Positions 1-64,000 of a stretch of DNA of 64,000 bases are shown piece by piece. Where the stretch lies: positions 875,332-939,331 of the forward strand of contig AZIN01000001.1 in NCBI GenBank assembly GCA_000511875.1, read 5' to 3'. The position numbers were made by a program, and so were the translations under genes. The notes under the pieces are model-generated. The model was not told where the DNA came from, made no database searches, and saw only the letters and a program-made list of their open reading frames with translations. The stretch comes from Gammaproteobacteria bacterium MOLA455 (GTDB lineage: Bacteria; Pseudomonadota; Gammaproteobacteria; Pseudomonadales; Porticoccaceae). Positions within the stretch are counted from its first letter, which is position 1. Each line of letters begins with the position of its first letter.

Positions 1-294
1 ACCGGGGGCCACCACTAAGTCAGTGGCGTCTATGATGATCTCACTATTGAGCGGTTGGTCGGAGATGGCGACAATACTGCCGTCGCGAATGCCTATATGT
101 TTCTGTGCATCTAGATGAGTTTCTGGATCTATTACACGGCCATTGGCAATCACCAGATCGTAATCTGCAGTCTCGCTAACAGACGAATCAAAAAATGAAC
201 TGTAAAACAGCGAGACAACCACAAATGAGATAACAAAAACTATCTGCAAACCCACCACTATTCGACTTACCCCTAAGGCTTTTTCTGCCTTCAT
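1..294 (-). CDS. Membrane-anchored amidohydrolase, N-terminal part (truncated by window edge)
   Basis: The reverse strand reads 98 codons from an ATG at 294 and stays open to the window edge. Residues about 13-32 form one hydrophobic segment, so the protein is either exported or anchored. From about residue 46 the sequence DLVIANGRVIDPETHLDAQ, followed by IGIRDGSIVAI and ending ATDLVVAPG, is the N-terminal beta-sandwich of metal-dependent amidohydrolases such as N-acyl-D-amino-acid deacylases and dihydroorotase-like enzymes. The metal ligands (an HxH motif normally follows VAPGFID) lie outside the window, so the substrate cannot be given. A GAGAG ribosome-binding site precedes the ATG. Confidence 0.75.
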   Translation of the reverse strand, partial: MKAEKALGVSRIVVGLQIVFVISFVVVSLFYSSFFDSSVSETADYDLVIANGRVIDPETHLDAQKHIGIRDGSIVAISDQPLNSEIIIDATDLVVAPG

Positions 295-333
295 AAGAAA
301 CTCTCTTTTTTATTATTTTTTCAAAAAACTAAA

Positions 334-1518
334 TCAGAACGCCGCGATACCTGTCTGCCCGCGCCCCAAAATCAGACCGTGAATATCATGGGTTCCCTCA
401 TAGGTGTTTACTGTCTCAAGATTCATCATATGACGCATCACCGGATACTCGTCAGAGATGCCGTTGCCCCCGAGGATATCACGTGCCTTGCGGGCTATAT
501 CCAAGGACTTGCCGCAGGAGTTGCGTTTAATTAACGAGATCAGTTCCGGGGAAATATTATTGTCATTCATCAACTCTCCGGCACGCAAACAACCCTGCAG
601 AGCAAGGCTAATTTCTGTTTGCATGTCCGCCAGCTTAAGCTGAATCAACTGGGTCGCCGCCAGCGGTCGATTAAATTGTTTGCGTTCCATAGCGTAGCTC
701 CGCGCTGCATGCCAGCAGGCTTCGGCGGCGCCAAGAGATCCCCAGGCAATACCGAAGCGGGCATTGTTCAAACAGCTAAATGGCCCCTTCAATCCCTCTA
801 CGTTGGGCAGTAATTGCTCTTCGGCAACAAACACATCTTCCATTACAATCTGCCCGGTAGTCGAGGCACGCAACGACAGCTTGCCTTCAATTTTCGGCGC
901 ACTGAGTCCGGGCATACCCTTCTCAAGAATAAAGCCGCGAATCACGTCATCATCGGTTTTTGCCCAGACTACAAAGACATCGGCAAAGGGACTATTGGAA
1001 ATCCAAGTCTTAGTGCCATTTAGTAAATAGCCGCAATCAGTACTGCGAGCACGGGTAACCATGCCGCCGGGATCGGAACCATGATCTGGCTCGGTTAAGC
1101 CAAAGCAGCCAATAAACTCGCCGCTTGCCAGCTTGAGCAGATACTTTTCACGTTGAACTTCACTGCCGAAGGCATAGATGGGATACATTACCAGTGAAGA
1201 CTGCACACTCATCATTGAACGATAGCCAGAGTCCACACGTTCTACTTCTCTAGCCACTAGGCCATAGCTGATGTAGTCCATGCCAGCACAACCGTAACCT
1301 TCGATGGTGAGCCCTAAAAGGCCCATCTCGCCCATCTCACGAAAGATACCCGGATCGCTGGTTTCATTTTGAAAGGCATCGCGAACCTTTGGCTGCAAAC
1401 GCTCTTGCGCATACTGACGGGCAGAGTCGCGAACCATTCTCTGCTCATCGGATAATTGTTGCTCAAGAAGAAAAGGGTCTTCCCAAATCAGGCGCTGCCA
1501 GGGTTTACTCTTGGCCAT
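334..1518 (-). CDS. gcdH: Glutaryl-CoA dehydrogenase
   Basis: FAD enzyme of the acyl-CoA dehydrogenase family. It oxidises and decarboxylates glutaryl-CoA to crotonyl-CoA in lysine and tryptophan breakdown. The motif [15 protein letters not shown] at about residue 140 and [17 protein letters not shown] are typical of the GcdH subgroup. The C-terminal [10 protein letters not shown] carries the catalytic glutamate (about E374). The 394-residue length is normal for the family. I start at the ATG at 1518 and not at the TTG one codon upstream, because TTGGAG lies about 8 bases before that ATG. It sits beside the branched-chain oxoacid dehydrogenase genes, consistent with an amino-acid catabolism region. 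Confidence 0.93.
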
Positions 1519-1597
1519 CAAAATAACTCCAAACCATTAGCTATATCAGTGGGTTAAGAGTACCAAACACAAGGCGAATTATCTCGGCCTTTAAAGG

Positions 1598-3526
1598 CTA
1601 GTTACAGAGAGTCTTTTTCTCATCGAGAAAATCAGGTTGTGCTTCAAGATAATTAAAAAACTTGGTGTTTTTATAGGGTAGCTTCATAAATCCAGACACC
1701 CCCAGCCCCTCTATAGCGGGCAACTCGGCGAGAAGACTACTTAGACAGTCGCGAAAGTCTGGCTCTTTGGATCCATCCAACAGGGTCAAATAATTGTGGA
1801 TTTTAAGGTCCCGCTCCACCGCTTCAAAAATAATACAGCCGGTGTGATGAATCTGATTCATCCGTGCCAACACCTGCATAATCGATTCTGGCAGATGCAG
1901 CATTTCATCTGGATCGCTGCCATCTTCAAAGTAGGAGTGCAGGCGTGTGTCCTGATCATGGTGATCGCCCTCGCTATCACCTTCACTAACATCTACCCCT
2001 GTAATCGAAATTTCATCAGCAAGCTCAAAGTCTATCTTGAGTGATGGATCCGCCACAAAGGGCTCGCTGAGATTTTTACGACTGATATGCAGGGTTTTTC
2101 GAGCGTCAAACATACAGCTTTTAAATACCCCTTTCTTGCTTAACGCTCGTCCCAGATGTACGACATTATTGATCGCCGTGGTGAGTGCCGGCTCAAGCTG
2201 TCTATCGTAAAGATTGAGACTTGAGTCAATATAGACACCGCCGTCGTCCCAATTCACTGCTAGGCCACCAATCAGCGGGTAACGGCCCAGATGGGTCACG
2301 GCAATAACAAAGGCTTTTTCGGTATCGCCCATACCAGAGAGATAATTGCGATCGTCGCGGTAACCACCTAGATCTCCTGCCAGGGGATGTTTGCTGTAAT
2401 GGGGTTGGGCAAAAAATGCCTCGGCGCCAATTTGCTGGCGTAAAAACCCCTTTCGTGAGCTGTACACCACGGTCTCGAGCTTTGCGCTAGTGGAGAGATT
2501 AGAGACCACCAGAGCAACTGGAATAAGCGGCATTGCAGCTTCCTTGGCCTCAGTAGCTGGGCGAGCACGATCGACAATATGTTTCATATAGCGCATATTG
2601 GCGAAAAAGTAATCGCCGGCCTGATATTGAGTTGCGAGGTCTTTGTCGAGCATACCTGCAAGAGTGCGGGCAAATTCAATCGGTAGATTAAGCGATTGGG
2701 GCCTAATCACCTGGCTACCAAAACGGCTGCCCTGCCCTGAGGCCAGTGCATAGAGCGTCCCGGCTAGACCCTGCTCATCAAAACGCGGCGACGAACAGGC
2801 ACCCTGTAACTGCTCGTCGCCAATAAAATAAATATCTCCGAGTTTGGCATTGCTCTGTTGGAACTCGGCATTCATGGCATTTAGGCCGATCCCATCGGCA
2901 CGTTGACCCTGCTCGTCATACTGGGCCACTACAGCGGCACCCCAGTCAATTAATGAGATAGTTTCGGTCTGTTCATCAAACATAATATTGGAAGGCTTGA
3001 TATCGCCATGGACTATGCTCGACTTGCCCGGATTATTGCGCAAGCGCAATAAAATATCCGCCATTTGCGCTGCGATTTTTAGAATCAGCCGGGGTTCGAG
3101 CGGGCCTACCTGTCGCGCGTAGTCCTGCAGATTTATTCCCGGCGCTCGTGACATCATGAGAATTGATTGGCCGCGCATATTCTGAAAGGCGATAAATTCT
3201 GGGATACCCTGATGCTCGACCAGGCTGAGCATAAAGCCCTCTTCTTCGAGGCGGTCTTTAATATGTTGCGGAAGAGTAATGCGCGAGAACTTAAATACAT
3301 ACTGGAGAGAATTGGCGTCGTTGGCACTGCTAGTTCCGGCAAAGACAAAGCCGTAGGCACCGTTGCCAATCAGTTCAATATTGCTGTAGCCGAGACGCTT
3401 GAGCTGAGACTCACAGAGCCTCAGCCAGTCCTTTAATTTGCGCGCGTCACTATGACTGAGCAGGTAAAAAGACTGCTCTTCATTGATATAAAAATGCTGT
3501 AAATCCTTGGTCTCTCGCAGACTCAA
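1598..3526 (-). CDS. Protein kinase-fold protein (Ser/Thr type) with a long unknown C-terminal region
   Basis: 642 residues with a TTG start, which is the only start-like codon near a GGGGAG site. The kinase fold is visible at residues 52-300: glycine-rich loop GNGAYGFVF (55-63), candidate ATP lysine K79 in YVFKFSR, catalytic loop HGDIKPSN (173-180, D175) and a DWG (194-196) in place of DFG. Substitution of F by W in that motif leaves the metal-binding aspartate, so activity is plausible. About 340 residues follow that I do not recognise, including an acidic stretch near residue 510. There is no transmembrane segment, so it should be cytoplasmic. It lies between gcdH and the bkd genes, but nothing in the sequence ties it to them. 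Confidence 0.75.
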   Translation of the reverse strand: MSLRETKDLQHFYINEEQSFYLLSHSDARKLKDWLRLCESQLKRLGYSNIELIGNGAYGFVFAGTSSANDANSLQYVFKFSRITLPQHIKDRLEEEGFMLSLVEHQGIPEFIAFQNMRGQSILMMSRAPGINLQDYARQVGPLEPRLILKIAAQMADILLRLRNNPGKSSIVHGDIKPSNIMFDEQTETISLIDWGAAVVAQYDEQGQRADGIGLNAMNAEFQQSNAKLGDIYFIGDEQLQGACSSPRFDEQGLAGTLYALASGQGSRFGSQVIRPQSLNLPIEFARTLAGMLDKDLATQYQAGDYFFANMRYMKHIVDRARPATEAKEAAMPLIPVALVVSNLSTSAKLETVVYSSRKGFLRQQIGAEAFFAQPHYSKHPLAGDLGGYRDDRNYLSGMGDTEKAFVIAVTHLGRYPLIGGLAVNWDDGGVYIDSSLNLYDRQLEPALTTAINNVVHLGRALSKKGVFKSCMFDARKTLHISRKNLSEPFVADPSLKIDFELADEISITGVDVSEGDSEGDHHDQDTRLHSYFEDGSDPDEMLHLPESIMQVLARMNQIHHTGCIIFEAVERDLKIHNYLTLLDGSKEPDFRDCLSSLLAELPAIEGLGVSGFMKLPYKNTKFFNYLEAQPDFLDEKKTLCN

Positions 3527-3600
3527 AGGCGTTGCACTCCCCAGAAGATAGCCGTTGATTTAGCTATCTGTGATTAATTACTAATTACAGTTTTTGACCG

Positions 3601-4878
3601 CTAGACCATTACCGCAAGCATGGTCTCTGGCTGTTCAAGATAGCCCTTCCAACAATTATTAAACCGCGCAATCGTACCACCATCTATTACCCGATGATCG
3701 CCAGACCAGCTGACCGTCATAATATTTCGTGATACAACATTGCCCTCTTCGTCAAAGCGCGGCAGGCTTTGAATTTTGCCCAGTGCCACAATCGCAACTT
3801 CTGGCTTGTTGATAATCGGTGTCGCGACTGTGCCGCCAATGGCGCCAATATTTGAAATCGTAATGCTGCCGCCTTTGAGGTCTGCAGGGTTGATTTTTCC
3901 GCTGCGGGCCGCTGCAGTGATAGCCATGACCTGAGTTGCTATATCTATAATACTGCGCTGCTCAACCCCTTTAATATTTGGTACCAAGAGACCGCTGGCA
4001 CCATCCACCGCCATACCAATATTGTGGCTGGCGAGATAAGTAAGCTCAGTGAAATCGCTATTGGCGCGGCTATTTATCAATGGGAACTGCTTTAATGCTA
4101 GGGACAGAGTTTTGATAAACACGGGCATCAGTGTGATTTTAAGCGTATCACTGCCGTGCTGTTCATTTAGAGTCCTGCGCAGCTGCATCAGTTCGGTCAC
4201 ATCCACTTCATCGACAAAGGTGAAGTGCGGGATAGTCGCCACCGACTCGGCCATGCGCTCGGCCATAATTTTGCGCACGCCTCTAATCCCTTCAACGCGG
4301 CCCTCGGCAACTACCCCAGGTGTCGCGGTTAAATCTCGCGACGCAGTTGACGTTAATGCGTGACTAGGAGCATCTGCTGCGCTGTCCCCAGCCAAAAAAT
4401 TCAAGACATCTTCTTTTAATACTCGACCCTGCTTGCCAGTGCCAGGGATGTTACCCAGATCAAGCTGATGCTCACGAGCCATTTTGCGCACGGCCGGTGT
4501 AGTGAGTAGTTTTGCGACGCTATCTGCTGCCTGCTGTGTCGATGCTTGTTCTGTGGCTGCTAGCTGAGGTGCTTCATTAGACTCTTGATTAGGCTCTTGA
4601 TCAAAAGCCTGCGACTGGGGCGACAAAGTAGCTTCGTCCGCTTCAATCTCAATCGCAAACAGTGGCGAATGTACCTTGGCTATAGCACCTTCAGCGTGAT
4701 GCAGTTTGGTGACGCGGCCGTTGTACATCGAGGGAATCTCAACAATGGCTTTGTCCGTACTGACATCCACAACAATCTGATCTTCCTCAATGATATCGCC
4801 TTCCCTGACCTTCCATTCAATCACTTCACATTCAACAATGCCTTCGCCAATATCCGGCAGGATAAATTCTTTTTGCAT
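3601..4878 (-). CDS. bkdB: Branched-chain 2-oxoacid dehydrogenase E2 (dihydrolipoyl acyltransferase)
   Basis: E2 core of the branched-chain oxoacid dehydrogenase complex. It moves the acyl group from E1 to CoA through a swinging lipoyl arm. The N-terminal lipoyl domain has the lipoylation motif DVSTDKAIVEIPS (K about 43). A Glu/Gln/Ala-rich linker follows, then the E1/E3-binding domain (TPAVRKMAREHQLDL, about residue 127). The acyltransferase domain ends with SWSGDHRVIDGG (catalytic His about 395). I choose the ATG at 4878 because AAGGAG lies 6 bases before it; an in-frame ATG 7 codons upstream has no such site. It is the last gene of the E1alpha-E1beta-E2 run, and no E3 gene is in the window. 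Confidence 0.92.
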   Translation of the reverse strand: MQKEFILPDIGEGIVECEVIEWKVREGDIIEEDQIVVDVSTDKAIVEIPSMYNGRVTKLHHAEGAIAKVHSPLFAIEIEADEATLSPQSQAFDQEPNQESNEAPQLAATEQASTQQAADSVAKLLTTPAVRKMAREHQLDLGNIPGTGKQGRVLKEDVLNFLAGDSAADAPSHALTSTASRDLTATPGVVAEGRVEGIRGVRKIMAERMAESVATIPHFTFVDEVDVTELMQLRRTLNEQHGSDTLKITLMPVFIKTLSLALKQFPLINSRANSDFTELTYLASHNIGMAVDGASGLLVPNIKGVEQRSIIDIATQVMAITAAARSGKINPADLKGGSITISNIGAIGGTVATPIINKPEVAIVALGKIQSLPRFDEEGNVVSRNIMTVSWSGDHRVIDGGTIARFNNCWKGYLEQPETMLAVMV

Positions 4879-4955
4879 TAGTCGCTCCTTGGGTCTCAAC
4901 CCTTTTTAGGTCTCAGCTGGTAGCTGACGATTTAGTAACTGACAATCTGCTAACT

Positions 4956-5002
4956 AATAGCTAGTAGCGAATAGCTAGTAGCCAATAGCTAGTAGCCAAT
5001 AG
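4956..5002. repeat. 14-bp tandem repeat across the end of the E1beta gene
   Basis: Three full copies of AATAGCTAGTAGC(G/C) begin at 4956, 4970 and 4984, and a partial fourth begins at 4998. The array covers the last codons and stop of the E1beta gene and runs into the spacer before bkdB. The TAG stop is supplied by a repeat unit. Weaker TAGCTG- and TAACTG-like words continue upstream to about 4915, suggesting older, eroded copies. Confidence 0.85.
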
Positions 5003-6038
5003 TTGCTCTAATCGCTTCAACAATTTTTAAATAATCAGCTAGGTAATGTTTTTCCTGAGCCAGCGGGAAAGGTGTATCCAAACCGGTAACTCGGGCAATA
5101 GGGGCTTCAAGGCTGAGGAAACACTGCTCTTGAATAGTGGCGGCGATCTCACCGGCAAAACCACCTGTTAAAGGTGCCTCATGGCTAATTACAAGGCGTC
5201 CGGTTTTGCGTACCGAGTCCGCAACGGTCTGACGATCCCAAGGCAATAGGGTACAGAGATCAATCACCTCGCAAGAGATGCCCTCATTGGCCACCAGTTC
5301 AGCAGCCTTATTCAACTGGATCATCTGCGCGCCCCAACCGAGCAGGGTAATATCTGTGCCCTTTTGAACCACCTCAGCTACACCTAGGGGTAGTTCATAG
5401 TCATGCTCAGGCACCTCACCGGTGGAGGCGCGATAAATGGCTTTCGGCTCAAAGAAGATTACCGGATCGGGGGCGCGAATCGCTGCCAGCAAAAGACCTT
5501 TGGCTTGATAGGGATTACTCGGCATCACCACTTTTAAGCCTGGAGTGTGACAAAAGTAAGCTTCCGGTGACTGGGAATGATAGAGACCACCATCAATACC
5601 ACCGCCGTAGGGAGCGCGAATGGTGAGCCCGCCACAGTCGAATTGATCGCCGCTGCGATAGCGAAACTTAGCCGCCTCATTAACAATCTGATCAAAGGCG
5701 GGAAAAATATAATCCGCAAACTGAATCTCGGCCACTGCCACAGATCCCTGCGCCGCTAACCCTATGGCGAATCCAGCGATACCCTGTTCGGTGAGAGGGG
5801 TATTAAAGCAGCGCAGTTCGCCGTGTTTGTGTTGAAGGTTGCTGGTGGCTCTAAAAACACCGCCAAACTTGCCTATATCTTCCCCCAGACAGACCACTCG
5901 AGGGTTGGCCGTCATGGCTGTATCTAGAGCGCTATTGACTGCTTGGAGTAGATTCATTTTGGTCGTGGTCATCGCTGCAGTCTCTGAACCAGGGGCATCG
6001 CAATTACTGGGAATTTGGCCTTTCACTGGAGTATTCAT
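4989..6038 (-). CDS. bkdA2: Branched-chain 2-oxoacid dehydrogenase E1 beta subunit
   Basis: Beta subunit of the thiamine diphosphate-dependent E1 of the branched-chain oxoacid dehydrogenase. Family signatures include [17 protein letters not shown], the pyrimidine-binding region [17 protein letters not shown], and [21 protein letters not shown] with its conserved His. The length of 349 is slightly above the usual 325-340, owing to an N-terminal extension of about 25 residues. Its ATG overlaps the stop of the E1alpha gene (ATGA at 6035-6038), so the two are probably translationally coupled. The last residues and stop lie inside a 14-bp tandem repeat. Confidence 0.92.
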
Positions 6039-7345
6039 TTTGCGGCCTCCTGAGACTGGTTATGAGCATAACCAAGATTTGGATACTGATCAGGATACTT
6101 GGCAAGATGATTTTCCAGAGCCTCTAACTGCTCTAGCAGATGTTCAGGAGGGGTTTCGTAGACATCAGTTATCAGCTCGCCCAGCGCTGGTTTGGGACAT
6201 TTCTCGGCAAGCTTAACCTGAGCCAAAATCTCCTCTCTAAACTCTGCCTGTAGTGCCTCTTCTTGCTCTTCACCCCACCAATTCTGTTTCACCAACCAGT
6301 TTTTCATACGACTGATGGGATCATTTTCACGCCACTGCTGTTCTTCTTCGCGGCTGCGATAACCAGTAGGGTCATCTGAGGTGGAGTGGGCACCAAGGCG
6401 ATAACTCATGGTTTCAATCAATACTGGCTGCTGCTGTTCCACAGCGATTTTACGCGCCTCTACTGCGGCACTATAAACGGCGAGAATATCGTTGCCATCG
6501 ACGCGGATAGTTTTAATTCCGTAACCCACACCGCGAGAGGCGATGCCATTACCCGCGAATTGCTCTGAAGAGGGTGTTGAAATCGCATAGCCATTGTTGC
6601 GCGCGACAAATACCACTGGGCATTTCAATACTGCAGCCATATTTAAGCCAGCGTGGAAGTCCCCTTCAGAGGCTGCACCCTCTCCGAAATAACAGACTGT
6701 GCAAGCATTATTGCCAGCCAATTTTTGACCATAGGCATAGCCCGCGGCCTGGGGGATCTGCGTCGCTAGTGGTGAGCTAATGGTCATAAAGTTTAAGTCG
6801 CGACAGCCATAGTGAACCGGCATCTGGCGACCTTTTCCCAGATCTTCAACATTGCTAAACAGTTGGTTCATAAACTGCTCAGTGGTGAAGCCACGATAGC
6901 GCAGGGCCAGCTGCTCGCGATACTGAGCCATAACCATATCATCAGCTTGAAATGCGGCAATTGTTCCGGCCACTGAGGCTTCTTCGCCAGTGCAGGTTAG
7001 GTAAAAACTCAGGCGTCCCTGGCGTTGGGCGCCAACCATGCGCTCGTCGAGAAGACGGGTGTAGACCATATCCGTATAGACTTTTATTGCCAGCTCTGAG
7101 GACATTGGTGCCACTGCGGCGCCGGGATATAGCTCGCCATCAGCCTGCAGCTGTTTCAGGGTCGGGATAGCGAGGGAAGATGTATGTAAAAACACCGGTG
7201 CGGTTATTAGATCAGGGGCTTGCTGGCTATCGAGCTGAGGAATTTTATTTGGCTCAGGCTTTTTGTCTCGCTCAGGCTTTTTGTCTCGCTCAGGCTTTTT
7301 GTCTCGCTCAGGCTGTGCCTTCTGCGGGGGATTCTTTACTGCCAT
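6035..7345 (-). CDS. bkdA1: Branched-chain 2-oxoacid dehydrogenase E1 alpha subunit
   Basis: Alpha subunit of E1, which decarboxylates the 2-oxoacids derived from leucine, isoleucine and valine. The thiamine diphosphate motif is visible as [15 protein letters not shown] followed by [13 protein letters not shown]. The [17 protein letters not shown] segment is the phosphorylation-loop-like region of the family. The N-terminus (about residues 10-35) is an unusual charged tail of three ERDKKP hexapeptides, encoded by an 18-bp tandem repeat. The ATG at 7345 has a GAGG site 6 bases upstream. It is the first gene of the run and diverges from an Lrp-type regulator, the arrangement known for bkd operons of Pseudomonas. 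Confidence 0.93.
7253..7314. repeat. 18-bp tandem repeat encoding ERDKKP in E1alpha
   Basis: Three exact copies of CTCAGGCTTTTTGTCTCG occupy 7253-7270, 7271-7288 and 7289-7306, followed by 8 bases of a fourth. The period is a multiple of three, so changes in copy number would keep the frame. Related words (GGCTCAGG, GAGCTGAGG) just beyond suggest older copies. Confidence 0.9.
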
Positions 7346-7703
7346 ATAACACCTCTTGCAATTGTGTTCTTAATTTGGGCTATTAAGTCACGCCATAAAA
7401 CAGCGGCATTAGTCCAATCTCAGCATCGGAAAAACGGTCTTTTAAGTCTTATTTATAGTTATAAAATTAGCATGAGGAGTGCTAGAGAATCCTGCCAAAG
7501 TATCGGTTTGACGCCCCTTATTAAGGTATTAAATTGCGTGAAATCATGCCAAATTGGGGATTTGTTGTGGTTATTTATCTACACTAATAAAACGTACCAA
7601 ACAATTTCAACGCTATGGCATTATTTGATTTTGATGTTTCCATCGGCAAAACATTTGATCTCAACTAAAAACACATTGGCAACAGCTAAAGAGCAACTAC
7701 TCT
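7346..7703. promoter_or_regulatory. Divergent bkd / Lrp-type regulator intergenic region
   Basis: 358 bases between the divergent E1alpha and Lrp-type genes. No credible gene is present. The stretch is AT-rich, especially 7430-7680, which suits an Lrp-type operator and two opposed promoters. I see no clean consensus -35/-10 pair and no extended palindrome, so exact sites cannot be given. Confidence 0.45.
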
Positions 7704-8180
7704 ATGACTGACTATAAGCTGGACAATATTGACTGGAAGATTCTGGACATTCTGCATTCAGATGCCAGCACGTCTAACCTGGAACTTTCTGAAAAAGTAT
7801 TTCTGTCTCCCTCGCCCTGCTCTAGGCGGGTTAAGAATCTTGAAAATCTGGGCTATATTTCTCGTCGCGTTACCTTGATTGATCCACGCAAAGCTGGGTT
7901 GCCAGTTACTGTATTTGTGCAGGTGACCATGCACCATCAGGTGAAAAAAGATCTAGACCATTTTGCTCAGCGGGTGCTCGAGTGGCCCCAGGTCATGGAG
8001 TGTTATCTGATGACCGGGGACTTTGACTATCTAATTCGAGTGGTGACGCCGGATCTGTTTGCCTATCAAGAGTTTCTCGATCAGCTAACTCAGGTCAGCG
8101 GTGTAGATCATGTGAAGAGTAGCTTCTCGCTAAAACCAATTTGCTACAAGACTGAATTGCCATTGGGACATTTACTCTAG
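7704..8180 (+). CDS. bkdR: Lrp/AsnC-family regulator, probable regulator of the bkd genes
   Basis: 158 residues, the normal Lrp length. The N-terminal winged helix (LDNIDWKILDILHSDAST, then a recognition helix SPSPCSRRVKNLENLGYI) is followed by a RAM effector-binding domain with the typical MTGDFDYLIRVV at about residues 105-116. It is divergent from bkdA1, as BkdR is in Pseudomonas, where branched-chain amino acids are the effector. The function is inferred from family and position. AsnC-type regulators with other targets look alike, so the symbol is tentative. Confidence 0.8.
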   Translation: MTDYKLDNIDWKILDILHSDASTSNLELSEKVFLSPSPCSRRVKNLENLGYISRRVTLIDPRKAGLPVTVFVQVTMHHQVKKDLDHFAQRVLEWPQVMECYLMTGDFDYLIRVVTPDLFAYQEFLDQLTQVSGVDHVKSSFSLKPICYKTELPLGHLL

Positions 8181-8210
8181 GCTAAAAAACAGACAGGGCC
8201 TACACCAGGT

Positions 8211-9308
8211 CTAAGCCAACACGGGCTCTGGCTGATAGATATTTTTGGCATTGGTAAAGCGCTCCTCAGCGACCTGGTCTGCAATCACAAATGTAGGTAC
8301 GTTCTCACTGTCACTGCGGACAAATATTTCTCGTAGCGTGGCACCAATTCCTTCCACCTTGGCATCCAAATCGGCAGCATAATTCCCTATATCGTAGTTT
8401 TCTTGGAGCATTTTTCGCTGATAGTAAACATCAACAATTCCCCCTGCATTAACCACATAGTCGGGTGCGTAAAGGATGCCGCGCTGATGTAACTGATAGC
8501 CATGTTCCACAGTGGCGAGCTGATTATTGGCCGCGCCAGCAACAATAGATGCTCTGAGCTGAGCAATTGTTTGATCGTTAATCGCCGCTCCCAGAGCACA
8601 GGGTGCAAAGACATCTACATCCAGTGCAAAGATCTTGTCGCCCTTTACTGCAGTGGCATTTAGCTCACGTACAGCACGATCCACATTCGCCTGAATAATG
8701 TCAGTAACAAAGAGTTCAGCGCCTGCATCTCGCAACTTTTCCGCAAGCCGATAACCTACATTGCCGAGCCCTTGAACAGCCACTTTTACACCTTTTAAAT
8801 CAGTGCGCCCAAGCTTGTGATATACAGCTTCGCGAAGACTGACAAAAACACCGTAAGCAGTGCTCGGAGATGGATCGCCGCCGTGGGCTGAGACTTTATT
8901 GACGCCGCCAACAAAGTGGGTTTTTTCACCGATCTTAAGCATATCGGCAACTGAGGTGCCGGAGTCTTCAGCTGTAATATAGCGGCCGCCAAGCCCCTGA
9001 ATAAAATCCCCCATGGCGTGGAGCAGTGCATCGGTTTTATCTCGCACTGGATCACCAATAATTACCGCTTTGCCACCACCGAGCTGCAAGTTGGCGAGAG
9101 CCGACTTATAGGTCATGCCTCGAGACAGACGCAATACGTCGGTGAGTGCTTCATCGTCTGATGTATAGGGCCACATACGACAGCCGCCCAGAGCAGGTCC
9201 AAGGTTGGTGTTATGCACCGCAATAATGGCTTTGAGACCCGATGCGTTGTCGTTGAAGAATGCGACCTGCTGATGATTATCAAATTCACTGTGAGTTAAA
9301 ACGGACAT
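8211..9308 (-). CDS. Leucine/valine-type amino acid dehydrogenase (Glu/Leu/Phe/Val dehydrogenase family)
   Basis: NAD-dependent oxidative deamination of a branched-chain (or phenyl) amino acid to its 2-oxoacid. The N-terminal domain shows [16 protein letters not shown] and the catalytic-lysine motif [10 protein letters not shown] (about residue 81). The NAD domain has [13 protein letters not shown] at about 178. The 365-residue length matches leucine dehydrogenases. CGGAG precedes the ATG by 7 bases. Its product would feed the oxoacid dehydrogenase encoded next door, so the two loci probably form one catabolic route. Leucine, valine and phenylalanine specificity cannot be told apart from sequence alone. 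Confidence 0.88.
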
Positions 9309-9980
9309 TCTATGGCTCCGGCTGCAGAAGACTAAAACAGTTAGGGTTAAAAATTAAATTCTAGCAGCAGTCCAGCGGATAAAAATTGCGCGTTTAGCGC
9401 AAAATATGGCCCCTTTAGCAGCCCGATAAAGATTTCGCGGGGAAAATGAAATTAATAGCCAGTTAGCCATTTTTCCCAGATCTGATCTGGACCGAATCCA
9501 AGGGTAGTTGAGAAATTGATTAAAGACTCGCCCGAATCAATCTAGCAAAGTCGATTTCAACTGGGCAGGCCCCAGCAGCCTACCTACAAGAAAACACCTG
9601 AATGAGAGTCGGGAAGCTGAGGTTTTACCTCTGTAGTAAATTCTGTGACATTCATAACTAGGCCTGTGATTTGTGTCTTGAGCAGTCATTGTAAAACTCT
9701 GCTAGAAAAACAAAATTGACCCGTATCAAGCAGATTTTTATTGCTTTTCAACATTTGAAACCATTTTTTGTGCGCTAATGAACGATCCTCAAGAAAGAGT
9801 CAGAAAGGCTTTTCAAACACTGGACATCAAATCAGAGGTCGTCTATACGTGTATCCAGTTAGGCTCAGTTCCAATCTAGCTAATCGTTAAAAAATAGCCA
9901 CAAAGTAGCCTGTTGATCTGTGCCAATTTTTTTCTTCTCCGGCACAGCTGGGGAATATTCCTCGCACAGGTATTGTTGAT
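9309..9980. other. Long intergenic region, no convincing gene
   Basis: 672 bases between leucine dehydrogenase and the sensor kinase. It contains an FNR-like box (listed separately) and a possible 33-codon ORF from an ATG at 9778 (MNDPQERVRKAF...) that lacks a good ribosome-binding site. I do not call that ORF a gene. No RNA gene or terminator stood out. Confidence 0.5.
9716..9729. promoter_or_regulatory. FNR/Anr-like box TTGAC-N4-ATCAA
   Basis: TTGACCCGTATCAA fits the FNR consensus TTGAT-N4-ATCAA with one mismatch. It lies about 250 bases before the sensor kinase start and about 3.2 kb from the FNR-type gene in this window. It may place the FixL/FixJ-like pair, or an unrecognised small transcript, under oxygen control. 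Confidence 0.45.
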
Positions 9981-11519
9981 ATGCATGACACCACAGACAC
10001 CCTCATGGACTCTCTTGAGCTGTCAAGACCTGTTGCGCTGCTGCTTGATGCCGCCGGCAATATCGAACACCTGAGCGACGATACATGCACACTTTTGGGC
10101 TATTCATTAAGCGATATTTTAGGGGTCAATTGGATTTCACAGTGCCTTCCGAGCTCTTGGCAGCAAAACATCAAAACCATTTTCGACAGCCTGATTCACC
10201 ACGACCACAACAGCTCGGAACAGTATGTCTCTCCTATAGTTTCAAAAACTGGTGAGCGCTTTATCTTTTCATGGCATAGCGAAGCGCGCCGCGATCCGAG
10301 CGGCAATTATATTGGCTCAATCACCACCGGCATTAAAATTCGTGACAATGCCCTGCAAGAACAAAACTCACTGCTCCAGTCTGCGGCACGCAACCAAGCG
10401 GTTCTGGACAATGCCATTGAAGCCATCGTCAGCATCAATAGCAGTGGCGTCATTACCCACGTTAACAAAACCACAGAAAAAATGTTTGGCTATCACAAGA
10501 GCGAATTAGTCGGCAATAATATTTGGCTATTACTGCCTGATGCACAGTTTGGGGGCAGCGAAAACATAATTAGCGAATATCTAACAGCCGGCAACAACGC
10601 TGGTAGTTTTACTCAAGAATTACAGGCACGACACAGGAATGGTAGCTCTTTGACTATCGAATTGACCGTCGCAGAAATAGTCATCGCCGGGATGCGCAGC
10701 TTTACCGGCATTATGCGCGATATCAGAGAACGTAAAATCAATGAAGAGCATTTGCGTAAGAGCCAAGAGGAGGTACAGCAGGCCCGGGATCATCTTGCTC
10801 ATCTAGATCGGCTGCACATTGCCAGTGAGATGTCGACCAGCATAGCCCATGAACTCAACCAGCCCCTAACCGCTATTTCAATGTATGCTCAAGCCTGTCG
10901 CAATCTGCTTAAAAAATACCCATTAGATAATCAGGCGCTGTTGCCGACACTCTCCAGAATTGACAAGCAGGCCCAGCGAGCCGGCGAGATTATCCGCAAC
11001 ATTCGCACGTTGGTGGGCAAACAAAATCCCCATCACCAGCTCACTGATATCAACAACCTAATCCAAAACACTATCGAACTGGCGCAGGTGGATGTGGAGT
11101 GCCGAGCAATCCGATTTCAATGTGATTACTGCGAGCAGCTACCAATGATAGAAGTTGTTCTCGGCCAAATTCGGCAGGTCATCTTAAATTTAATCCGCAA
11201 TGCCTGTGACGCCATGATCAATACTCCAGCAGAAGCTAAATACATCACTATTATTAGCCAAAATAATCCAAGCGGCTTTATCACCATAAGGGTGCGTGAT
11301 CGTGGCATTGGCATCAACCGCGATCACAGCGACAAACTGTTTCGCGCCTTTTTTTCGACCAAAAGTTACGGTATGGGCATGGGGCTGGCAATCAGCCACT
11401 CAATAATTAGCCACCATGGTGGCGAAATGAACGTTAATCACCAGTATAAGGAAGGCGCAGAGATCATTTTTACCCTGCCTATAATCCCGACCCTCAAAGG
11501 ACAGTCGGATGAACACTGA
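9981..11519 (+). CDS. FixL-like PAS-PAS sensor histidine kinase, haem histidine absent
   Basis: 512 residues: PAS 1 (about 14-122), PAS 2 (about 138-252), a short coiled linker, HisKA with SIAHELNQPLTAISMYAQ (phospho-acceptor H290), and HATPase with the N box NLIRNACDAM and a GMGMGLAISHSII G2-type box. There is no transmembrane segment, so it is cytoplasmic. PAS 2 aligns well with rhizobial FixL (LFGW.../MFGYHKSELVGNNIWLLLPD). However, the position of the FixL proximal haem histidine holds a serine (S193, in FGGSENIISEYL). It overlaps the next gene by 11 bases. I infer a two-component pair of the FixLJ type with a signal other than haem-bound oxygen. Confidence 0.88.
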   Translation: MHDTTDTLMDSLELSRPVALLLDAAGNIEHLSDDTCTLLGYSLSDILGVNWISQCLPSSWQQNIKTIFDSLIHHDHNSSEQYVSPIVSKTGERFIFSWHSEARRDPSGNYIGSITTGIKIRDNALQEQNSLLQSAARNQAVLDNAIEAIVSINSSGVITHVNKTTEKMFGYHKSELVGNNIWLLLPDAQFGGSENIISEYLTAGNNAGSFTQELQARHRNGSSLTIELTVAEIVIAGMRSFTGIMRDIRERKINEEHLRKSQEEVQQARDHLAHLDRLHIASEMSTSIAHELNQPLTAISMYAQACRNLLKKYPLDNQALLPTLSRIDKQAQRAGEIIRNIRTLVGKQNPHHQLTDINNLIQNTIELAQVDVECRAIRFQCDYCEQLPMIEVVLGQIRQVILNLIRNACDAMINTPAEAKYITIISQNNPSGFITIRVRDRGIGINRDHSDKLFRAFFSTKSYGMGMGLAISHSIISHHGGEMNVNHQYKEGAEIIFTLPIIPTLKGQSDEH

Positions 11520-12132
11520 GCAAACGGTTTATATAGTTGACGATGACTCTGATGTTGCCGATTCAATGTCTATGCTCCTAGAATCGACCGGCTTACGCAC
11601 AGAGCAATATCATTCCACTGAAGAATTTCTAAAAATCCCTATAGATCGTCTTGTGGGCTGCCTGATACTGGATGTGCGGATGCCAGATATGAGTGGGCTG
11701 GATTTACATCAGGAGATTAAGCGCAGCAATGCCAACTTGCCGGTGATATTTGTCACAGGTCACGGTGATGTGCCGATGGCAGTGCAGGCGATGAAAAACG
11801 GCGCCGTGGAATTTTTGCAAAAACCCTTTCGCGATCAGGAATTTATTGATTGTGTTCATCGTGCCCTCAAGACCAATAGCGAGGCGCTAGATGAAGTCAA
11901 CCGACGGCGATCGATACAGGCACGTATCGACAGCCTGACTAAGCGCGAATATGAAATTATGCGCCTTATTGCGGCCGGCAATATCACCAAAGCTGTAGCA
12001 TCAAAACTGAGCATCAGCCCACGTACAGTAGAAATTCATCGAGCCCGGACCATGGAAAAAATGCAGGCCAAAACCCTCGCACAATTGGTTCAAATGGTAG
12101 TCGAAGCGGAGCATCAGGAGGCTGTCGGATAG
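11509..12132 (+). CDS. FixJ-like response regulator (receiver plus LuxR-type HTH)
   Basis: 207 residues. The receiver domain (about 1-120) has the acidic pair DDD near residue 11, the phospho-acceptor aspartate in LILDVRMPDMSG, T in FVTGHGDVPMAV and K in FLQKPF. The C-terminal domain has LTKREYEIMRLIAAG and KAVASKLSISPRTVEIHRARTMEKM, the LuxR/FixJ helix-turn-helix. The start codon lies inside the kinase gene (11-base overlap), so the partner is certain. An FNR-type gene follows convergently, as in FixLJ-FixK cascades, but no target site was found upstream of it. Confidence 0.9.
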   Translation: MNTEQTVYIVDDDSDVADSMSMLLESTGLRTEQYHSTEEFLKIPIDRLVGCLILDVRMPDMSGLDLHQEIKRSNANLPVIFVTGHGDVPMAVQAMKNGAVEFLQKPFRDQEFIDCVHRALKTNSEALDEVNRRRSIQARIDSLTKREYEIMRLIAAGNITKAVASKLSISPRTVEIHRARTMEKMQAKTLAQLVQMVVEAEHQEAVG

Positions 12133-12189
12133 CCCAGGGCCAGATGCTAGCAGGTCTAGCAGATCACCCCGCAGAGCCTCTGGTCTCGA

Positions 12190-12975
12190 TTAACCCGCTG
12201 CAGTTAGAGGCAATGGTTTTTCGACGCGACGATCCAAATAGCCACCGGCTATAACATAGTGCAAACCATCCATATCCATAAGCCTCACGCGATGACGGTT
12301 CGCAATAATCAGCCCCTGTTCTTCGAGACGCTTAAATAGACGACTGACTGTTTCAACGGCCAGACCCAGATAGTTGGCGATATCGTAGCGTGCCATACTC
12401 AAACGGAACTCGTGAGCGGACTCGCCCCGATCATGCATACGCTGCGAGATATCCAATAGGAAGTGCGCCAAGCGCTGTTCGGCTTTCATTTTACTCAGCA
12501 CCATCATCAGATGGCTCTCGCGAAACATCATACAACTCACCGCACAGAGCAGCCGGCTGTAGACTTTCTGATTGGTCGTTAGGGATGAGTCTTTTAAGCG
12601 ATCAAAATCCAGACTGCAAACACTTGAGGTTTCCAATGCCTCGACTTCGCAGGTATATTTTCGTGAGTCAATGCCGTCTATACCGAGAATATGGGTGGAA
12701 AAATGAAAGCCCGTCACCTGCCTTTCGCCGGACTCGTCAACAATGCAGGATTTAAAACAACCTGAGCGAATCAGATAGAGAGATTGAAAATTATCCCCTT
12801 GTAGAAATAAACGCTGTCCCTTCATCATCGGCTTTTCGTGATTAATAAGACTGGATAGTTCACTATTTTCATTGGTATTTAATGTGCTGACGAGGCAGCT
12901 CTTTCTCGCTAGACAATGATTGCAGGTAATCTGCTTAGCATCATTCAATTTGGCCACTGCTGTTGCTGATTCCAT
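12190..12975 (-). CDS. fnr: FNR/Anr-type oxygen-responsive transcription regulator
   Basis: CRP-fold regulator with an oxygen-labile 4Fe-4S cluster. Three N-terminal cysteines (C18, C21, C27, in TCNHCLARKSC) have exactly the CX2CX5C spacing of E. coli FNR. The fourth (C120, in ALETSSVCSLD) sits 93 residues on, as in FNR. The C-terminal HTH reads YDIANYLGLAVETVSRLFKRLEEQGLI, with the ETVSR recognition helix that reads TTGAT half sites. I start at 12975 because AAGGAG lies 8 bases before that ATG; the longer frame (17 more residues) has no such site. It probably controls anaerobic or microaerobic genes. Confidence 0.92.
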   Translation of the reverse strand: MESATAVAKLNDAKQITCNHCLARKSCLVSTLNTNENSELSSLINHEKPMMKGQRLFLQGDNFQSLYLIRSGCFKSCIVDESGERQVTGFHFSTHILGIDGIDSRKYTCEVEALETSSVCSLDFDRLKDSSLTTNQKVYSRLLCAVSCMMFRESHLMMVLSKMKAEQRLAHFLLDISQRMHDRGESAHEFRLSMARYDIANYLGLAVETVSRLFKRLEEQGLIIANRHRVRLMDMDGLHYVIAGGYLDRRVEKPLPLTAAG

Positions 12976-13216
12976 TTCTAACTCTCCTTGTGAGTCGCTG
13001 TTAATTAATCCGTTAAATATTCTCAACAGCTTCTAATTGATACCCTTCACCAGTATGGAAATACGCTCCCTCACTCTGTCTAACTTTATATCCCCTGACC
13101 TCAACGCTAAAAATCCGAAGTTCAAAGCTCGAATTTTTGATCATTAAAAATTAGGCCGGGCAGACTGAGTGTCCGACCTCAGTTGAATCGCCCCTATCCG
13201 CCCACATAAGACCTGC

Positions 13217-13471
13217 CTATTGATCGTCGGTCCAGATCACAAGAGCACTCATATCTGGATATAGCAGTCGCACACTATCGGGGGCTGCAATAATAATCTT
13301 TAGAAACATTCCCGAGTGCAGTGCCTCAGGACAGCTGTCGATACCTAAACCTGCGATACCTATAGTGTTAACCGGGCATATAGCAATCTGTTTGTCTGCT
13401 AAATAAATCTCGACCAAACACTGCTCTGTGCTCGGCGTTAAGGATCTGCGACTTGCCATACGATGTTCCAT
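13217..13471 (-). CDS. Small PilZ-like protein
   Basis: 84 residues from the ATG at 13471, which has AGGAG 5 bases upstream. The pattern of an early Arg-Arg (ASRRSLTPSTE), alternating beta strands, and a central short loop (NTIGIAGLGIDSCPEAL) followed by a GMFLKIII strand resembles the PilZ c-di-GMP-binding fold. The canonical D/NxSxxG is degenerate here (NTIGIAG), so nucleotide binding is doubtful. It is transcribed towards the FNR-type gene, about 240 bases from that gene's start. The assignment rests on pattern only. Confidence 0.5.
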   Translation of the reverse strand: MEHRMASRRSLTPSTEQCLVEIYLADKQIAICPVNTIGIAGLGIDSCPEALHSGMFLKIIIAAPDSVRLLYPDMSALVIWTDDQ

Positions 13472-13763
13472 ATACACTCCTGACGACTAACCTAGTGAAT
13501 CAATAGTCACAGCGGCGACTTACACTCAGAGATACCGGACACTGTGACCGATACCGAGAAATCAGCCAGTCAGGTTATCCACATATGGGAGACAGAGCAT
13601 AGCAAAGGGGCTCAACAAGACAATAAGGGGGTTTGCGTAATTTATTGCGGTAACTACGTATCCTAAAAACATCAGGGTTTTGAGGTTATTAAGAGCCGTA
13701 AAAAAACGTGGTTAACCATCTTTATGATCTTATCCCCCCAAACAGCTAGTCAGATCAATTGTT

Positions 13764-13910
13764 ATGGCCAGACTGAAAACTGTCACTCAGCTAAAAGCCG
13801 ACCCGAGGTAAGGCGTTGAAGCAATGACCCTTGGAGCAGTTGACTATATTGAACACCCGTTTTTTGCTCGGCAATTGATTAGTTCACTTGCACTAGGCCT
13901 CTCAGGCTAG
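13764..13910 (+). pseudogene. Remnant of a response-regulator receiver domain
   Basis: One frame reads TVTQLKADPR, a stop, then VEAMTLGAVDYIEHPFFAR and SSLALGLSG before a second stop. LKADP and GAVDYI.(K)PF are the alpha3 and beta5-alpha5 signatures of receiver domains of the HD-GYP/GGDEF regulator type. About 20-25 residues normally lie between them and are missing here; the invariant Lys is His, and an in-frame TAA interrupts. It reads as a decayed 3' part of a receiver gene in the spacer between the PilZ-like and RimK-like genes. The family assignment is by eye. Confidence 0.5.
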
Positions 13911-13937
13911 ACCTGGCTAACCTTATTTTATGAGTGC

Positions 13938-15092
13938 TTAAGTAGTCTGAGTAGTGAAATACCGCCGTGCCAGAGCGATCTTTTGACTGGCATTGTCAGA
14001 GCCTTCAGCGGAGGGAGAGCCTTCAGCGGAGGGAGAGCCTTCAGCGGAGGGAGAGCCTTCAGCGGAGGGAGAGCCTTCAGCGGATAGAGAGCCCTCAGCG
14101 GATAGAGAGCCCTCAGCGGATAGAGAGCCCTCAGCGGATAGAGAGCCCTCAGCGGATAGAGAGCCCTCAGCGGATAGAGAGCCTTCAGCGGAAAAAAAGC
14201 CATCAGCAATCGCCCCCGCCTTTAATAACCGATGCTTCAAACCCGCCTGATTAGCCACTTGAATAGCCAATCCTGGTCGCGCATTAAGCTCTAGTAACAT
14301 GGGCCCGCGCAAACGATCGAGAACTATATCCACACCCAGATAATCGAGCCCCGCCATACCGGCGCAGCCAGATGCTAATTCCAGTAACTGCTGCCAATGG
14401 GGAATGGTTAAGGTATCAAAGTTGATATGAGTATCCGGGTGCTGACTGACAATACGATTGTTCTGGACCGCGCAGATACTTTTCCCAGTGCCTATATCAA
14501 TACCGACCCCTACGGCCCCCTGGTGCAAATTGGCCTTGCCATCCGAGCTGCGGGTGGCACAGCGCATCATTGCCATCACCGGCACACCGCGAAACACAAT
14601 CACACGGATATCCGGGACACCTTCATAGCTATAGTCCTTGAGAATCGGATCAAAATCGATCAGCGCTTCAATCATGGCGCTATCGTTGCGACCGCCGAGA
14701 CTGTGTAAGCCAGCGAGAATATTAGAGCTGTGGCGACGCACTTCGCGATCATCGATCAGCGCACCACTGGACTTAACAAACTTGTCGCCCCGGCGTCCGA
14801 CAATCACCAGAATACCTTTGCCACCGCTGCCCTGGCTGGGCTTTATCACGAAAGCATCACGCTCCTCGAGCAGCTTGTTGACAGTGCTAACTTGGAACTG
14901 ATAATCCACAGTGCCGATCAGCTCAGGGACTGGAATACCGCGAGCGATAGCGGCACTTTTGGTATTCAATTTATTATCTGCAAGGCAGTAATTTTTGCGC
15001 TGATTATAGCGACCGATAAAACCAATATTGCGGTTGTTCATACCGAGAATACCCAGCTCGCGCAATTTTAGGGGCGACACCAGCAGGCTCAT
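13938..15092 (-). CDS. RimK-like ATP-grasp ligase (alpha-L-glutamate ligase-like) with SAEGS-repeat tail
   Basis: ATP-grasp protein of the alpha-L-glutamate ligase-like family. DAFVIKPSQGSGGKGILVI carries the ATP-binding lysine and glycine loop, and LGVDIVLDRL...LLELNARPGLAIQ the metal-binding Glu/Asn of the fold. Family members are about 320 residues, and this one is 384. The excess is a C-terminal tail of 11 SAEGS(L/P) hexapeptides from an 18-bp array, then about 20 residues. AAGGA precedes the ATG. It begins 1 base after the transglutaminase-like gene, so it is the last member of the retropepsin / transglutaminase-7TM / ligase trio. In such trios a peptide- or protein-modifying role is assumed but unproven. 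Confidence 0.87.
   Translation of the reverse strand: MSLLVSPLKLRELGILGMNNRNIGFIGRYNQRKNYCLADNKLNTKSAAIARGIPVPELIGTVDYQFQVSTVNKLLEERDAFVIKPSQGSGGKGILVIVGRRGDKFVKSSGALIDDREVRRHSSNILAGLHSLGGRNDSAMIEALIDFDPILKDYSYEGVPDIRVIVFRGVPVMAMMRCATRSSDGKANLHQGAVGVGIDIGTGKSICAVQNNRIVSQHPDTHINFDTLTIPHWQQLLELASGCAGMAGLDYLGVDIVLDRLRGPMLLELNARPGLAIQVANQAGLKHRLLKAGAIADGFFSAEGSLSAEGSLSAEGSLSAEGSLSAEGSLSAEGSLSAEGSPSAEGSPSAEGSPSAEGSPSAEGSDNASQKIALARRYFTTQTT
13999..14196. repeat. 18-bp minisatellite, 11 units, encoding SAEGS(L/P)
   Basis: Eleven consecutive 18-bp units start at 13999. Units 1-4 read GAGCCTTCAGCGGAGGGA. Units 5-10 carry GATAGA at the end, and most of these have CCCTC for CCTTC. Unit 11 ends in A-rich sequence. 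Two sequence classes arranged in blocks point to local expansion of single units. The period keeps the ligase gene in frame, and both strands are open through the array, which explains several spurious repeat-rich reading frames. Confidence 0.95.
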
Positions 15093-15093
15093 G

Positions 15094-16623
15094 TTATTCC
15101 TTACCCGCCAGATCGCGGAAGCGATAGAGTTCGGATAGGCGGTAGCCGGTATATTTTCCCAGCAGTAAAATCACCCCAAGTAGACTCAGAGTCAACTCTG
15201 GAAAATTAAAGGTAAGATGTTCAACCAGAGTATTGGACATAGCCAAATAGGCCAGTACCGCCACCAGCAAACTGCCGCTACCTTGGATCAGTACTTCATG
15301 ACCGCCCTCCTCTTCCCACAGAATCGACATTCGCTCAATGGTCCAAGCGACAATCACTGTGGGGAAAAAAGTCACCGTCAGTATTTGATCAAGCCCGAGC
15401 TTATAACTGGTGACAGCCAGTGCTGCCATCAGCAAAATCACCACAATAATAACTGTGGCCACCCGTGCCACCAGCAGTAAATTGAGACGACTAAGGTAAG
15501 AGCGGATCCATAGCCCGCTTCCGATCAAAACAAGAAAAATAATCAAACCAACCAATAAGGTAGTTTGAATGAAGGCCAGCGCAATCAATATAGGCATAAA
15601 GGTGCCAGAGGTTTGCACTCCAACCAATAGCCTCATCACAACCACTACCAGAGCCGCGACTGGAATCAGCAATAGACCTTTGAAAATACCCTGCTGCTCT
15701 ACTGGCAGGCTATAGATAGAAAAGTCCAGCAGGGCAAATTCCTCGGCGCGCTGTTCCATGCCCAGTACAGCTTTAGCCGGCAAGCTATTGCTCACCAACG
15801 CAAACTCAAGACTAGAGTTGCGGCCACCAGTGAGATTCAAAATGGCGCCATCACCGCGCTGCCAAATAAAGAAATTGCTCGGCAGGCCCAGCCTTGCAGT
15901 GGTGGGATTGGCAATAATCCATTTCTCACCGCTGTACAACTCAATCAATGAGCTTAGAGTCTGACGACGGCGGCCATCCTCTAGCTCAATACCGCGCAGC
16001 TCGTGGGCAGGAATTCCTGCGCTGGCCATGCTATGTAAAATCATCTCCAGAGAGTCGCCGCTGTAGGAGTTGAGCAAAAATAGAATATCCTGGTCCTGTG
16101 ATTCACGGAGTAGCTCCTGCAGTAGCAGCAATGTAAAGCTCTCTCGGTCAGAGGACTGCTGTTGAATTCGCTGCACCACTCTATCCATCGCTGCCTGTTG
16201 GTCCGCCTCTAACAGTGGCTTAACCGGCAACTCGACCTCTAGGGCAGGCAACTCCCGGTCAGCCCGGGCGCGGTAGATCTGCATTTTGTAGTAGAGAGTG
16301 GTGGGATGATCAAGGGATTGACGAGTCCAACGCGCGGTGCTGACAGTTTCGGCCTCTTGCACAATCGAAAAACCAAATCCCGAAGAGACAAAATGCTCGT
16401 CCAAAATAGTCCAACCAGCCAGTGCTGCAGGCAGGCGCAGGCCGACATTTACTGGGCCATCAGTGGGTATAAAACTGGTTTTGGACTCCACCGTCCAGAC
16501 TTCGCGATACTCACCAGGCACTAGGGGCAAGTTGAGACTCACTGCCTTATAGAGAGTCAATCCGACCCCTAGAGCGATTAATAGGCCACTAATTAAACCA
16601 ATTTGAATCCGCGAATTAATCAC
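15094..16623 (-). CDS. Inactive-transglutaminase-like protein fused to seven transmembrane helices
   Basis: About 509 residues. The N-terminal helix (about 7-27) is followed by a periplasmic region of about 290 residues with a transglutaminase-like core. The last 200 residues are a chain of hydrophobic segments (GLLLIPVAALVVVVMRLLVG onward) making about seven helices. I start at a GTG at 16623: GGAG sits 7 bases before it, and the start overlaps the preceding gene by 8 bases. The longer frame would add 17 residues with no ribosome-binding site. It is the central gene of the known trio with a retropepsin-like gene and a RimK-like ligase. Confidence 0.85.
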   Translation of the reverse strand: MINSRIQIGLISGLLIALGVGLTLYKAVSLNLPLVPGEYREVWTVESKTSFIPTDGPVNVGLRLPAALAGWTILDEHFVSSGFGFSIVQEAETVSTARWTRQSLDHPTTLYYKMQIYRARADRELPALEVELPVKPLLEADQQAAMDRVVQRIQQQSSDRESFTLLLLQELLRESQDQDILFLLNSYSGDSLEMILHSMASAGIPAHELRGIELEDGRRRQTLSSLIELYSGEKWIIANPTTARLGLPSNFFIWQRGDGAILNLTGGRNSSLEFALVSNSLPAKAVLGMEQRAEEFALLDFSIYSLPVEQQGIFKGLLLIPVAALVVVVMRLLVGVQTSGTFMPILIALAFIQTTLLVGLIIFLVLIGSGLWIRSYLSRLNLLLVARVATVIIVVILLMAALAVTSYKLGLDQILTVTFFPTVIVAWTIERMSILWEEEGGHEVLIQGSGSLLVAVLAYLAMSNTLVEHLTFNFPELTLSLLGVILLLGKYTGYRLSELYRFRDLAGKE

Positions 16624-17329
16624 TGCTAATCTCCGGGCGCGCCATAGCGGTGTGATGGCGACTGACATCAACAATCACATTGTCCATCAAGAAATTGCGT
16701 CCGATCAAAAGTGGGTATTCAAAGTCGGTGCGGTCAGAGAGATTGACATCAATCTTCGAACGGATCTCTCCTAATGTCACCCACATTCTGACCACATAGC
16801 GTCGCTCATCGGCACCACCACTCTGCTTGATCAGCACTCGGCGACGCAATCTCAACTCCTGCTGGTGGGCACTGCCGGTGACGGCATCGATCAAGACAAA
16901 GCGCACATAGCGCTTACCATCTTTTTCCACCAGCTGAATATTCTCGGCGTGTATAGACGTAGTGTCCGCACCTGTATCTATGCGCGATTCAATCCATAGA
17001 CCCGCAGGCTGAATCTTTGCCCACTCTACGGCGCCCACTATCGGCAAATGAAACTTCCCTGCTGTACTCGCCTGTGGCATTGGCTCTGGGGCCACAATCT
17101 TGGTGACTATGCGCTCGATAACCTGAGGCTCAGGACAGCTCTGGGGCTCGAGCAGTGGCGGAATAATTTCTGCTGACGCCGGACATTCTGCCGGCTTGGT
17201 CAATTGCGGAATTAGCGCGCAGCTGGAGAGCAGGCAGCTGGCAACAACACTTAATAGCAGCTTAGACAGACCGTCTGAAAGAGAATTTTTAGAGACCGGA
17301 GCCCACGCATCTATCTCAGCCAGCATCAT
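16616..17329 (-). CDS. Retropepsin-like aspartic protease lipoprotein (RimB/DUF785 family)
   Basis: About 237 residues. Residues 23-41 form a signal sequence ending in a lipobox (LLSSC), so the mature protein is probably lipid-anchored. From about residue 95 the domain shows IVGAVEWAKIQPAGLWIESRIDTGADTTSIHA, with the DTGAD active-site motif of single-domain retropepsins, and LLIGRNFLMDN at the end. This family is often annotated as ATP-dependent zinc protease, but the sequence supports an aspartic protease fold. Its start overlaps the stop of the small upstream frame and its end overlaps the transglutaminase-like gene, so the set is probably one operon. Confidence 0.85.
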   Translation of the reverse strand: MMLAEIDAWAPVSKNSLSDGLSKLLLSVVASCLLSSCALIPQLTKPAECPASAEIIPPLLEPQSCPEPQVIERIVTKIVAPEPMPQASTAGKFHLPIVGAVEWAKIQPAGLWIESRIDTGADTTSIHAENIQLVEKDGKRYVRFVLIDAVTGSAHQQELRLRRRVLIKQSGGADERRYVVRMWVTLGEIRSKIDVNLSDRTDFEYPLLIGRNFLMDNVIVDVSRHHTAMARPEISSD

Positions 17330-17532
17330 ATTGACCCCGTCAGCGCTCTATTAGTCGACCCGGCAAATTCATTGGCCGCAGTAGCTGCCTGCTCAGCGGC
17401 ATAGGCTAAAGCCGTATATTCAGGACTATAGTCGGTGGAGGTCAAGCCAAACACCGTACTGAAAAAAGCTTTGCGCGCAGGCAGATCCCGCCACGGAGCT
17501 TGAAGATAATGTCTTGTTTCATGGTGGCTCAT
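17326..17532 (-). CDS. Small hypothetical protein upstream of the retropepsin gene
   Basis: 68 residues from an ATG at 17532 with GAGAAGAGG just before it. The stop (TGA at 17326-17328) overlaps the ATG of the next gene, an arrangement usual for coupled translation. The sequence (MSHHETRHYLQAPW..., Ala-rich second half AYAAEQAATAANEF) has no signal peptide or motif I recognise. It could be a real small member of the operon or a chance frame; packing favours the first. Confidence 0.4.
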   Translation of the reverse strand: MSHHETRHYLQAPWRDLPARKAFFSTVFGLTSTDYSPEYTALAYAAEQAATAANEFAGSTNRALTGSI

Positions 17533-17645
17533 CGCCTCTTCTCCCAACGTCCGTTGCCAATAGAGCTGTGTACGACCTAGTTAAGATAGCACAGGCTGTA
17601 TTGCCAAGGATCAGTGGATCGAGATAAGAATGCGGAATTACGGCT

Positions 17646-18560
17646 TTAAGGCAGGTCGTCCACCAGTTCGCCTTCAACTGGCTCGAGCAGATCTTCGCGA
17701 TCGACCTTGAGTGCCAGCATAACCGTGGCGGCAACATAAATTGAAGAATAGGTACCTATGCCTACACCGACCATCAGCGCAACGGCAAAGTTATGAATCA
17801 ATTCACCGCCAATAAAGTACAGCGCCAGCAGAACTAGCATAGTGGTTGTCGAGGTATTAATCGTACGCCACAAAGTCTGCGAGAGTGACTCATTGATCAC
17901 TTCTATCGGTGTCGCCTTACGAATTTTGCGGAAATTCTCTCGGATGCGATCAGACACAACAATGGTGTCGTTTAGCGAATAACCCACCACTGCCAATATT
18001 GCGGCCAATACAGTGAGATCAAACTCAAGGCCAACAACAGAGAAAAATCCGAGGGTAATCAGCACATCATGGGCCAGTGCTAGCACCGCGCCGATGGCGA
18101 ACTTAAGCTGAAAGCGAATCGCTACATAGAGCATCACCACGGCCAAAGCCGTGAGCATACCGAGGCCGCCATCTTCACGCAGTTCTTCACCAATCTGTGG
18201 CCCGACAAAATCAACTCGACGCAGCTCAACCGCTTCGCTTCCGTCTTCTAAAACGTCGTAGACCTTCTCTGACAGGCCCAGCTCGGGCTTGCCCTGTAAA
18301 CGAATCAACACATCGGTCTCAGAACCGTATTGAATAACCACCGGACCGTCAAAACCAGCACCTTCAAGCTGCTGGCGAATCGCCCCAACATCAGCTGGCT
18401 GTTCGTAGCCCACTTCAATTTGCGTGCCGCCGGAAAAATCCAAACCCAGTACTAAGCCTTTGGTGGACAGAGACGCTACCGAAGCGATCAGCAGCACAGC
18501 GGAAACAACTGCTGCAACTTTACGCAGCCCCATGAAGTTATAGATTTTTAAGTTGGTCAT
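17646..18560 (-). CDS. secF: Protein translocase subunit SecF
   Basis: Inner-membrane partner of SecD that pulls secreted proteins out of SecYEG using the proton gradient. Signatures: LGLDFSGGTQIEV after the first helix, and VGYSLNDTIVVSDRIREN with five C-terminal helices. About 304 residues from the ATG at 18560, which follows AGGAAG. It begins 10 bases after the secD stop. An acidic tail (LLEPVEGELVDDLP) ends the protein. Confidence 0.95.
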   Translation of the reverse strand: MTNLKIYNFMGLRKVAAVVSAVLLIASVASLSTKGLVLGLDFSGGTQIEVGYEQPADVGAIRQQLEGAGFDGPVVIQYGSETDVLIRLQGKPELGLSEKVYDVLEDGSEAVELRRVDFVGPQIGEELREDGGLGMLTALAVVMLYVAIRFQLKFAIGAVLALAHDVLITLGFFSVVGLEFDLTVLAAILAVVGYSLNDTIVVSDRIRENFRKIRKATPIEVINESLSQTLWRTINTSTTTMLVLLALYFIGGELIHNFAVALMVGVGIGTYSSIYVAATVMLALKVDREDLLEPVEGELVDDLP

Positions 18561-18570
18561 AATCTTCTTC

Positions 18571-20415
18571 CTAAATCCACAGGGTTTTGATTTTGCGGCC
18601 ACCGACGACCAGGTTAACCAGTCCTCTGGTCATCACAATAGAGGTAAACATCGAGGTCAAAATGCCGATAGACAATGTCACGGCAAAACCTTGAACCGGG
18701 CCAGAGCCAATTAAGAACAGAATCAACGCTACAATTAATGTGGTGATGTTGGCATCCAAAATCGACACAAAGGCGCGGTCATAACCAGCACTAATAGAGC
18801 CCTGAATCGACGCGCCAGCAGCCAACTCCTCGCGAATCCGCGAGAAAATCAGCACATTGGCGTCCACCGCCATACCCACAGTGAGAACTATGCCTGCAAT
18901 GCCGGGCAAGGTTAGTGTCGCACCGAGCAGTGACATAAAGGCCACCAGTAGCACCAAATTCATCGCCAGGGCAATGTTGGCAAAGACACCAAAGCCGCGA
19001 TAGACCACCAACATAAACAGCAGCACTAGGGTCATGCCCACAGCCACCGATTTAACACCCAGGGCGATATTGTCGGCCCCTAGCGAGGGCCCAATAGTGC
19101 GTTCTTCAACAATATACATTGGCGCGGCCAAGGCACCGGCACGCAATAGCAGAGCCAGCTCAGAGGATTCGCGCTGCTCGAGACCGGTGATTCTAAACTG
19201 CTTGCCAAGCTGAGCCTGAACCGTCGCCAAACTGATAATATTTTCTTCAACGAAAGGCACAGGTGTCAGCACCAACTCACCGTTTTCATCGATAGATTTT
19301 TCTAATCGGGTTTTGAACTCAATAAACAGCACGCCGAGTCGACGACCAATATTGTCTCGCGTCGCATAACCCATCTGCCAGCCACCTTTGGCATCAAGGG
19401 TGATATTGACCTGAGGGCGACCATTTTCGTCGAAACTGGCGCGCGCATCGGTGACATTTTCACCGGTTATCACGGCCTTGCTCTCAAGGCGAGCATCTGG
19501 ACCCTGACCTTTGGGGTTGCGAAAATCAAACACCTCGCCAACACGGCCACTGGCCTCGAGGCGGAATTCCAAATTGGCAGTCTTGCCGATAATACGTTTA
19601 GCTTCAGCTGTATCCTGGACGCCGGGCAGCTCGACGACAATACGGTTTTTACCCTGACGGGAGACCATGGGCTCGGAGACACCCAATTCATTGACGCGAT
19701 TGCGCAACGAGGTAAGGTTTTGTTTTATCGCGTTATCTTCAATTTCACGACTGGCGATCTCACTCAGTTTGAGCACCAGTGTCAGCGGGTTTTGCCCCGG
19801 CTGAGACTGTGGCTGCAGGTCACGTAAATTAGTCCGAATTAAGGTCTTGGCGCGAGCTACTTCTTCTACATCGCGAAACTGGCCAACGATTTGATCATTG
19901 CTCAGTTCAAAACTGCGATAGCGCACGCGCTCTTCGCGCAGCGCCGTCTTAACGTCTTCGAGATCGCTCTCAAGACGAGTTGCCAAGGCTGAGGCCAGGT
20001 CAACCTCCAGCAGAAAGTGCACACCGCCACTGAGATCGAGCCCCAACTTCATGGGTACCCCACCCAGATTTCGCAACCAGTCTGGAGTAGTTGGCGCCAG
20101 ATTCAGTGCAACAATATAGTCACCGCCCATGGTCGCCTGAATCACTTCCTTGGCACGCAGCTGCAGCTCCATATCCTGCAACCTGATCAACAGCGCTTCA
20201 CCATCGGACTCACCGGCAAAGTGGGCAATGCCCGCTTCGTCTAGTGACTGCTCAACCTTCTGCAATACCGCAGCATCAATCTGCATAGCACCGCTCTGTC
20301 CCGACAGCTGAATCGCTGGATCCGGTGGATAGAGGTTTGGCGCGGCAAAAACAAAACCAAAGGTCACAACCAAGAGAATTGCTATATTCTTCCACAGGGG
20401 AAACTTGTTAGGCAT
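18571..20415 (-). CDS. secD: Protein translocase subunit SecD
   Basis: About 614 residues: first transmembrane helix near 7-27, the P1 periplasmic domain, the LGLDLSGGVHFLLEVD motif, and a C-terminal six-helix part with GIVLTVGMAVDANVLIFSRIREEL (proton-path Asp). The start is taken as the ATG at 20415; the longer frame begins at a TTG five codons earlier. The gene follows tgt by about 100 bases with no yajC between them, although yajC normally sits there in gammaproteobacteria. Confidence 0.95.
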   Translation of the reverse strand: MPNKFPLWKNIAILLVVTFGFVFAAPNLYPPDPAIQLSGQSGAMQIDAAVLQKVEQSLDEAGIAHFAGESDGEALLIRLQDMELQLRAKEVIQATMGGDYIVALNLAPTTPDWLRNLGGVPMKLGLDLSGGVHFLLEVDLASALATRLESDLEDVKTALREERVRYRSFELSNDQIVGQFRDVEEVARAKTLIRTNLRDLQPQSQPGQNPLTLVLKLSEIASREIEDNAIKQNLTSLRNRVNELGVSEPMVSRQGKNRIVVELPGVQDTAEAKRIIGKTANLEFRLEASGRVGEVFDFRNPKGQGPDARLESKAVITGENVTDARASFDENGRPQVNITLDAKGGWQMGYATRDNIGRRLGVLFIEFKTRLEKSIDENGELVLTPVPFVEENIISLATVQAQLGKQFRITGLEQRESSELALLLRAGALAAPMYIVEERTIGPSLGADNIALGVKSVAVGMTLVLLFMLVVYRGFGVFANIALAMNLVLLVAFMSLLGATLTLPGIAGIVLTVGMAVDANVLIFSRIREELAAGASIQGSISAGYDRAFVSILDANITTLIVALILFLIGSGPVQGFAVTLSIGILTSMFTSIVMTRGLVNLVVGGRKIKTLWI

Positions 20416-20514
20416 GATCAGACATTCCAATAAATTCAGCGGCGCATTATAGCGGCATTAGCATTACAGTTGGGGGCACAATTGACGATTTAAACCCCCT
20501 TATAGCCTCTCGCC

Positions 20515-22736
<2,222 letters not shown>

Positions 22737-22863
22737 AAATATAGGGGCAAAAGCCAGTAGTTATTGATTGATTTGCACAGGTCGGCAAGGGTATAGAAAA
22801 CAGCGCCAAAGGCCAAACTCTTTCAACTCAGAACATTTAATCGCACAAGCCCCATATCCGTGG

Positions 22864-22891
22864 TTGACCGCCTGTTGATCACTGCTATAAT
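22864..22891 (+). promoter_or_regulatory. Sigma-70 promoter for tRNA-Leu
   Basis: TTGACC (22864-22869), a 16-base spacer and TATAAT (22886-22891), followed by a GC-rich discriminator (CGCCGCCCCCC). The very GC-rich discriminator is typical of growth-controlled stable-RNA promoters. Transcription would begin near 22898, upstream of both the partial and the complete tRNA-Leu copy. Confidence 0.8.
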
Positions 22892-22930
22892 CGCCGCCCC
22901 CCTGCTGACAGTCGTAGCAGGCAGAAGGAC

Positions 22931-22985
22931 CCAGAGTGCGATCTCTTTAAATTATCGGAATGCCAGTGTGGTGGAATTGGTAGAC
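22931..22985 (+). repeat. 55-bp direct repeat: tRNA-Leu leader plus first 24 bases of the tRNA (partial copy)
   Basis: Bases 22931-22985 are identical to 23070-23124. Each copy holds 31 bases of leader (CCAGAGTGCGATCTCTTTAA...) and the tRNA's first 24 bases (GCCAGTGTGGTGGAATTGG...). The first copy breaks off in the D loop, so it is a dead tRNA fragment. The period is 139 bases. Confidence 0.9.
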
Positions 22986-23069
22986 GAAGAACAGGATGTT
23001 CAAGTGTCATGAAGGACAGGATGTCCGAGAGTGACCACACGACCAGTGCGAAGCGCTGGCTGCTAAACA
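22986..23069 (+). repeat. Hairpin-rich 84-bp insert between the two tRNA-Leu copies
   Basis: Contains two short hairpins with the same loop, GAACA-GGA-TGTTC (starting near 22989) and GGACA-GGA-TGTCC (near 23014), plus CCAGTGCGAAGCGCTGG, whose arms CCAG(T)GC/GC(G)CTGG also pair. The build resembles REP-like interspersed hairpin elements of marine gammaproteobacteria. I cannot confirm other genomic copies from this window. Confidence 0.5.
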
Positions 23070-23100
23070 CCAGAGTGCGATCTCTTTAAATTATCGGAAT

Positions 23101-23187
23101 GCCAGTGTGGTGGAATTGGTAGACACACGGGATTCAAAATCCCGCGCCCTTAAAAGCGTGCCGGTTCGAGTCCGGCCACTGGTACCA
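23101..23187 (+). tRNA. tRNA-Leu (anticodon CAA)
   Basis: 87 bases including an encoded CCA. The acceptor arm GCCAGTG pairs with CACTGGT (one G-U at the top). The D arm carries GGTGGAATTGGTAGAC. The anticodon stem CGGGA/TCCCG closes the loop TTCAAAA, giving anticodon CAA (reads UUG). A long variable arm of leucine type follows, and the T arm is CCGG-TTCGAGT-CCGG. Only this copy is complete. Confidence 0.95.
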
Positions 23188-23193
23188 AACAGC

Positions 23194-23228
23194 AAAACCC
23201 CGTCTCCGCAAAGAGGCGGGTTTTTTTG
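23194..23228 (+). terminator. Rho-independent terminator after tRNA-Leu
   Basis: AACCCCGTCTC and GAGGCGGGTT pair around CGCAAA, followed by seven Ts. It lies 6 bases after the tRNA CCA end. Confidence 0.85.
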
Positions 23229-23462
23229 TTTAGCACAGTTGTAGGCGAGATCGCCCTCCCCCCCGGCTCGACTGACTGCGACAGCAATTTGGATGCGAAG
23301 CGCAGCAAGTATTGATAGCCAAAAATTACTTTTAGCCTCAATCCGCCCACCATCTCTAATACAAGCTACCATTCCGACGTTGAGGCATAAAGCCCTGCAA
23401 TAATTCCAGTAATGGATCAGTAATTTAACGTTCTGGCTCCGCTAAGTTCCAATCAGCCTAAA

Positions 23463-23482
23463 AATATACACTCGTGTATATT
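23463..23482. promoter_or_regulatory. Operator palindrome upstream of the XRE regulator
   Basis: AATATACAC-TC-GTGTATATT: perfect 9-bp arms with a 2-bp centre, ending 22 bases before the ATG of the HTH gene. A second smaller inverted repeat, ATTTCG (23483-23488) and CGAAAT (23499-23504), lies between it and the start codon. The position suits autoregulation by the XRE protein. Confidence 0.75.
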
Positions 23483-23504
23483 ATTTCGTACCATAATTCG
23501 AAAT

Positions 23505-23861
23505 ATGAGAGGGACTTTAAGTACACAGCTGGCGAAATTGATGAAGGCGCATAAAGTGTCCCAGAATGCGCTTTCCCGCGCCACTGGTGTTTCGCAACCG
23601 ACAATAAATCGTATTCTGTGTAACGTTACTCTGCACCCTCGCCGTGACTCGTTAGTGCGCATAGCCAATTTCTTTGGCGTGACGCCTGATTCCATGTACG
23701 AGCCAACGTTAAAAAAGACCGATAATAATGCCGCAATCTCTTTGGATGAGCTTTACGAGAAGATCAGCTCTCTTAGCGATGCTGACAGGTCAGCTCTTTT
23801 TTCTAGAGTTTCAAAGGAATTTAAGGACGTTAGACCGCTCAATCATCGCCGCCGTGACTAG
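23505..23861 (+). CDS. XRE/Cro-family helix-turn-helix regulator
   Basis: 118 residues. The HTH is at about 9-60: LAKLMKAHKVSQNALSRATGVSQPTINRIL, followed by RRDSLVRIANFFGVTPDSMY, the standard Cro/C1 shape. The C-terminal 50 residues (SLDELYEKISSLSDADRSALF) look like a small helical oligomerisation part of phage-repressor-like regulators. No Shine-Dalgarno is visible, so translation may start on a nearly leaderless mRNA. A palindromic operator lies just upstream. No phage genes adjoin, apart from a tail-chaperone remnant about 1.5 kb away. Confidence 0.85.
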   Translation: MRGTLSTQLAKLMKAHKVSQNALSRATGVSQPTINRILCNVTLHPRRDSLVRIANFFGVTPDSMYEPTLKKTDNNAAISLDELYEKISSLSDADRSALFSRVSKEFKDVRPLNHRRRD

Positions 23862-24124
23862 TCATTGGTCACACCCATGACCTTTACATTTATTGTCAGA
23901 GGCACATTTATTTCTACCCTTTTGTCTACCATCAGACCGAAACAAGCCACTACTCAAGCATCCTTCTGCTATAAGTAGTACTGAAGCGACCGAGGCTCCC
24001 TTTAATTATCCGCTATAGTTACAGTGCCTTCGATAATACAAACTAAGTAGATAAGTGAAACAGGCTTTTGCGACGATAATCTGAGTGCACAGCGAACCTC
24101 AGAAGTCAGGCAAGAGATCCTGCG

Positions 24125-25291
24125 TCAAAGAACCTTCAGTGACTGCTCGTTATGCAGGACTATATGCGCATATTTACAATCGCCTTTATTGCGCTGAAAG
24201 GCACTATTGGCAATTAGCCATACACGCACAATCCGCGCCGGAGGCTCACCCATATACTTTTTGTAATCCTCAAAAAGGTTTCGCCGCTCCGCCTTCCACT
24301 CGCCTAGCCCCTCTTTTCCGCTGCGAATAACCACATGATATTCCTTACCCTTCCAGTTCGGCAGCGGGCAATCGTAACCTGTGCCCACGGGCAATGTGCT
24401 ACTCCAGTAGTAGGTAATATCTCTACCATTATCAAATTCGATGGCAATACTCAGATAGTCATGGCTGGGCACTGTATCCTCGCGCAGTGTTGACGGCAGT
24501 TGATCCACGCACCATTTCCAGCTTATTTCAGTTTGCTCGTCTAAAATTATATCCACGTCTTTCTGCAAAATCCCTGTGTCACCCTGAGTTTGGCAGTGGA
24601 TACAATCATCAGCAGTTGCCGATGGCTGTTCACGAAAAATATTACTCTGACCGATATTCCACAGGTAGGACCAGCCTTTAGGGGTAGTGTCACCGACGTC
24701 GATGCGATTAATTTCAGAGCTTAACCTACCTTCGAAATCTCCAAGGCTAAGCATCTCTCTCAGACATTCGACTGCTGGTTTATGCCAGCGAATAATTAAA
24801 ATTCGCGACATACCGCTAGAGCTCTTATAAATCTTATCATCCTGTTGACGCTCCCCCTGCCGATTCTCCCAGTCGTTGGGAAAGTAATTGCCAAACTGCA
24901 ATAGACCGCTCTCTTTGGCGACAAAAGAATGGCTACTATGAGTTCCCCTGAAGATGTCGCCGTCGCCAACTTTGTACCAAACCTGCAGTGCGAGACCCAA
25001 CCAAATATCCAAGGGCTTGCTGGCAAACACGCGTCCATCCATAAAACAGCTAATCTCGTCTCCAGCGTGCACACAAATACCGGAGGCCGTCCAAGGTGGG
25101 CGATTTCCTGGAAGATCCAACCATTCATAGTCTTTGATCAAGCCCTTCGGAGCCTGATCTAACAGACACTGCATAGCTGAATAATATTTATCTAGATCCG
25201 GTTCAGGATCATTTTTTGACAATAGCTTTCTTGCACTAGCACGTAAAAATAATGTTCCGGCGACGGTTAGGTCATTGATAATTCCTGGCAT
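24125..25291 (-). CDS. LecA-like lectin-fold domain fused to a DUF3047-like domain
   Basis: 388 residues, no signal peptide. Residues about 60-150 (PPWTASGICVHAGDEISCF... FVAKESGLLQFGNYFPNDW) have the spacing of the PA-IL/LecA beta-sandwich: W-x-TGI, a GD turn, and a closing GxLxxxxND. The C-terminal part (about 245-385: EISWKWCVDQLP..., DYLSIAIEFDNG, ITYYWSS, RNLFEDYKKYMGE, and a final YAHIVL strand) follows the DUF3047 pattern. A middle segment with CIHCQ is unassigned. AGGA precedes the ATG. I know of no proven function for DUF3047. Both domain calls are by pattern. Confidence 0.55.
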   Translation of the reverse strand: MPGIINDLTVAGTLFLRASARKLLSKNDPEPDLDKYYSAMQCLLDQAPKGLIKDYEWLDLPGNRPPWTASGICVHAGDEISCFMDGRVFASKPLDIWLGLALQVWYKVGDGDIFRGTHSSHSFVAKESGLLQFGNYFPNDWENRQGERQQDDKIYKSSSGMSRILIIRWHKPAVECLREMLSLGDFEGRLSSEINRIDVGDTTPKGWSYLWNIGQSNIFREQPSATADDCIHCQTQGDTGILQKDVDIILDEQTEISWKWCVDQLPSTLREDTVPSHDYLSIAIEFDNGRDITYYWSSTLPVGTGYDCPLPNWKGKEYHVVIRSGKEGLGEWKAERRNLFEDYKKYMGEPPARIVRVWLIANSAFQRNKGDCKYAHIVLHNEQSLKVL

Positions 25292-25395
25292 GGCTCTATC
25301 CTAATTTTTATGGTTTTTTTTGTTACCAAAGGAGCTAGGTGATTATAGGTGACTGCTGATCTTTAAAGCGCATTGCCAAAACTCTAAAAGAGTAA

Positions 25396-25647
25396 AAGAG
25401 TCGGGGCAAACTGAAGAGCTCTGTCCCCCAGCGCGCACAGACTGATGAAAAAGGCGCCTGCCCATTGCAGTTTGGTTTAATTGCAGAAGAAGTCGCCAGA
25501 ATACTACCTGAACGGGTAAAATTTGTCGCCGAAGGCAAGCCACTAGCGGTGTTTTACCATTTACTAAAGCAGATGACTGTTCAAGCAGCTCAGATTGCAT
25601 CTTTTCAGCTGCGCTCAGCTAAAGTTGCTCGGCAACTGGCGCAGTAG
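25396..25647 (+). pseudogene. Fragment of a peptidase S74-type intramolecular chaperone domain
   Basis: The frame open from 25396 (just after a TAA) to a TAG at 25645-25647 reads TDEKGACPLQFGLIAEEVAR, then an LPERVKFVAEGKP part and VFYHLLKQMTVQAAQI. FGLIAEEV...P...V....GKP..V.Y..L is the core of the self-cleaving C-terminal chaperone of tail-fibre and endosialidase-type proteins. The start, trimerisation part and the rest of the carrier gene are missing, and there is no start codon with a ribosome-binding site. I read it as the 3' relic of a lost phage or surface-fibre gene. Confidence 0.6.
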
Positions 25648-25786
25648 AGATCCACTCAACTGAGGGTACATCACCAGGGGTGCCGCTATCGAGTTAGATG
25701 CGCGCCCTTTACTGCTCTGCACAGCGGCTAGCTTTTTACCTCAGGTGATTTACACTGCGCCTCCCCAGCCACAACATTGAATCCCT

Positions 25787-26629
25787 ATGCTCTCCTACCG
25801 CCACAGCTTTCATTCTGGCAACCATGCCGATGTGTTAAAACACGCCGTACAGTCGCTAATATTGCAGTCGCTTAAAGTGAAAGATAAAGCCTTCGTCTAT
25901 ATCGACACCCATGCCGGTGCCGGCTGTTACGATCTGCAGTCAAAAGAGATGGATAAAACCGGGGAGTATCTAGAGGGTATCAAGCGACTCTGGGACGCGG
26001 ATGTTCCAGCTACTATGCAAGCCTATGTGGCTACTTTAAAAAACCTCAATGCCGATGGCGAGCTGCGCCACTATCCTGGCAGTCCACTGTTGGCCAAAGA
26101 GCTCTGCCGCCCCCAAGACCGTCTTTTACTGAGCGAACTGCACCCTGCAGATTTTGAGCTGCTCCAAGCCCTGTCTGCCAAAGACCGTCGCGTCCAGGCC
26201 TATAAGGTGGACGGCTTCGCACAGTTAAAAGGCGCTCTGCCACCATTTGAACGCCGAGGTATGGTGTTAATCGATCCGCCCTATGAACTAGATCATGAAT
26301 ATGCAGATGTGGTGAACGCGGTAGTGGACGGCATCAAGCGCTGGGCAACCGGCACCTTTGCCATTTGGTATCCGGTGGTGCACAGCGACGATGTAGATTT
26401 TTTGCAGCGCAAGCTGACCAACGCCGGACTGCCCGGAACACTGCAAATAGAGCTCAATGTACTGAAGGAAAATAATCGTTTCGGTATGACTGGGTCGGGA
26501 ATGATTGTGGTCAACCCTCCCTGGCTGCTGGAACAGCAGATGAGTGAGTTATTGCCTTGGCTGGTAGATAAGCTAAGGCAATCCCCCGAGGCCAATTTCA
26601 AACTGCGCTGGCTCAGCCCACCACGCTAA
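25787..26629 (+). CDS. rlmJ: 23S rRNA (adenine-2030-N6)-methyltransferase
   Basis: 280 residues, family length. The start MLSYRHSFHSGNHADVLKHAV is diagnostic of RlmJ. IDTHAGAGCYDL is the SAM loop, and the catalytic LIDPPYELDHEY (about 162) is the DPPY-type N6-adenine methyltransferase motif. It modifies A2030 of 23S rRNA, a housekeeping function. It is a single gene, convergent with trhO. Confidence 0.95.
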   Translation: MLSYRHSFHSGNHADVLKHAVQSLILQSLKVKDKAFVYIDTHAGAGCYDLQSKEMDKTGEYLEGIKRLWDADVPATMQAYVATLKNLNADGELRHYPGSPLLAKELCRPQDRLLLSELHPADFELLQALSAKDRRVQAYKVDGFAQLKGALPPFERRGMVLIDPPYELDHEYADVVNAVVDGIKRWATGTFAIWYPVVHSDDVDFLQRKLTNAGLPGTLQIELNVLKENNRFGMTGSGMIVVNPPWLLEQQMSELLPWLVDKLRQSPEANFKLRWLSPPR

Positions 26630-26649
26630 ATCCTATAGTGCTGCCAGAT

Positions 26650-27636
26650 TTATGACTGGCGATCTCTCGAGGCTTTCTTTTCCGCACTCTTTTCCGCCCT
26701 GCGACGTGCAGTGGCTTCCAGAGCGGCGTTACCTATATGTTCTTCACCGCGAGCCTTGGCTAGCTTGACCTGTTTCTGGCGCTCGGCGAAACGCTGTTGC
26801 TGCTCTTCGTCGATGCTGCCAAAACAGTGGTGACAGGAGAGACCCTCCTGATAATGTATGTGATTCATCTCCTGCTCAGTGATCGGCATGCGACAGGCGT
26901 GGCACTGGTCGTAGGAACCGCGTTTAAGGTCGTGATCAACGGCCACGCGATTATCAAAAACAAAGCATTCGCCGTCCCACAGAGTCTGCTCTTTAGGCAC
27001 TTCTTCAAGATATTTGAGAATGCCACCCTGAAGATGATAGACCTGATCAAAACCCCGCTCTTTCATATAGGCAGTGGATTTTTCACAGCGGATACCGCCA
27101 GTGCAAAACATGGCAATTTTTTTGTTTTTCTTGGGGTCGAGATTCTGCTCAGCCCAGGCGGGAAATTCGCGAAAGGTTTTGGTCTTGGGGTTGACTGCAT
27201 TGGCAAAGGTGCCAATCTCAACCTCATAGTCATTGCGGGTATCCACCACCAGCACATCGGGGTCGGCTATCAGCGCATTCCAATCGGCAGGTTTCACATA
27301 GGTACCGGCTGACCGCTTGGGGTCTATACCTTCGACACCCATTGTGACGATTTCTTTTTTCAGTTTTACCTTGGTGCGGTAAAAGGGAATTTCACTGTGA
27401 AAGGATTCTTTGCAGTCAATATTTTCCAAGCCCGGCTGCTGCTGCAACCAATCGAGCAGCCTATCAACCGACTCACGCGTACCGGATATGGTGCCATTGA
27501 TTCCCTCGGTGGCGAGCAGCAGGGTACCAAACACCTGGTTGTCGGTCATGGCTTTGAGCAGCGGTGCGCGCAGAGCAGCACAATCTGGCAAGCCGACAAA
27601 TTTATACAGTGCGCAAGAAACATATTGATCAGACAT
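26650..27636 (-). CDS. trhO: tRNA uridine-34 hydroxylase (rhodanese family)
   Basis: About 328 residues from the ATG at 27636 ([13 protein letters not shown]), matching the start of TrhO/YceA proteins; an in-frame ATG 29 codons upstream gives an extra tail unlike the family. The N-terminal acylphosphatase-like part has [14 protein letters not shown]. The rhodanese domain has [17 protein letters not shown] and the catalytic-cysteine loop [12 protein letters not shown]. The C-terminal CxxC pairs (QCHAC, LSCHHC) are the usual zinc-like tail. It makes 5-hydroxyuridine at tRNA position 34. Confidence 0.92.
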
Positions 27637-27868
27637 AAATGGAGGACCTTGAGTAAACCTTCTGGGAACGCCGTTCATTGTAGCAAAACAGTTAAGGCCG
27701 TGGCAGGGACAGCGTTGGTCCAATTTAGGGCAAAGTGATTAGATATAGGTACCCAATCACCTCATCTACAAGACCACCTGACTCAGGGTACTCGCATTGG
27801 ATAGGTATTTTGGTACAAAATGTCGGGCCGAGTTCGGTTCTAAAACAAATAATAAAAAAGAGTTTCCC

Positions 27869-29026
27869 ATGACGATGAAGAAAAACTGGTTGCGCAACAA
27901 TGCGGTTCGCCTTTCTGCTGTGACAGCGACAATTATATTCGGCGGGTTGTTGGCCTGCGGTGGAGGCGGTGGCGGTTCGATGCAAACCAGTCCTGAGCCA
28001 ATCACTATACCGGCTGACACCACTCCACCAGTGATCACGGTTATAGGTTCTCTCAACCTGACCATTGAGCAGGGCAGCAGCTATACGGATTCGGGCGCAA
28101 GAGCCACTGATGCCGTTGATGGCAGCGTGGCAGCGATCACCTCAGGAACAATTGACGATGCAGTAGGTGTTTACACTATTACTTACACAGCTACTGATGA
28201 GTCAGGCAATTCAGCTACCGCAACTCGAACAGTCACAGTTGTTGCCGCTAGCCCCACGACCCCTGCTGGCCCCCAGGCTATAAATTCGGAAAAATGGTTT
28301 CATCAAACCCGTCTGCCGGATGGCAATAGCTGGTATAACGGCGAAATACAGCATTACACCAATCGAATCGAAAATTCTTATGTCAGTGACGGCACATTGA
28401 AAATTGTCGCCATAAGAGAGAGCTTTACCGATCAAGGTCGCACTAAGCAGTTCACCTCAGCTCGGCTTAACTCGAAGTATGCCTTTAAATATGGGCGAGT
28501 CAATGTAAGAGCCAAGTTGCCTCAGGGCGTTGGCACCTGGCCGGCGATCTGGACACTGGGCAAAAACATCAACGAGAACGGCGGCTATTGGCAGACTCAG
28601 GGCTTTGGCACTGTTGGCTGGCCAGCTTGTGGAGAAATCGACATCATGGAGCACTGGGGCAACAATCAGAATTATATTTCCAGCGCCCTGCATACGCCTT
28701 CCAGCTCCGGTGGCACAATTAACGTGGGCGGTCAGTATGTAGACACAGCGTCAACCGAGTTCCATGTCTACTCGCTGGATTGGAATGCCGACCGGATGAT
28801 CTTTAGTGTCGATGGTGTTGAGCACTACACCTATGCGCCCAATGACAAAAATTCAGCCACCTGGCCCTTCGATGCAGAGCAGTATCTGCTGCTGAATTTT
28901 GCCATCGAGCCCAGTATCGCCGACAGCTTTAACGAAGGTGAGATGGAAGTTGATTACGTGAGAGTTTATGCACCTAATGCTGGTTCATCAGCCAGTCCAG
29001 TTTGGGCGGATGAGTTTAATAACTAG
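27869..29026 (+). CDS. Glycoside hydrolase family 16 lipoprotein (laminarinase type) with a bacterial Ig-like domain
   Basis: 385 residues from the ATG at 27869 (AAGAG 6 bases upstream). The signal peptide ends in the lipobox LLAC (C30), so it is lipid-anchored. An HYR/Ig-like domain follows (about 52-128, DTTPPVITVIGSLNLTIEQG...). The GH16 domain runs from about 140 to the end, with GTWPAIWTLG and the catalytic GEIDIMEHWG (nucleophile E256, D258, acid-base E261). GH16 enzymes with this motif usually cut beta-1,3 or mixed glucans such as algal laminarin. Activity on a particular glycan is an inference. Confidence 0.9.
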   Translation: MTMKKNWLRNNAVRLSAVTATIIFGGLLACGGGGGGSMQTSPEPITIPADTTPPVITVIGSLNLTIEQGSSYTDSGARATDAVDGSVAAITSGTIDDAVGVYTITYTATDESGNSATATRTVTVVAASPTTPAGPQAINSEKWFHQTRLPDGNSWYNGEIQHYTNRIENSYVSDGTLKIVAIRESFTDQGRTKQFTSARLNSKYAFKYGRVNVRAKLPQGVGTWPAIWTLGKNINENGGYWQTQGFGTVGWPACGEIDIMEHWGNNQNYISSALHTPSSSGGTINVGGQYVDTASTEFHVYSLDWNADRMIFSVDGVEHYTYAPNDKNSATWPFDAEQYLLLNFAIEPSIADSFNEGEMEVDYVRVYAPNAGSSASPVWADEFNN

Positions 29027-29039
29027 AGCAGAACTCTAA

Positions 29040-29390
29040 TCGAGCGCCAGCTGTTAGGGCGCTTGAGATCGGCCATTAACGCCGGCACTTCGACCAGGGT
29101 ATCCAACAGCGCGGCAATACTGTGCAATGTATCGAGAACGATATTTTCAGCGTGAGCGCGTCAGTGCAGGTCGATCTGCCCCGGCTTAAAGCCAACGCGA
29201 ATTTGATCGCCTGCAGGCCTAGGCCGATAAACACCCTGTTTTTATAACCACTGCAAATTATCAAGCTTCCCGGCTGGGTCAGAGCCGACAACGAAATAAT
29301 CTTTGCCCCAGCGCTCAATACCCTAAAGTTCTGTCGAATCTGCGGCCTGCCATGGCCGCAACTTGCGCTGCTCTAATCTTAAATCCTCAT
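29040..29390 (-). pseudogene. Decayed gene, probable arginine decarboxylase (speA) remnant
   Basis: On the reverse strand a frame reads WQAADSTEL, a stop, then GIERWGKDYFVVGSD. This matches the SpeA N-terminus (..ADS..YGI.HWG.GYF.I). One frame over, PGSLIICSGYKNRVFIGLGL matches the SpeA stretch G(T/S)I(V/I)CNGYKDREFIRLAL. The roughly 130 residues that normally separate these are deleted. Three in-frame stops and at least one frameshift follow, through LVEVPALMADLKRPNSW, whose origin I cannot place. Alignment was from memory of the family. Confidence 0.45.
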
Positions 29391-29391
29391 G

Positions 29392-29541
29392 CAAAAAAGG
29401 GCTTTCGCAGTCAGCGTCTGGGTTGCATCTTCAAGGCCCTCAGAGAGGCCGCAAATCTATATATTTTTCTGTGACTGGCAGATAATCAAGAAACCCATAG
29501 CGGCATGGGTTACGCGTTAAAAGACGAGGCTTAGCCTCCCC
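29392..29541. other. Spacer between the decayed gene and pyrF
   Basis: No gene. AACCCAT (29492-29498) and ATGGGTT (29505-29511) form a 7-bp hairpin about 30 bases after the pyrF end on the reverse strand. It lacks a clear T run, so a terminator role is only possible. Confidence 0.35.
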
Positions 29542-30234
29542 CTAGAGCGCGCTATTGATCTCGACAAGGGCTTGCAGGGGATTGGCTGATTGGGTGATAG
29601 GTCGGCCAATCACTAGATAGTCAGCGCCTAACTGCATGGCCCTACGCGGCGTCACTATGCGTCGCTGATCATCGGCGGCGCTGTCTGCAAGACGAATACC
29701 CGGGGTTATCAGCTTAAACTCAGTGCCCAATTCAGACTTCAATACGCTGGCCTCTTGGGCCGAACAGACCACACCGTGCAATCCACAGCTCTTGGTCAAC
29801 TGGGCCAGGTGCAGTACCTGCTCACTGGGGCTGCGCTGAATACCAATCTCCAGCAAATCAGACTGATCCATGCTGGTCAGCACTGTCACGCCAATCAACA
29901 GCATTGGGCTACCCTGCTGTTCTAGTGCCTCTCTGGCAGCACTCATCATGCGACTGCCACCTGAGGCGTGAACATTGGTCATCCACACACCAAGATCTGC
30001 GGCGGCACTGACGGCCTTGGCAGCGGTATTGGGAATATCATGAAATTTAAGGTCGAGAAATACATCGAAATCACGCTCTACCAACGCCTTAACCAAGGTT
30101 GGACCAGCGGCGGTAAACAACTCTTTGCCAACTTTTAAGCGGCACTGGGTGGGATCAAGCTGCTCCGCCAGACTCAGGGCGGCATGTTGGTTATCAAAAT
30201 CCAGGGCGACTATCACAGGTGCAGAAGAACTCAT
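29542..30234 (-). CDS. pyrF: Orotidine 5'-phosphate decarboxylase
   Basis: Last step of UMP synthesis. 230 residues with VALDF at the first strand, the lysine-aspartate catalytic array [14 protein letters not shown] (about 59-72), and C-terminal [14 protein letters not shown], which binds phosphate. It follows the lapA-like gene by 7 bases, so the two are co-transcribed. Confidence 0.95.
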
Positions 30235-30241
30235 AAGCAGA

Positions 30242-30511
30242 TTAATCTCGTTTCGCGGCGCGAGCTAATTTGCGCCGATAATAGGTAATAAGAACTGAGC
30301 TCGCCAGCAGTCCAAGCAGACAGCCAGCGACTAAAAAAATCATCAACCAGAGGCCGAGATTCATAGCGGTGCTTTGAAAAAGAATAAAATCAACAGTCAC
30401 CTGCTGGCTATTCTCCAGGGCGAAAAACGCGCCGACGGCGGCAATGGCCAGTAATAGTAAAAACTTAATCAATGTCCAGACTGCGCCCACAGGGATCTCC
30501 TTTTTAACCAT
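30242..30511 (-). CDS. lapA: LapA-domain inner-membrane protein (DUF1049)
   Basis: 89 residues with two hydrophobic segments (about 13-30 and 48-72) and the LapA pattern [13 protein letters not shown], followed by a basic tail [13 protein letters not shown]. In E. coli LapA works with LapB in control of lipopolysaccharide synthesis. Here pyrF follows directly and lapB, usually between them, is absent from this place. Confidence 0.8.
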
Positions 30512-30604
30512 GACTGTTGCAAGGCAGCATTATAAACCTTACAGATATTTTAGATCACACATTTTAGGCTGTCTGCTTCGCCTTCGCTGGCAACAAAATC
30601 GCAG

Positions 30605-30644
30605 ACAAAAAAATGCGCCGCAGGCATAACCAACGGCGCATTTT
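30605..30644 (-). terminator. Rho-independent terminator of rpmE
   Basis: AAAATGCGCCG (30610-30620) pairs with CGGCGCATTTT (30634-30644), an 11-bp perfect stem. On the reverse strand a run of seven Ts follows (30607-30613 complement). It lies 30 bases after the rpmE stop. Confidence 0.85.
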
Positions 30645-30673
30645 GATATTCTTTGAAGCGAACCAGTATCGGC

Positions 30674-30883
30674 TTACTTCTTGGCAGCACCAAAACGCTT
30701 GTTAAAGCGATCGATTCGGCCACCGGTCTCTGCTGTTTTTTGCTTGCCGGTGTAAAATGGGTGGCAGGCAGAACACACGTCAAGATAAAGAGCTTGAGCA
30801 CGCGTTGATCCGACAGTAATTACGTTACCGCAACTACAAGTCGCTTTTAATTCGTTATACGCTGGGTGAATCTCTGATTTCAT
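30674..30883 (-). CDS. rpmE: 50S ribosomal protein L31 (zinc type)
   Basis: 69 residues from the ATG at 30883, with TTGGAG upstream; the 9-residue longer frame is unlike the family. [20 protein letters not shown] and [16 protein letters not shown] give the four-cysteine (CxC, CxxC) zinc ribbon, so this is the C+ form of L31. It has its own terminator. Confidence 0.95.
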
Positions 30884-31027
30884 AATATACTCCAAGTCGC
30901 TTGCCGCCACCCTATCAATCAGCTAGTCAAACAGACCAACCCCTGTATGGCACGGCAGGCCATTTCTAAAGAGCGCGGATTCTAGCAGAAATGAACTCGG
31001 TTACAAAAGGAATTCTCAACTTTTATT

Positions 31028-33262
31028 ATGTCCCATTCAACGCCTTCAAGCAGCGCCAAGCCTTTAATTGTCCGGGTTGCGGTTCTGTCGCCCCTGCGGC
31101 GCACCTTTGACTATCTGGTAACCGATGAATTTGCCGCTGCGCCACCCCAGCGCGGCTGTCGAGTCAGGGTGCCATTTGGCAAGCGCGAGGTGATTGGTCT
31201 GGTCATAGAACAGACCCATAAAAGTGACTTTGCCATCGAAAAACTGAAGCCGGTTCTCGCTGTTATAGACGCCGAACCCCTATTACCTGAATCGCTTTTT
31301 AAGCTGTTTATCTGGGCCGCTAACTACTACCACCACCCCATCGGAGACGCATTGTTTACTGCCCTGCCAGTGCGCTTGCGCTTAGGTCAATCATTGCCAG
31401 TACCCAAAGTGGCTAAATGGTGGAAGGTTACAGAGGTAGGTAAACAGCGCGGCCATGAAATGCTGCGCGGCGGCAGACTGCACAAACAGCGCGCCCTGCT
31501 CGACGAATTGTTAAAAAAAGAGCTTACCCGACAGGGCAATATCCTAAAACTTTATACTCGGGCCACCCTTAAACGGATTGAAGAAAAAGGCATTGCTGAA
31601 CTCGTGTACATAGGCCCTAGAAAGGTGGATCTGGATAACCTGTTGCTCGAGCAGCCGTGGAAGCTCAATCCTTCCCAGCAAGAGGCCATGGATGCCATCG
31701 ATTGCCACGGCTTCAATACCTGGCTTATCGATGGCGTCACGGGCAGTGGTAAAACCGAGATCTACCTGCAGTGTATCGAGAAGGTTATTCGCTATGGCCG
31801 TCAGGCCCTAGTGATGATTCCCGAGATTAGTCTGACCCCGCAGACCCAAAAACGTTTTCGCGATCGTTTTAATGTGGAAGTGGCGATGATGCACTCCGGA
31901 CTCACAGATCAGGATCGTCTTGACTCTTGGAATCAGACTGCTACTGGCGAAGCGCCGATTCTACTGGGCACTAGATCTGCTGTGTTCACGCCGATGAAAA
32001 CACCGGGCATTATTATCATCGATGAAGAACATGATCAGTCGTATAAACAGCAGGATGGTTTTCGCTATTCAGCGCGGGACCTAGCGGTTATTCGAGCCAA
32101 GCAGGAAAAGATCCCGATTATTCTCGGATCTGCTACGCCATCGCTGGAATCCCTCTACAACTGTGAGAAAAAACGCTATCAGCATCTAATCTTAAATACT
32201 CGAGCCGGAGATGCTAAACCGCCCACCTGGTCCATGGTCGACTTAAGGTCTGAACAGGTGGAGAGTGGCGTTGCTGCCTCTACCTTAAATGCGATTCGCG
32301 AGGCGATTCACAATAAGCAGCAGGTATTGGTTTTTCTGAATCGTCGCGGTTTTGCTCCAGCCATGCTCTGTCACTACTGCGGTTTCTGTGCCGAGTGCCC
32401 CAACTGTGACGCCCGCCTCACCGTGCACCGCCGCCATTCATGCCTGCTCTGTCACCACTGCAACTATAAACGTGGACTGCTGCACTGGTGTCCTAACTGC
32501 CGCGGTGATCGCATGGTGGCTGCAGGGGATGGCACCGAACGCAGTGAAGCTTGGCTGCAAGAATGTTTTCCCCATACACCGGTGTTGCGCATCGATCGCG
32601 ACACCACGCGCAAGAAAAACGCCATGCAGGCCATGTATGACACTGTAGACAGTGGCGCACCCTGTATTCTGGTGGGCACTCAGATGCTCGCCAAGGGGCA
32701 TCATTTCGCTAATATCACCCTAGTGGCCGTGCTCGATGCCGACAGTGGCTTAATGAGCCCGGATTTTCGCAGTCACGAGCGCCTTGGGCAGTTATTGACT
32801 CAGGTGGCCGGACGCAGCGGCCGTGGCACAATGGCTGGAAAGGTAATACTACAAACTCATCAACCAGACCATCCACTACTTGAGGTACTGACCCAGCAGA
32901 GCTACGGCAACTATTCCAAGTTGCTGCGTAAACAGCGCAAACAATCAGAGCTGCCGCCCTACAAGCAGTTGGTACTTCTTCGCGCCGATGCCGCCCACGC
33001 TCAGAATGCCGAGGCCTTTTTACAGTCGGCGCGACACTGTGCTGAGGCAATATCCCCCTCCGGCGAAACCGTCAATTATCTCGGCCCACTGCCGGCACTA
33101 ATGGAGCGGCGCAATTCCCGCCATCGCTATGTATTGCAAATTAGTGGTGGGCGGCGCAGTGATTTAAATATTTTGCTCTCGCAACTGGTGTTTGAATTAG
33201 AAAAATTACCCATGGCCCGGCATGTGCGCTGGGGTGTGGATGTGGACCCCCAGGAGCTTTAG
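31028..33262 (+). CDS. priA: Primosomal protein N' (replication restart helicase PriA)
   Basis: 744 residues. The N-terminal 3'-end-binding domain begins VRVAVLSPLRRTFDYL. The Walker A motif is DGVTGSGKTEIYLQ (about 235) and Walker B is IIIDEEHDQSYKQQ. Paired zinc-binding cysteines run CHYCGFCAECPNCD...CLLCHHCN...CPNC (about 445-490), then motifs V and VI QVAGRSGRG. It restarts stalled forks. Preceded by a short spacer from the divergent rpmE. Confidence 0.96.
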   Translation: MSHSTPSSSAKPLIVRVAVLSPLRRTFDYLVTDEFAAAPPQRGCRVRVPFGKREVIGLVIEQTHKSDFAIEKLKPVLAVIDAEPLLPESLFKLFIWAANYYHHPIGDALFTALPVRLRLGQSLPVPKVAKWWKVTEVGKQRGHEMLRGGRLHKQRALLDELLKKELTRQGNILKLYTRATLKRIEEKGIAELVYIGPRKVDLDNLLLEQPWKLNPSQQEAMDAIDCHGFNTWLIDGVTGSGKTEIYLQCIEKVIRYGRQALVMIPEISLTPQTQKRFRDRFNVEVAMMHSGLTDQDRLDSWNQTATGEAPILLGTRSAVFTPMKTPGIIIIDEEHDQSYKQQDGFRYSARDLAVIRAKQEKIPIILGSATPSLESLYNCEKKRYQHLILNTRAGDAKPPTWSMVDLRSEQVESGVAASTLNAIREAIHNKQQVLVFLNRRGFAPAMLCHYCGFCAECPNCDARLTVHRRHSCLLCHHCNYKRGLLHWCPNCRGDRMVAAGDGTERSEAWLQECFPHTPVLRIDRDTTRKKNAMQAMYDTVDSGAPCILVGTQMLAKGHHFANITLVAVLDADSGLMSPDFRSHERLGQLLTQVAGRSGRGTMAGKVILQTHQPDHPLLEVLTQQSYGNYSKLLRKQRKQSELPPYKQLVLLRADAAHAQNAEAFLQSARHCAEAISPSGETVNYLGPLPALMERRNSRHRYVLQISGGRRSDLNILLSQLVFELEKLPMARHVRWGVDVDPQEL

Positions 33263-33312
33263 CTCTCACCGCAGAATAAATGCATAAAAGGCGATTTTGT
33301 CCGCCAAGCGGT

Positions 33313-33342
33313 TTGCTTAAAAGCGCCTCCATCACCTACAAT
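33313..33342 (+). promoter_or_regulatory. Probable sigma-70 promoter of the SPOR gene
   Basis: TTGCTT (33313-33318), 18 bases, TACAAT (33337-33342), placing a start site near 33350, about 19 bases ahead of the ATG. Confidence 0.55.
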
Positions 33343-33368
33343 CGCCGCTGGATTTAGGAGCTTTGAGA

Positions 33369-33905
33369 ATGTCGCAAAATTACGCCAAAAGACACTCCGG
33401 ACGGGGCAAGCAGCAACCTGCTAAACGCAACTCTGGGCTGCCCGCATTTATTTTGGGTACGATTTTTGGTGCTATCTTAGCCAGTCTGCTGCCGGGCCTA
33501 ATGAAAAAAGCCCCTACGGCCACGGCCAAGGTTCAGGATGTCACTGAAACCGTCAAAGCTGAGGCCTCAGAGCTGCAGTTCGACTTTTACACCCTGCTGA
33601 AAAAGACCGAAATCATTGTTCCCAACAATGCCTCTGAAGAGAGCGACGATGAACCGCCAGAGGAAAACTTCACCTACCTACTTCAGGCTGGCTCCTTCAA
33701 AATTGCCAATGATGCCGAGAGTCGGCGGGTGAAATTGCTGCTACTGAATTTAAATGCCAGCGTCGAGCTGATCGATCTGGGCAATGGTGAGAAATGGCAC
33801 CGTGTGCTGGTTGGACCTTTTGAAGACGCCTCTAGCATGGCCTATGCGCGAACCAAACTTTCTGAAAACCAAATCGATAGCCTGCTGTTAAAGCGCAAGA
33901 TCTGA
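33369..33905 (+). CDS. SPOR-domain membrane protein (FtsN-like)
   Basis: 178 residues from the ATG at 33369 (AGGAG 8 bases upstream). A basic N-terminus (KRHSGRGKQQPAKRN) precedes one transmembrane helix (about 27-45, FILGTIFGAILASLLPGL). An acidic linker leads to a C-terminal SPOR domain (about 100-178: YLLQAGSFKIANDAESRRV... WHRVLVGPF). SPOR domains bind denuded septal peptidoglycan. Short FtsN-like proteins after priA are common in gammaproteobacteria, so a cell-division role is likely. Confidence 0.85.
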   Translation: MSQNYAKRHSGRGKQQPAKRNSGLPAFILGTIFGAILASLLPGLMKKAPTATAKVQDVTETVKAEASELQFDFYTLLKKTEIIVPNNASEESDDEPPEENFTYLLQAGSFKIANDAESRRVKLLLLNLNASVELIDLGNGEKWHRVLVGPFEDASSMAYARTKLSENQIDSLLLKRKI

Positions 33906-33940
33906 GCCAGCAGGTTAAATAATCTCCTAGCAGAAAACCT

Positions 33941-35311
33941 TTACAGGTAGGCATCGTACTCCAGAAGCGTCACGCGGCTATCGAACTCAGCTTTTTCCTT
34001 ATGCTTACTCTGGGCATAGACAGTCCTAAACTCTTCGCCCAAATAATTCTCGATAAATTCGGACTGCTCAAATTGCTCTAGGGCATCCCCCCAAAAACGC
34101 GGCAACTGTCGCTCTGCTTTCTGTTGAAGCGCCAACTCCAATTCGGTCGTATCACCTTTAATCGCTGCCGGCGGCGACAATGTATTTTCAATGCCATCGA
34201 GTGCGGCGGCCAACATTGCCGCCACGGTTAAATAGACATTGGCATCGGCGCCAGCAACCCGATGCTCTATACGCATAGCATTACCCTTACCCGCTGGAAT
34301 ACGCAGTGCCGTAGTGCGATTCTCATAACCCCAGGTAGGCGCGGTTGGCGCATAACAGCCAGGCACCAAACGTCTATAGGAATTAATATTTGGCGCAAAA
34401 ATCGCCACTGAATCAGCCATATTTTTCAGGCAGCCGGCGACTGCCTGGTGCAACAGCTCACTACCCTCTGGGGTGCCGTTATCAAAGACATTATTCCCGC
34501 TGCTGTCGATCAAACTAAAATGCACATGCATACCATTGCCCACATCCTCGGCAAAGGGCTTGGCCATAAAGCTGGCCTGTTTACCCTGCTGCTGAGCTAC
34601 AGCGCGGATTGCTCTGCGCAGCATACTGGCCTGGTCACAGGCGCGCAGGGCTGAGTTCTGATGATGTAAATTAATCTCGCACTGGGAGGCACCAAATTCA
34701 CTAATCAACGTGTCCACGGGCAAATTCTGTTGGCTGGCGGCACTGCTAATGGCATCCATCAACGGCGCTAAATGGCGCATGGCCTCGATACTGTAGGTTG
34801 CACCACCCAGCGCTGGCGAACCGTCTAGGGCGCGCTGAGTATGCTCGGGACGACCAAACTGATCGCGGTTAATTTCCAATAGGTGAAACTCCATCTCACT
34901 GGCCACCACCGGCGTTAAGCCCAGCTTGGTATAACGCGCTATAACCTGCTGCAAGACAACTCGAGGATCGACTGGATAATCTGACAGGCCATCTGGGTTG
35001 AGCATGGAGACAATAATTTGCGCCGTGGGTCTGCTGGCCCAGGGCACAATGGCGAGGGTTTCCGGATGGGGAGTGCAGATGCCATCTGTATCGCCGGTTG
35101 CAGTTACAAGCTGTTCAAGATCACGACCCCAGCTATCTAGAGAACAGCTGCTCTGAGGCATTTTATAACCACCTTCGAAGAGTTTATGGATCTGTTCACG
35201 AGGCAGCCATTTGCCCCGGTGGACACCATTGAGGTCATGGAGTATGACTTCGAAGATTTCGATATGGGGATGGGCCTGCAGAAACTGCTCTAGCACTTCG
35301 GTAGATTTCAT
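33941..35311 (-). CDS. Glutamine synthetase family, gamma-glutamylpolyamine synthetase type
   Basis: 456 residues, as for PuuA-type enzymes rather than the shorter or longer GlnA. Motifs: EMEFHLLE (metal ligands), SFMAKPFAEDVGNGMHVHFSL, YRRLVPGCYAPTAPTWGYENR and MRIEHRVAGADANVYL. The adenylylation-tyrosine region of GlnA is absent. This type ligates glutamate to putrescine or another amine. The omega-aminotransferase at 40.1 kb fits a polyamine/amine catabolic set. The true substrate is unknown, so I give no symbol. Confidence 0.85.
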   Translation of the reverse strand: MKSTEVLEQFLQAHPHIEIFEVILHDLNGVHRGKWLPREQIHKLFEGGYKMPQSSCSLDSWGRDLEQLVTATGDTDGICTPHPETLAIVPWASRPTAQIIVSMLNPDGLSDYPVDPRVVLQQVIARYTKLGLTPVVASEMEFHLLEINRDQFGRPEHTQRALDGSPALGGATYSIEAMRHLAPLMDAISSAASQQNLPVDTLISEFGASQCEINLHHQNSALRACDQASMLRRAIRAVAQQQGKQASFMAKPFAEDVGNGMHVHFSLIDSSGNNVFDNGTPEGSELLHQAVAGCLKNMADSVAIFAPNINSYRRLVPGCYAPTAPTWGYENRTTALRIPAGKGNAMRIEHRVAGADANVYLTVAAMLAAALDGIENTLSPPAAIKGDTTELELALQQKAERQLPRFWGDALEQFEQSEFIENYLGEEFRTVYAQSKHKEKAEFDSRVTLLEYDAYL

Positions 35312-35344
35312 ATTGAGCTCTGTTTTTTCCGGCGGTTATATTAA

Positions 35345-37333
35345 TCAGACCTCGGCAAGATCGCCCAAGGCATCTTTGAGTGGCTGCAACTGCTCTTCGA
35401 AGTGTCGCCAATAGGCCACCGCTGAAGTGTAAATCGGCTGCCTTACCTGCTCGGAGCTAGCAGTATTTACCGCCCGTTCAGTCTCGTGAAAACGCAGACA
35501 TTGCTCTTCCATAGGCAGGCCACAGTAGTCCAACAGTTCCTGCACATTGGTCTCGAGATTCGCCACTACTGCCTCATAGTGTACTGAGAAAATCTTATCA
35601 CCAAAGATCGCCTGCCAGTGAGCCATCAAGCGATGATAGTCGCGATAGTAACGACCCAGGTCTTCAAGATCATAGGTAAAATGTTGACCCTCAGCCCAGA
35701 GCTGTTTAAAGCAGCCGAAGCAGTTGTCCATTGGATTGCGCACTGTGTTGATAATTTTGGCATTGGGCATGGCCAACAAAATCAGCCCTACGTAGAGAAA
35801 ATTATTCGGCAGTTTATCGATAAAAAATGGCGCGTCAGTCTGACGGTGACGTTTGGCCTGGGCTAAGAACTGGGTACCCAACAACCGCCATTGGTCAGCC
35901 TCTAACTGCCCAGCCCCCAGAGGGTAATTGTCTCGGCACATGGGGTCGGGCTTGCGGTTTAAGCGCTGAGCGATCCAGGGAATATAGGGCAACTCGCGAG
36001 TGCCCTCCACCTGTGAATGGGAAGACAGTATCTGCTCTTGCAGAGTCGAACCAGAGCGCGGCAGTCCGAGGACAAAGATAGGCGAGCTGTCGTCTACGCC
36101 GCTATTGTGGTGTTGCTGCAGCAACTGCGGCGTGAAGGTGGCAATAATCTGATCCACCTGGGCCGAAAATTCATCAGCGTTCCAGATTGCTGATTGTCGC
36201 TTGATTCGATTTGCCGTCTGATAGGCAGCAAATGCCTGATCCCACTGTTGGCGATGCTCATAGGCTTTGCCCAGGGCATAGTTAAAGTGCACAGCATCTT
36301 TATCTTTCAGATTCTCAACGGCCAATACAGCCTTTATGTTCACCACTTCGTCATCGCTAAAACGGTAGGTTTTAAGGTTAGACAACGACCAGGCGGCTTC
36401 GCCAAAACTGCGATCGAGCTCCATGCAGCGTCGCAGACACTGAATCGATTCATCCTGCCGGCCAAGGGTTTTTAAGGCACTGCCCTTTTGCGCCAGTGCG
36501 GCGATATTGTTCGGATTGTGTTGCAAGACTGCATCGTATTGACCCAGGGCATCGGCAAAGCGATTGTCGCGAACGAAAATACTGCCCAATAACATCCGCG
36601 CTTCTTCCAGATCGGGTTCAATACTCAAGACCTGTTGCACCGCTTCCTGGGCGTCAACCAACTGATCCTGTCGCGCCAATGCAGAGCTGAGTTTTAGCCA
36701 CCATTTGGACTGCTCTGGCATTTTGCGCACTAAGGAGCGAGATAGCTCTTCGGCCCAGCGGGCGCGACCAGTTTCTAGGGCGCGGTTAATTAAAAACTCT
36801 TTGGCACCCACATGCTCTGGATCTACCTGTAACACCTCTTTACAGAGAGTTTCGCCTCTCTCAGGTCCCTTATCCTCATCAGTCCCAGTGGAAAGCCTGT
36901 AGGCTTCAACAACTTTTTCTTTAAGTATTTGATGCTGCTGATTAACCTGTTTGACCACCGCAGACTGGGTGGTTTTACCCTGTTTTTCCAGCACCTCGGC
37001 AAGCAGTTTACTGGCCCCCTTGAGCGTCGCATTAAGCTGCAGTGCTCGACGCAGTGACTGCTCTGCCAGTGAATATTTCTCAAGGGAAAATTGTACTTTG
37101 CCGAGATCGGCCCAGGCGTGGGCAAAATCATTGGCGATACTGAGGGCGGCTTTAAATCCTGCCTCGGCTCGCGCTAGCTCACCGCGCTTGTGCCAGACCT
37201 GGGCCTGGAGCCTCAGGGTATTAACTTCTCTCGGGTTAATAGCCAACAGACGCTGACAGATAGATTCGCAACTCTCAAGATCCGCTTCGCGCAATGCAGC
37301 TAAAGCCTTAAAGAACTGTTGTTGCGGATCCAT
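35345..37333 (-). CDS. TPR protein fused to a sulfotransferase domain
   Basis: 662 residues. The N-terminal 350 residues form about eight to nine tetratricopeptide repeats (for example AWADLGKVQFSLEKYSLAEQSLRRAL). The C-terminal domain starts with the 5'-phosphosulfate loop PIFVLGLPRSGSTLQEQIL (about 408) and has the 3'-phosphate region RNPMDNCFGCF. No signal peptide, so cytoplasmic. PAPS-dependent transfer of sulfate to an unknown acceptor is expected from the family. Lies between the GS-type gene and the TonB receptor on the same strand. Confidence 0.87.
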   Translation of the reverse strand: MDPQQQFFKALAALREADLESCESICQRLLAINPREVNTLRLQAQVWHKRGELARAEAGFKAALSIANDFAHAWADLGKVQFSLEKYSLAEQSLRRALQLNATLKGASKLLAEVLEKQGKTTQSAVVKQVNQQHQILKEKVVEAYRLSTGTDEDKGPERGETLCKEVLQVDPEHVGAKEFLINRALETGRARWAEELSRSLVRKMPEQSKWWLKLSSALARQDQLVDAQEAVQQVLSIEPDLEEARMLLGSIFVRDNRFADALGQYDAVLQHNPNNIAALAQKGSALKTLGRQDESIQCLRRCMELDRSFGEAAWSLSNLKTYRFSDDEVVNIKAVLAVENLKDKDAVHFNYALGKAYEHRQQWDQAFAAYQTANRIKRQSAIWNADEFSAQVDQIIATFTPQLLQQHHNSGVDDSSPIFVLGLPRSGSTLQEQILSSHSQVEGTRELPYIPWIAQRLNRKPDPMCRDNYPLGAGQLEADQWRLLGTQFLAQAKRHRQTDAPFFIDKLPNNFLYVGLILLAMPNAKIINTVRNPMDNCFGCFKQLWAEGQHFTYDLEDLGRYYRDYHRLMAHWQAIFGDKIFSVHYEAVVANLETNVQELLDYCGLPMEEQCLRFHETERAVNTASSEQVRQPIYTSAVAYWRHFEEQLQPLKDALGDLAEV

Positions 37334-37373
37334 AATTTGATCTCTGAGGTGGGTTTATTATTTTTTACAGTCT

Positions 37374-37406
37374 ACAAAAAAACAGCCGAGAATGTCGGCT
37401 GTTTTT
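37374..37406 (-). terminator. Terminator of the TonB-dependent receptor gene
   Basis: AACAGCCGA (37381-37389), 5-base loop, TCGGCTGTT (37395-37403): a perfect 9-bp stem. Ts follow on the reverse strand (seven As at 37376-37382 on the plus strand) and five Ts follow on the plus strand. It sits 34 bases after the receptor stop. Confidence 0.88.
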
Positions 37407-37439
37407 AGGTGCTTCTAGATAACTACAACAGGACTGAGA

Positions 37440-39740
37440 TTAGAATTTATAACCTATATCCAAGCCCACACGACGCGGCTCCGAAAAACCAAAGTAGTGG
37501 GGAGCAATGATGCCATCCGCCGGAGCAACGCCTTTATAGTAAAAGGTATCAAATACATTGTTGACCCAAATCGTCATGCTCCAGTTATCGGAACTGTCAT
37601 AGCCAACCCGCAGATTACTCACGGTGAACTCATCCAACATGATCGGCGCTAAAGAGAAATCGCCGAACCCTGGGCTCGCGCCCTGATGGAAGGTCTCCCA
37701 AGTGACACTGAGGTCGCCGCCGTCGATGGGTCGACTATAGGTGGCAACCATAGCCGCACTAAAATCTACCGTGCCCGGCAACATAGCACCGGTACAATCG
37801 TCTTCACAAAAATCCGCAGAGACGCTCGGGTTGGGCTTGGTCAGTTCAGAATCCGCCCAGGCTAAACCCAGATAGATATCCAAGTTATCCGTGGGCAGGT
37901 AGCGCATATCCAGCTCTAAACCAGAGCCTTCGGCATCACCCACATTGGCCACTGTATAGCGGCCGTCCACATAATAACCGGACTGCATGCCATCGAACTG
38001 ATAGCTGTAGAGCGCAGCATTGAGCTGCATCTGTCCATCTAAAAACTGACCTTTTAAGCCCAGCTCTATATTGGTCACTTCCTCTTTATCAAAGCTTGCC
38101 AGGGAGGGGTCGAAATCTAAGGCATCTTCGCCGTCCAAATCATCCACCGTAATATCGTCGGCGAAGGACAGTTCCATGGTATTAAAACCGCCGGCCTTGT
38201 AACCAGTTGAATAGGTGGCATAGGTGGACACCTCATCATTGAGTTGATACGTCACTGCGGCGCGAACTGAGGTATTGGTCCACTGATCATTGCCCTGAAC
38301 AAAATCTGAGGTGTAAAAAGGGAATGTGTACCAGGTGGCATTACGCTCTTCGCCGCCAAAGTTCTGGGCAAAATCACGATTATCTTCGGTATAGCGAGCA
38401 CCAACTATAAAATCTAAATCTTCAGTGACGTGGAAAGTGGCATCGCCATAGAGACCCCAACCGTCATATTCCGCATCCACATCAACCGAATCGTTGCGTG
38501 TGCCAATGCCGACAATGGGGTCGTATTCATAGTATTCGTAGAGGGTTGCACAATCGGTGATATCGTCATATTCGTAGTAGGTGCCATAGGCAGCACAAAA
38601 AGTATCTTCATCAAGGGTTTGATTGAAGCGAACCTTGAGCTCCTCTTTGTACCAGGAGGCGCCGACAAACCAACTTACGCTGTCAGTTTCTTTGTTGATG
38701 CGAAATTCTTGACTAAAATAGTCCTGTTCCTGAATCTGATTGTAATTGGACAGGAAACTACTGCCGCCATCAAAATCTTCCAAGTAATAGTAGTTGTGAC
38801 CGCGCAAACCAGTAATCGAACTAAGGGTGTAATTATTGCCCAGATCTACTTCCACATTTAAGGTCGCGCCCCAAACTTCACCCTCATCAATTAGATCAGC
38901 CGAGCTAACATCAGAGGTGAACTGATCTTCTGCAGCATCGGTGCTGTAAAATGGCAGACCGGTTTCATCTGGATCGAAGGCTTGATAAATGGTCGGCGGT
39001 CCCTGTCGATCTTCATACTCAAGCATCAGGGTGCTGGTGATATCGTCGTTCTCAAAAGCTAGGGTATAGCGAGCGGCAGTATTTTCGACATCACCAGTCT
39101 GCTGGCCATCGTTAATATTGGTCACCCAGCCATCCTGCTGCTGGTGATACACCGCCAAGCGGCCGCTAAACTGATCATTGATCGGCGTATTCACAACCGC
39201 CGTGAGTTCCCCGTAACCATCTTGGCCAAAACCAACGTCAATAGACCCACCGGATTCACCAGTGGGTTTTGCCGTGGTAATCGAGATTGCTCCTGAGGAG
39301 GCGTTGCGACCAAACAAGGTGCCCTGAGGGCCCTTAACCACCTCTACCATTTCTATATCAAAGAAGCTGGAAACGGCGCCACCGGTGCGGCCCAGATAGA
39401 TGCCATCTTGATAGAGACCAATGGAGGGCTCGGCACCAACCCCAAAATCATTGGTACTGATACCGCGAACATTCATCGAATCGAGAAACGAGTCATCTGT
39501 ATCACCAGCGACACCAGGTGTTAACAGCGCCACCTGCTTGGCGTCAGAGATCTGCGCCTTGTCCATAAAGCTGCCGCTAAATGCCGAGACCGAAATAGGC
39601 ACGTCCTGCAGTGTTTGCTGGCGTTTCTGTGTAGTCACAATGATCTCTTCGATCTGTGCTGCGGACAGCTGTCCGGCACTCAAGGTCGCTGCGGCCACTG
39701 CCGCTGAGATCAAGGTTTTTCTAATTTTAGCGTGCGTCAT
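37440..39740 (-). CDS. TonB-dependent outer-membrane receptor
   Basis: 766 residues from the ATG at 39740 (GGAGA 6 bases before). Signal peptide about 1-28 (ending SAGQLSA). The TonB box IEEIIVTTQKR is right after cleavage, then the plug (DVPISVSAFSG, VEVVKGPQGTLFGRNASSGAI) and the beta barrel, ending with aromatic YKF. The plug type (LQDVPISVSA) is that of the large marine receptor family often linked to carbohydrates or small organic molecules. The substrate is unknown. Very acidic and tyrosine-rich loops (for example near residues 400-425) stand out. It has its own strong terminator. Confidence 0.93.
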   Translation of the reverse strand: MTHAKIRKTLISAAVAAATLSAGQLSAAQIEEIIVTTQKRQQTLQDVPISVSAFSGSFMDKAQISDAKQVALLTPGVAGDTDDSFLDSMNVRGISTNDFGVGAEPSIGLYQDGIYLGRTGGAVSSFFDIEMVEVVKGPQGTLFGRNASSGAISITTAKPTGESGGSIDVGFGQDGYGELTAVVNTPINDQFSGRLAVYHQQQDGWVTNINDGQQTGDVENTAARYTLAFENDDITSTLMLEYEDRQGPPTIYQAFDPDETGLPFYSTDAAEDQFTSDVSSADLIDEGEVWGATLNVEVDLGNNYTLSSITGLRGHNYYYLEDFDGGSSFLSNYNQIQEQDYFSQEFRINKETDSVSWFVGASWYKEELKVRFNQTLDEDTFCAAYGTYYEYDDITDCATLYEYYEYDPIVGIGTRNDSVDVDAEYDGWGLYGDATFHVTEDLDFIVGARYTEDNRDFAQNFGGEERNATWYTFPFYTSDFVQGNDQWTNTSVRAAVTYQLNDEVSTYATYSTGYKAGGFNTMELSFADDITVDDLDGEDALDFDPSLASFDKEEVTNIELGLKGQFLDGQMQLNAALYSYQFDGMQSGYYVDGRYTVANVGDAEGSGLELDMRYLPTDNLDIYLGLAWADSELTKPNPSVSADFCEDDCTGAMLPGTVDFSAAMVATYSRPIDGGDLSVTWETFHQGASPGFGDFSLAPIMLDEFTVSNLRVGYDSSDNWSMTIWVNNVFDTFYYKGVAPADGIIAPHYFGFSEPRRVGLDIGYKF

Positions 39741-40099
39741 AGCAACTCTCCCAGTAAACATTATCGGCAATTAACTCGCCTTATTGACTTTATAATTGGT
39801 GGTTAAAAACGGGTACTTAGATCATCTTTCTGTCTCGCCAAGCCCTGCAGCTTCTCGGTCGGAAAAAATTTCTTGGCATTTATAATATAAGGCTAAGTGT
39901 ATAGCCAGCCTTCTTCGCTCACCAGATTTTTTTTACCGGCTGCAGCGTTTATTTTTAGACCGAAAAGCCGCCGTGGTCTGTAAACCACCCCTTTGGGTAC
40001 CTGTGCCAAGAGGTTTTATATGGCCAAATAACGGGCTTATATCGCGTTTAAACCTATCCCAATGGCTGACTATTCAACAATACGGCAACCGCAATTCCT
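39741..40099. promoter_or_regulatory. Divergent TonB receptor / aminotransferase intergenic region
   Basis: 359 bases, no gene found. It is AT-rich near 39785-39900. An AATTATAAAG element (reverse strand, near 39790) could be a -10 for the receptor, but no matching -35 is clear. No RNA gene or riboswitch recognised. Confidence 0.35.
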
Positions 40100-41464
40100 A
40101 TGACTAAAAACCGAACCACCCAGCAATGGCAAGAGCTCGACACACAGCGACACCTGCATCCGTTTACCGACTTTAATGAATATGCGAAGAAGCCCGGACG
40201 AATCATTAACCGCGCAGAGCATATCTACATCTATGACAGTGATGACAATCAGATACTCGACGGCATGTCAGGTCTCTGGTGCTGCAGTCTCGGTTACAGT
40301 CAGCCGGCGATTGCCGAGGCGGTGAGTCGTCAATTTGAGCAGCTGCCCTACTACAACAATTTCTTTCAGTGCAGCAATGCTCCCGCTGTTGAGCTGGCTG
40401 AGCGTCTGGTGGATATGGCGCCTGAGCGCTTTACCCATGTGTTCTTTACCAATTCCGGTTCTGAGGCCAATGACACCAACATTCGTTTGCTGCGGCGCTA
40501 TTGGGATCTTCAAGACAAGCCCAATAAGCGCATTATCATCTCCCGGCAAAATGCCTATCACGGCAGCACCATTGCCTCGGCGAGCCTCGGTGGTTTCGGT
40601 TTTGTGCACCAGCAGTTCGAAACCCTGCCCTATGTTGAGCACATAGTGGACCCCAACTGGTTTATAAATGGCGGTGATCTAAGCCCTGAGGAGTTCGGCT
40701 TAAAAGCGGCACGTGCCCTAGAAGAAAAAATCGATGAGATTGGTGAAGACAATATTGCCGCGTTTATTGCCGAGCCGATTCAGGGTGCCGGTGGCGTGAT
40801 TGTGCCTCCCGACAGCTACTGGCCCGAGGTCAGTCGCATTCTCAAAGCGCGAGATATTCTGTTTATCAGTGATGAAGTAATCTGTGGCTTTGGCCGCACT
40901 GGTGAGCTGTTTGGCAGCCAGACCTTGGGCACTGAGCCGGACTTAATCACCTTTGCCAAGGCCGTGACCAATGGCTTTCAGCCTCTAGGTGGCGTTTTAG
41001 TCAGCGATAAAGTCGCCAGCGTGATTACCGCTAAGGGCGGCGAGTTTGCCCATGGCTTTACCTATTCAGGGCATCCTATTGCCTGTGCGGCGGCCATGGC
41101 AACCTTAGATATTATGCAGTCAGAGAATATTTTCGAGCGAGTTCGCGATCATGCCGCGCCCTACATGCAAAAGCGCTGGGCCGAACTGGGGGAACATCCT
41201 ATTGTTGGCCATACTCGCGGGCTGGGTATGTTTGGCTCCATAGAGTTGGTGCGCAATAAAGAAACTCGCGAACGCTTGGCGCCGGACCAGATATCCGGTG
41301 GAATCTGTCGTGACTTAGCAATAGAAAATGGTCTGGTAATGCGCGCTGTGGGTGATTCGATGATCATCTCACCACCACTGATCTGCACTGATGGCGAAAT
41401 CGACAGCTTGATCGAGCGCGCCACCCTGGCATTGGATCTGACCGCAGAGCATTTTTCGCTATAG
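40100..41464 (+). CDS. Class III (omega) aminotransferase
   Basis: 454 residues, PLP-dependent. HPFTDFNEYAKKPGRIINRAEH is the N-terminal motif of the beta-alanine/putrescine/omega-amino acid transaminases. FFTNSGSEANDTNIRL binds the cofactor phosphate, FISDEVICGFGRTG has the PLP aspartate, and ITFAKAVTNGFQPLGG the Schiff-base lysine. It transfers an amino group from an amine or omega-amino acid to pyruvate or a similar acceptor. With the GS-type gene it suggests polyamine use. Confidence 0.9.
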   Translation: MTKNRTTQQWQELDTQRHLHPFTDFNEYAKKPGRIINRAEHIYIYDSDDNQILDGMSGLWCCSLGYSQPAIAEAVSRQFEQLPYYNNFFQCSNAPAVELAERLVDMAPERFTHVFFTNSGSEANDTNIRLLRRYWDLQDKPNKRIIISRQNAYHGSTIASASLGGFGFVHQQFETLPYVEHIVDPNWFINGGDLSPEEFGLKAARALEEKIDEIGEDNIAAFIAEPIQGAGGVIVPPDSYWPEVSRILKARDILFISDEVICGFGRTGELFGSQTLGTEPDLITFAKAVTNGFQPLGGVLVSDKVASVITAKGGEFAHGFTYSGHPIACAAAMATLDIMQSENIFERVRDHAAPYMQKRWAELGEHPIVGHTRGLGMFGSIELVRNKETRERLAPDQISGGICRDLAIENGLVMRAVGDSMIISPPLICTDGEIDSLIERATLALDLTAEHFSL

Positions 41465-41567
41465 GTCTGTCGAGAAAGGTAGATAGATAGAGGCAGTGCT
41501 GTTAAGTTACGTCTCATTAGAGCGATCCTCATTCTCTAGCCCTAAAAATATAATAATTGAGACTCCT

Positions 41568-43034
41568 ATGAGCCGACCACTGGTAAAAGCCAGCCTTCTA
41601 GACGCACTGATTCCCGTTATTCTTTTAATTTCCATGCTTGCTGGCACGGTGTTTGTGTTCGGTCTCGACTCCTCGGGCCCCAATCAAGTGGCGCTCTCTC
41701 TAGCCGCTGCAATAGCTGCATTAATCGGCATCAAGAATGGTTTGAGCTGGAAGGAAATCGAGCAGGGCATGATTGACACTATTACCGTGTCTCTGCCAGC
41801 GATTCTGATTCTATTTATGGTGGGTGCCCTGATCGGCAGCTGGATCCTCGCTGGCACCGTGCCAAGCATGATCTATTACGGTGTTGAGATTATGTCGCCG
41901 GACTATTTTTATATGACCTGCTGTCTGGTCTGTGCCCTAATCGGCTTTAGTGTTGGCAGTTCATGGACAGTGGCCGGCACCCTAGGTATTGGTTTTATGG
42001 GTATAGCTGCGGCGCTGGATCTATCGCTGCCAATCAGTGCTGGCGCGATCATTTCTGGGGCCTATTTTGGCGACAAATTATCACCCCTCTCGGATACCAC
42101 TAATCTGGCTGCGGCTGTCACCAACAGTGATCTATTTGACCATATTGAACATATGCTCTGGACCACTGTGCCGAGCTTTGTGATTACCCTAGGGCTGTTT
42201 TTTATGCTCGGTATGGGCAGCGCGATAAATGTGCAAGTGGATGATATTGAAATTCTGCAAGCGGCAATGCAGGATGCTTTTTTAGTTAATCCCCTAATGC
42301 TCACACCACTGGTGCTGCTGTTAGTAATGGCAGTAATGCGCAAGCCAGCTCTCTCGACACTGATCTGTGGTGTGGTCGCGGGCTGTATCTTCGCCGTACT
42401 TTTTCAGTGGGATGCCGTAATTACCCTGGCGGCAGACGCTAGTTTAAGTAGCTCTGCAGCCATTTTTAAGGGCCTGTTCACAGCGATGTTTTTAGGTTTT
42501 AGTTCGGTGAGTGGCAATGAGTCCATGGACGCGCTGCTATCTAAAGGCGGCATGGAAAGTATGCTGCTGACTATAGGACTGATTATCAATGCTATGGCCT
42601 TTGGCGGTGCTATGGCTCGCACTGGCCTGCTAGAACGCATAGTGGAAGCCGCACTGAGCCGAGTAAAATCTGCCGGCGGGCTAATCAGCACCACTATCGC
42701 TACCTGCATAGGTACCAACGTTCTGGCTGCCGACCAGTATCTATCGATCGTGATTCCCGGACAGATGTTTTCCGATGCTTATAAGCGTCGCAACCTGCGC
42801 CCGATCAATCTATCCCGAACGCTGGAAGACTCCGGCACACTCACTTCAGTGTTGGTACCTTGGAATACCTGCGGTGCCTTTATGTCGGCGACATTGGGCG
42901 TGAGCACTTTTTACTATGCGCCCTACGCCCTCTTTAATCTCTGCTGCCCACTTATTGCGATAATTTATGGTTTTTATCAGATTAAGTTGCCTATGATCAA
43001 CGCGGCAGAGGGCGCGCTGCAAAGGAGCGACTAA
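41568..43034 (+). CDS. nhaC: NhaC-family Na+/H+ antiporter
   Basis: 488 residues from the ATG at 41568; the longer frame adds 24 residues unlike a membrane-protein start. About 11-12 hydrophobic segments. IGFSVGSSWTVAGTLGIGF, GAYFGDKLSPLSDTTNLAAAV and LEDSGTLTSVLVPWNTCGAFM are NhaC-family signatures, with the charged residues set in membrane segments. It could instead carry an organic anion or amino acid, as some NhaC-fold members do. Next to amine catabolism genes. Confidence 0.85.
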   Translation: MSRPLVKASLLDALIPVILLISMLAGTVFVFGLDSSGPNQVALSLAAAIAALIGIKNGLSWKEIEQGMIDTITVSLPAILILFMVGALIGSWILAGTVPSMIYYGVEIMSPDYFYMTCCLVCALIGFSVGSSWTVAGTLGIGFMGIAAALDLSLPISAGAIISGAYFGDKLSPLSDTTNLAAAVTNSDLFDHIEHMLWTTVPSFVITLGLFFMLGMGSAINVQVDDIEILQAAMQDAFLVNPLMLTPLVLLLVMAVMRKPALSTLICGVVAGCIFAVLFQWDAVITLAADASLSSSAAIFKGLFTAMFLGFSSVSGNESMDALLSKGGMESMLLTIGLIINAMAFGGAMARTGLLERIVEAALSRVKSAGGLISTTIATCIGTNVLAADQYLSIVIPGQMFSDAYKRRNLRPINLSRTLEDSGTLTSVLVPWNTCGAFMSATLGVSTFYYAPYALFNLCCPLIAIIYGFYQIKLPMINAAEGALQRSD

Positions 43035-43078
43035 GCTATTTTGATTAACCGCCTACGAAAAAAGTTGTATGGGTAAAA

Positions 43079-44041
43079 ATGTTGTCCGACCCTAAAACAT
43101 TAATCGCTCAATTAGCCATCGCCTGCGCCTTCATCGCCCTATCAGCATTGGCACAGGGTCAATTAGCTGAGCCGCCAGATGACTCATTTAATAAGCGACT
43201 TAATGGCCAATTTAACGGCCAGCTAGCCCTGCAGCATATTGCCCATCAAATCAGCTTTGGGCCACGCACAGCAGACTATGTGGGCAAACAAAAAACTCTT
43301 AACTATATTCAGCAGCTCTTGGAACCAGGGGCCGACCAATTGGTGGTGCAGCCGTTTTCAGCTCACGGCCTATCCGGAAACAATCTCTGGGCGAGCTTCT
43401 ATGCCGCCGACTCGAAGCAAAAAAATCATCCGCGGATTATGCTCGCTGCTCACTGGGATACTCGTCCTATTGCCGAGCGCGACGCGGTAGCAGCGAAGCG
43501 ATCAGAGCCCGTTATTGGCGCCAATGACGGAGCTTCAGGGGTCGCTGTACTGCTTGAAATGGCGCGGCTACTCAGTAGTCAGCGCGCACCTGTGACCGTG
43601 GATCTGGTGTTTTTCGATCTCGAGGATATGGGCAATATAGACAACCTGCCCTTCTCAATCGGTGCCACTGAATTTGTTCGAAAAAACCCCTTCTATCGCC
43701 CCACTGCAGGTGTGGTGGTGGACATGGTCTGCGACCTCGATCTGACTATTCCCCAAGAACGCTTCTCTCGGGATAGCGCCGCAGATCTGCAAGATCAAAT
43801 TTGGCGCATCGCTCAATCTCAGGGAGCAACTGTGTTTAAGCATCATAAAGGCACTTATATAGAGGACGATCACCTACCTTTTTTGCGCGCCGGACTCAAA
43901 GTAGTCAATTTGATCCACTGGCCCTTCCCTCGATCCTGGCATACCAGCGGTGATACTATTGATCGCTGCAGCGCCGATAGCCTGCAGCAGGTTGGCAGAG
44001 TCATTTCAGAATTTATTTATCTCCAACGAGAACCCCTATGA
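43079..44041 (+). CDS. M28-family zinc peptidase, glutaminyl-cyclase-like
   Basis: 320 residues with a signal peptide (about 8-26). Zinc ligands are visible: AAHWDTRP (His), GANDGASGVAVLLE (bridging Asp), FFDLEDMG (Glu). The end has EDDHLPFLRAGL and INWPFP-like IHWPFPRSWHTSGDT, which is the glutaminyl-peptide cyclotransferase pattern. It is either periplasmic or outer-membrane-facing. Its stop overlaps the next gene (ATGA), so the two are coupled. Confidence 0.85.
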   Translation: MLSDPKTLIAQLAIACAFIALSALAQGQLAEPPDDSFNKRLNGQFNGQLALQHIAHQISFGPRTADYVGKQKTLNYIQQLLEPGADQLVVQPFSAHGLSGNNLWASFYAADSKQKNHPRIMLAAHWDTRPIAERDAVAAKRSEPVIGANDGASGVAVLLEMARLLSSQRAPVTVDLVFFDLEDMGNIDNLPFSIGATEFVRKNPFYRPTAGVVVDMVCDLDLTIPQERFSRDSAADLQDQIWRIAQSQGATVFKHHKGTYIEDDHLPFLRAGLKVVNLIHWPFPRSWHTSGDTIDRCSADSLQQVGRVISEFIYLQREPL

Positions 44042-45432
44042 AAAACTTACCTAAGCCACGACTAGCCTTTATTGCCAGTGCTTTTTTTACTAGTACTTTT
44101 CTTGCTGGTGCACTTTTTTTGGTTCTGGGCGCAACCGCCACCAACTCCCACGCCAATGCCATCAATGGCGATGAACTTGGTCGCGCCATCACGCGGGACT
44201 ACAACGAACGTCTGGGCCCACTGTTTACCCATTTTCACCGCAATCCCGAACTCAGTTTCATGGAGACCAAAACGGCAAAAAAACTTGCCGACGAACTGCG
44301 TAAAAGTGGTTTCAACGTGACCGAAAAAGTTGGCGGGACCGGCATAGTAGCGATACTGGAAAATGGCAATGGTCCCCTGGTGATGATGCGCGCTGACATG
44401 GATGGCCTGCCGGTAAAAGAAAAGTCAGGATTAGATTACGCCTCCACTGCGACTCAAATCGATCCTGTCACCGGTAACCAAGTGCCGGTAATGCATGCCT
44501 GTGGTCACGATGTGCATATCACTAGCCTGATCGGTACCGCGCGCCAGATGTCAGAGCGCAAGGATAACTGGTCCGGCACACTGATGCTGATCGGCCAACC
44601 GGCGGAGGAACGCATTCGCGGTGCCAAGGCAATGATGGATGACAATCTCTGGAAGCGCTTTGGCCAGCCAGATTATGCGCTGGCCTTCCATGTCGGTGCT
44701 GGTCTACCTGCGGGTCTAATCAATGTACAGGAGGGTTCGCCCTTCGCCGGTTCCGATAGCCTGGATATTATTATTCACGGCGTCGGTGCTCACGGTGCAT
44801 CGCCCCATGCAGGCAAAGATCCAATCCTGCTGGGCAGCCAGATTGTCGTGGCGCTGCAGACATTGGTATCTAGAGAACTTGCGCCTCGGGAACCCGGCGT
44901 TGTGACAGTTGGCTCATTTCACGGTGGCACTAAGCACAATATTATTTCCGATCGTGCAGTGCTGCAGTTGACTGTGCGCAATACTAACCTCGAGACTCGC
45001 GACACCCTGCTCAAAGGGATTAAACGCATTGCCGAAAATCTCGGGCGCGCCGCCGGCCTTCCGGAAGATAAATTACCCGAAGTGATACTGACAAAATCCT
45101 CGACTCCACCGACTATTAACAATGCACCGCTAGTGCGACGTTTAAAGGCGGTGTGGCAAGCTGGGTTAGGCGAGCGCCAGGTTGTTTCAATCTCATCAAA
45201 AGGTATGGGGGCGGAAGACTTCCCTTACTTCACGACTGAACCAGCAATACCCAGCGTCTACTTTTCCGTCGGTGGCACCAGCGCAGCAGATTACGAAGCG
45301 GCAGCTGCTGGTGGCCCACCGATTGCCTCCCACCACAGCCCACTGTTTAGAATCGACCCGCAGCCAGCTGTTACCCGCGGGGTTCAGGCAACGGTACTGG
45401 CATTAATGGATTTAATGCCAGCTGCGGATTAA
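44038..45432 (+). CDS. M20D-family amidohydrolase/peptidase, exported
   Basis: 464 residues. Signal peptide about 8-40. FHRNPELSFMETKTAK, MRADMDGLPVKEKSG, VMHACGHDVHITSLIG and GQPAEERIRGAKAMM give the M20D pattern of hippurate/IAA-amino-acid hydrolases, with SSKGMGAEDFPYF near the end. It removes an acyl or amino acid group from a conjugate. The periplasmic location is less common for this family. Coupled to the preceding M28 gene. Confidence 0.88.
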   Translation: MKNLPKPRLAFIASAFFTSTFLAGALFLVLGATATNSHANAINGDELGRAITRDYNERLGPLFTHFHRNPELSFMETKTAKKLADELRKSGFNVTEKVGGTGIVAILENGNGPLVMMRADMDGLPVKEKSGLDYASTATQIDPVTGNQVPVMHACGHDVHITSLIGTARQMSERKDNWSGTLMLIGQPAEERIRGAKAMMDDNLWKRFGQPDYALAFHVGAGLPAGLINVQEGSPFAGSDSLDIIIHGVGAHGASPHAGKDPILLGSQIVVALQTLVSRELAPREPGVVTVGSFHGGTKHNIISDRAVLQLTVRNTNLETRDTLLKGIKRIAENLGRAAGLPEDKLPEVILTKSSTPPTINNAPLVRRLKAVWQAGLGERQVVSISSKGMGAEDFPYFTTEPAIPSVYFSVGGTSAADYEAAAAGGPPIASHHSPLFRIDPQPAVTRGVQATVLALMDLMPAAD

Positions 45433-45465
45433 TCCTTTAGGTGGATTCGCGCGAGGGTTAATAAA

Positions 45466-45555
45466 GGTTCAGGTAGTATTAGAGGCTGAGGTAGTGTTTT
45501 AGGCTGAGATAGTATTAGAGGCTGAGATAGTATTAGAGGCTGATATGGTAATGGA
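45466..45555. repeat. 18-bp noncoding tandem repeat, 5 units
   Basis: Units begin at 45466, 45484, 45502, 45520 and 45538. Units 3 and 4 are identical (GGCTGAGATAGTATTAGA), and units 1, 2 and 5 differ at a few bases. It lies in the spacer between two convergent genes. All frames are broken or translationally meaningless here, unlike the two coding 18-bp arrays in this window. Confidence 0.9.
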
Positions 45556-45615
45556 CGCCAACAGGGCTAAAAGCACTGGCCGCAAGTGCAGCCAGTATCA
45601 GTCAACAGAGCCAAT

Positions 45616-46731
45616 CTAGATAACGGCTTTTAGCGATGACAGGCAGTATTCAATATTAGCCTGCTTGCTGGCATGCCCCATCAGGCCAATACGCCAGACT
45701 TTGCCCGCCAGTGCGCCCAAGCCAGCGCCAATTTCAAGGTTGTACTCATTTAATAGCTGGGTGCGCACCGCGGCATCATCAATACCCTCGGGAATAAATA
45801 CAGTGTTCAGCTGCGGCAGGCGATCTGCTTCTGGGACCAAAAATGCAATACCCATCTGTTCTAAACCCTGGCGCAACAGCAGGTGATTGCTCTGATGACG
45901 CTGCCAGGCATTTTCCAGACCTTCATCCTGAACCATCACTAATGATTCATGCAGGCCATAGAGACAGTTAACCGGCGCTGTGTGGTGATAGGCACGCTTG
46001 CCTTCCCCACCCCAATAACCCATCACTAAATTAAGATCGAGGAACCAGCTCTGAACCTTGGACTGACGCTTGCTGATCTTTTCCGCGGCGCGAGGGCTAA
46101 AGCTCACCGGGGATAATCCAGGTGACGCCGAGAGACATTTTTGTGATCCGGAATAGATCGCATCGATCTGCCACTCGTCCACTTTTAGTGGCGTGCCCGC
46201 AAGAGATGTAACGGCATCTACAATCGTCAGGCAGTCATGCTTATGCGCCAATTCAACCAGGGTTTTGGCGTCAGACTGAGCGCCAGTGGAGGTCTCGGCG
46301 TGAACAAAGGCTACCAGCCTAGCATCCGGATTTTGTATCAGCGCCGCTTCGAGTTTTTGCGCATCTACCGCCTGGCCCCAATCATCCTGGACCATCACCG
46401 CAATACCACCACAGCGCTCGACATTCTCTTTCATGCGGCCACCGAAGACGCCATTCTGGCAGACAATCACCTTGTCACCCGGCTCCACTAGATTGGCAAA
46501 ACAGCACTCCATACCCGCAGAACCCGGGGCAGATACAGCGAAGGTCAGTTCGTTTTTGGTTTGGAAAACATATTGCAGCAGAGTTTTAACTTCATCCATC
46601 ATGCCGATAAAACTCGGATCCAAGTGGCCTACAGTAGGCCTCGCCATGGCGGCCAATACACGCTCACTAACATCTGAGGGGCCGGGGCCCATAAGCATGC
46701 GACGGGGTGGATGAAATGAACTGATAGTCAT
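45616..46731 (-). CDS. Class V aminotransferase (alanine/serine-glyoxylate type)
   Basis: 371 residues. MLMGPGPSDVSERVLAAMA and the G-H-L-D-P-SF start are typical of the alanine-glyoxylate/serine-glyoxylate group. VDAVTSLAGTPLKVDEWQIDAIYSGSQKCL contains the PLP aspartate and Schiff-base lysine. A good AGGAAGG site precedes the ATG. The purine-catabolic ureidoglycine-glyoxylate enzyme PucG looks similar, so the amino donor is uncertain. Confidence 0.87.
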   Translation of the reverse strand: MTISSFHPPRRMLMGPGPSDVSERVLAAMARPTVGHLDPSFIGMMDEVKTLLQYVFQTKNELTFAVSAPGSAGMECCFANLVEPGDKVIVCQNGVFGGRMKENVERCGGIAVMVQDDWGQAVDAQKLEAALIQNPDARLVAFVHAETSTGAQSDAKTLVELAHKHDCLTIVDAVTSLAGTPLKVDEWQIDAIYSGSQKCLSASPGLSPVSFSPRAAEKISKRQSKVQSWFLDLNLVMGYWGGEGKRAYHHTAPVNCLYGLHESLVMVQDEGLENAWQRHQSNHLLLRQGLEQMGIAFLVPEADRLPQLNTVFIPEGIDDAAVRTQLLNEYNLEIGAGLGALAGKVWRIGLMGHASKQANIEYCLSSLKAVI

Positions 46732-46802
46732 GATGCCTTCCTCTATGTAGACATATTTTTTTATACATTCTTAGCTGACAGTCTTTTTGCAATAAACGGC
46801 AA

Positions 46803-47996
46803 CTAATCGCTATCTGTCACTATGCCTGTGGTTTTTAAATGTGTGATCTGGTCACTGTCCAAACCTAGCCCTTGCAATATCTCATCTGTATGACTGGCAA
46901 TTTCCGGACCAGGCCACTGAGTTCCACCAGGGGTATTGCCTAATTTCGGCATCATTGCGGGAATTTTTAACGGCTCACCATTGATCTCAACCTGTTCAAA
47001 TAATCCCCGGGCCTGGAAATGGCTGTCTTCCATCATATCCGCAACATTGTAAACCGGACCACAGGGCACTCGATGCTTCTCAAGAGTTGCCATCACATCT
47101 GCCAGTGGCAAGCTGGCACACCAGCTTTTTAATACCTGATCAATTTCCGCTTCGTGAATCACACGCTTAGAGTTGGTGGAGTATTTTTCGTCAGTGCCCA
47201 TCTCGGCATGACCTACTGCAACCATTAGGCGTGCATAGATCGAATCACCATTGCCACCGATAACGACAAATTTCCCATCGCCACAGCCGTAGGTGTTGGT
47301 GGGCACAATCCCAGTTACCGTGGTGCCGGACGGCTCGCGCACAACACCAGCGCCGTCGTATTCGGGAATCACTGCCTCGAGCAGATTAAACATGGATTCA
47401 TAGAGGGCCACATCCACCACCTGGCCGCCGTCGCCGCGATCTCGCGAGCGTAGCGCCATCAAAATACCCAATACCGCGTGCAGTCCTGAGATAGTGTCGC
47501 CAAGACTTAGATTGGGTCGCACCGGCGCTTCTCCGGGGTAGCCGTTAACATAGCGGAAACCACTGATTGCTTCGCAGGCCGAGGCAAACCCTGGCTTCAC
47601 TGAGTAGGGGCCAGTTTGACCATAACCAGAAATACGCGCATAAATCAGATCAGGGTTTTCGGCACGCATGGACTCAGGATCCAGCCCCCAGCCTTCGAGT
47701 ACACCGGGACGAAAATTTTCCACCACTATGTCGGCGGTTGTTAATAGTTGCTTAACCAGGTCGCGACCTTCGGGTGTTTTAAGGTCCAGAGAAATACACT
47801 TTTTATTCCGCGCCAGACTGCGCCACCAGAGTGAAGTGCCGTCTTTAACTTCGCGCCAGTTGCGAATTGGATCACCGCCGGGGGGCTCGATCTTTATCAC
47901 CTCCGCGCCGAAATACCCTAGCATGCAACCGGCAAAGGGTCCGGCCAGTAGCTGGCCCAACTCAATAACTCTCAATCCCTCTAGTGCCTTACTCAT
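46803..47996 (-). CDS. CaiB/BaiF-family (class III) CoA transferase
   Basis: 397 residues. GLRVIELGQLLAGPFAG, EVIKIEPPGGDPIRNW and the catalytic aspartate in NLSLGDTISGLHAVLGI are typical. It moves CoA between acyl groups. It lies about 70 bases from the class V aminotransferase on the same strand, so they are possibly co-transcribed. Substrate unknown. Confidence 0.9.
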   Translation of the reverse strand: MSKALEGLRVIELGQLLAGPFAGCMLGYFGAEVIKIEPPGGDPIRNWREVKDGTSLWWRSLARNKKCISLDLKTPEGRDLVKQLLTTADIVVENFRPGVLEGWGLDPESMRAENPDLIYARISGYGQTGPYSVKPGFASACEAISGFRYVNGYPGEAPVRPNLSLGDTISGLHAVLGILMALRSRDRGDGGQVVDVALYESMFNLLEAVIPEYDGAGVVREPSGTTVTGIVPTNTYGCGDGKFVVIGGNGDSIYARLMVAVGHAEMGTDEKYSTNSKRVIHEAEIDQVLKSWCASLPLADVMATLEKHRVPCGPVYNVADMMEDSHFQARGLFEQVEINGEPLKIPAMMPKLGNTPGGTQWPGPEIASHTDEILQGLGLDSDQITHLKTTGIVTDSD

Positions 47997-48316
47997 ATTT
48001 ACCCTTTTAATTCATTCTATACTTAATCGAAGAAGTGCTACTCATGCCATGAAATTTTCTGCGCCAGTGTATAGACTGCAATTAGGCGCAGAAGCATAAC
48101 AGAACAATAATTGCGTCAATAACAGCGTAACTCATAGTGGATATCACTGACGGATGGTTTGTAACCCACGGATTGCAAAAATAGCCGGTTAAAAGGCCCG
48201 TATAATTAGCCTACAAATCCGACCAAACTCAGGACATTTACAGACGCTGATAAAGGTTATGGAACCGGCAGCAATATGTCGACTCTAAACTGCTATGTCA
48301 ACGGGGGGAGCCCGAT
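47997..48316. other. Spacer ahead of the 14-gene envelope cluster
   Basis: 320 bases between a CoA transferase gene on the minus strand and the cluster on the plus strand. No gene is seen. It holds the putative promoter listed separately and should contain the divergent start for the CoA transferase as well. Confidence 0.5.
48201..48206 (+). promoter_or_regulatory. Candidate -10 element for the envelope cluster
   Basis: A perfect TATAAT lies 111 bases before the first gene's ATG. The best -35-like word, TTGCAA, is 22 bases away, which is too far for a standard sigma-70 site, so an activator or alternative -35 use is possible. Confidence 0.4.
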
Positions 48317-49558
48317 ATGAAGGACAACGCCAAAGCATTCGCAATCCGCCACCTGAGTTTGGCTGCAATGCTGATTATGAGTTCGATATTGGCTGGCCTT
48401 GCCAGCGCTCAGTCAAACATTCCTAGCTTTAAACAGAGCGATCCGGTCAGCGACTATTTAGATGCCATAGATATTGCCGAGGCTGAACTCAGCGCCTACT
48501 CCTTAGAACTCTCTGATCTCTACTTAGGCTTGGGTAAATCCCACCTCTCAAATCAGGAATATGACCGCGCCCGTCGAGCATTCCAGCGGGGCATGCAAAT
48601 TGAACGGGTCAATTTTGGCCTCAATAGCCTGACCCAAACGCCCTATTTAATGTCGATTGCCGACACCGAAAGTTTTCTCGGCAACTGGGATGAATCACAA
48701 AAAGCCCTGGAAAATCTCTACCTGATCAACAGTGAGGCCTACGGTGCCCAAGACATACGCATGCTGCCAATTCTAGAAGAGCTACTCGATTGGTACCTGG
48801 GCACCTACAGCGATCGCTCCACCAATGGCGGCTACCAAAATCTGGTTATCTCTGAAAAGCTCGGCGTGCGCATGCAGAGTATTCTCAATCAGACTGATAA
48901 CCGCAGCAATTCTGAGGCCCCGCGGATGTATCGCAAGCTCAGCCATCTGCACTACTCTATCGCCAGCCATATTAAAAAGTATGGTGAGCCTTCTGAGACT
49001 GGATTTACCTTTAATGCGGCGTCCACCACCAAAGCCGCTAATAGCACTTCACATATGCACTATCGTCGCGGCAAGCTGGCCCTGCAAAAAGTAGTTGAAG
49101 TACTGGAACTGCAAGAGGACACCCCGGTGCGAGACCAGGCCAATGCGATCGCCGAGCTGGGAGACTGGTATCTGGTGTTTGGTCAACGTTCATCGGCAAA
49201 CCAAAGCTACAAGCTGGCCTATGATTTTCTTGGCCAAAGTGAGCAACCAGAGCAGTTGCAAGGAGCGTTGTTTGGTCAAGCCAGACTGATTGAATTCACC
49301 GATATCAGCAACACAGCTAGACAGGAAAAGCTTGCAGACAGGGCCTTGGAAATCTCCATGACCATCACGACCAATGGTACGCCGCGGAATATAGAGATTA
49401 TTAACCCACCGGAAGATCTCGATAAAAATGTCCGCCGCACTATTTTTAAAGATATCCGCGCCCAGCGTTACAGGCCCAAATTAGTCGAGGGAGAGCCGAT
49501 TGGTACCACAATCCAATTTCCCTACGAAATCAGCCGAACCGTCGAAACAAGAGACTAA
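48317..49558 (+). CDS. Envelope cluster gene 1: TPR protein with a TonB-C-like end
   Basis: 413 residues; a GGGGGGAG site precedes the ATG. Signal peptide about 10-31 (ASA-QSN). Several TPR-like helical hairpins (for example YLGLGKSHLSNQEYDRARRAF, about 70-90, and a later one at about 285). The last 75 residues, LEISMTITTNGTPRNIEI then VRRTIFKDIRAQRYRPKLVEGEPIGT, follow the TonB C-terminal (periplasmic contact) pattern. There is no internal transmembrane helix, so it is periplasmic or lipid-free exported. It opens the 14-gene cluster, 2 bases before the next gene. Confidence 0.7.
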   Translation: MKDNAKAFAIRHLSLAAMLIMSSILAGLASAQSNIPSFKQSDPVSDYLDAIDIAEAELSAYSLELSDLYLGLGKSHLSNQEYDRARRAFQRGMQIERVNFGLNSLTQTPYLMSIADTESFLGNWDESQKALENLYLINSEAYGAQDIRMLPILEELLDWYLGTYSDRSTNGGYQNLVISEKLGVRMQSILNQTDNRSNSEAPRMYRKLSHLHYSIASHIKKYGEPSETGFTFNAASTTKAANSTSHMHYRRGKLALQKVVEVLELQEDTPVRDQANAIAELGDWYLVFGQRSSANQSYKLAYDFLGQSEQPEQLQGALFGQARLIEFTDISNTARQEKLADRALEISMTITTNGTPRNIEIINPPEDLDKNVRRTIFKDIRAQRYRPKLVEGEPIGTTIQFPYEISRTVETRD

Positions 49559-49560
49559 TA

Positions 49561-50352
49561 ATGAGTAATGATTTTACTAAAAATACCTGCCCTGGTTTAG
49601 CGTCAAAAGCACCGCAATTGTCTATTCGACGTTCTATCAAGCGGCTTTTTAAAGGGCCTCTGGGATCGTCTCTGAACCTGCCCCTCAACACAGCAGTAGC
49701 TGCTATGTTGACTGTAGTTCTGAGCAGCTGTCAGATGCCATCTCCCACTAGTTCTGGGTCACCCATGCCCTCTTCCTCTGGAGGTGGCTCATCTGGCCTA
49801 CCGCCAAGCTCTCCCAACCCCGGTGGCGGCATGCCCTCCCCCGGTGGCAGCCCGACACCATCTGGTGGGCCTCCTGCAGGAGCTGATGGCTCTTCTCGCG
49901 CTGACTCAGGCAGTGGAGAAAGTACAGCAAGCCTAGACGAGACCTTAGACGCTTCTTTAGAAGAATTTGATGATAGGGTTATGGGCAGCGATGGCGGCTC
50001 CAGCGATATAGATATCCTCAGTCCAAGCGGCTCGAGTGGCGCTATCGACAGTGATGAACCGCTATTTGAAGAGGCCGGTGAAGGAGGCTCTGATCGCAGC
50101 GCTTCCGTAGAACAGCGTGCCGCTGACGGGGCGCCTCCAGGAACTGAGGGTAATGAGGGTTCGGGCAACCAATCGGCTAGCACTGCAGGTCAGGATGAAG
50201 CTGATATTATTCCCATCCCAGAGGATATAGATGACGGCCAGGGAGATGATATTGTGCTGCGCCAAATTCGTGACGCAGCTAGCAAAGAACAGGATCCAGA
50301 TCTCAGAGAGAAACTCTGGGATGAGTATAGACGTATAAAGAATCAGAGTTAG
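49561..50352 (+). CDS. Envelope cluster gene 2: low-complexity Ser/Gly/Pro lipoprotein
   Basis: 263 residues. A long N-terminus precedes a signal-like helix and the lipobox VLSSC (C about 59). After it, residues 60-115 are nearly all Ser, Gly and Pro (SSGGGSSGLPPSSPNPGGG), then an acidic stretch. The last 35 residues form an ordered charged helix (DIVLRQIRDAASKEQDPDLR). The layout suggests a long flexible tether from the membrane to a short interaction helix. AAGAGA lies just before the ATG. No family recognised. Confidence 0.65.
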   Translation: MSNDFTKNTCPGLASKAPQLSIRRSIKRLFKGPLGSSLNLPLNTAVAAMLTVVLSSCQMPSPTSSGSPMPSSSGGGSSGLPPSSPNPGGGMPSPGGSPTPSGGPPAGADGSSRADSGSGESTASLDETLDASLEEFDDRVMGSDGGSSDIDILSPSGSSGAIDSDEPLFEEAGEGGSDRSASVEQRAADGAPPGTEGNEGSGNQSASTAGQDEADIIPIPEDIDDGQGDDIVLRQIRDAASKEQDPDLREKLWDEYRRIKNQS

Positions 50353-50366
50353 CCAAAGTGACCAAC

Positions 50367-51569
50367 ATGAGTAATCGACTTATCGCTTCCAAGCCAAACC
50401 AACTTACAATCCTAGCCCTGCTGCTAATCATTGGCTGCAGCTGCGCCAGCGCGGCGGTGGACAAGGTCACCTCTTCCACCAAGCTGACGCTCGACACTCC
50501 CTCTCGGGCCTATCCAGTGGAAAGCTTGTTAGATGTAGGAATACCCACATTAAACGACGGCCTATATCTCACCGATGAAGACGACACTGTGTTTCCCGAA
50601 GTGCGTTACGCTGAGGCAATCTATTTTTCCAACCAGTTAGGCAAAGTATTAGAGAAAAGCGGAGCCTGGGGCGCGATTCGTGTCACCCCCAGCAGCGACG
50701 TGATTATGGATCTCTATATCAGCGGCACCATCTATCAATCCGACGGTGAAACCATGGACTTGGAAATCACCGCCACCGATAGCAGCGGCAAAAAATGGTT
50801 TAGCAAACGCTACAAACAGACCACAGGAAAGTACGCCTACGACAGACGCTTAAAAAGCCTTGGCGACCCCTTTCAAAATCTGTTTATTCGCGTCGCCAAT
50901 GACCTGCTCAACTACCGCGAAAAGAAGATTAGCGATCAGCGTGCCAAAGAACTGCGCACCATTTCCGAACTGCGCTTTGCCAAACAGTTTTCCCCCGAGG
51001 CATTTGACAGCTACATCGATGAAAACCGCAAAGGTATTTTAACCGTTGCCCGGCTGCCCGCCGAAAATGACAGTATTCTTCTGCGAGTGCGCAAAATTCG
51101 CGAGCGCGACTACCTCTATATAGACCGTATGCAAGATTACTACGATGGCTTCTCGCAACAGATGCACCTTGCCTATCAGGACTTTCGCCGCGCCTCCTAT
51201 GATTCAGTGGTCCGCGCCCGACAGCTAAATCAACAGGGTAACAAACAGATCTTTAGTGGTATTGGCGCGATTCTGGCGGGCATCTATGGACGCTCGCAGG
51301 CGCGCACAGGCATTGCCGATGACGCTGGCACAGCCACTGCAGCCGTGGGTGGTTTTGTACTCAAAGCCGGCCTCGACAAAAAGCAGAAAGCCTCTGAATT
51401 TAATGAATCCGTAGCCGAGATGGGCTCTTCTCTGGAAGCTGAAATCGCTCCCCAAGTGATTGAACTGGAAGATCGCACCGTGACCCTCACCGGCACAGTG
51501 CAGGCTCAGTATCAACAGTGGCAAGAACTGCTGGGAAAAATCTACCAACAGGAACGTGGGACGCTCTAA
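50367..51569 (+). CDS. Envelope cluster gene 3: exported protein of unknown function
   Basis: 400 residues from ATG 50367; a GTG three codons upstream is also possible. Signal peptide to about 30, with a possible lipobox (LIIGC). An N-terminal alpha/beta part (about 55-165, with DLYISGTIYQSDGETMDLEITATDSSGKKWF) is followed by a helical region (LLNYREKKISDQRAKELRTISELRFAKQF) and a glycine-rich segment IFSGIGAILAGIYG. The end is a coiled helix. I do not recognise a family. It is fixed in place by tight spacing on both sides (5 and 3 bases). Confidence 0.6.
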   Translation: MSNRLIASKPNQLTILALLLIIGCSCASAAVDKVTSSTKLTLDTPSRAYPVESLLDVGIPTLNDGLYLTDEDDTVFPEVRYAEAIYFSNQLGKVLEKSGAWGAIRVTPSSDVIMDLYISGTIYQSDGETMDLEITATDSSGKKWFSKRYKQTTGKYAYDRRLKSLGDPFQNLFIRVANDLLNYREKKISDQRAKELRTISELRFAKQFSPEAFDSYIDENRKGILTVARLPAENDSILLRVRKIRERDYLYIDRMQDYYDGFSQQMHLAYQDFRRASYDSVVRARQLNQQGNKQIFSGIGAILAGIYGRSQARTGIADDAGTATAAVGGFVLKAGLDKKQKASEFNESVAEMGSSLEAEIAPQVIELEDRTVTLTGTVQAQYQQWQELLGKIYQQERGTL

Positions 51570-51572
51570 TCT

Positions 51573-53003
51573 ATGGGTAAGCCGATCACCACTGACAGCA
51601 AACAAAAAGGGCTACAAAAGCTCGCCATAGCCCTATTACTGCTATTGGCCTCTGCTGTGATCTTTGTATTACCCAGCTTAGTTTCAGAACCCTGGATCAG
51701 CGGCTCAGATCAATCACAGCGAGTGACAGTCCCTTCACCCACAGTTGTCAGCCCCTCAACCGCAGCACAAAAAACCCAGTATCGCCGAAATGCCCAGACA
51801 GTTCTGGCGGAGATTATTCAGCGCCGCGACCGCCTGCTCAATGAGCGTGGCGTCGAGCAGTGGGGAGCGTTTGAATTTAAGCAGGCGCAAAAAGCGGTTG
51901 AGCGCGGCGATCAAGAATATGGCTTTGGCGACTACAAGGATGCCTTGAACAGTTATCAAAGTGCTCTGGACGGCCTCGCTGAGCTTGAAGGCAAAGCCCA
52001 AGCACTTCTTCAACAGGCGATTGAGGACGCCACGGTGGCAATTGAAAACTCAGTGCTCAGCACTGCGATTAACGCCACGACATTGGCCTCAGCCATTGCC
52101 CCAGAAAATCGCACTGTGATCCATCTAAGTCAGCGAACGCTGAGTTTGCCAATAGTTATAGATGCCATGGAGCTGGGTGATCAACTGGTCGCGCTGGATA
52201 GACTAAACCGGGCTCGGCAGGCTTTCACTGAGGCGGTTACTGCCGACCCCGAGCACAAGAAAGCCGCTGCCGCCCTCGCCTCGACAGAACAGAAAATCAC
52301 TGAACAGCGCTTTCGCAGTTATATGAGTGACGGCTTCCGCGCACTGGACAAGAATAGGTTTACAGCTGCCACTGAGGCCTTCGAACAAGCTGGCACTGTC
52401 TATCCAGCTCATGCTGCTGTTGCTCAAGCATTGGCTCAGGTTGAGACACGCCGCTCCCAGCTCTGGGTGAGTAATCAAATTGCCCAGGCCTCTGAACTCG
52501 AAGCTCAGGAAAAATGGCCACAGGCTGCTGAGATATATAAACAGCTGTTGGCAACTGACGGCACACTCACCGAGGTAAGAGTAAAGCAGATACCAGTGAT
52601 GGTGCGTGCCGATCTCGACAAGCGAATTAGGAAAACCCTCAGTGACCCACTGGCACTCTCCACAACAAGTCAATTTCGCCGCGGCCAAAAAGTCCTTCAG
52701 GATGCCAGCGGTATCCGCAATCCAGGGCCGGTGTTACAGCAGCAAATAGCCGACCTGCAGCAGGCACTTAAAGCCTCGCAGAATCTAATTCAAGTGCTGC
52801 TGACCTCAGACAGCAATACCGATGTGACACTGTTCAGGGTAGCCAAACTCGGGGCCTTCGACAAAACCGCTGTCTCCCTAAAGCCCGGCCGCTATATAGT
52901 TGCCGGCACAAGGATGGGCTTTCGCGATGTCAGGATTGAATTCACAGTGACAGATCAGGGCCTTGATAAGCCAATCAGTATTAGCTGTAACGAAGCTATT
53001 TAA
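51573..53003 (+). CDS. Envelope cluster gene 4: membrane-anchored TPR protein
   Basis: 476 residues. One transmembrane helix at about 15-33 (LAIALLLLLASAVIFVLP), with the rest periplasmic. Repeating helical pairs (AFEFKQAQKAVERGDQEYGF, RQAFTEAVTADPEHKKAAA, ATEAFEQAGTVYPAHAAVA, QAAEIYKQLLATDG) are TPR-like. The C-terminal 75 residues form a beta domain (VTLFRVAKLGAFDKTAVSLK, GRYIVAGTRMGFRDV) that looks like a PEGA-type fold. It probably pairs with the PEGA protein next door. Confidence 0.65.
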   Translation: MGKPITTDSKQKGLQKLAIALLLLLASAVIFVLPSLVSEPWISGSDQSQRVTVPSPTVVSPSTAAQKTQYRRNAQTVLAEIIQRRDRLLNERGVEQWGAFEFKQAQKAVERGDQEYGFGDYKDALNSYQSALDGLAELEGKAQALLQQAIEDATVAIENSVLSTAINATTLASAIAPENRTVIHLSQRTLSLPIVIDAMELGDQLVALDRLNRARQAFTEAVTADPEHKKAAAALASTEQKITEQRFRSYMSDGFRALDKNRFTAATEAFEQAGTVYPAHAAVAQALAQVETRRSQLWVSNQIAQASELEAQEKWPQAAEIYKQLLATDGTLTEVRVKQIPVMVRADLDKRIRKTLSDPLALSTTSQFRRGQKVLQDASGIRNPGPVLQQQIADLQQALKASQNLIQVLLTSDSNTDVTLFRVAKLGAFDKTAVSLKPGRYIVAGTRMGFRDVRIEFTVTDQGLDKPISISCNEAI

Positions 53004-53065
53004 TAACAGGCTGTTAAATAAATAGCCGCTCAACAGTCGCCAGTGCAAACAAAACTAAAAAAATT

Positions 53066-55024
53066 ATGGTCAAGACAAAAAACACTACGCCGCTCTCCGC
53101 CACAGACTTTACGCCACTGGAAGCCAAGCCAGTCAAAGGTCGCAGCCGCCCATCGCCAGTAGTTATGTTTACCACTCTTTTTACCGTTGTGGCCATTGCC
53201 ATACTGGTTTTTTTGTTTGCCGCTCGAGCCATTATTTTACGTCTGGATCCAGCCACAGCAGAGGTGGATTTGGGCGCTTTGGCATTTCATATTGGCGACA
53301 ATTATTTACTGCTTAAAGGTGAACACCATCTAAGCGCAACAGCCCCAGGCTACTATCCCCTGCACAAAACTATCCAAGTTAGCGGAGAAGCCACTCAAGA
53401 AATCGATGTAGAACTGCAGCCACTGCCCGGCAATTTACTGGTGCGCTCAACGCTCGACAATATACAGCTATCTATCGACGATCAGGATGTCGGTAGCGTG
53501 CCCGGTACGATCAACGAAATTAGCCGCGGCGCCCACAAGCTGGAGTTCGCCAAATACCGTTATTTCACCTTGCAACAAGAGGTGGATATTGAGGGACTGG
53601 GCAAAACCCAAGCCATTGATATAAGCCTGCAGCCAGCCTGGGGACAGCTTGAGTTCACCACAGTGCCTGAAGGCGCCGAACTATTTATCGACCAGCGCCT
53701 AGTTGGCCAGACACCATGGAGCGCTGAGGTACTGGAGACCGGCAGTCAGCTGACCCTTGTCGCCCCTGGCTATAAAACCCTGCAACGGCAGGTGAGCGTC
53801 AAAGCTGGCACCAAGGCCGAGCATCCACTGATCGAGATGATCGTCGCCGATGGGACCGTTGCCATCAACAGCTCGCCGCAAGGGGCCAGCATTACTATCG
53901 ACGGGCAGTTTAAAGGCACCACACCTATGGATGTGGCTGTAACGCCCTTTGCTACACACAAGATTGAATTGTTCCTCGAAGGCTATCTCAATGCCGAGCG
54001 CTCGGTCAGCGTTAAACCCGAGCAACAGCGTCAAATCAGCGTTGATCTGACCCCTAACATAGGCACAGTGCGACTCAATATCACACCGGCTGATGCGACC
54101 ATTTTAGTGGATGGCAAACGCCGTGGCAGTGGCAGCCAAACCCTCTCCCTAAACGCCAAGCCCCACAGTATAAGTATCGAAAAAAGCGGTTACGAAACCA
54201 AGTCCATGACGGTAACACCTAGACCCGGGCTCCAGCAGGCAATGACCATTAAGTTGCTGACATTGCAGCAAGCCTATTGGGCCTCGCGACCGGCGACAAT
54301 TAAGACAATGGTTGGCAGCACACTGAAACTGTTTCAACCCAATGGTCAATTTAAGCGCTGGAAAGATCGACACAGCTCAACGGCGGTAAAAGGCCAAACT
54401 CTGGACATGGCCGACCAACCAGTGGTCAAAGTCAGCTGGGAAGATGCCGCACTGTTCTGCAACTGGCTGAGTCGCAAAGAAGGCCTGCCGGCATTTTATG
54501 TTGTTGAAGAGGGGCGTATTAGCGGCACTAACTGGGATGCTCATGGCTACCGGCTGCCCACCGAGGCCGAATGGGCCTGGGCCGCAAGAATTGACGGGCA
54601 ATCAAACAGCCGGGTCTTCCCCTGGGCCAATGAGCTCTACCCGCCTATGCAAATCAGCGGCAACTATGCGGATCAAAGTGCTAGAGGATTTCTCAGCTTT
54701 ACCCTGCCCAACTACAACGATCAGTATCCGGTCTCTGCGGTGGTTGGCAGTTTCTCAGCTAACAGCAAAGGGCTCTATGATATGAGCGGTAATGTCGCCG
54801 AATGGGTCAATGACTACTTTGATATACGCCCCAATCGCAGTGACGCTGACGTGGATCCCCGGGGGCCCGAGACAGGCACTAAGCATGTGATTCGCGGCGC
54901 CAGCTGGGCCCTTGCCTCACGTACCGAGCTGCGCCTCAGCTATAGGGATTCTGGCACTGATGGGCGGATTGATTTAGGCTTTAGGATAGCGCGCTACGTG
55001 GATAAACCAGGCCGAACGCTGTAG
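53066..55024 (+). CDS. Envelope cluster gene 5: membrane-anchored PEGA-repeat protein with a pseudo-FGE (SUMF1-fold) domain
   Basis: 652 residues. Short cytoplasmic N-terminus, one transmembrane helix (about 31-55), then four to five PEGA domains (for example PEGAELFIDQRLVGQTPW, PQGASITIDGQFKGTTPMDV, PADATILVDGKRRGSG). The C-terminal part (about 415-648) is a formylglycine-generating-enzyme fold: VSWEDAALFCNWLSRKEG, YRLPTEAEWAWAARIDG, YDMSGNVAEWVNDYF, and GFRIARYV at the end. The FGE active-site cysteine pair is missing (VIRGASWALASRTELRLSYR), and the N-terminal FGE half is short. I infer a structural or ligand-binding role, not sulfatase activation. Confidence 0.8.
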   Translation: MVKTKNTTPLSATDFTPLEAKPVKGRSRPSPVVMFTTLFTVVAIAILVFLFAARAIILRLDPATAEVDLGALAFHIGDNYLLLKGEHHLSATAPGYYPLHKTIQVSGEATQEIDVELQPLPGNLLVRSTLDNIQLSIDDQDVGSVPGTINEISRGAHKLEFAKYRYFTLQQEVDIEGLGKTQAIDISLQPAWGQLEFTTVPEGAELFIDQRLVGQTPWSAEVLETGSQLTLVAPGYKTLQRQVSVKAGTKAEHPLIEMIVADGTVAINSSPQGASITIDGQFKGTTPMDVAVTPFATHKIELFLEGYLNAERSVSVKPEQQRQISVDLTPNIGTVRLNITPADATILVDGKRRGSGSQTLSLNAKPHSISIEKSGYETKSMTVTPRPGLQQAMTIKLLTLQQAYWASRPATIKTMVGSTLKLFQPNGQFKRWKDRHSSTAVKGQTLDMADQPVVKVSWEDAALFCNWLSRKEGLPAFYVVEEGRISGTNWDAHGYRLPTEAEWAWAARIDGQSNSRVFPWANELYPPMQISGNYADQSARGFLSFTLPNYNDQYPVSAVVGSFSANSKGLYDMSGNVAEWVNDYFDIRPNRSDADVDPRGPETGTKHVIRGASWALASRTELRLSYRDSGTDGRIDLGFRIARYVDKPGRTL

Positions 55025-55107
55025 CCCGCGCGCCGCGCCACAACCCCTGAGGTCGTCAGATCACTGATCTGGCGAAAGGAGAGAACAGATCAAACAAGAG
55101 CGATTCT

Positions 55108-55380
55108 ATGAGCAAAATTGTTAAATTTTTATGCGCTACAGGGGTTCTAGCCACTATGCTCGGCTCGTCGGTGCTGTGGTCACAAAATACTCCGGAGATA
55201 ACAGCATCTCAGGCCGACGACGCTGTTGCGCAAAATACGTCTCAACCAACAGTTGAACCAGATAAGTCATCGCAGGCAAAAGAGTCGGCGACAGCCACTG
55301 AAAGAAAACCCCTAGGAGATTTTAAGCCCGGCGAGGAGATCTCTGAAGATTTCCCGGTGCCACTGCCATCGGATATTTAG
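55108..55380 (+). CDS. Envelope cluster gene 6: small exported acidic protein
   Basis: 90 residues. Signal peptide about 1-25 (VLWSQ). The mature part is polar and mostly disordered (Ser, Gln, Thr, Glu), ending GDFKPGEEISEDFPVPLPSDI. No family is known to me. Flanked by spacers of 83 and 52 bases, so it may have its own ribosome-binding site; GGCGAAAGGAGAG lies some way before the ATG. Confidence 0.5.
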   Translation: MSKIVKFLCATGVLATMLGSSVLWSQNTPEITASQADDAVAQNTSQPTVEPDKSSQAKESATATERKPLGDFKPGEEISEDFPVPLPSDI

Positions 55381-55432
55381 ATCAACTGAACATTAAGCAG
55401 CCCTCAGAAGACTGCGATAACAGGAGCCTTTA

Positions 55433-56227
55433 ATGAAAAGTCACACCAACGAAATGTTTTTTCAACTAGTCGCCCTGCTGCTGGCAGTAATTGTCGTGCA
55501 TGCGATTTTTGTCACTGTAGTGCGCCCCAATGCCGAGAGCACTATCCGTCACCATGCTGAGATGGCCGCTGCGGGTGAAGATTACGAGGTGCCGAAATCG
55601 TTTTTTATTGTTATCAAAGACCTTGAGCAGGAGGCCTGTTTTATTCTGATGATCTGGGCCCTGGCGATTATGGGTTACAAGACCCGCAATGCCCTGCGCG
55701 AACAAAAAATATTCTCAAGTCCCCTGATTAATATCAGTGAAGGATCCAGAGTGTTGCCAGAGGATGCCAGTCAGCTGGCGCGACCACTGCAATCATTAGA
55801 CGATATGCAGCGCTCACTGCTGCTGCCCCGGGCCCTGCAAACTGCATTGACACGCTTCCAGGTCACCGACAGCGTGCAGTCCGCCACCGACGCGGTAAAC
55901 GTTGTCTGTAACAATGAAAACGATCGATTGGATTCGGAACTCTCCATGGTTCGCTATATCACCTGGGCGATTCCATCGATCGGCTTCATTGGCACAGTGC
56001 GCGGTATAGGTGCTGCACTGGGTCAGGCTCACGAAGCCATGCAAGGCAATATTGCCGGTGTTACCAGCAGTCTTGGTGTGGCCTTTAACTCAACTTTTAT
56101 TGCCCTGCTAATCAGCATGGTGGTGATGTTTTTTATGCATCAGTTACAACTTGTTCAGGAGCGCTTAGTACTCGACTCTCACGCCTACTGTGAAAACAAC
56201 TTGCTGCGCTTTTTAAAGGCCAAATAA
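55433..56227 (+). CDS. Envelope cluster gene 7: MotA/TolQ/ExbB-type proton channel
   Basis: 264 residues. Hydrophobic segments at about 10-30 and 66-84, a cytoplasmic helical region (about 85-165), then the conserved pair WAIPSIGFIGTVRGIGAAL (about 179-197) and VTSSLGVAFNSTFIALLISMVVMFFMH (about 206-232). The GFIGTVxGI and LGVAFNSTFIAL stretches are the MotA/TolQ/ExbB signature, with threonines lining the proton path. The partner TM with an aspartate (ExbD, TolR, MotB) is not encoded next to it; vWA proteins with an Asp at the start of their first helix are. Confidence 0.87.
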   Translation: MKSHTNEMFFQLVALLLAVIVVHAIFVTVVRPNAESTIRHHAEMAAAGEDYEVPKSFFIVIKDLEQEACFILMIWALAIMGYKTRNALREQKIFSSPLINISEGSRVLPEDASQLARPLQSLDDMQRSLLLPRALQTALTRFQVTDSVQSATDAVNVVCNNENDRLDSELSMVRYITWAIPSIGFIGTVRGIGAALGQAHEAMQGNIAGVTSSLGVAFNSTFIALLISMVVMFFMHQLQLVQERLVLDSHAYCENNLLRFLKAK

Positions 56228-56230
56228 ATC

Positions 56231-57553
56231 ATGCGTCTCGCTGTCCTCGAACTCAATGATCAAGCTCTGCTGATTAAAAATCAGGATGGCGAGGTATTCT
56301 CCGAACCCGGTTTTGCCCTGCACACTGGCGAAGGCATTGTCACTGGCCTCGAGGCACGTAAACAGGCGTGGCTGCAACCCCAAAACGTCTACCGCCAGTA
56401 CTGGCGCAATCTCAACCAGACCGAATTATCCGGCGATTTGCGCTGGGCAAGACACCACGCCGACATTGCCTTTGCCCAGTTGAAAACACTGCTCAACAGC
56501 GCCGGTTCACCTGAACAATTGGTCATCAGTGTCGCCGCCTGTTTCGATGATGAACAGCTATCGTTATTGCTGGGACTACTCAGTGCAATTCCGACCCAGG
56601 TAATAGGGATTGTCGATAGCAGCCTCGCCGACTGTATTTATATAGCAGACCATGTTCACGGCCCGAAAGAACAAGAAAAAACTACATTGCATATAGATCT
56701 GCACCTTTTTCAATCAGTCGTCAGCCAAATTACCTTCGGCGAAAACAGCGTTCAGATCACCGCTCAGCGTGTGCTGCCAGAACTGGGGGCCATGGATATT
56801 TACGCCCTATTAGCCAGACATATCCGCGACAAGTTAGTGAAGAATTTTCGCTTTGATCCCATGGACGCACCCCAGGGAGAACAGGCAATCTATGACCTGC
56901 TCCCGGACTGGGTCATACGCTTTGAGTCTCAGTCGGAATACGGAATGGTAATTCCCTCACCGCGGGGTGACCTGCCGGTGATGCTGTATAAGTCGGAAGT
57001 CCTAGAGCTGCTCTCAAGCCGACTAAATAAACTCACCTCGATGCTGCGACAATTTTCTGGCAACGATGTCAGCTTTTCGAAAAATGCGCGGATGATTTCC
57101 ATACTGACCGATGAGTTTCACGCCTCAAGACATTTAAAAGCGCATCAGGGTGTCGATAGCTGCTTTAAATTTGCCGATGACTTGATTGCCAATACCTCAC
57201 TTACTGAAAGTGACGATCTGCACCGAATCACCTCAATTGAGCAACTGCAGGACAAGTCTGCGAAGCCGCCGCTGGACGTCAGGCTTCCTGGCACTGCCAC
57301 GCACCTGCTCTACCAGGGGCTAGCCTGGCCGCTGCAGCAACCTCTAAGCATCACCATAGAGAGTAACCGAGTTCAAGTTTTAGAGGGCCATTGCGACAGC
57401 GCAACAGCCGTGCTGACAATCAAAGGCGAGGAGGTTATAGCTCTGCACAAAAACCCCAACGCCATAGTGGAATTACCCCATATAGCCCTCTGCGGTATGG
57501 AGTTGTATATCAACGCCTACAAATTTGAGTTAATCGAGGTCTGCAATGGCTAA
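56231..57553 (+). CDS. Envelope cluster gene 8: cytoplasmic protein, possible actin/Hsp70-fold ATPase
   Basis: 440 residues, no signal or membrane helix. MRLAVLELNDQALLIKNQDG looks like the phosphate-1 hairpin of actin/Hsp70 folds, and PGFALHTGEGIVTGLEARKQA like the following Hsp70-type segment. TTLHIDLHLFQSVVSQITF could be the phosphate-2 strand. The catalytic-site match is weak, with no clear DLGT. Its end overlaps the first vWA gene by 8 bases. I infer a cytoplasmic, nucleotide-binding or regulatory subunit of the channel complex. Confidence 0.5.
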   Translation: MRLAVLELNDQALLIKNQDGEVFSEPGFALHTGEGIVTGLEARKQAWLQPQNVYRQYWRNLNQTELSGDLRWARHHADIAFAQLKTLLNSAGSPEQLVISVAACFDDEQLSLLLGLLSAIPTQVIGIVDSSLADCIYIADHVHGPKEQEKTTLHIDLHLFQSVVSQITFGENSVQITAQRVLPELGAMDIYALLARHIRDKLVKNFRFDPMDAPQGEQAIYDLLPDWVIRFESQSEYGMVIPSPRGDLPVMLYKSEVLELLSSRLNKLTSMLRQFSGNDVSFSKNARMISILTDEFHASRHLKAHQGVDSCFKFADDLIANTSLTESDDLHRITSIEQLQDKSAKPPLDVRLPGTATHLLYQGLAWPLQQPLSITIESNRVQVLEGHCDSATAVLTIKGEEVIALHKNPNAIVELPHIALCGMELYINAYKFELIEVCNG

Positions 57554-58604
57554 AAAGCGTCGCAATATTGCCTTTAGCCTCTCATTTCTCGACATCATGG
57601 CCTGCGGCTTTGGTGCAGTGACTCTGCTATTTTTGATTTTGCGCCACAATGTCACCGAAATTGTTACTCCAGATCCACGACTCGCCTCTGAAGTAGAGCT
57701 GTTACAGGAAGATATTCGCCAAGCTGAAGAATCAAAGACTCAACTCTTAAACAGCCTCGAGCAATTACAGCTTGAATTGGTTAAAGCTCAGGGCGCTTCA
57801 GACCGAGTGCTCACGGATCTCGAAGAAATCGAAAGAAGTATTCAATCCGACCCCAGAGACGATATCGCCAAACTGCGCCGCCAGGTGGAACAGCTCGAAG
57901 AGCAGACTGCCGAAATGGAAGAACTGGATTTTGGCGACAAAGTGCGCGAGTTTCTCGGAGACGGTAACCGTCAATATCTCACCGGTTTAAAACTCGGCGG
58001 CGAGCGAGTGATTATTCTGGTCGACGGCTCCGCCAGTATGCTCGCGGACACCGTGGTCAATGTGGTGCGACGGAGAAATATGAGCGACGCAGATAAACAG
58101 CAGTCACCGAAATGGCAGTGGACATTGCGCACAGTAGAATGGCTGTTGGCGCAGCTGCCGCCCAGCAGTCGCTTTCAAGTCTATATATTTAATACAGAAG
58201 CCCAGCCAGCCCTTGTAGGCTCCGAGGGGGAGTGGCTCGACGCGGCGGACTCACTGGTTCTGGAGCAGGTTGTGGCAAGTATTCGCCAATACTCCCCGGG
58301 GAATGGCACCAGCCTGATTAATGCTATCAACGCGATCAATGATTTCGACGATCAGCCCGACAATATATTTATTCTCACCGATGGCCTGCCCACTCAGGGC
58401 GCCACGCCACCGAAGAAATACATGGTCAGTGGCCAGCAGCGCCGCAGCTACTTTGCCAACGCCCTAGATAGCCTGCCCGGAGGCATGCCGGTAAATACTA
58501 TTCTGTTCCCAATGGAGGGCGATCCCGAGGCCGCTGCCCTATTCTGGCAACTTGGCGTAACCACTCAAGGGGCTTTTATTGCGCCCTCAAGGGATTGGCC
58601 ATGA
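57546..58604 (+). CDS. Envelope cluster gene 9: membrane-anchored vWA protein
   Basis: 352 residues. The N-terminal helix (about 11-32, LSFLDIMACGFGAVTLLFLI) is followed by a long coiled coil (about 45-127), then a von Willebrand factor A domain. Its metal site is complete: D160-G-S162-A-S164 (VIILVDGSASM), a Thr in NGTSLINAINAI, and Asp in FILTDGLPTQG. The vWA part would be periplasmic. The Asp in the FLD of the helix resembles the proton-carrying Asp of ExbD/TolR. It overlaps the genes on both sides. Confidence 0.8.
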   Translation: MAKKRRNIAFSLSFLDIMACGFGAVTLLFLILRHNVTEIVTPDPRLASEVELLQEDIRQAEESKTQLLNSLEQLQLELVKAQGASDRVLTDLEEIERSIQSDPRDDIAKLRRQVEQLEEQTAEMEELDFGDKVREFLGDGNRQYLTGLKLGGERVIILVDGSASMLADTVVNVVRRRNMSDADKQQSPKWQWTLRTVEWLLAQLPPSSRFQVYIFNTEAQPALVGSEGEWLDAADSLVLEQVVASIRQYSPGNGTSLINAINAINDFDDQPDNIFILTDGLPTQGATPPKKYMVSGQQRRSYFANALDSLPGGMPVNTILFPMEGDPEAAALFWQLGVTTQGAFIAPSRDWP

Positions 58605-59590
58605 AACGTCAGCGCCGCGAATTTCAGGAGGCCAGCATCTCGTTTCTCGACGTTATCAGCTGTGGCTTTGGCGCAATTGTGCTGTTACTGGTGATCGCCA
58701 AGGTCGGAGACCCCGGCGCCCTGGAAGAGGCAGAAAAGGCCTTGCGCGGCACAGTTAAAGAATTCCAACAGCAACTATTTGATGTGCGCGGTGAATCTGT
58801 GGTGCTCAACGATCAGCTCAAGTCGCGAAAGGAGCAGCTCTCAGAACTGCTTGACCGGGTGGCACGGCTCAAGGCCAAGCTCGCCAGCGTCGACAAACAG
58901 GCAGCGGCTATCTCCCTGTCTCAGGCACGAGAAACCGAACAGTTACAGCTGGTGATGCAAATCCTCACCGAAGAGATGGAGCGCCTGGTCGGTCCAGAGT
59001 TTAAACAGCAAAACAATCTGATCGGCGGCATCCCCGTGGACAGTGACTATATTATTTTTGTTATCGACACCTCCGGCAGCATGCAGGTAGCTGCCTGGGA
59101 ACGGGTAAAAAAAGAGATGATCAATATTCTCGATATTTATCCCGATGTCAAAGGTATACAGGTACTCAATGATATGGGCCAGTATATGTTCTCCGCCTAT
59201 CGCGAGCGCTGGATTCCCGACAGCCCAAAGATGCGCGAAGAGATCATTACCACCCTCGGCAACTGGGCACCCTTCAGTAACTCGAGCCCGGTGGAAGGCA
59301 TTAATGCCGCGATCCAAACCTTTTATCAACGAGAGCGCAAAATCAGTATCTACACTCTGGGGGATGATTTTCAGGGTCGCACTATTAGAAACGTGGTTCG
59401 CGCTGTAGACAAACTCAACCGTGCTCATCTTGGCGCCGACCGATTAGTCCGCATTCACGCCATTGGCTTTCCTGTGCATTTTGCTCGGGGCGGTGCACCC
59501 AGTCCATCGGCGATCAAGTTTGCCGCATTGATGCGTGAATTAAGTTACAACAACGGGGGAACCTTTATTGGCTTAAACAGCCTTAACTAA
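58601..59590 (+). CDS. Envelope cluster gene 10: second membrane-anchored vWA protein
   Basis: 329 residues from the ATG at 58601, which overlaps the previous stop (ATGA). It has the same plan as gene 9: helix with ISFLDVISCGFGAIVLLLVI (about 13-32), coiled coil (about 40-130), and a vWA domain with YIIFVIDTSGSMQ (DxSxS) and a SPVEGINAAI segment. The Thr/Asp positions are less standard (SNSS, LGDDF), so metal binding may differ from gene 9. The two vWA genes look like diverged duplicates. Confidence 0.8.
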   Translation: MKRQRREFQEASISFLDVISCGFGAIVLLLVIAKVGDPGALEEAEKALRGTVKEFQQQLFDVRGESVVLNDQLKSRKEQLSELLDRVARLKAKLASVDKQAAAISLSQARETEQLQLVMQILTEEMERLVGPEFKQQNNLIGGIPVDSDYIIFVIDTSGSMQVAAWERVKKEMINILDIYPDVKGIQVLNDMGQYMFSAYRERWIPDSPKMREEIITTLGNWAPFSNSSPVEGINAAIQTFYQRERKISIYTLGDDFQGRTIRNVVRAVDKLNRAHLGADRLVRIHAIGFPVHFARGGAPSPSAIKFAALMRELSYNNGGTFIGLNSLN

Positions 59591-59602
59591 AGGGATACGA
59601 AT

Positions 59603-60226
59603 ATGCCAACAACTAAAATAACAATTTTCTCAGTGCTACTAACAGTGCTTTTTATCAGCGGCTGCAGCTCTTCATCGCAGGTGCAGATCGACTCACAATT
59701 CCCCTCAGTGGTGTCAAAACCCAAGCCGGTTAAAGCCGCCATTGTCTTCAGTGAAGAGTTTAAAAGCTATATTGCCAACCCCAACAGCAAAACCAGTATA
59801 GATATGGGCAGCGCCCAGACCAAGCTGCTGAGCAATGCCTTTGCAGGCCTGTTTAAGCGGATAGAATTTGTCTCTGCAGCAACAGAGGTGAGTTTTGACA
59901 ACGCACTGGTGATTACGCCGTCAGTGCAGGAAGTGCAGGTCTCCACCCCGTCAGACACCTATCTCAACGTCTATGAAGTGTGGATCAAATACAGTCTCGA
60001 TATTAAAACCGCCGATGGCGATCAGGTGGATAGCTGGTTTATGCCCGCCTACGGCAAAACACCGGACTCCTTTATGCTCTCCAAAACCAATGCTATCGAA
60101 GAAGCCGCGGTGATCGCGCTGCGGGATGCCGGCGCCAAACTGCTGCTCGACTTCTATCGCATACCCAGTGTTTACAATTGGGTGGTCACAGAGCAGATAC
60201 CCCTCGATGAAAAGGAGGTCCAATAG
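59603..60226 (+). CDS. Envelope cluster gene 11: lipoprotein
   Basis: 207 residues. Signal sequence with lipobox FISGC (C about 21) followed by serines. The mature part is mostly beta with one helix, including VKAAIVFSEEFKSYI, VEVQVSTPSDTYLNVYEVW and MLSKTNAIEEAAVIALRDAG, a pattern I associate with DUF-type outer-membrane-assembly lipoproteins but cannot name. The stop touches the next start. Confidence 0.55.
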   Translation: MPTTKITIFSVLLTVLFISGCSSSSQVQIDSQFPSVVSKPKPVKAAIVFSEEFKSYIANPNSKTSIDMGSAQTKLLSNAFAGLFKRIEFVSAATEVSFDNALVITPSVQEVQVSTPSDTYLNVYEVWIKYSLDIKTADGDQVDSWFMPAYGKTPDSFMLSKTNAIEEAAVIALRDAGAKLLLDFYRIPSVYNWVVTEQIPLDEKEVQ

Positions 60227-60885
60227 TGAATAAATTAATCGCACTCTGTGCCGCAGCCCTGCTCGCTGGTTGCGGCGCAACCACCACCATCGACGAATAC
60301 CGTCCCAACAATCAGGTTTTGGATATTAATAGCGAACAGTCAGTGGTAATTCTCGGTCGTCGCGATGCCGGACATTATGATACTGACAGGGAGTTTATTG
60401 ACTGTGTCGCCAAAAAAATGCAAGGCGCGGATATAGGTGTATTCCCCGAACAGCAATTTGTCGATGCAATTTATCCCTGGTTTGAACCGCGCACCGCACC
60501 CAAAGGACTCAAGCGTTTGCGACGGCTTATGGAAGACACCGCGATCAAACAACAGATAGAGCACAACGGCATACGCTACTTGGTGTGGCTCGATGGTTCT
60601 ACCGAGACCCATGACAAAGGCGGTTCAATCAGCTGCGCCATAGCGCCAGGTGGTGGTGGCTGTTTCGGTTTCGCCCAGTGGGAGAAAAGCTCCATCTACG
60701 AAGCCATAGTTTGGGATATGACCAACCTTACGGAAAAGGGCCGATTGCGCGTGGACTCCTCAGGAACCTCCTACCTGCTTGGTGTGGTCGCACCAATACC
60801 CCTTTTGACACCGGTTAAAAATGATGCCTGCGCCAGTCTTGGCACCCAGCTAAAACAGTTCTTCACCTTAGATCAGCCCCTATGA
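60226..60885 (+). CDS. Envelope cluster gene 12: lipoprotein
   Basis: 219 residues from a GTG start that overlaps the previous stop by one base (TAGTG). The lipobox is LLAGC (C about 16). Mature part starts with TTTIDEYRPNN. Contains an odd small region SCAIAPGGGGCFGFAQWEKSS with two cysteines around a glycine run. No family recognised. The stop overlaps the protease start (ATGA). Confidence 0.55.
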   Translation: MNKLIALCAAALLAGCGATTTIDEYRPNNQVLDINSEQSVVILGRRDAGHYDTDREFIDCVAKKMQGADIGVFPEQQFVDAIYPWFEPRTAPKGLKRLRRLMEDTAIKQQIEHNGIRYLVWLDGSTETHDKGGSISCAIAPGGGGCFGFAQWEKSSIYEAIVWDMTNLTEKGRLRVDSSGTSYLLGVVAPIPLLTPVKNDACASLGTQLKQFFTLDQPL

Positions 60886-62372
60886 ATAAGTACCTAGCCC
60901 GACCATTGATCTGTCTCGTATTACTCGCCCCTGGGCAGGCGGCGGCAAAAATTACAGGGGCCGATTTCTATAAAGAAGTACTTCAGGGTACCCCGATCTA
61001 CGACGACCCGGCGCTGGACAGTTATATTAGAAAACTTGGCGAAGAGATCGTAGCCGAGTCAGAAATGGCCGGCGAAAAATTCATCTTCACCCTCCTCGAC
61101 TCCCCGGACCTGAATGCCTTCGCCACTAGGGACAACTATGTCTACGTCAATCGCGGCCTACTTAACTATGTTAGTAATGAGGCACAGTTGGTCTCGGTGC
61201 TGGCCCATGAAGTGGGTCATATCACCCGCAAACATGTCACCGGCCAGGAGGGCAAAGCCACAGGCGCCCAGATTCTCTCCACTGTAGCCGCAATACTCTC
61301 CGGCAGTGGTGAGGTCTATGAAGCAGGCATGGCATACGCCAACTCGTTGATTCGCGGTTACGGCCGGCGCAACGAGCTGGAAGCTGATGAAGCTGGTGCC
61401 GAATATATGGCCAAATTGGGCTATGCACCCAGTGAAATGATCAGCATGCTGTCGATAATGAAAGATTATGAACTGCTGCAAAAAGACCGCGCCAGAGCCA
61501 AAGGCGCCAGCAAGCAAACCTATCATGGTATTTTTTCCAGCCACCCGCGCAATGACTCACGGCTGCGCACAGTGGTGAGCAAAGCCAAAACTTTTCAGGC
61601 GCAACAGTCTCGTGGTGACGGCGCAGCAACCTACCGTCAGCTCACCGAAGGTTTGATCTGGGGGGAAAACTTTCTCGCCAAGGAGGTCAAACCTCAACGC
61701 TACTCGGATATGACACTGCGGGTGCGCTTCGATTATCCGGAGGGTTGGAAACAGACTAATGACAGCAAAACTCGCAGTTCAATTGGCACTTCAGTGAGTG
61801 TTGCAACCAGTGATGCAAGCGAGGCTAAAGACAGCACGTCAACCGACCCTTCAGACAACATTCCAGCCAGCAAACTTGAAACTGGGGATGCGAAATTGGC
61901 TATGCTACCCATAGCTCGCACTAGCCAGACGCCTGAAGAGTATCTCTACAACCATCTCAAGGTTGCAAAACTGGACCAGGGCAGCGCCATATCCCCAGCA
62001 GGGTTAAAAGGATTTAGCGGCATCTTGCCCGGTAATGGCGACAAGCCAGACAGTCGCATTGCGGTGATCTATTACAAGCGCAATGCCTATATCTTTACCG
62101 GAGAGGTGAGCAGAGCAGAACTCTTCCCTGAGGCAGACAAGCTGTTTAGACAATCGATCGCCACCTTTAGGCCGATTTCCCGCCGCGAGATCGACGGTCA
62201 AAAACCGAAGCGGATTCACTACGTCAAAGCAACCAACGCCACCACCTTTGAAAAGCTCGGCAAAGCCTTAAATCTTAGCCTATCTGAAGTCGACGACCTG
62301 CGTATAATCAACGGCCATTACCCCAGCGGCGAACCCAAGGCCGGTGATTGGATAAAGATTTTTAAACAGTGA
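60882..62372 (+). CDS. Envelope cluster gene 13: BepA-like M48 metalloprotease with LysM-like end
   Basis: 496 residues. Signal peptide about 1-22. Peptidase M48 domain with VLAHEVGHITRKH (zinc His109 and His113, catalytic Glu110) and the third zinc Glu in RRNELEADEAG (about 167). The following 150 residues are linker-like, with a Thr/Ser/Asp-rich patch. The last 50 residues (IHYVKATNATTFEKLGKAL... GDWIKIF) resemble a LysM peptidoglycan-binding domain. M48 members with this plan act in outer-membrane protein quality control. Possibly processes cluster components. Confidence 0.85.
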   Translation: MNKYLARPLICLVLLAPGQAAAKITGADFYKEVLQGTPIYDDPALDSYIRKLGEEIVAESEMAGEKFIFTLLDSPDLNAFATRDNYVYVNRGLLNYVSNEAQLVSVLAHEVGHITRKHVTGQEGKATGAQILSTVAAILSGSGEVYEAGMAYANSLIRGYGRRNELEADEAGAEYMAKLGYAPSEMISMLSIMKDYELLQKDRARAKGASKQTYHGIFSSHPRNDSRLRTVVSKAKTFQAQQSRGDGAATYRQLTEGLIWGENFLAKEVKPQRYSDMTLRVRFDYPEGWKQTNDSKTRSSIGTSVSVATSDASEAKDSTSTDPSDNIPASKLETGDAKLAMLPIARTSQTPEEYLYNHLKVAKLDQGSAISPAGLKGFSGILPGNGDKPDSRIAVIYYKRNAYIFTGEVSRAELFPEADKLFRQSIATFRPISRREIDGQKPKRIHYVKATNATTFEKLGKALNLSLSEVDDLRIINGHYPSGEPKAGDWIKIFKQ

Positions 62373-62379
62373 TAAGACC

Positions 62380-63153
62380 TTGATCAAACTACCCACAACG
62401 CGGCCTGGTTTCTTACTTTTACTGCTGGCTGTTGTTTTAGCCGTCAGTACGGCCGCCTATTGGCTTGCTAGAGACGTCCCCGAGCTCAATTCGTCAAGTG
62501 GCATTGATGCACTGACCAATGTCGACAGCGCGGCACTACAGCACCGTATCAACAGCAAACTATTTGGCGAAGCCATCACCGCCCCCCCTGGTATAGGCGC
62601 TGAGATTCATAGCACCACTGATACATTGGCTATGGACAAAAAATTGGCCGGATTAACCAAGAATGTCACCACTCAGCAGTTGCCCAGCGCCAATGCGCTG
62701 GCGGTATTTTACAAGCTTAATAAACAGCGCTATCGCAACCCATCCATATTTTGGCTTGAGGTGATTAGCTTCACCACAGCCAAACACGGCGGTCGTGTTT
62801 TCGAGAGAGCAGAGCAAGAACTGGATACAGAGCAACCACCAGTGGCAGACCTTAGGGATCAGCACTCTGCCATATCAACTATTGAGCTTGGAAATATCTA
62901 CGGGCAGCGCTTTGTCGACAGTTTGATGGAGATCGAGCAGGCTCCTTTAGAGAGCTCTATAGAGAGTTCTGTAAAGAGCAGAATAGAAAGCACATCTCTT
63001 CCCTGCTGGTACGGGCCCATCAGTTCATCCCTGGGAGCGCATTTGGTTTGTATCAAGAGAGTCACTTGGGGGGATTACCCACCCCTTGAAGAGGTGGAGA
63101 ATCAATTGATCAATGACTGGCGATTCTCAGTCACTCAGGACGCGTTTAATTAA
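62380..63153 (+). CDS. Envelope cluster gene 14: membrane-anchored parvulin-like (PpiC-type) protein
   Basis: 257 residues from a TTG start (no upstream ATG is in frame). One transmembrane helix (about 11-30). The later part resembles a PpiC/SurA-type parvulin-like domain: RYRNPSIFWLEVISF, a region with RFVDSLMEI, and CWYGPISSSLGAHLVCIKR, which corresponds to the parvulin closing motif GPISS..G.H.V.V. The catalytic residue pattern is weak, so chaperone activity is more likely than isomerase. It is the last gene of the plus-strand cluster, convergent with trpA. Confidence 0.6.
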   Translation: MIKLPTTRPGFLLLLLAVVLAVSTAAYWLARDVPELNSSSGIDALTNVDSAALQHRINSKLFGEAITAPPGIGAEIHSTTDTLAMDKKLAGLTKNVTTQQLPSANALAVFYKLNKQRYRNPSIFWLEVISFTTAKHGGRVFERAEQELDTEQPPVADLRDQHSAISTIELGNIYGQRFVDSLMEIEQAPLESSIESSVKSRIESTSLPCWYGPISSSLGAHLVCIKRVTWGDYPPLEEVENQLINDWRFSVTQDAFN

Positions 63154-63168
63154 CATCCTCTATCTAGA

Positions 63169-63936
63169 TCAGGCCATCAACTCAGTAAAGAACTTGCGCA
63201 GCGCAGGTGCACCGCCCTCTTGCCAAATTTTAAGTGCAGCCGTGCCAACGATCGCGACATCGGCATGGCCACGCAGTACATCTATATCGGCTTTACTGCT
63301 GATACCAAAACCCACACCCAGGGGAACATCAGTGTGCCCACGGCAGCGTTCAATCAGCGCCAGTACATCATCACCCATTTGGGTTTTCGAACCAGTGACA
63401 CCTTTTCGGGCAACCACATAGACCAATCCGCGACTGGCCTCGCCGAGCTTCGCCAAGCGTCTATCGCTAGTTGTCGGGGTCATCAAAATAATCGGTTCAA
63501 TGCCGGCTTCTTCCGAGAGCCGGTGCAACTTAGGTGACTCTTCAATGGGCAGATCAGGCAAGATATAGCCAACGCCACCAGATTCTTTAACCCGCTTTAC
63601 AAAGGCCTCTTCGCCCATTTTAAACGCCGTATTGTAATAACCCATCATCAATACTTTAAACGGGAAGCGTCCGCTGACCAATTTCATAAACTCAAAACAC
63701 TGATCAACCGTGGTACCGGATTTTAGCGACTGCTCATTAGCAAGCACAAAAAGCGGACCATCGGCACTGGGCTCAGAGAAGGGAAACTGCAGCTCCACCA
63801 GATCTACACCAGCCTCAGCCATAATCTCCAACTCTTGAAGATTCTCCTCAAAGGAGGGGTAGCCACAGACCACATGGGCCATCAGCAAAATATCTTTGCT
63901 CTGCTTGCGCTCGGCAATAAAACGTTGCAGACCCAT
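63169..63936 (-). CDS. trpA: Tryptophan synthase alpha chain, divergent type
   Basis: 255 residues. It releases indole from indole-3-glycerol phosphate. The catalytic pair is present: Glu in VDLVELQFPF and Asp in EPSADGP. The phosphate loop GLVYVVARKGVTGSKTQ and VGFGISS near the end are typical. It differs from common TrpA at FSEPSADGPLFV (usually FSDPLADGP) and HVVCGYPS. The ATG overlaps the stop of an upstream gene by one base (TAATG), with GGAG nearby, so the two are coupled. It belongs to a small TrpA subgroup, judging by these substitutions. Confidence 0.87.
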   Translation of the reverse strand: MGLQRFIAERKQSKDILLMAHVVCGYPSFEENLQELEIMAEAGVDLVELQFPFSEPSADGPLFVLANEQSLKSGTTVDQCFEFMKLVSGRFPFKVLMMGYYNTAFKMGEEAFVKRVKESGGVGYILPDLPIEESPKLHRLSEEAGIEPIILMTPTTSDRRLAKLGEASRGLVYVVARKGVTGSKTQMGDDVLALIERCRGHTDVPLGVGFGISSKADIDVLRGHADVAIVGTAALKIWQEGGAPALRKFFTELMA

Positions 63937-64000
63937 TAGTTGTTCTCCGCGCGATATTGATCAGCTTTGCCACCGATAAAGGACTTCCACTTGGCGTCGT
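63936..64000 (-). CDS. 3' end of the gene upstream of trpA (possible TrpB2-type gene)
   Basis: Only the last 20 codons are in the window: DAKWKSFIGGKADQYRAENN and a TAA that overlaps the trpA start. The usual trpB end (a GRGDKD-derived tail) is not there. The string D-x-x-x-W/Y-x-x-(F/Y)-(I/L)-x-G-K-x-x-x-Y resembles the C-terminus of TrpB2-type (pyridoxal phosphate) beta chains. A NIPSNAP-like end is another option. Too short to decide. Confidence 0.35.
   Translation of the reverse strand, partial: DAKWKSFIGGKADQYRAENN

Follow-up and report, generated by a model that had tools for sequence, protein, structure and literature searches.

A widely conserved bacterial gene cluster around a TolQ-type channel and a pair of vWA proteins, a candidate envelope motor

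Fourteen genes on one strand

The window, a stretch of 64,000 nucleotides of Gammaproteobacteria bacterium MOLA455 (assembly GCA_000511875.1, contig AZIN01000001.1, positions 875,332 to 939,331), carries between positions 48317 and 63153 fourteen open reading frames, all of them on the plus strand. As the initial annotation had described, these genes are tightly spaced: 10 of the 13 junctions overlap or measure at most 12 bp, with wider gaps before g5 (62 bp), g6 (83 bp) and g7 (52 bp). Promoter and terminator scans of the cluster did not rise above shuffles (9 against 12.8, and 16 against 16.8, respectively), and the genes beside it, judged by eye, look metabolic (CoA-transferase-like and TrpA-like). 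The fourteen genes are as follows:

g1, 48317..49558, plus strand: TPR protein with an N-terminal hydrophobic segment and a TonB_C-like end (TPR_12, 3.6e-8); accessory
g2, 49561..50352, plus strand: Ser/Gly/Pro-rich, low-complexity lipoprotein (lipobox Cys57); core
g3, 50358..51569, plus strand: lipoprotein whose residues ~43-197 form a FlgT/PelC/CsgG/TolB-N-like domain, plus long helices (predicted model, pLDDT 79); core
g4, 51573..53003, plus strand: membrane-anchored TPR protein (TPR_14, 5.7e-7); core
g5, 53066..55024, plus strand: transmembrane segment, five PEGA repeats and a domain of FGE-sulfatase fold without the Cys pair (PEGA, 3.9e-51; FGE, 4.2e-37); core
g6, 55108..55380, plus strand: short protein with an N-terminal hydrophobic segment and an acidic, Ser/Thr-rich remainder (in 16 of 18 other gammaproteobacterial regions)
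g7, 55433..56227, plus strand: MotA/TolQ/ExbB-type channel subunit (PF01618, 5.7e-14); motor core
g8, 56231..57553, plus strand: probably cytoplasmic protein with a degenerate Hsp70-NBD fold and a C-terminal FHA-type domain (predicted model, VIA, hmmsearch)
g9, 57546..58604, plus strand: vWA protein 1, with putative axle helix (D16), coiled coil and MIDAS-type motif (VWA_3, 5.4e-6)
g10, 58595..59590, plus strand: vWA protein 2, with putative axle helix (D19), coiled coil and MIDAS-type motif (VWA, 0.0012)
g11, 59603..60226, plus strand: lipoprotein (lipobox expression in 56 of 61 sequences); accessory
g12, 60226..60885, plus strand: lipoprotein with four further invariant Cys (lipobox expression in 45 of 56 sequences); accessory
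g13, 60882..62372, plus strand: M48 metalloprotease with a BepA-like front half (Peptidase_M48, 5.4e-33); accessory
g14, 62380..63153, plus strand: N-terminal hydrophobic segment and a weak Rotamase_2 match (22.0 bits against a cut-off of 27); neighbour

Most of the domain calls made beforehand from the letters alone held, some of them in part. Two TPR proteins were recognised by Pfam, g1 and g4, the latter from a family in which TPR_2 was found in 30 of 34 members and 68 of 76 carry a hydrophobic stretch at the N-terminus. The TonB-C-like end ascribed to g1 falls below the cut-off of the TonB_C model in the window protein itself (22.0 against 24.6 bits), although the model matches 9 of the 21 family members, this protein counted, at E ≤ 0.01 (best 6.8e-7). 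At least three lipoproteins had been expected and four proteins with a lipobox were found, g2, g3, g11 and g12, a loose lipobox expression fitting 25 of 33 relatives of g2 and 36 of 54 of g3. The same expression also flags Cys23 of g10, at the start of a hydrophobic stretch, which was not counted. The N-terminal domain of g3 gave VIA Z scores of 11.8 with FlgT, 11.0 with PelC, 10.6 with CsgG and 8.9 with TolB, and no Foldseek match at E ≤ 0.001, its resemblance to ring lipoproteins being a fold match from VIA only.

The protein encoded by g5 is indeed of the proposed PEGA-pseudoFGE kind. The active site of FGE, the sulfatase-activating enzyme, has a pair of cysteines, and at most one Cys occurs in the last 260 residues of all 32 gammaproteobacterial rows inspected, one of them a partial ORF. 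In this regard, a study of OCTIN/FGE crystals reports that the catalytic residues are missing from many FGE-domain proteins of bacteria, its examples including some with PEGA (PMC5915273). Among the remaining neighbours, g6 shows just a low-complexity match in Pfam, which also returned nothing useful for 31 members of the g11 family, and the residues C60, C137, C146 and C202 of g12 are invariant in 21 of 21 sequences. The M48-LysM assignment of g13 stands for its protease part, together with a BepA model match below cut-off (7.5e-30), and finds no LysM match, whereas the parvulin-like label of g14 could not be sustained with its sub-threshold score.

A conserved cluster smaller than fourteen genes

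The cluster is real and conserved, with a grouping far from chance. The genes g7, g9 and g10 lie on the same strand in all 122 distinct loci having the three of them, and in the order g7-(g8)-g9-g10 in 119; these loci were found through a vWA motif or protein and those without one of the three were excluded, so the order counts are conditioned on those genes. Among the exceptions to the kept order are G424 and G410, with the genes dispersed. The gene-order comparison suggested in the initial annotation spoke for a system: the homologues are not scattered singly and their order is kept in most loci. Moreover, 18 of 36 relatives have both g7 and g9 and the other 18 have neither, weak matches (G028 and G035, one in each of the two presence searches) having been set aside. 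Within the genus, both genes are kept in 16 of 23 genomes and absent from seven, which indicates that the cluster is dispensable.

The hosts, according to the 80 titles available among at least 119 stretches, include Gamma- and Alphaproteobacteria, Desulfogranum and Opitutales, with strains such as Pseudoalteromonas denitrificans DSM 6059, Desulfogranum marinum DSM 2058 and Seongchinamella unica. One survey matched 34 of 369 genomes, three of them (G160, G172 and G275) weak vWA-only matches that were set aside; a second matched 30 of 398, 16 strongly (E < 1e-40, own genome counted); and a third 31 of 288, 18 strongly (E < 1e-60, centre genome and one earlier find counted).

Outside the genus, gene content was counted in 18 regions belonging to 15 gammaproteobacterial genera, once 8 of the 26 non-congeneric loci (L091 and L094-L100) had been excluded for a short contig or a contig end near the cluster. 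The genes g2, g4, g5, g9 and g10 were found in all 18 regions, g7 in 17, g3 and g6 in 16, g8 in 14, g1 and g11 in 9, g12 in 8, g13 in 6 and g14 in none. The true unit is therefore smaller than the fourteen genes originally delimited, since g14 is missing from every one of these regions and g1 and g11-g13 occur in half or fewer. We regard g1 and g11-g13 as optional to the system, and g14, which is found in 9 of 9 congeners and also gives matches in L138 (Porticoccaceae by title) and L205, as probably a mere neighbour outside it. In an Opitutaceae-centred phylum sample, 11 of 12 regions show only g7-(g8)-g9-g10 together, and for this reason g2-g6 are to be seen as non-obligatory neighbours.

A channel with two vWA proteins in the place of ExbD

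The proposal of a MotA/TolQ/ExbB-type channel without an ExbD partner is borne out by g7, with its clear PF01618 match, and by PF02472, unmatched in the fourteen proteins at E ≤ 1. Residues T188 and T221 of g7, which align to T145 and T178 of TolQ, are invariant in 36 of 36 sequences; a GTVR motif occurs in 131 of 131 distinct g7 proteins and both motifs in 130, the remaining one reading FNYT with the Thr kept. A profile match of g7 to TolQ in the PDB is weak (E 0.017), although that to PF01618 is clear.

Just where ExbD or TolR would stand we find g9 and g10, both of which open with a membrane helix bearing a conserved SFLD aspartate, followed by a coiled coil and a vWA domain. The matches to vWA models are weak, at the model's cut-off for g9 and below it for g10, and a PDB profile search with g9 returned coiled coils and, for the vWA stretch, a single weak match (E 0.053). 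The key positions are invariant in 23 of 23 sequences for both proteins, namely D16, D160/S162/S164 and D279 in g9 and D19, D158/S160/S162 and D257 in g10, where D19 becomes D17 if translation starts at the ATG at 58601. In larger sets, the helix Asp is present in 148 of 148 distinct g10 (144 fit an expression with Cys, and the other four read FLDIISSAFAA) and in 145 of 148 g9, the three misses being contig-edge cuts; a lower count for g10, 138 of 148, comes from expressions applied to the first 170 residues, ten ORFs having long in-frame extensions. The DxSxS motif is absent from 18 of 149 g9, mostly from the phylum of the Opitutaceae-centred sample. Altogether, the two membrane-anchored vWA proteins announced in the ExbD/TolR position are there, and homology and conserved residues support that they replace ExbD/TolR/MotB in an ion-driven envelope machine, in which the vWA domains might do adhesive or mechanical work.

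A standard ExbD elsewhere in the genome could have been the partner of g7, as the initial annotation itself had pointed out. The genome has four ExbD copies, all outside the cluster, three of which adjoin MotA_ExbB genes by position, whereas the fourth has no MotA_ExbB gene within 1.5 kb on either side. This lone ExbD is at least 79% identical in 14 of the 16 congeners with the cluster (own genome counted) and in 6 of the 7 without it; therefore, it is not tied to g7 and was rejected as its missing partner, which leaves the idea of a machine standing. A remaining MotA_ExbB gene adjoins an ORF that is MotB-like by eye, a separate MotA/MotB-like pair.

Between channel and vWA genes, the guess of an actin/Hsp70-fold protein for g8 was right as a fold: its predicted model (pLDDT 92) superposes on DnaK 2v7y with a VIA Z of 29.0 (316 aligned residues, rmsd 3.2, 15% identity), and hmmsearch relates it to Hsp70 at 1.3e-7. 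The sequence DLGT is the first ATP phosphate loop of Hsp70, and the g8 family consensus opens instead with ELND and has a DLQLHQ-type stretch in the place of DLGGGT; ATP binding by g8 is not predicted. At E ≤ 0.1 the FHA model recognises 13 members in a family of 67, the best of them at 2.3e-14, and gives no match in the g8 of the window.

The claim that no named system has this set has to be withdrawn for the motor core. TPH-vWA/TolQ-like motors were predicted in 'Origin and Evolution of Bacterial Periplasmic Force Transducers' (Mol Biol Evol 2025; PMC12204202), section 8 of which describes a tolQ-like gene beside a heterologous vWA pair, with no tolR/exbD and a transpore helix with a conserved Asp, in Proteobacteria and Verrucomicrobia. 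By description, to which the comparison with the published Idiomarina proteins is confined, g7-g9-g10 is the same core: g7 and the two vWA genes share one strand in 122 of 122 loci, PF02472 is unmatched among the fourteen proteins and the ExbD copies of the genome lie elsewhere, and the Asp of the predicted transpore helix in g9/g10 and the putative Thr ring residues of g7 are in place, the Asp lying inside the Thr ring in the AF3 model presented there. On the other hand, the words PEGA, sulfatase, formylglycine, Hsp70, DnaK and MIDAS do not occur in the main text of that article, figures apart, where 'FHA' appears a single time, as FhaC. Its figure 4c may show neighbouring genes. For the PEGA/FGE/Hsp70-FHA set around a motor core, no description was found in the open-licence PMC literature. 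The core thus appears to be known already by description, and the surrounding set of g8, g5, g4, g3 and g2 looks undescribed.

A possible mechanism and its alternatives

Flagella, the Ton and Tol systems and gliding run on ion-driven 5:2 motors. We consider it probable that g7-g9-g10 forms another of this type, with the vWA pair as its axle and acting on a partner at the outer-membrane side; homology suggests the 5:2 stoichiometry, the ion drive and the heterodimer. A pentamer of g7 would make the ring, and one helix each of g9 and g10 the central axle, both supplying an ion-binding Asp of the ExbD/TolR/MotB type. Ion flow would then turn the axle, the coiled coils would pass the rotation to the periplasm, and the vWA domains there would contact a partner by way of their MIDAS metal sites. 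This partner, more speculatively, would most likely be an outer-membrane-side ring or track made of the lipoproteins g2 and g3, the PEGA/inactive-FGE protein g5 and the TPR protein g4, with the logic put forward for type IX secretion, where GldLM drives the GldK/N ring, or for Tol, where TolQR drives TolA/TolB/Pal, while g8, if cytoplasmic, may anchor or gate the g7 ring upon phosphorylation. Our best reading of the whole is a T9SS/Tol-like motor that acts on a ring at the outer membrane, an ion-driven envelope machine as initially supposed, though neither with fourteen genes nor without a described relative.

The cluster resembles the GldKLMN/PorKLMN systems of type IX secretion and gliding in its putative 5:2-type motor, in the long axle that reaches into the periplasm and in an FGE-fold partner, which in those systems is GldK/PorK. 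GldK is the best NCBIfam model for g5 (9.2e-25), with 87.8 bits against an equivalog cut-off of 350, and in the PDB the g5 domain matches FGE enzymes (3.4e-18) and PorK (5.7e-18) equally well. NCBIfam contains GldL and GldM models, and neither matches g7, g9 or g10 at E ≤ 0.01; moreover, the axle of the cluster differs in its two genes and vWA domains, and is accompanied by PEGA and Hsp70-FHA proteins. Unlike a MotAB stator, g9 and g10 carry vWA in place of the OmpA-type peptidoglycan-binding end of MotB. To our knowledge, AglQ and AglS have no vWA domain. The AglRQS motor of Myxococcus gliding is similar by architecture only, its single TolQ-type gene being accompanied by a pair of MotB-type genes that both encode an Asp helix (PMC9389320), and the vWA protein of this bacterium is, according to PMC13104615, a separate surface adhesin, CglB.

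Among the alternatives, an ordinary Tol-Pal-type job, constricting the outer membrane or mobilising lipoproteins, in which the vWA pair stands for TolR/TolA and g3 for TolB, seems to us unlikely. The channel family, the Thr pair and the Asp helix are indeed shared with TolQR, g3 resembles the TolB N-domain, g4 is a TPR protein like CpoB, the g1 family has its TonB_C-like ends, and TolQ is the best curated channel model for g7 (3.9e-8), yet with 33.3 bits it stays far under the cut-off of 221. Furthermore, TolR (ExbD), TolA and Pal/OmpA-type proteins are unmatched among the fourteen, the genome has other MotA_ExbB/ExbD pairs, and the cluster is dispensable within the genus. Somewhat less likely still is a non-rotating device, with g7 as channel or sensor and with static vWA anchors or adhesins whose Asp gates ion flow as a signal to the cytoplasmic g8-FHA protein. 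FHA and Hsp70-type folds are common in signalling and the MIDAS-type motif suggests ligand binding; a g8 match accompanies g7, g9 and g10 in 84 of 122 loci, but none was found in the other 38. Motors that produce force conserve both channel Thr and the axle Asp in the way seen here, and published modelling of a like system (PMC12204202) places the vWA helices inside the pentamer. A Zorya-like anti-phage motor is very improbable and was rejected, its MotA-type channel and ZorA model match (E 0.0025, the single PADLOC match in 7 of the 14 proteins) being expected of any MotA relative, with no ZorB, helicase or nuclease match (Pfam, 14 proteins; PADLOC, 7 of 14), a cluster kept in 16 of 23 genus genomes beside metabolic-looking genes, and lipoproteins and TPR genes that we do not know as Zorya parts. 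The vWA/FHA/PEGA conflict systems (eLife 2020, PMC7159879) were also set apart, the main text of that article being without ExbB, MotA or 'proton channel'.

Beyond the rotary motor itself, we advance tentatively, and with more doubt than belief, that the cluster represents a new class of trans-envelope rotary machine, a 5:2 ion motor with an obligate vWA-heterodimer axle, a cytoplasmic degenerate Hsp70-FHA clutch or anchor on the ring that responds to phosphorylation, and, as the proteobacterial equivalent of the GldK/PorK ring, PEGA plus inactive FGE together with a FlgT/PelC/CsgG-like lipoprotein. The task of such a machine would be to move or secrete some cargo at the outer membrane of bacteria other than Bacteroidota. 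A further, broadly distributed 5:2 motor with a two-protein vWA axle and an Hsp70-FHA partner would allow to test whether the axle is a heterodimer, a question still open for AglRQS according to PMC9389320, and also, because g8 is a candidate cytoplasmic anchor, whether ring or axle is the fixed part. The conserved neighbours offer a concrete list for joint purification. A search for further neighbours yielded eight clusters of unassigned ORFs in at least four loci outside the genus, of which six were shadow ORFs over assigned genes and one a mixture of ABC-type ATPases. The eighth is a real lipoprotein, present in four Opitutales-type loci.

Content and extent of the cluster

When the reading frames of the window (G000:C1:875332-939331, in a host genome of 2.6 Mb) were inspected, the fourteen plus-strand genes listed by the initial annotation, here numbered g1 to g14 in order, were all present as stated. 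Pfam detected TPR repeats in g1 and g4, five PEGA repeats plus an FGE domain in g5, a MotA_ExbB channel in g7 and an M48 domain in g13, together with weak vWA matches in g9 and g10 and a rotamase match below threshold in g14; this search of the window proteins gave no convincing family for g2, g3, g8, g11 and g12. A search with g9 picked up 34 of 369 class-level genomes; 31 of these matches, counting the window's own genome, were convincing, and the matched regions, up to twenty kilobases long, carried the same genes with their order mostly kept.

Gene counts were obtained for 18 gammaproteobacterial regions from 15 other genera, which leaves out 8 of 26 loci where the contig was short or ended near the cluster. 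The genes g2-g10 (g2 18, g3 16, g4 18, g5 18, g6 16, g7 17, g8 14, g9 18, g10 18) were more frequent than the flanking ones (g1 9, g11 9, g12 8, g13 6, g14 0), and therefore g2-g10 constitutes the unit in these gammaproteobacteria, where g1 and g11-g13 are frequent accessories. The fourteen-gene extent originally proposed is too large, and g14 is probably a neighbour of the system; a profile search also matched g14 in L138 (another Porticoccaceae, as judged by the record title) and in locus L205. Besides its lipid anchor, the lipoprotein encoded by g12 (window 60226-60885) has four cysteines that are invariant; it lacks any Pfam or NCBIfam match and possibly represents a new lipoprotein family.

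A channel and its two proposed vWA partners

The claim that the cluster lacks an ExbD was borne out, as no ExbD-type match occurs among its proteins. Residues 1-35 of both g9 and g10 comprise a basic tail followed by a single hydrophobic helix beginning SFLD, whose Asp is invariant in both alignments (23 sequences each) and also kept in wider sets, save for three g9 sequences truncated at a contig edge. The ion-binding Asp of MotB, ExbD and TolR sits at this same place. In g7, T188 and T221 are invariant (36/36), and a weak profile alignment (E 0.017) places them on T145 and T178 of TolQ. Moreover, with weak matches set aside, 18 of 36 relatives contain both g7 and g9 and the other 18 neither, so the two genes are gained and lost jointly. 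A loose regular expression for DxSxS matched 148 of 148 g10 and 131 of 149 g9 sequences; most of the 18 g9 sequences without a match come from Opitutales-type loci, and the vWA pair thus consists of two non-interchangeable proteins.

Within the genus, g7 and g9 are missing from 7 of 23 genomes (G005, G006, G008, G010, G014, G020 and G021). They are absent from four of the five genomes of 1.2-1.4 Mb, the fifth being G012 (71% complete), and the other three lacking them measure 1.9-2.3 Mb; genome reduction would account for the loss in part only. A lone ExbD gene with no MotA_ExbB neighbour (L103:1495-1902; G000:C1:1677808-1678212) is kept at 79% identity or more in 20 of the 23 genomes. As a partner of g7 it was excluded, and it possibly represents the second ExbD of the TonB system with two ExbB genes, relocated within this genus.

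Distant relatives and gene order

A DNA pattern for FLDxxxCGFGA retrieved at least 119 stretches across named genomes, and record titles were considered for 80 of the 119 listed. Among these listed matches, g9 or g10 was detected in 116 with profiles built from gammaproteobacterial regions only; the same profiles found no cluster gene in L194 and L214, and L197 carries g2-g8 and ends ahead of g9. Hosts named in the titles of the matches listed include Pseudoalteromonas denitrificans, Seongchinamella, Desulfogranum marinum, Sneathiella, Rhodospirillales and Opitutales. The order g2-g3-g4-g5-g7-g9-g10 was found again in Desulfogranum, Sneathiella and further delta- and alphaproteobacterial records, as well as in all four regions (L297-L300) from another family of the same phylum. 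Exceptions are L240, with g4-g3-g2 on the opposite strand, and genomes G424 and G410, with cluster genes dispersed across several places. In a phylum sample centred on Opitutaceae, only one of 12 regions (L287) showed this order; the other 11 had g7-(g8)-g9-g10 with no g2, g3 or g5 around, two of them with a single vWA gene in the region listing, yet both matched in the genome search. For g10, 18 of the 288 genomes searched in the Opitutaceae-centred phylum gave strong matches; for g7, strong matches came from 16 of 398 genomes in the phylum of the window, and 13 of these 16 belong to one family.

All 122 distinct loci collected that carry g7, g9 and g10 have them on one strand, arranged as g7-g8-g9-g10 (81), g7-g9-g10 (38) or g8-g9-g10-g7 (3); the count covers loci with the three genes together, not those truncated at a contig end or with one of the three at another place. 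In the gammaproteobacterial chromosome G424 (L234, L235, L249), g7-g8-g9 lie together and two separate g10-like genes elsewhere. In G410 (Verrucomicrobia by its title; L231, L232), the vWA pair is unlinked in the assembly because g10 and the g7-g9 pair fall on different contigs. Three genomes of the Opitutaceae-centred sample (L291, L292, L294) show a looser form of the association: just downstream of g7-g8-g9-g10 stand a g13-like gene and, on the opposite strand, a TPR gene resembling g4. In four Opitutales-type loci, two of them so titled, a lipoprotein of about 250 residues adjoins g7.

Stretches with a lipoprotein gene adjoining g7
L241:1054-2483, opposite strand to g7, lipoprotein of about 250 aa
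L242:4667-6377, opposite strand to g7, lipoprotein of about 250 aa
L243:5945-7350, opposite strand to g7, lipoprotein of about 250 aa
L244:5576-7038, opposite strand to g7, lipoprotein of about 250 aa

In L241, L243 and L244 the next gene encodes a Gly-rich lipoprotein (about 200 residues). The motor is therefore accompanied by lipoproteins there too, of a different family.

Candidate partner proteins, proposed mechanism and known systems

A confident model of g8 (pLDDT 92) has the fold of the Hsp70 nucleotide-binding domain (Z 29.0 over 316 residues, 15% identity), a likeness backed by sequence profiles (1.3e-7). Because g8 has not retained the Hsp70 phosphate loops, it is probably inactive as an ATPase. 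Towards the C terminus, an FHA match was obtained for 13 of 67 family members (E≤0.1, best 2.3e-14), with no such match for the window g8 searched alone. An N-terminal hydrophobic segment is lacking in 108 of 110 relatives; a hydrophobic stretch occurs anywhere in 55 of 110, and that of the window g8 (110-128) falls within the modelled domain. The g5 product joins PEGA repeats to an FGE fold, and its last 260 residues never contain more than one Cys (32/32 gammaproteobacterial rows, one partial), which makes a role as sulfatase activator unlikely; its top NCBIfam model is GldK, from the type IX ring, and PorK and true FGE tie in PDB sequence scores. A domain of g3 resembles FlgT, PelC, CsgG and the TolB N-domain (Z 11.8 to 8.9), a likeness of fold only. 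Folds of this type serve in periplasmic and outer-membrane rings.

Altogether, we favour, with somewhat better than even confidence, a mechanism comprising a g7 ion motor, a g9/g10 axle, a g3/g4/g5 partner assembly and g8 as anchor or regulator. Ion flow through g7 would probably rotate the axle, as suggested by homology and by the published model of a core described in like terms. In this proposal the vWA heads may engage an outer-membrane-side assembly containing g3, g5 and g4, and g8 may anchor or regulate the g7 ring from the cytoplasm. Membership in the T9SS, Tol-Pal, MotAB and Zorya systems was tested and not supported, for Zorya with PADLOC models run on 7 of the 14 proteins. The best working analogy for a motor with a partner ring is GldLM with GldK/N, and AglRQS offers one for the plan of one ring gene and two axle genes.

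The motor core is not claimed as new, since the main text of PMC12204202 already reports TolQ-vWA pairs without TolR, with the Asp and the Thr ring, and describes the helix Asp at the ion-binding position for a family of the same description; its Idiomarina proteins may be orthologues of those studied here, to judge by that description. That main text contains no mention of PEGA, sulfatase, formylglycine, Hsp70, DnaK or MIDAS, and its sole FHA word is FhaC. What the present analysis adds to that main text is the conserved set of partner genes, the Hsp70-FHA protein, the members in delta/Desulfogranum records, the shared presence or shared lack of the genes among congeners, and the ruling out of the lone ExbD.
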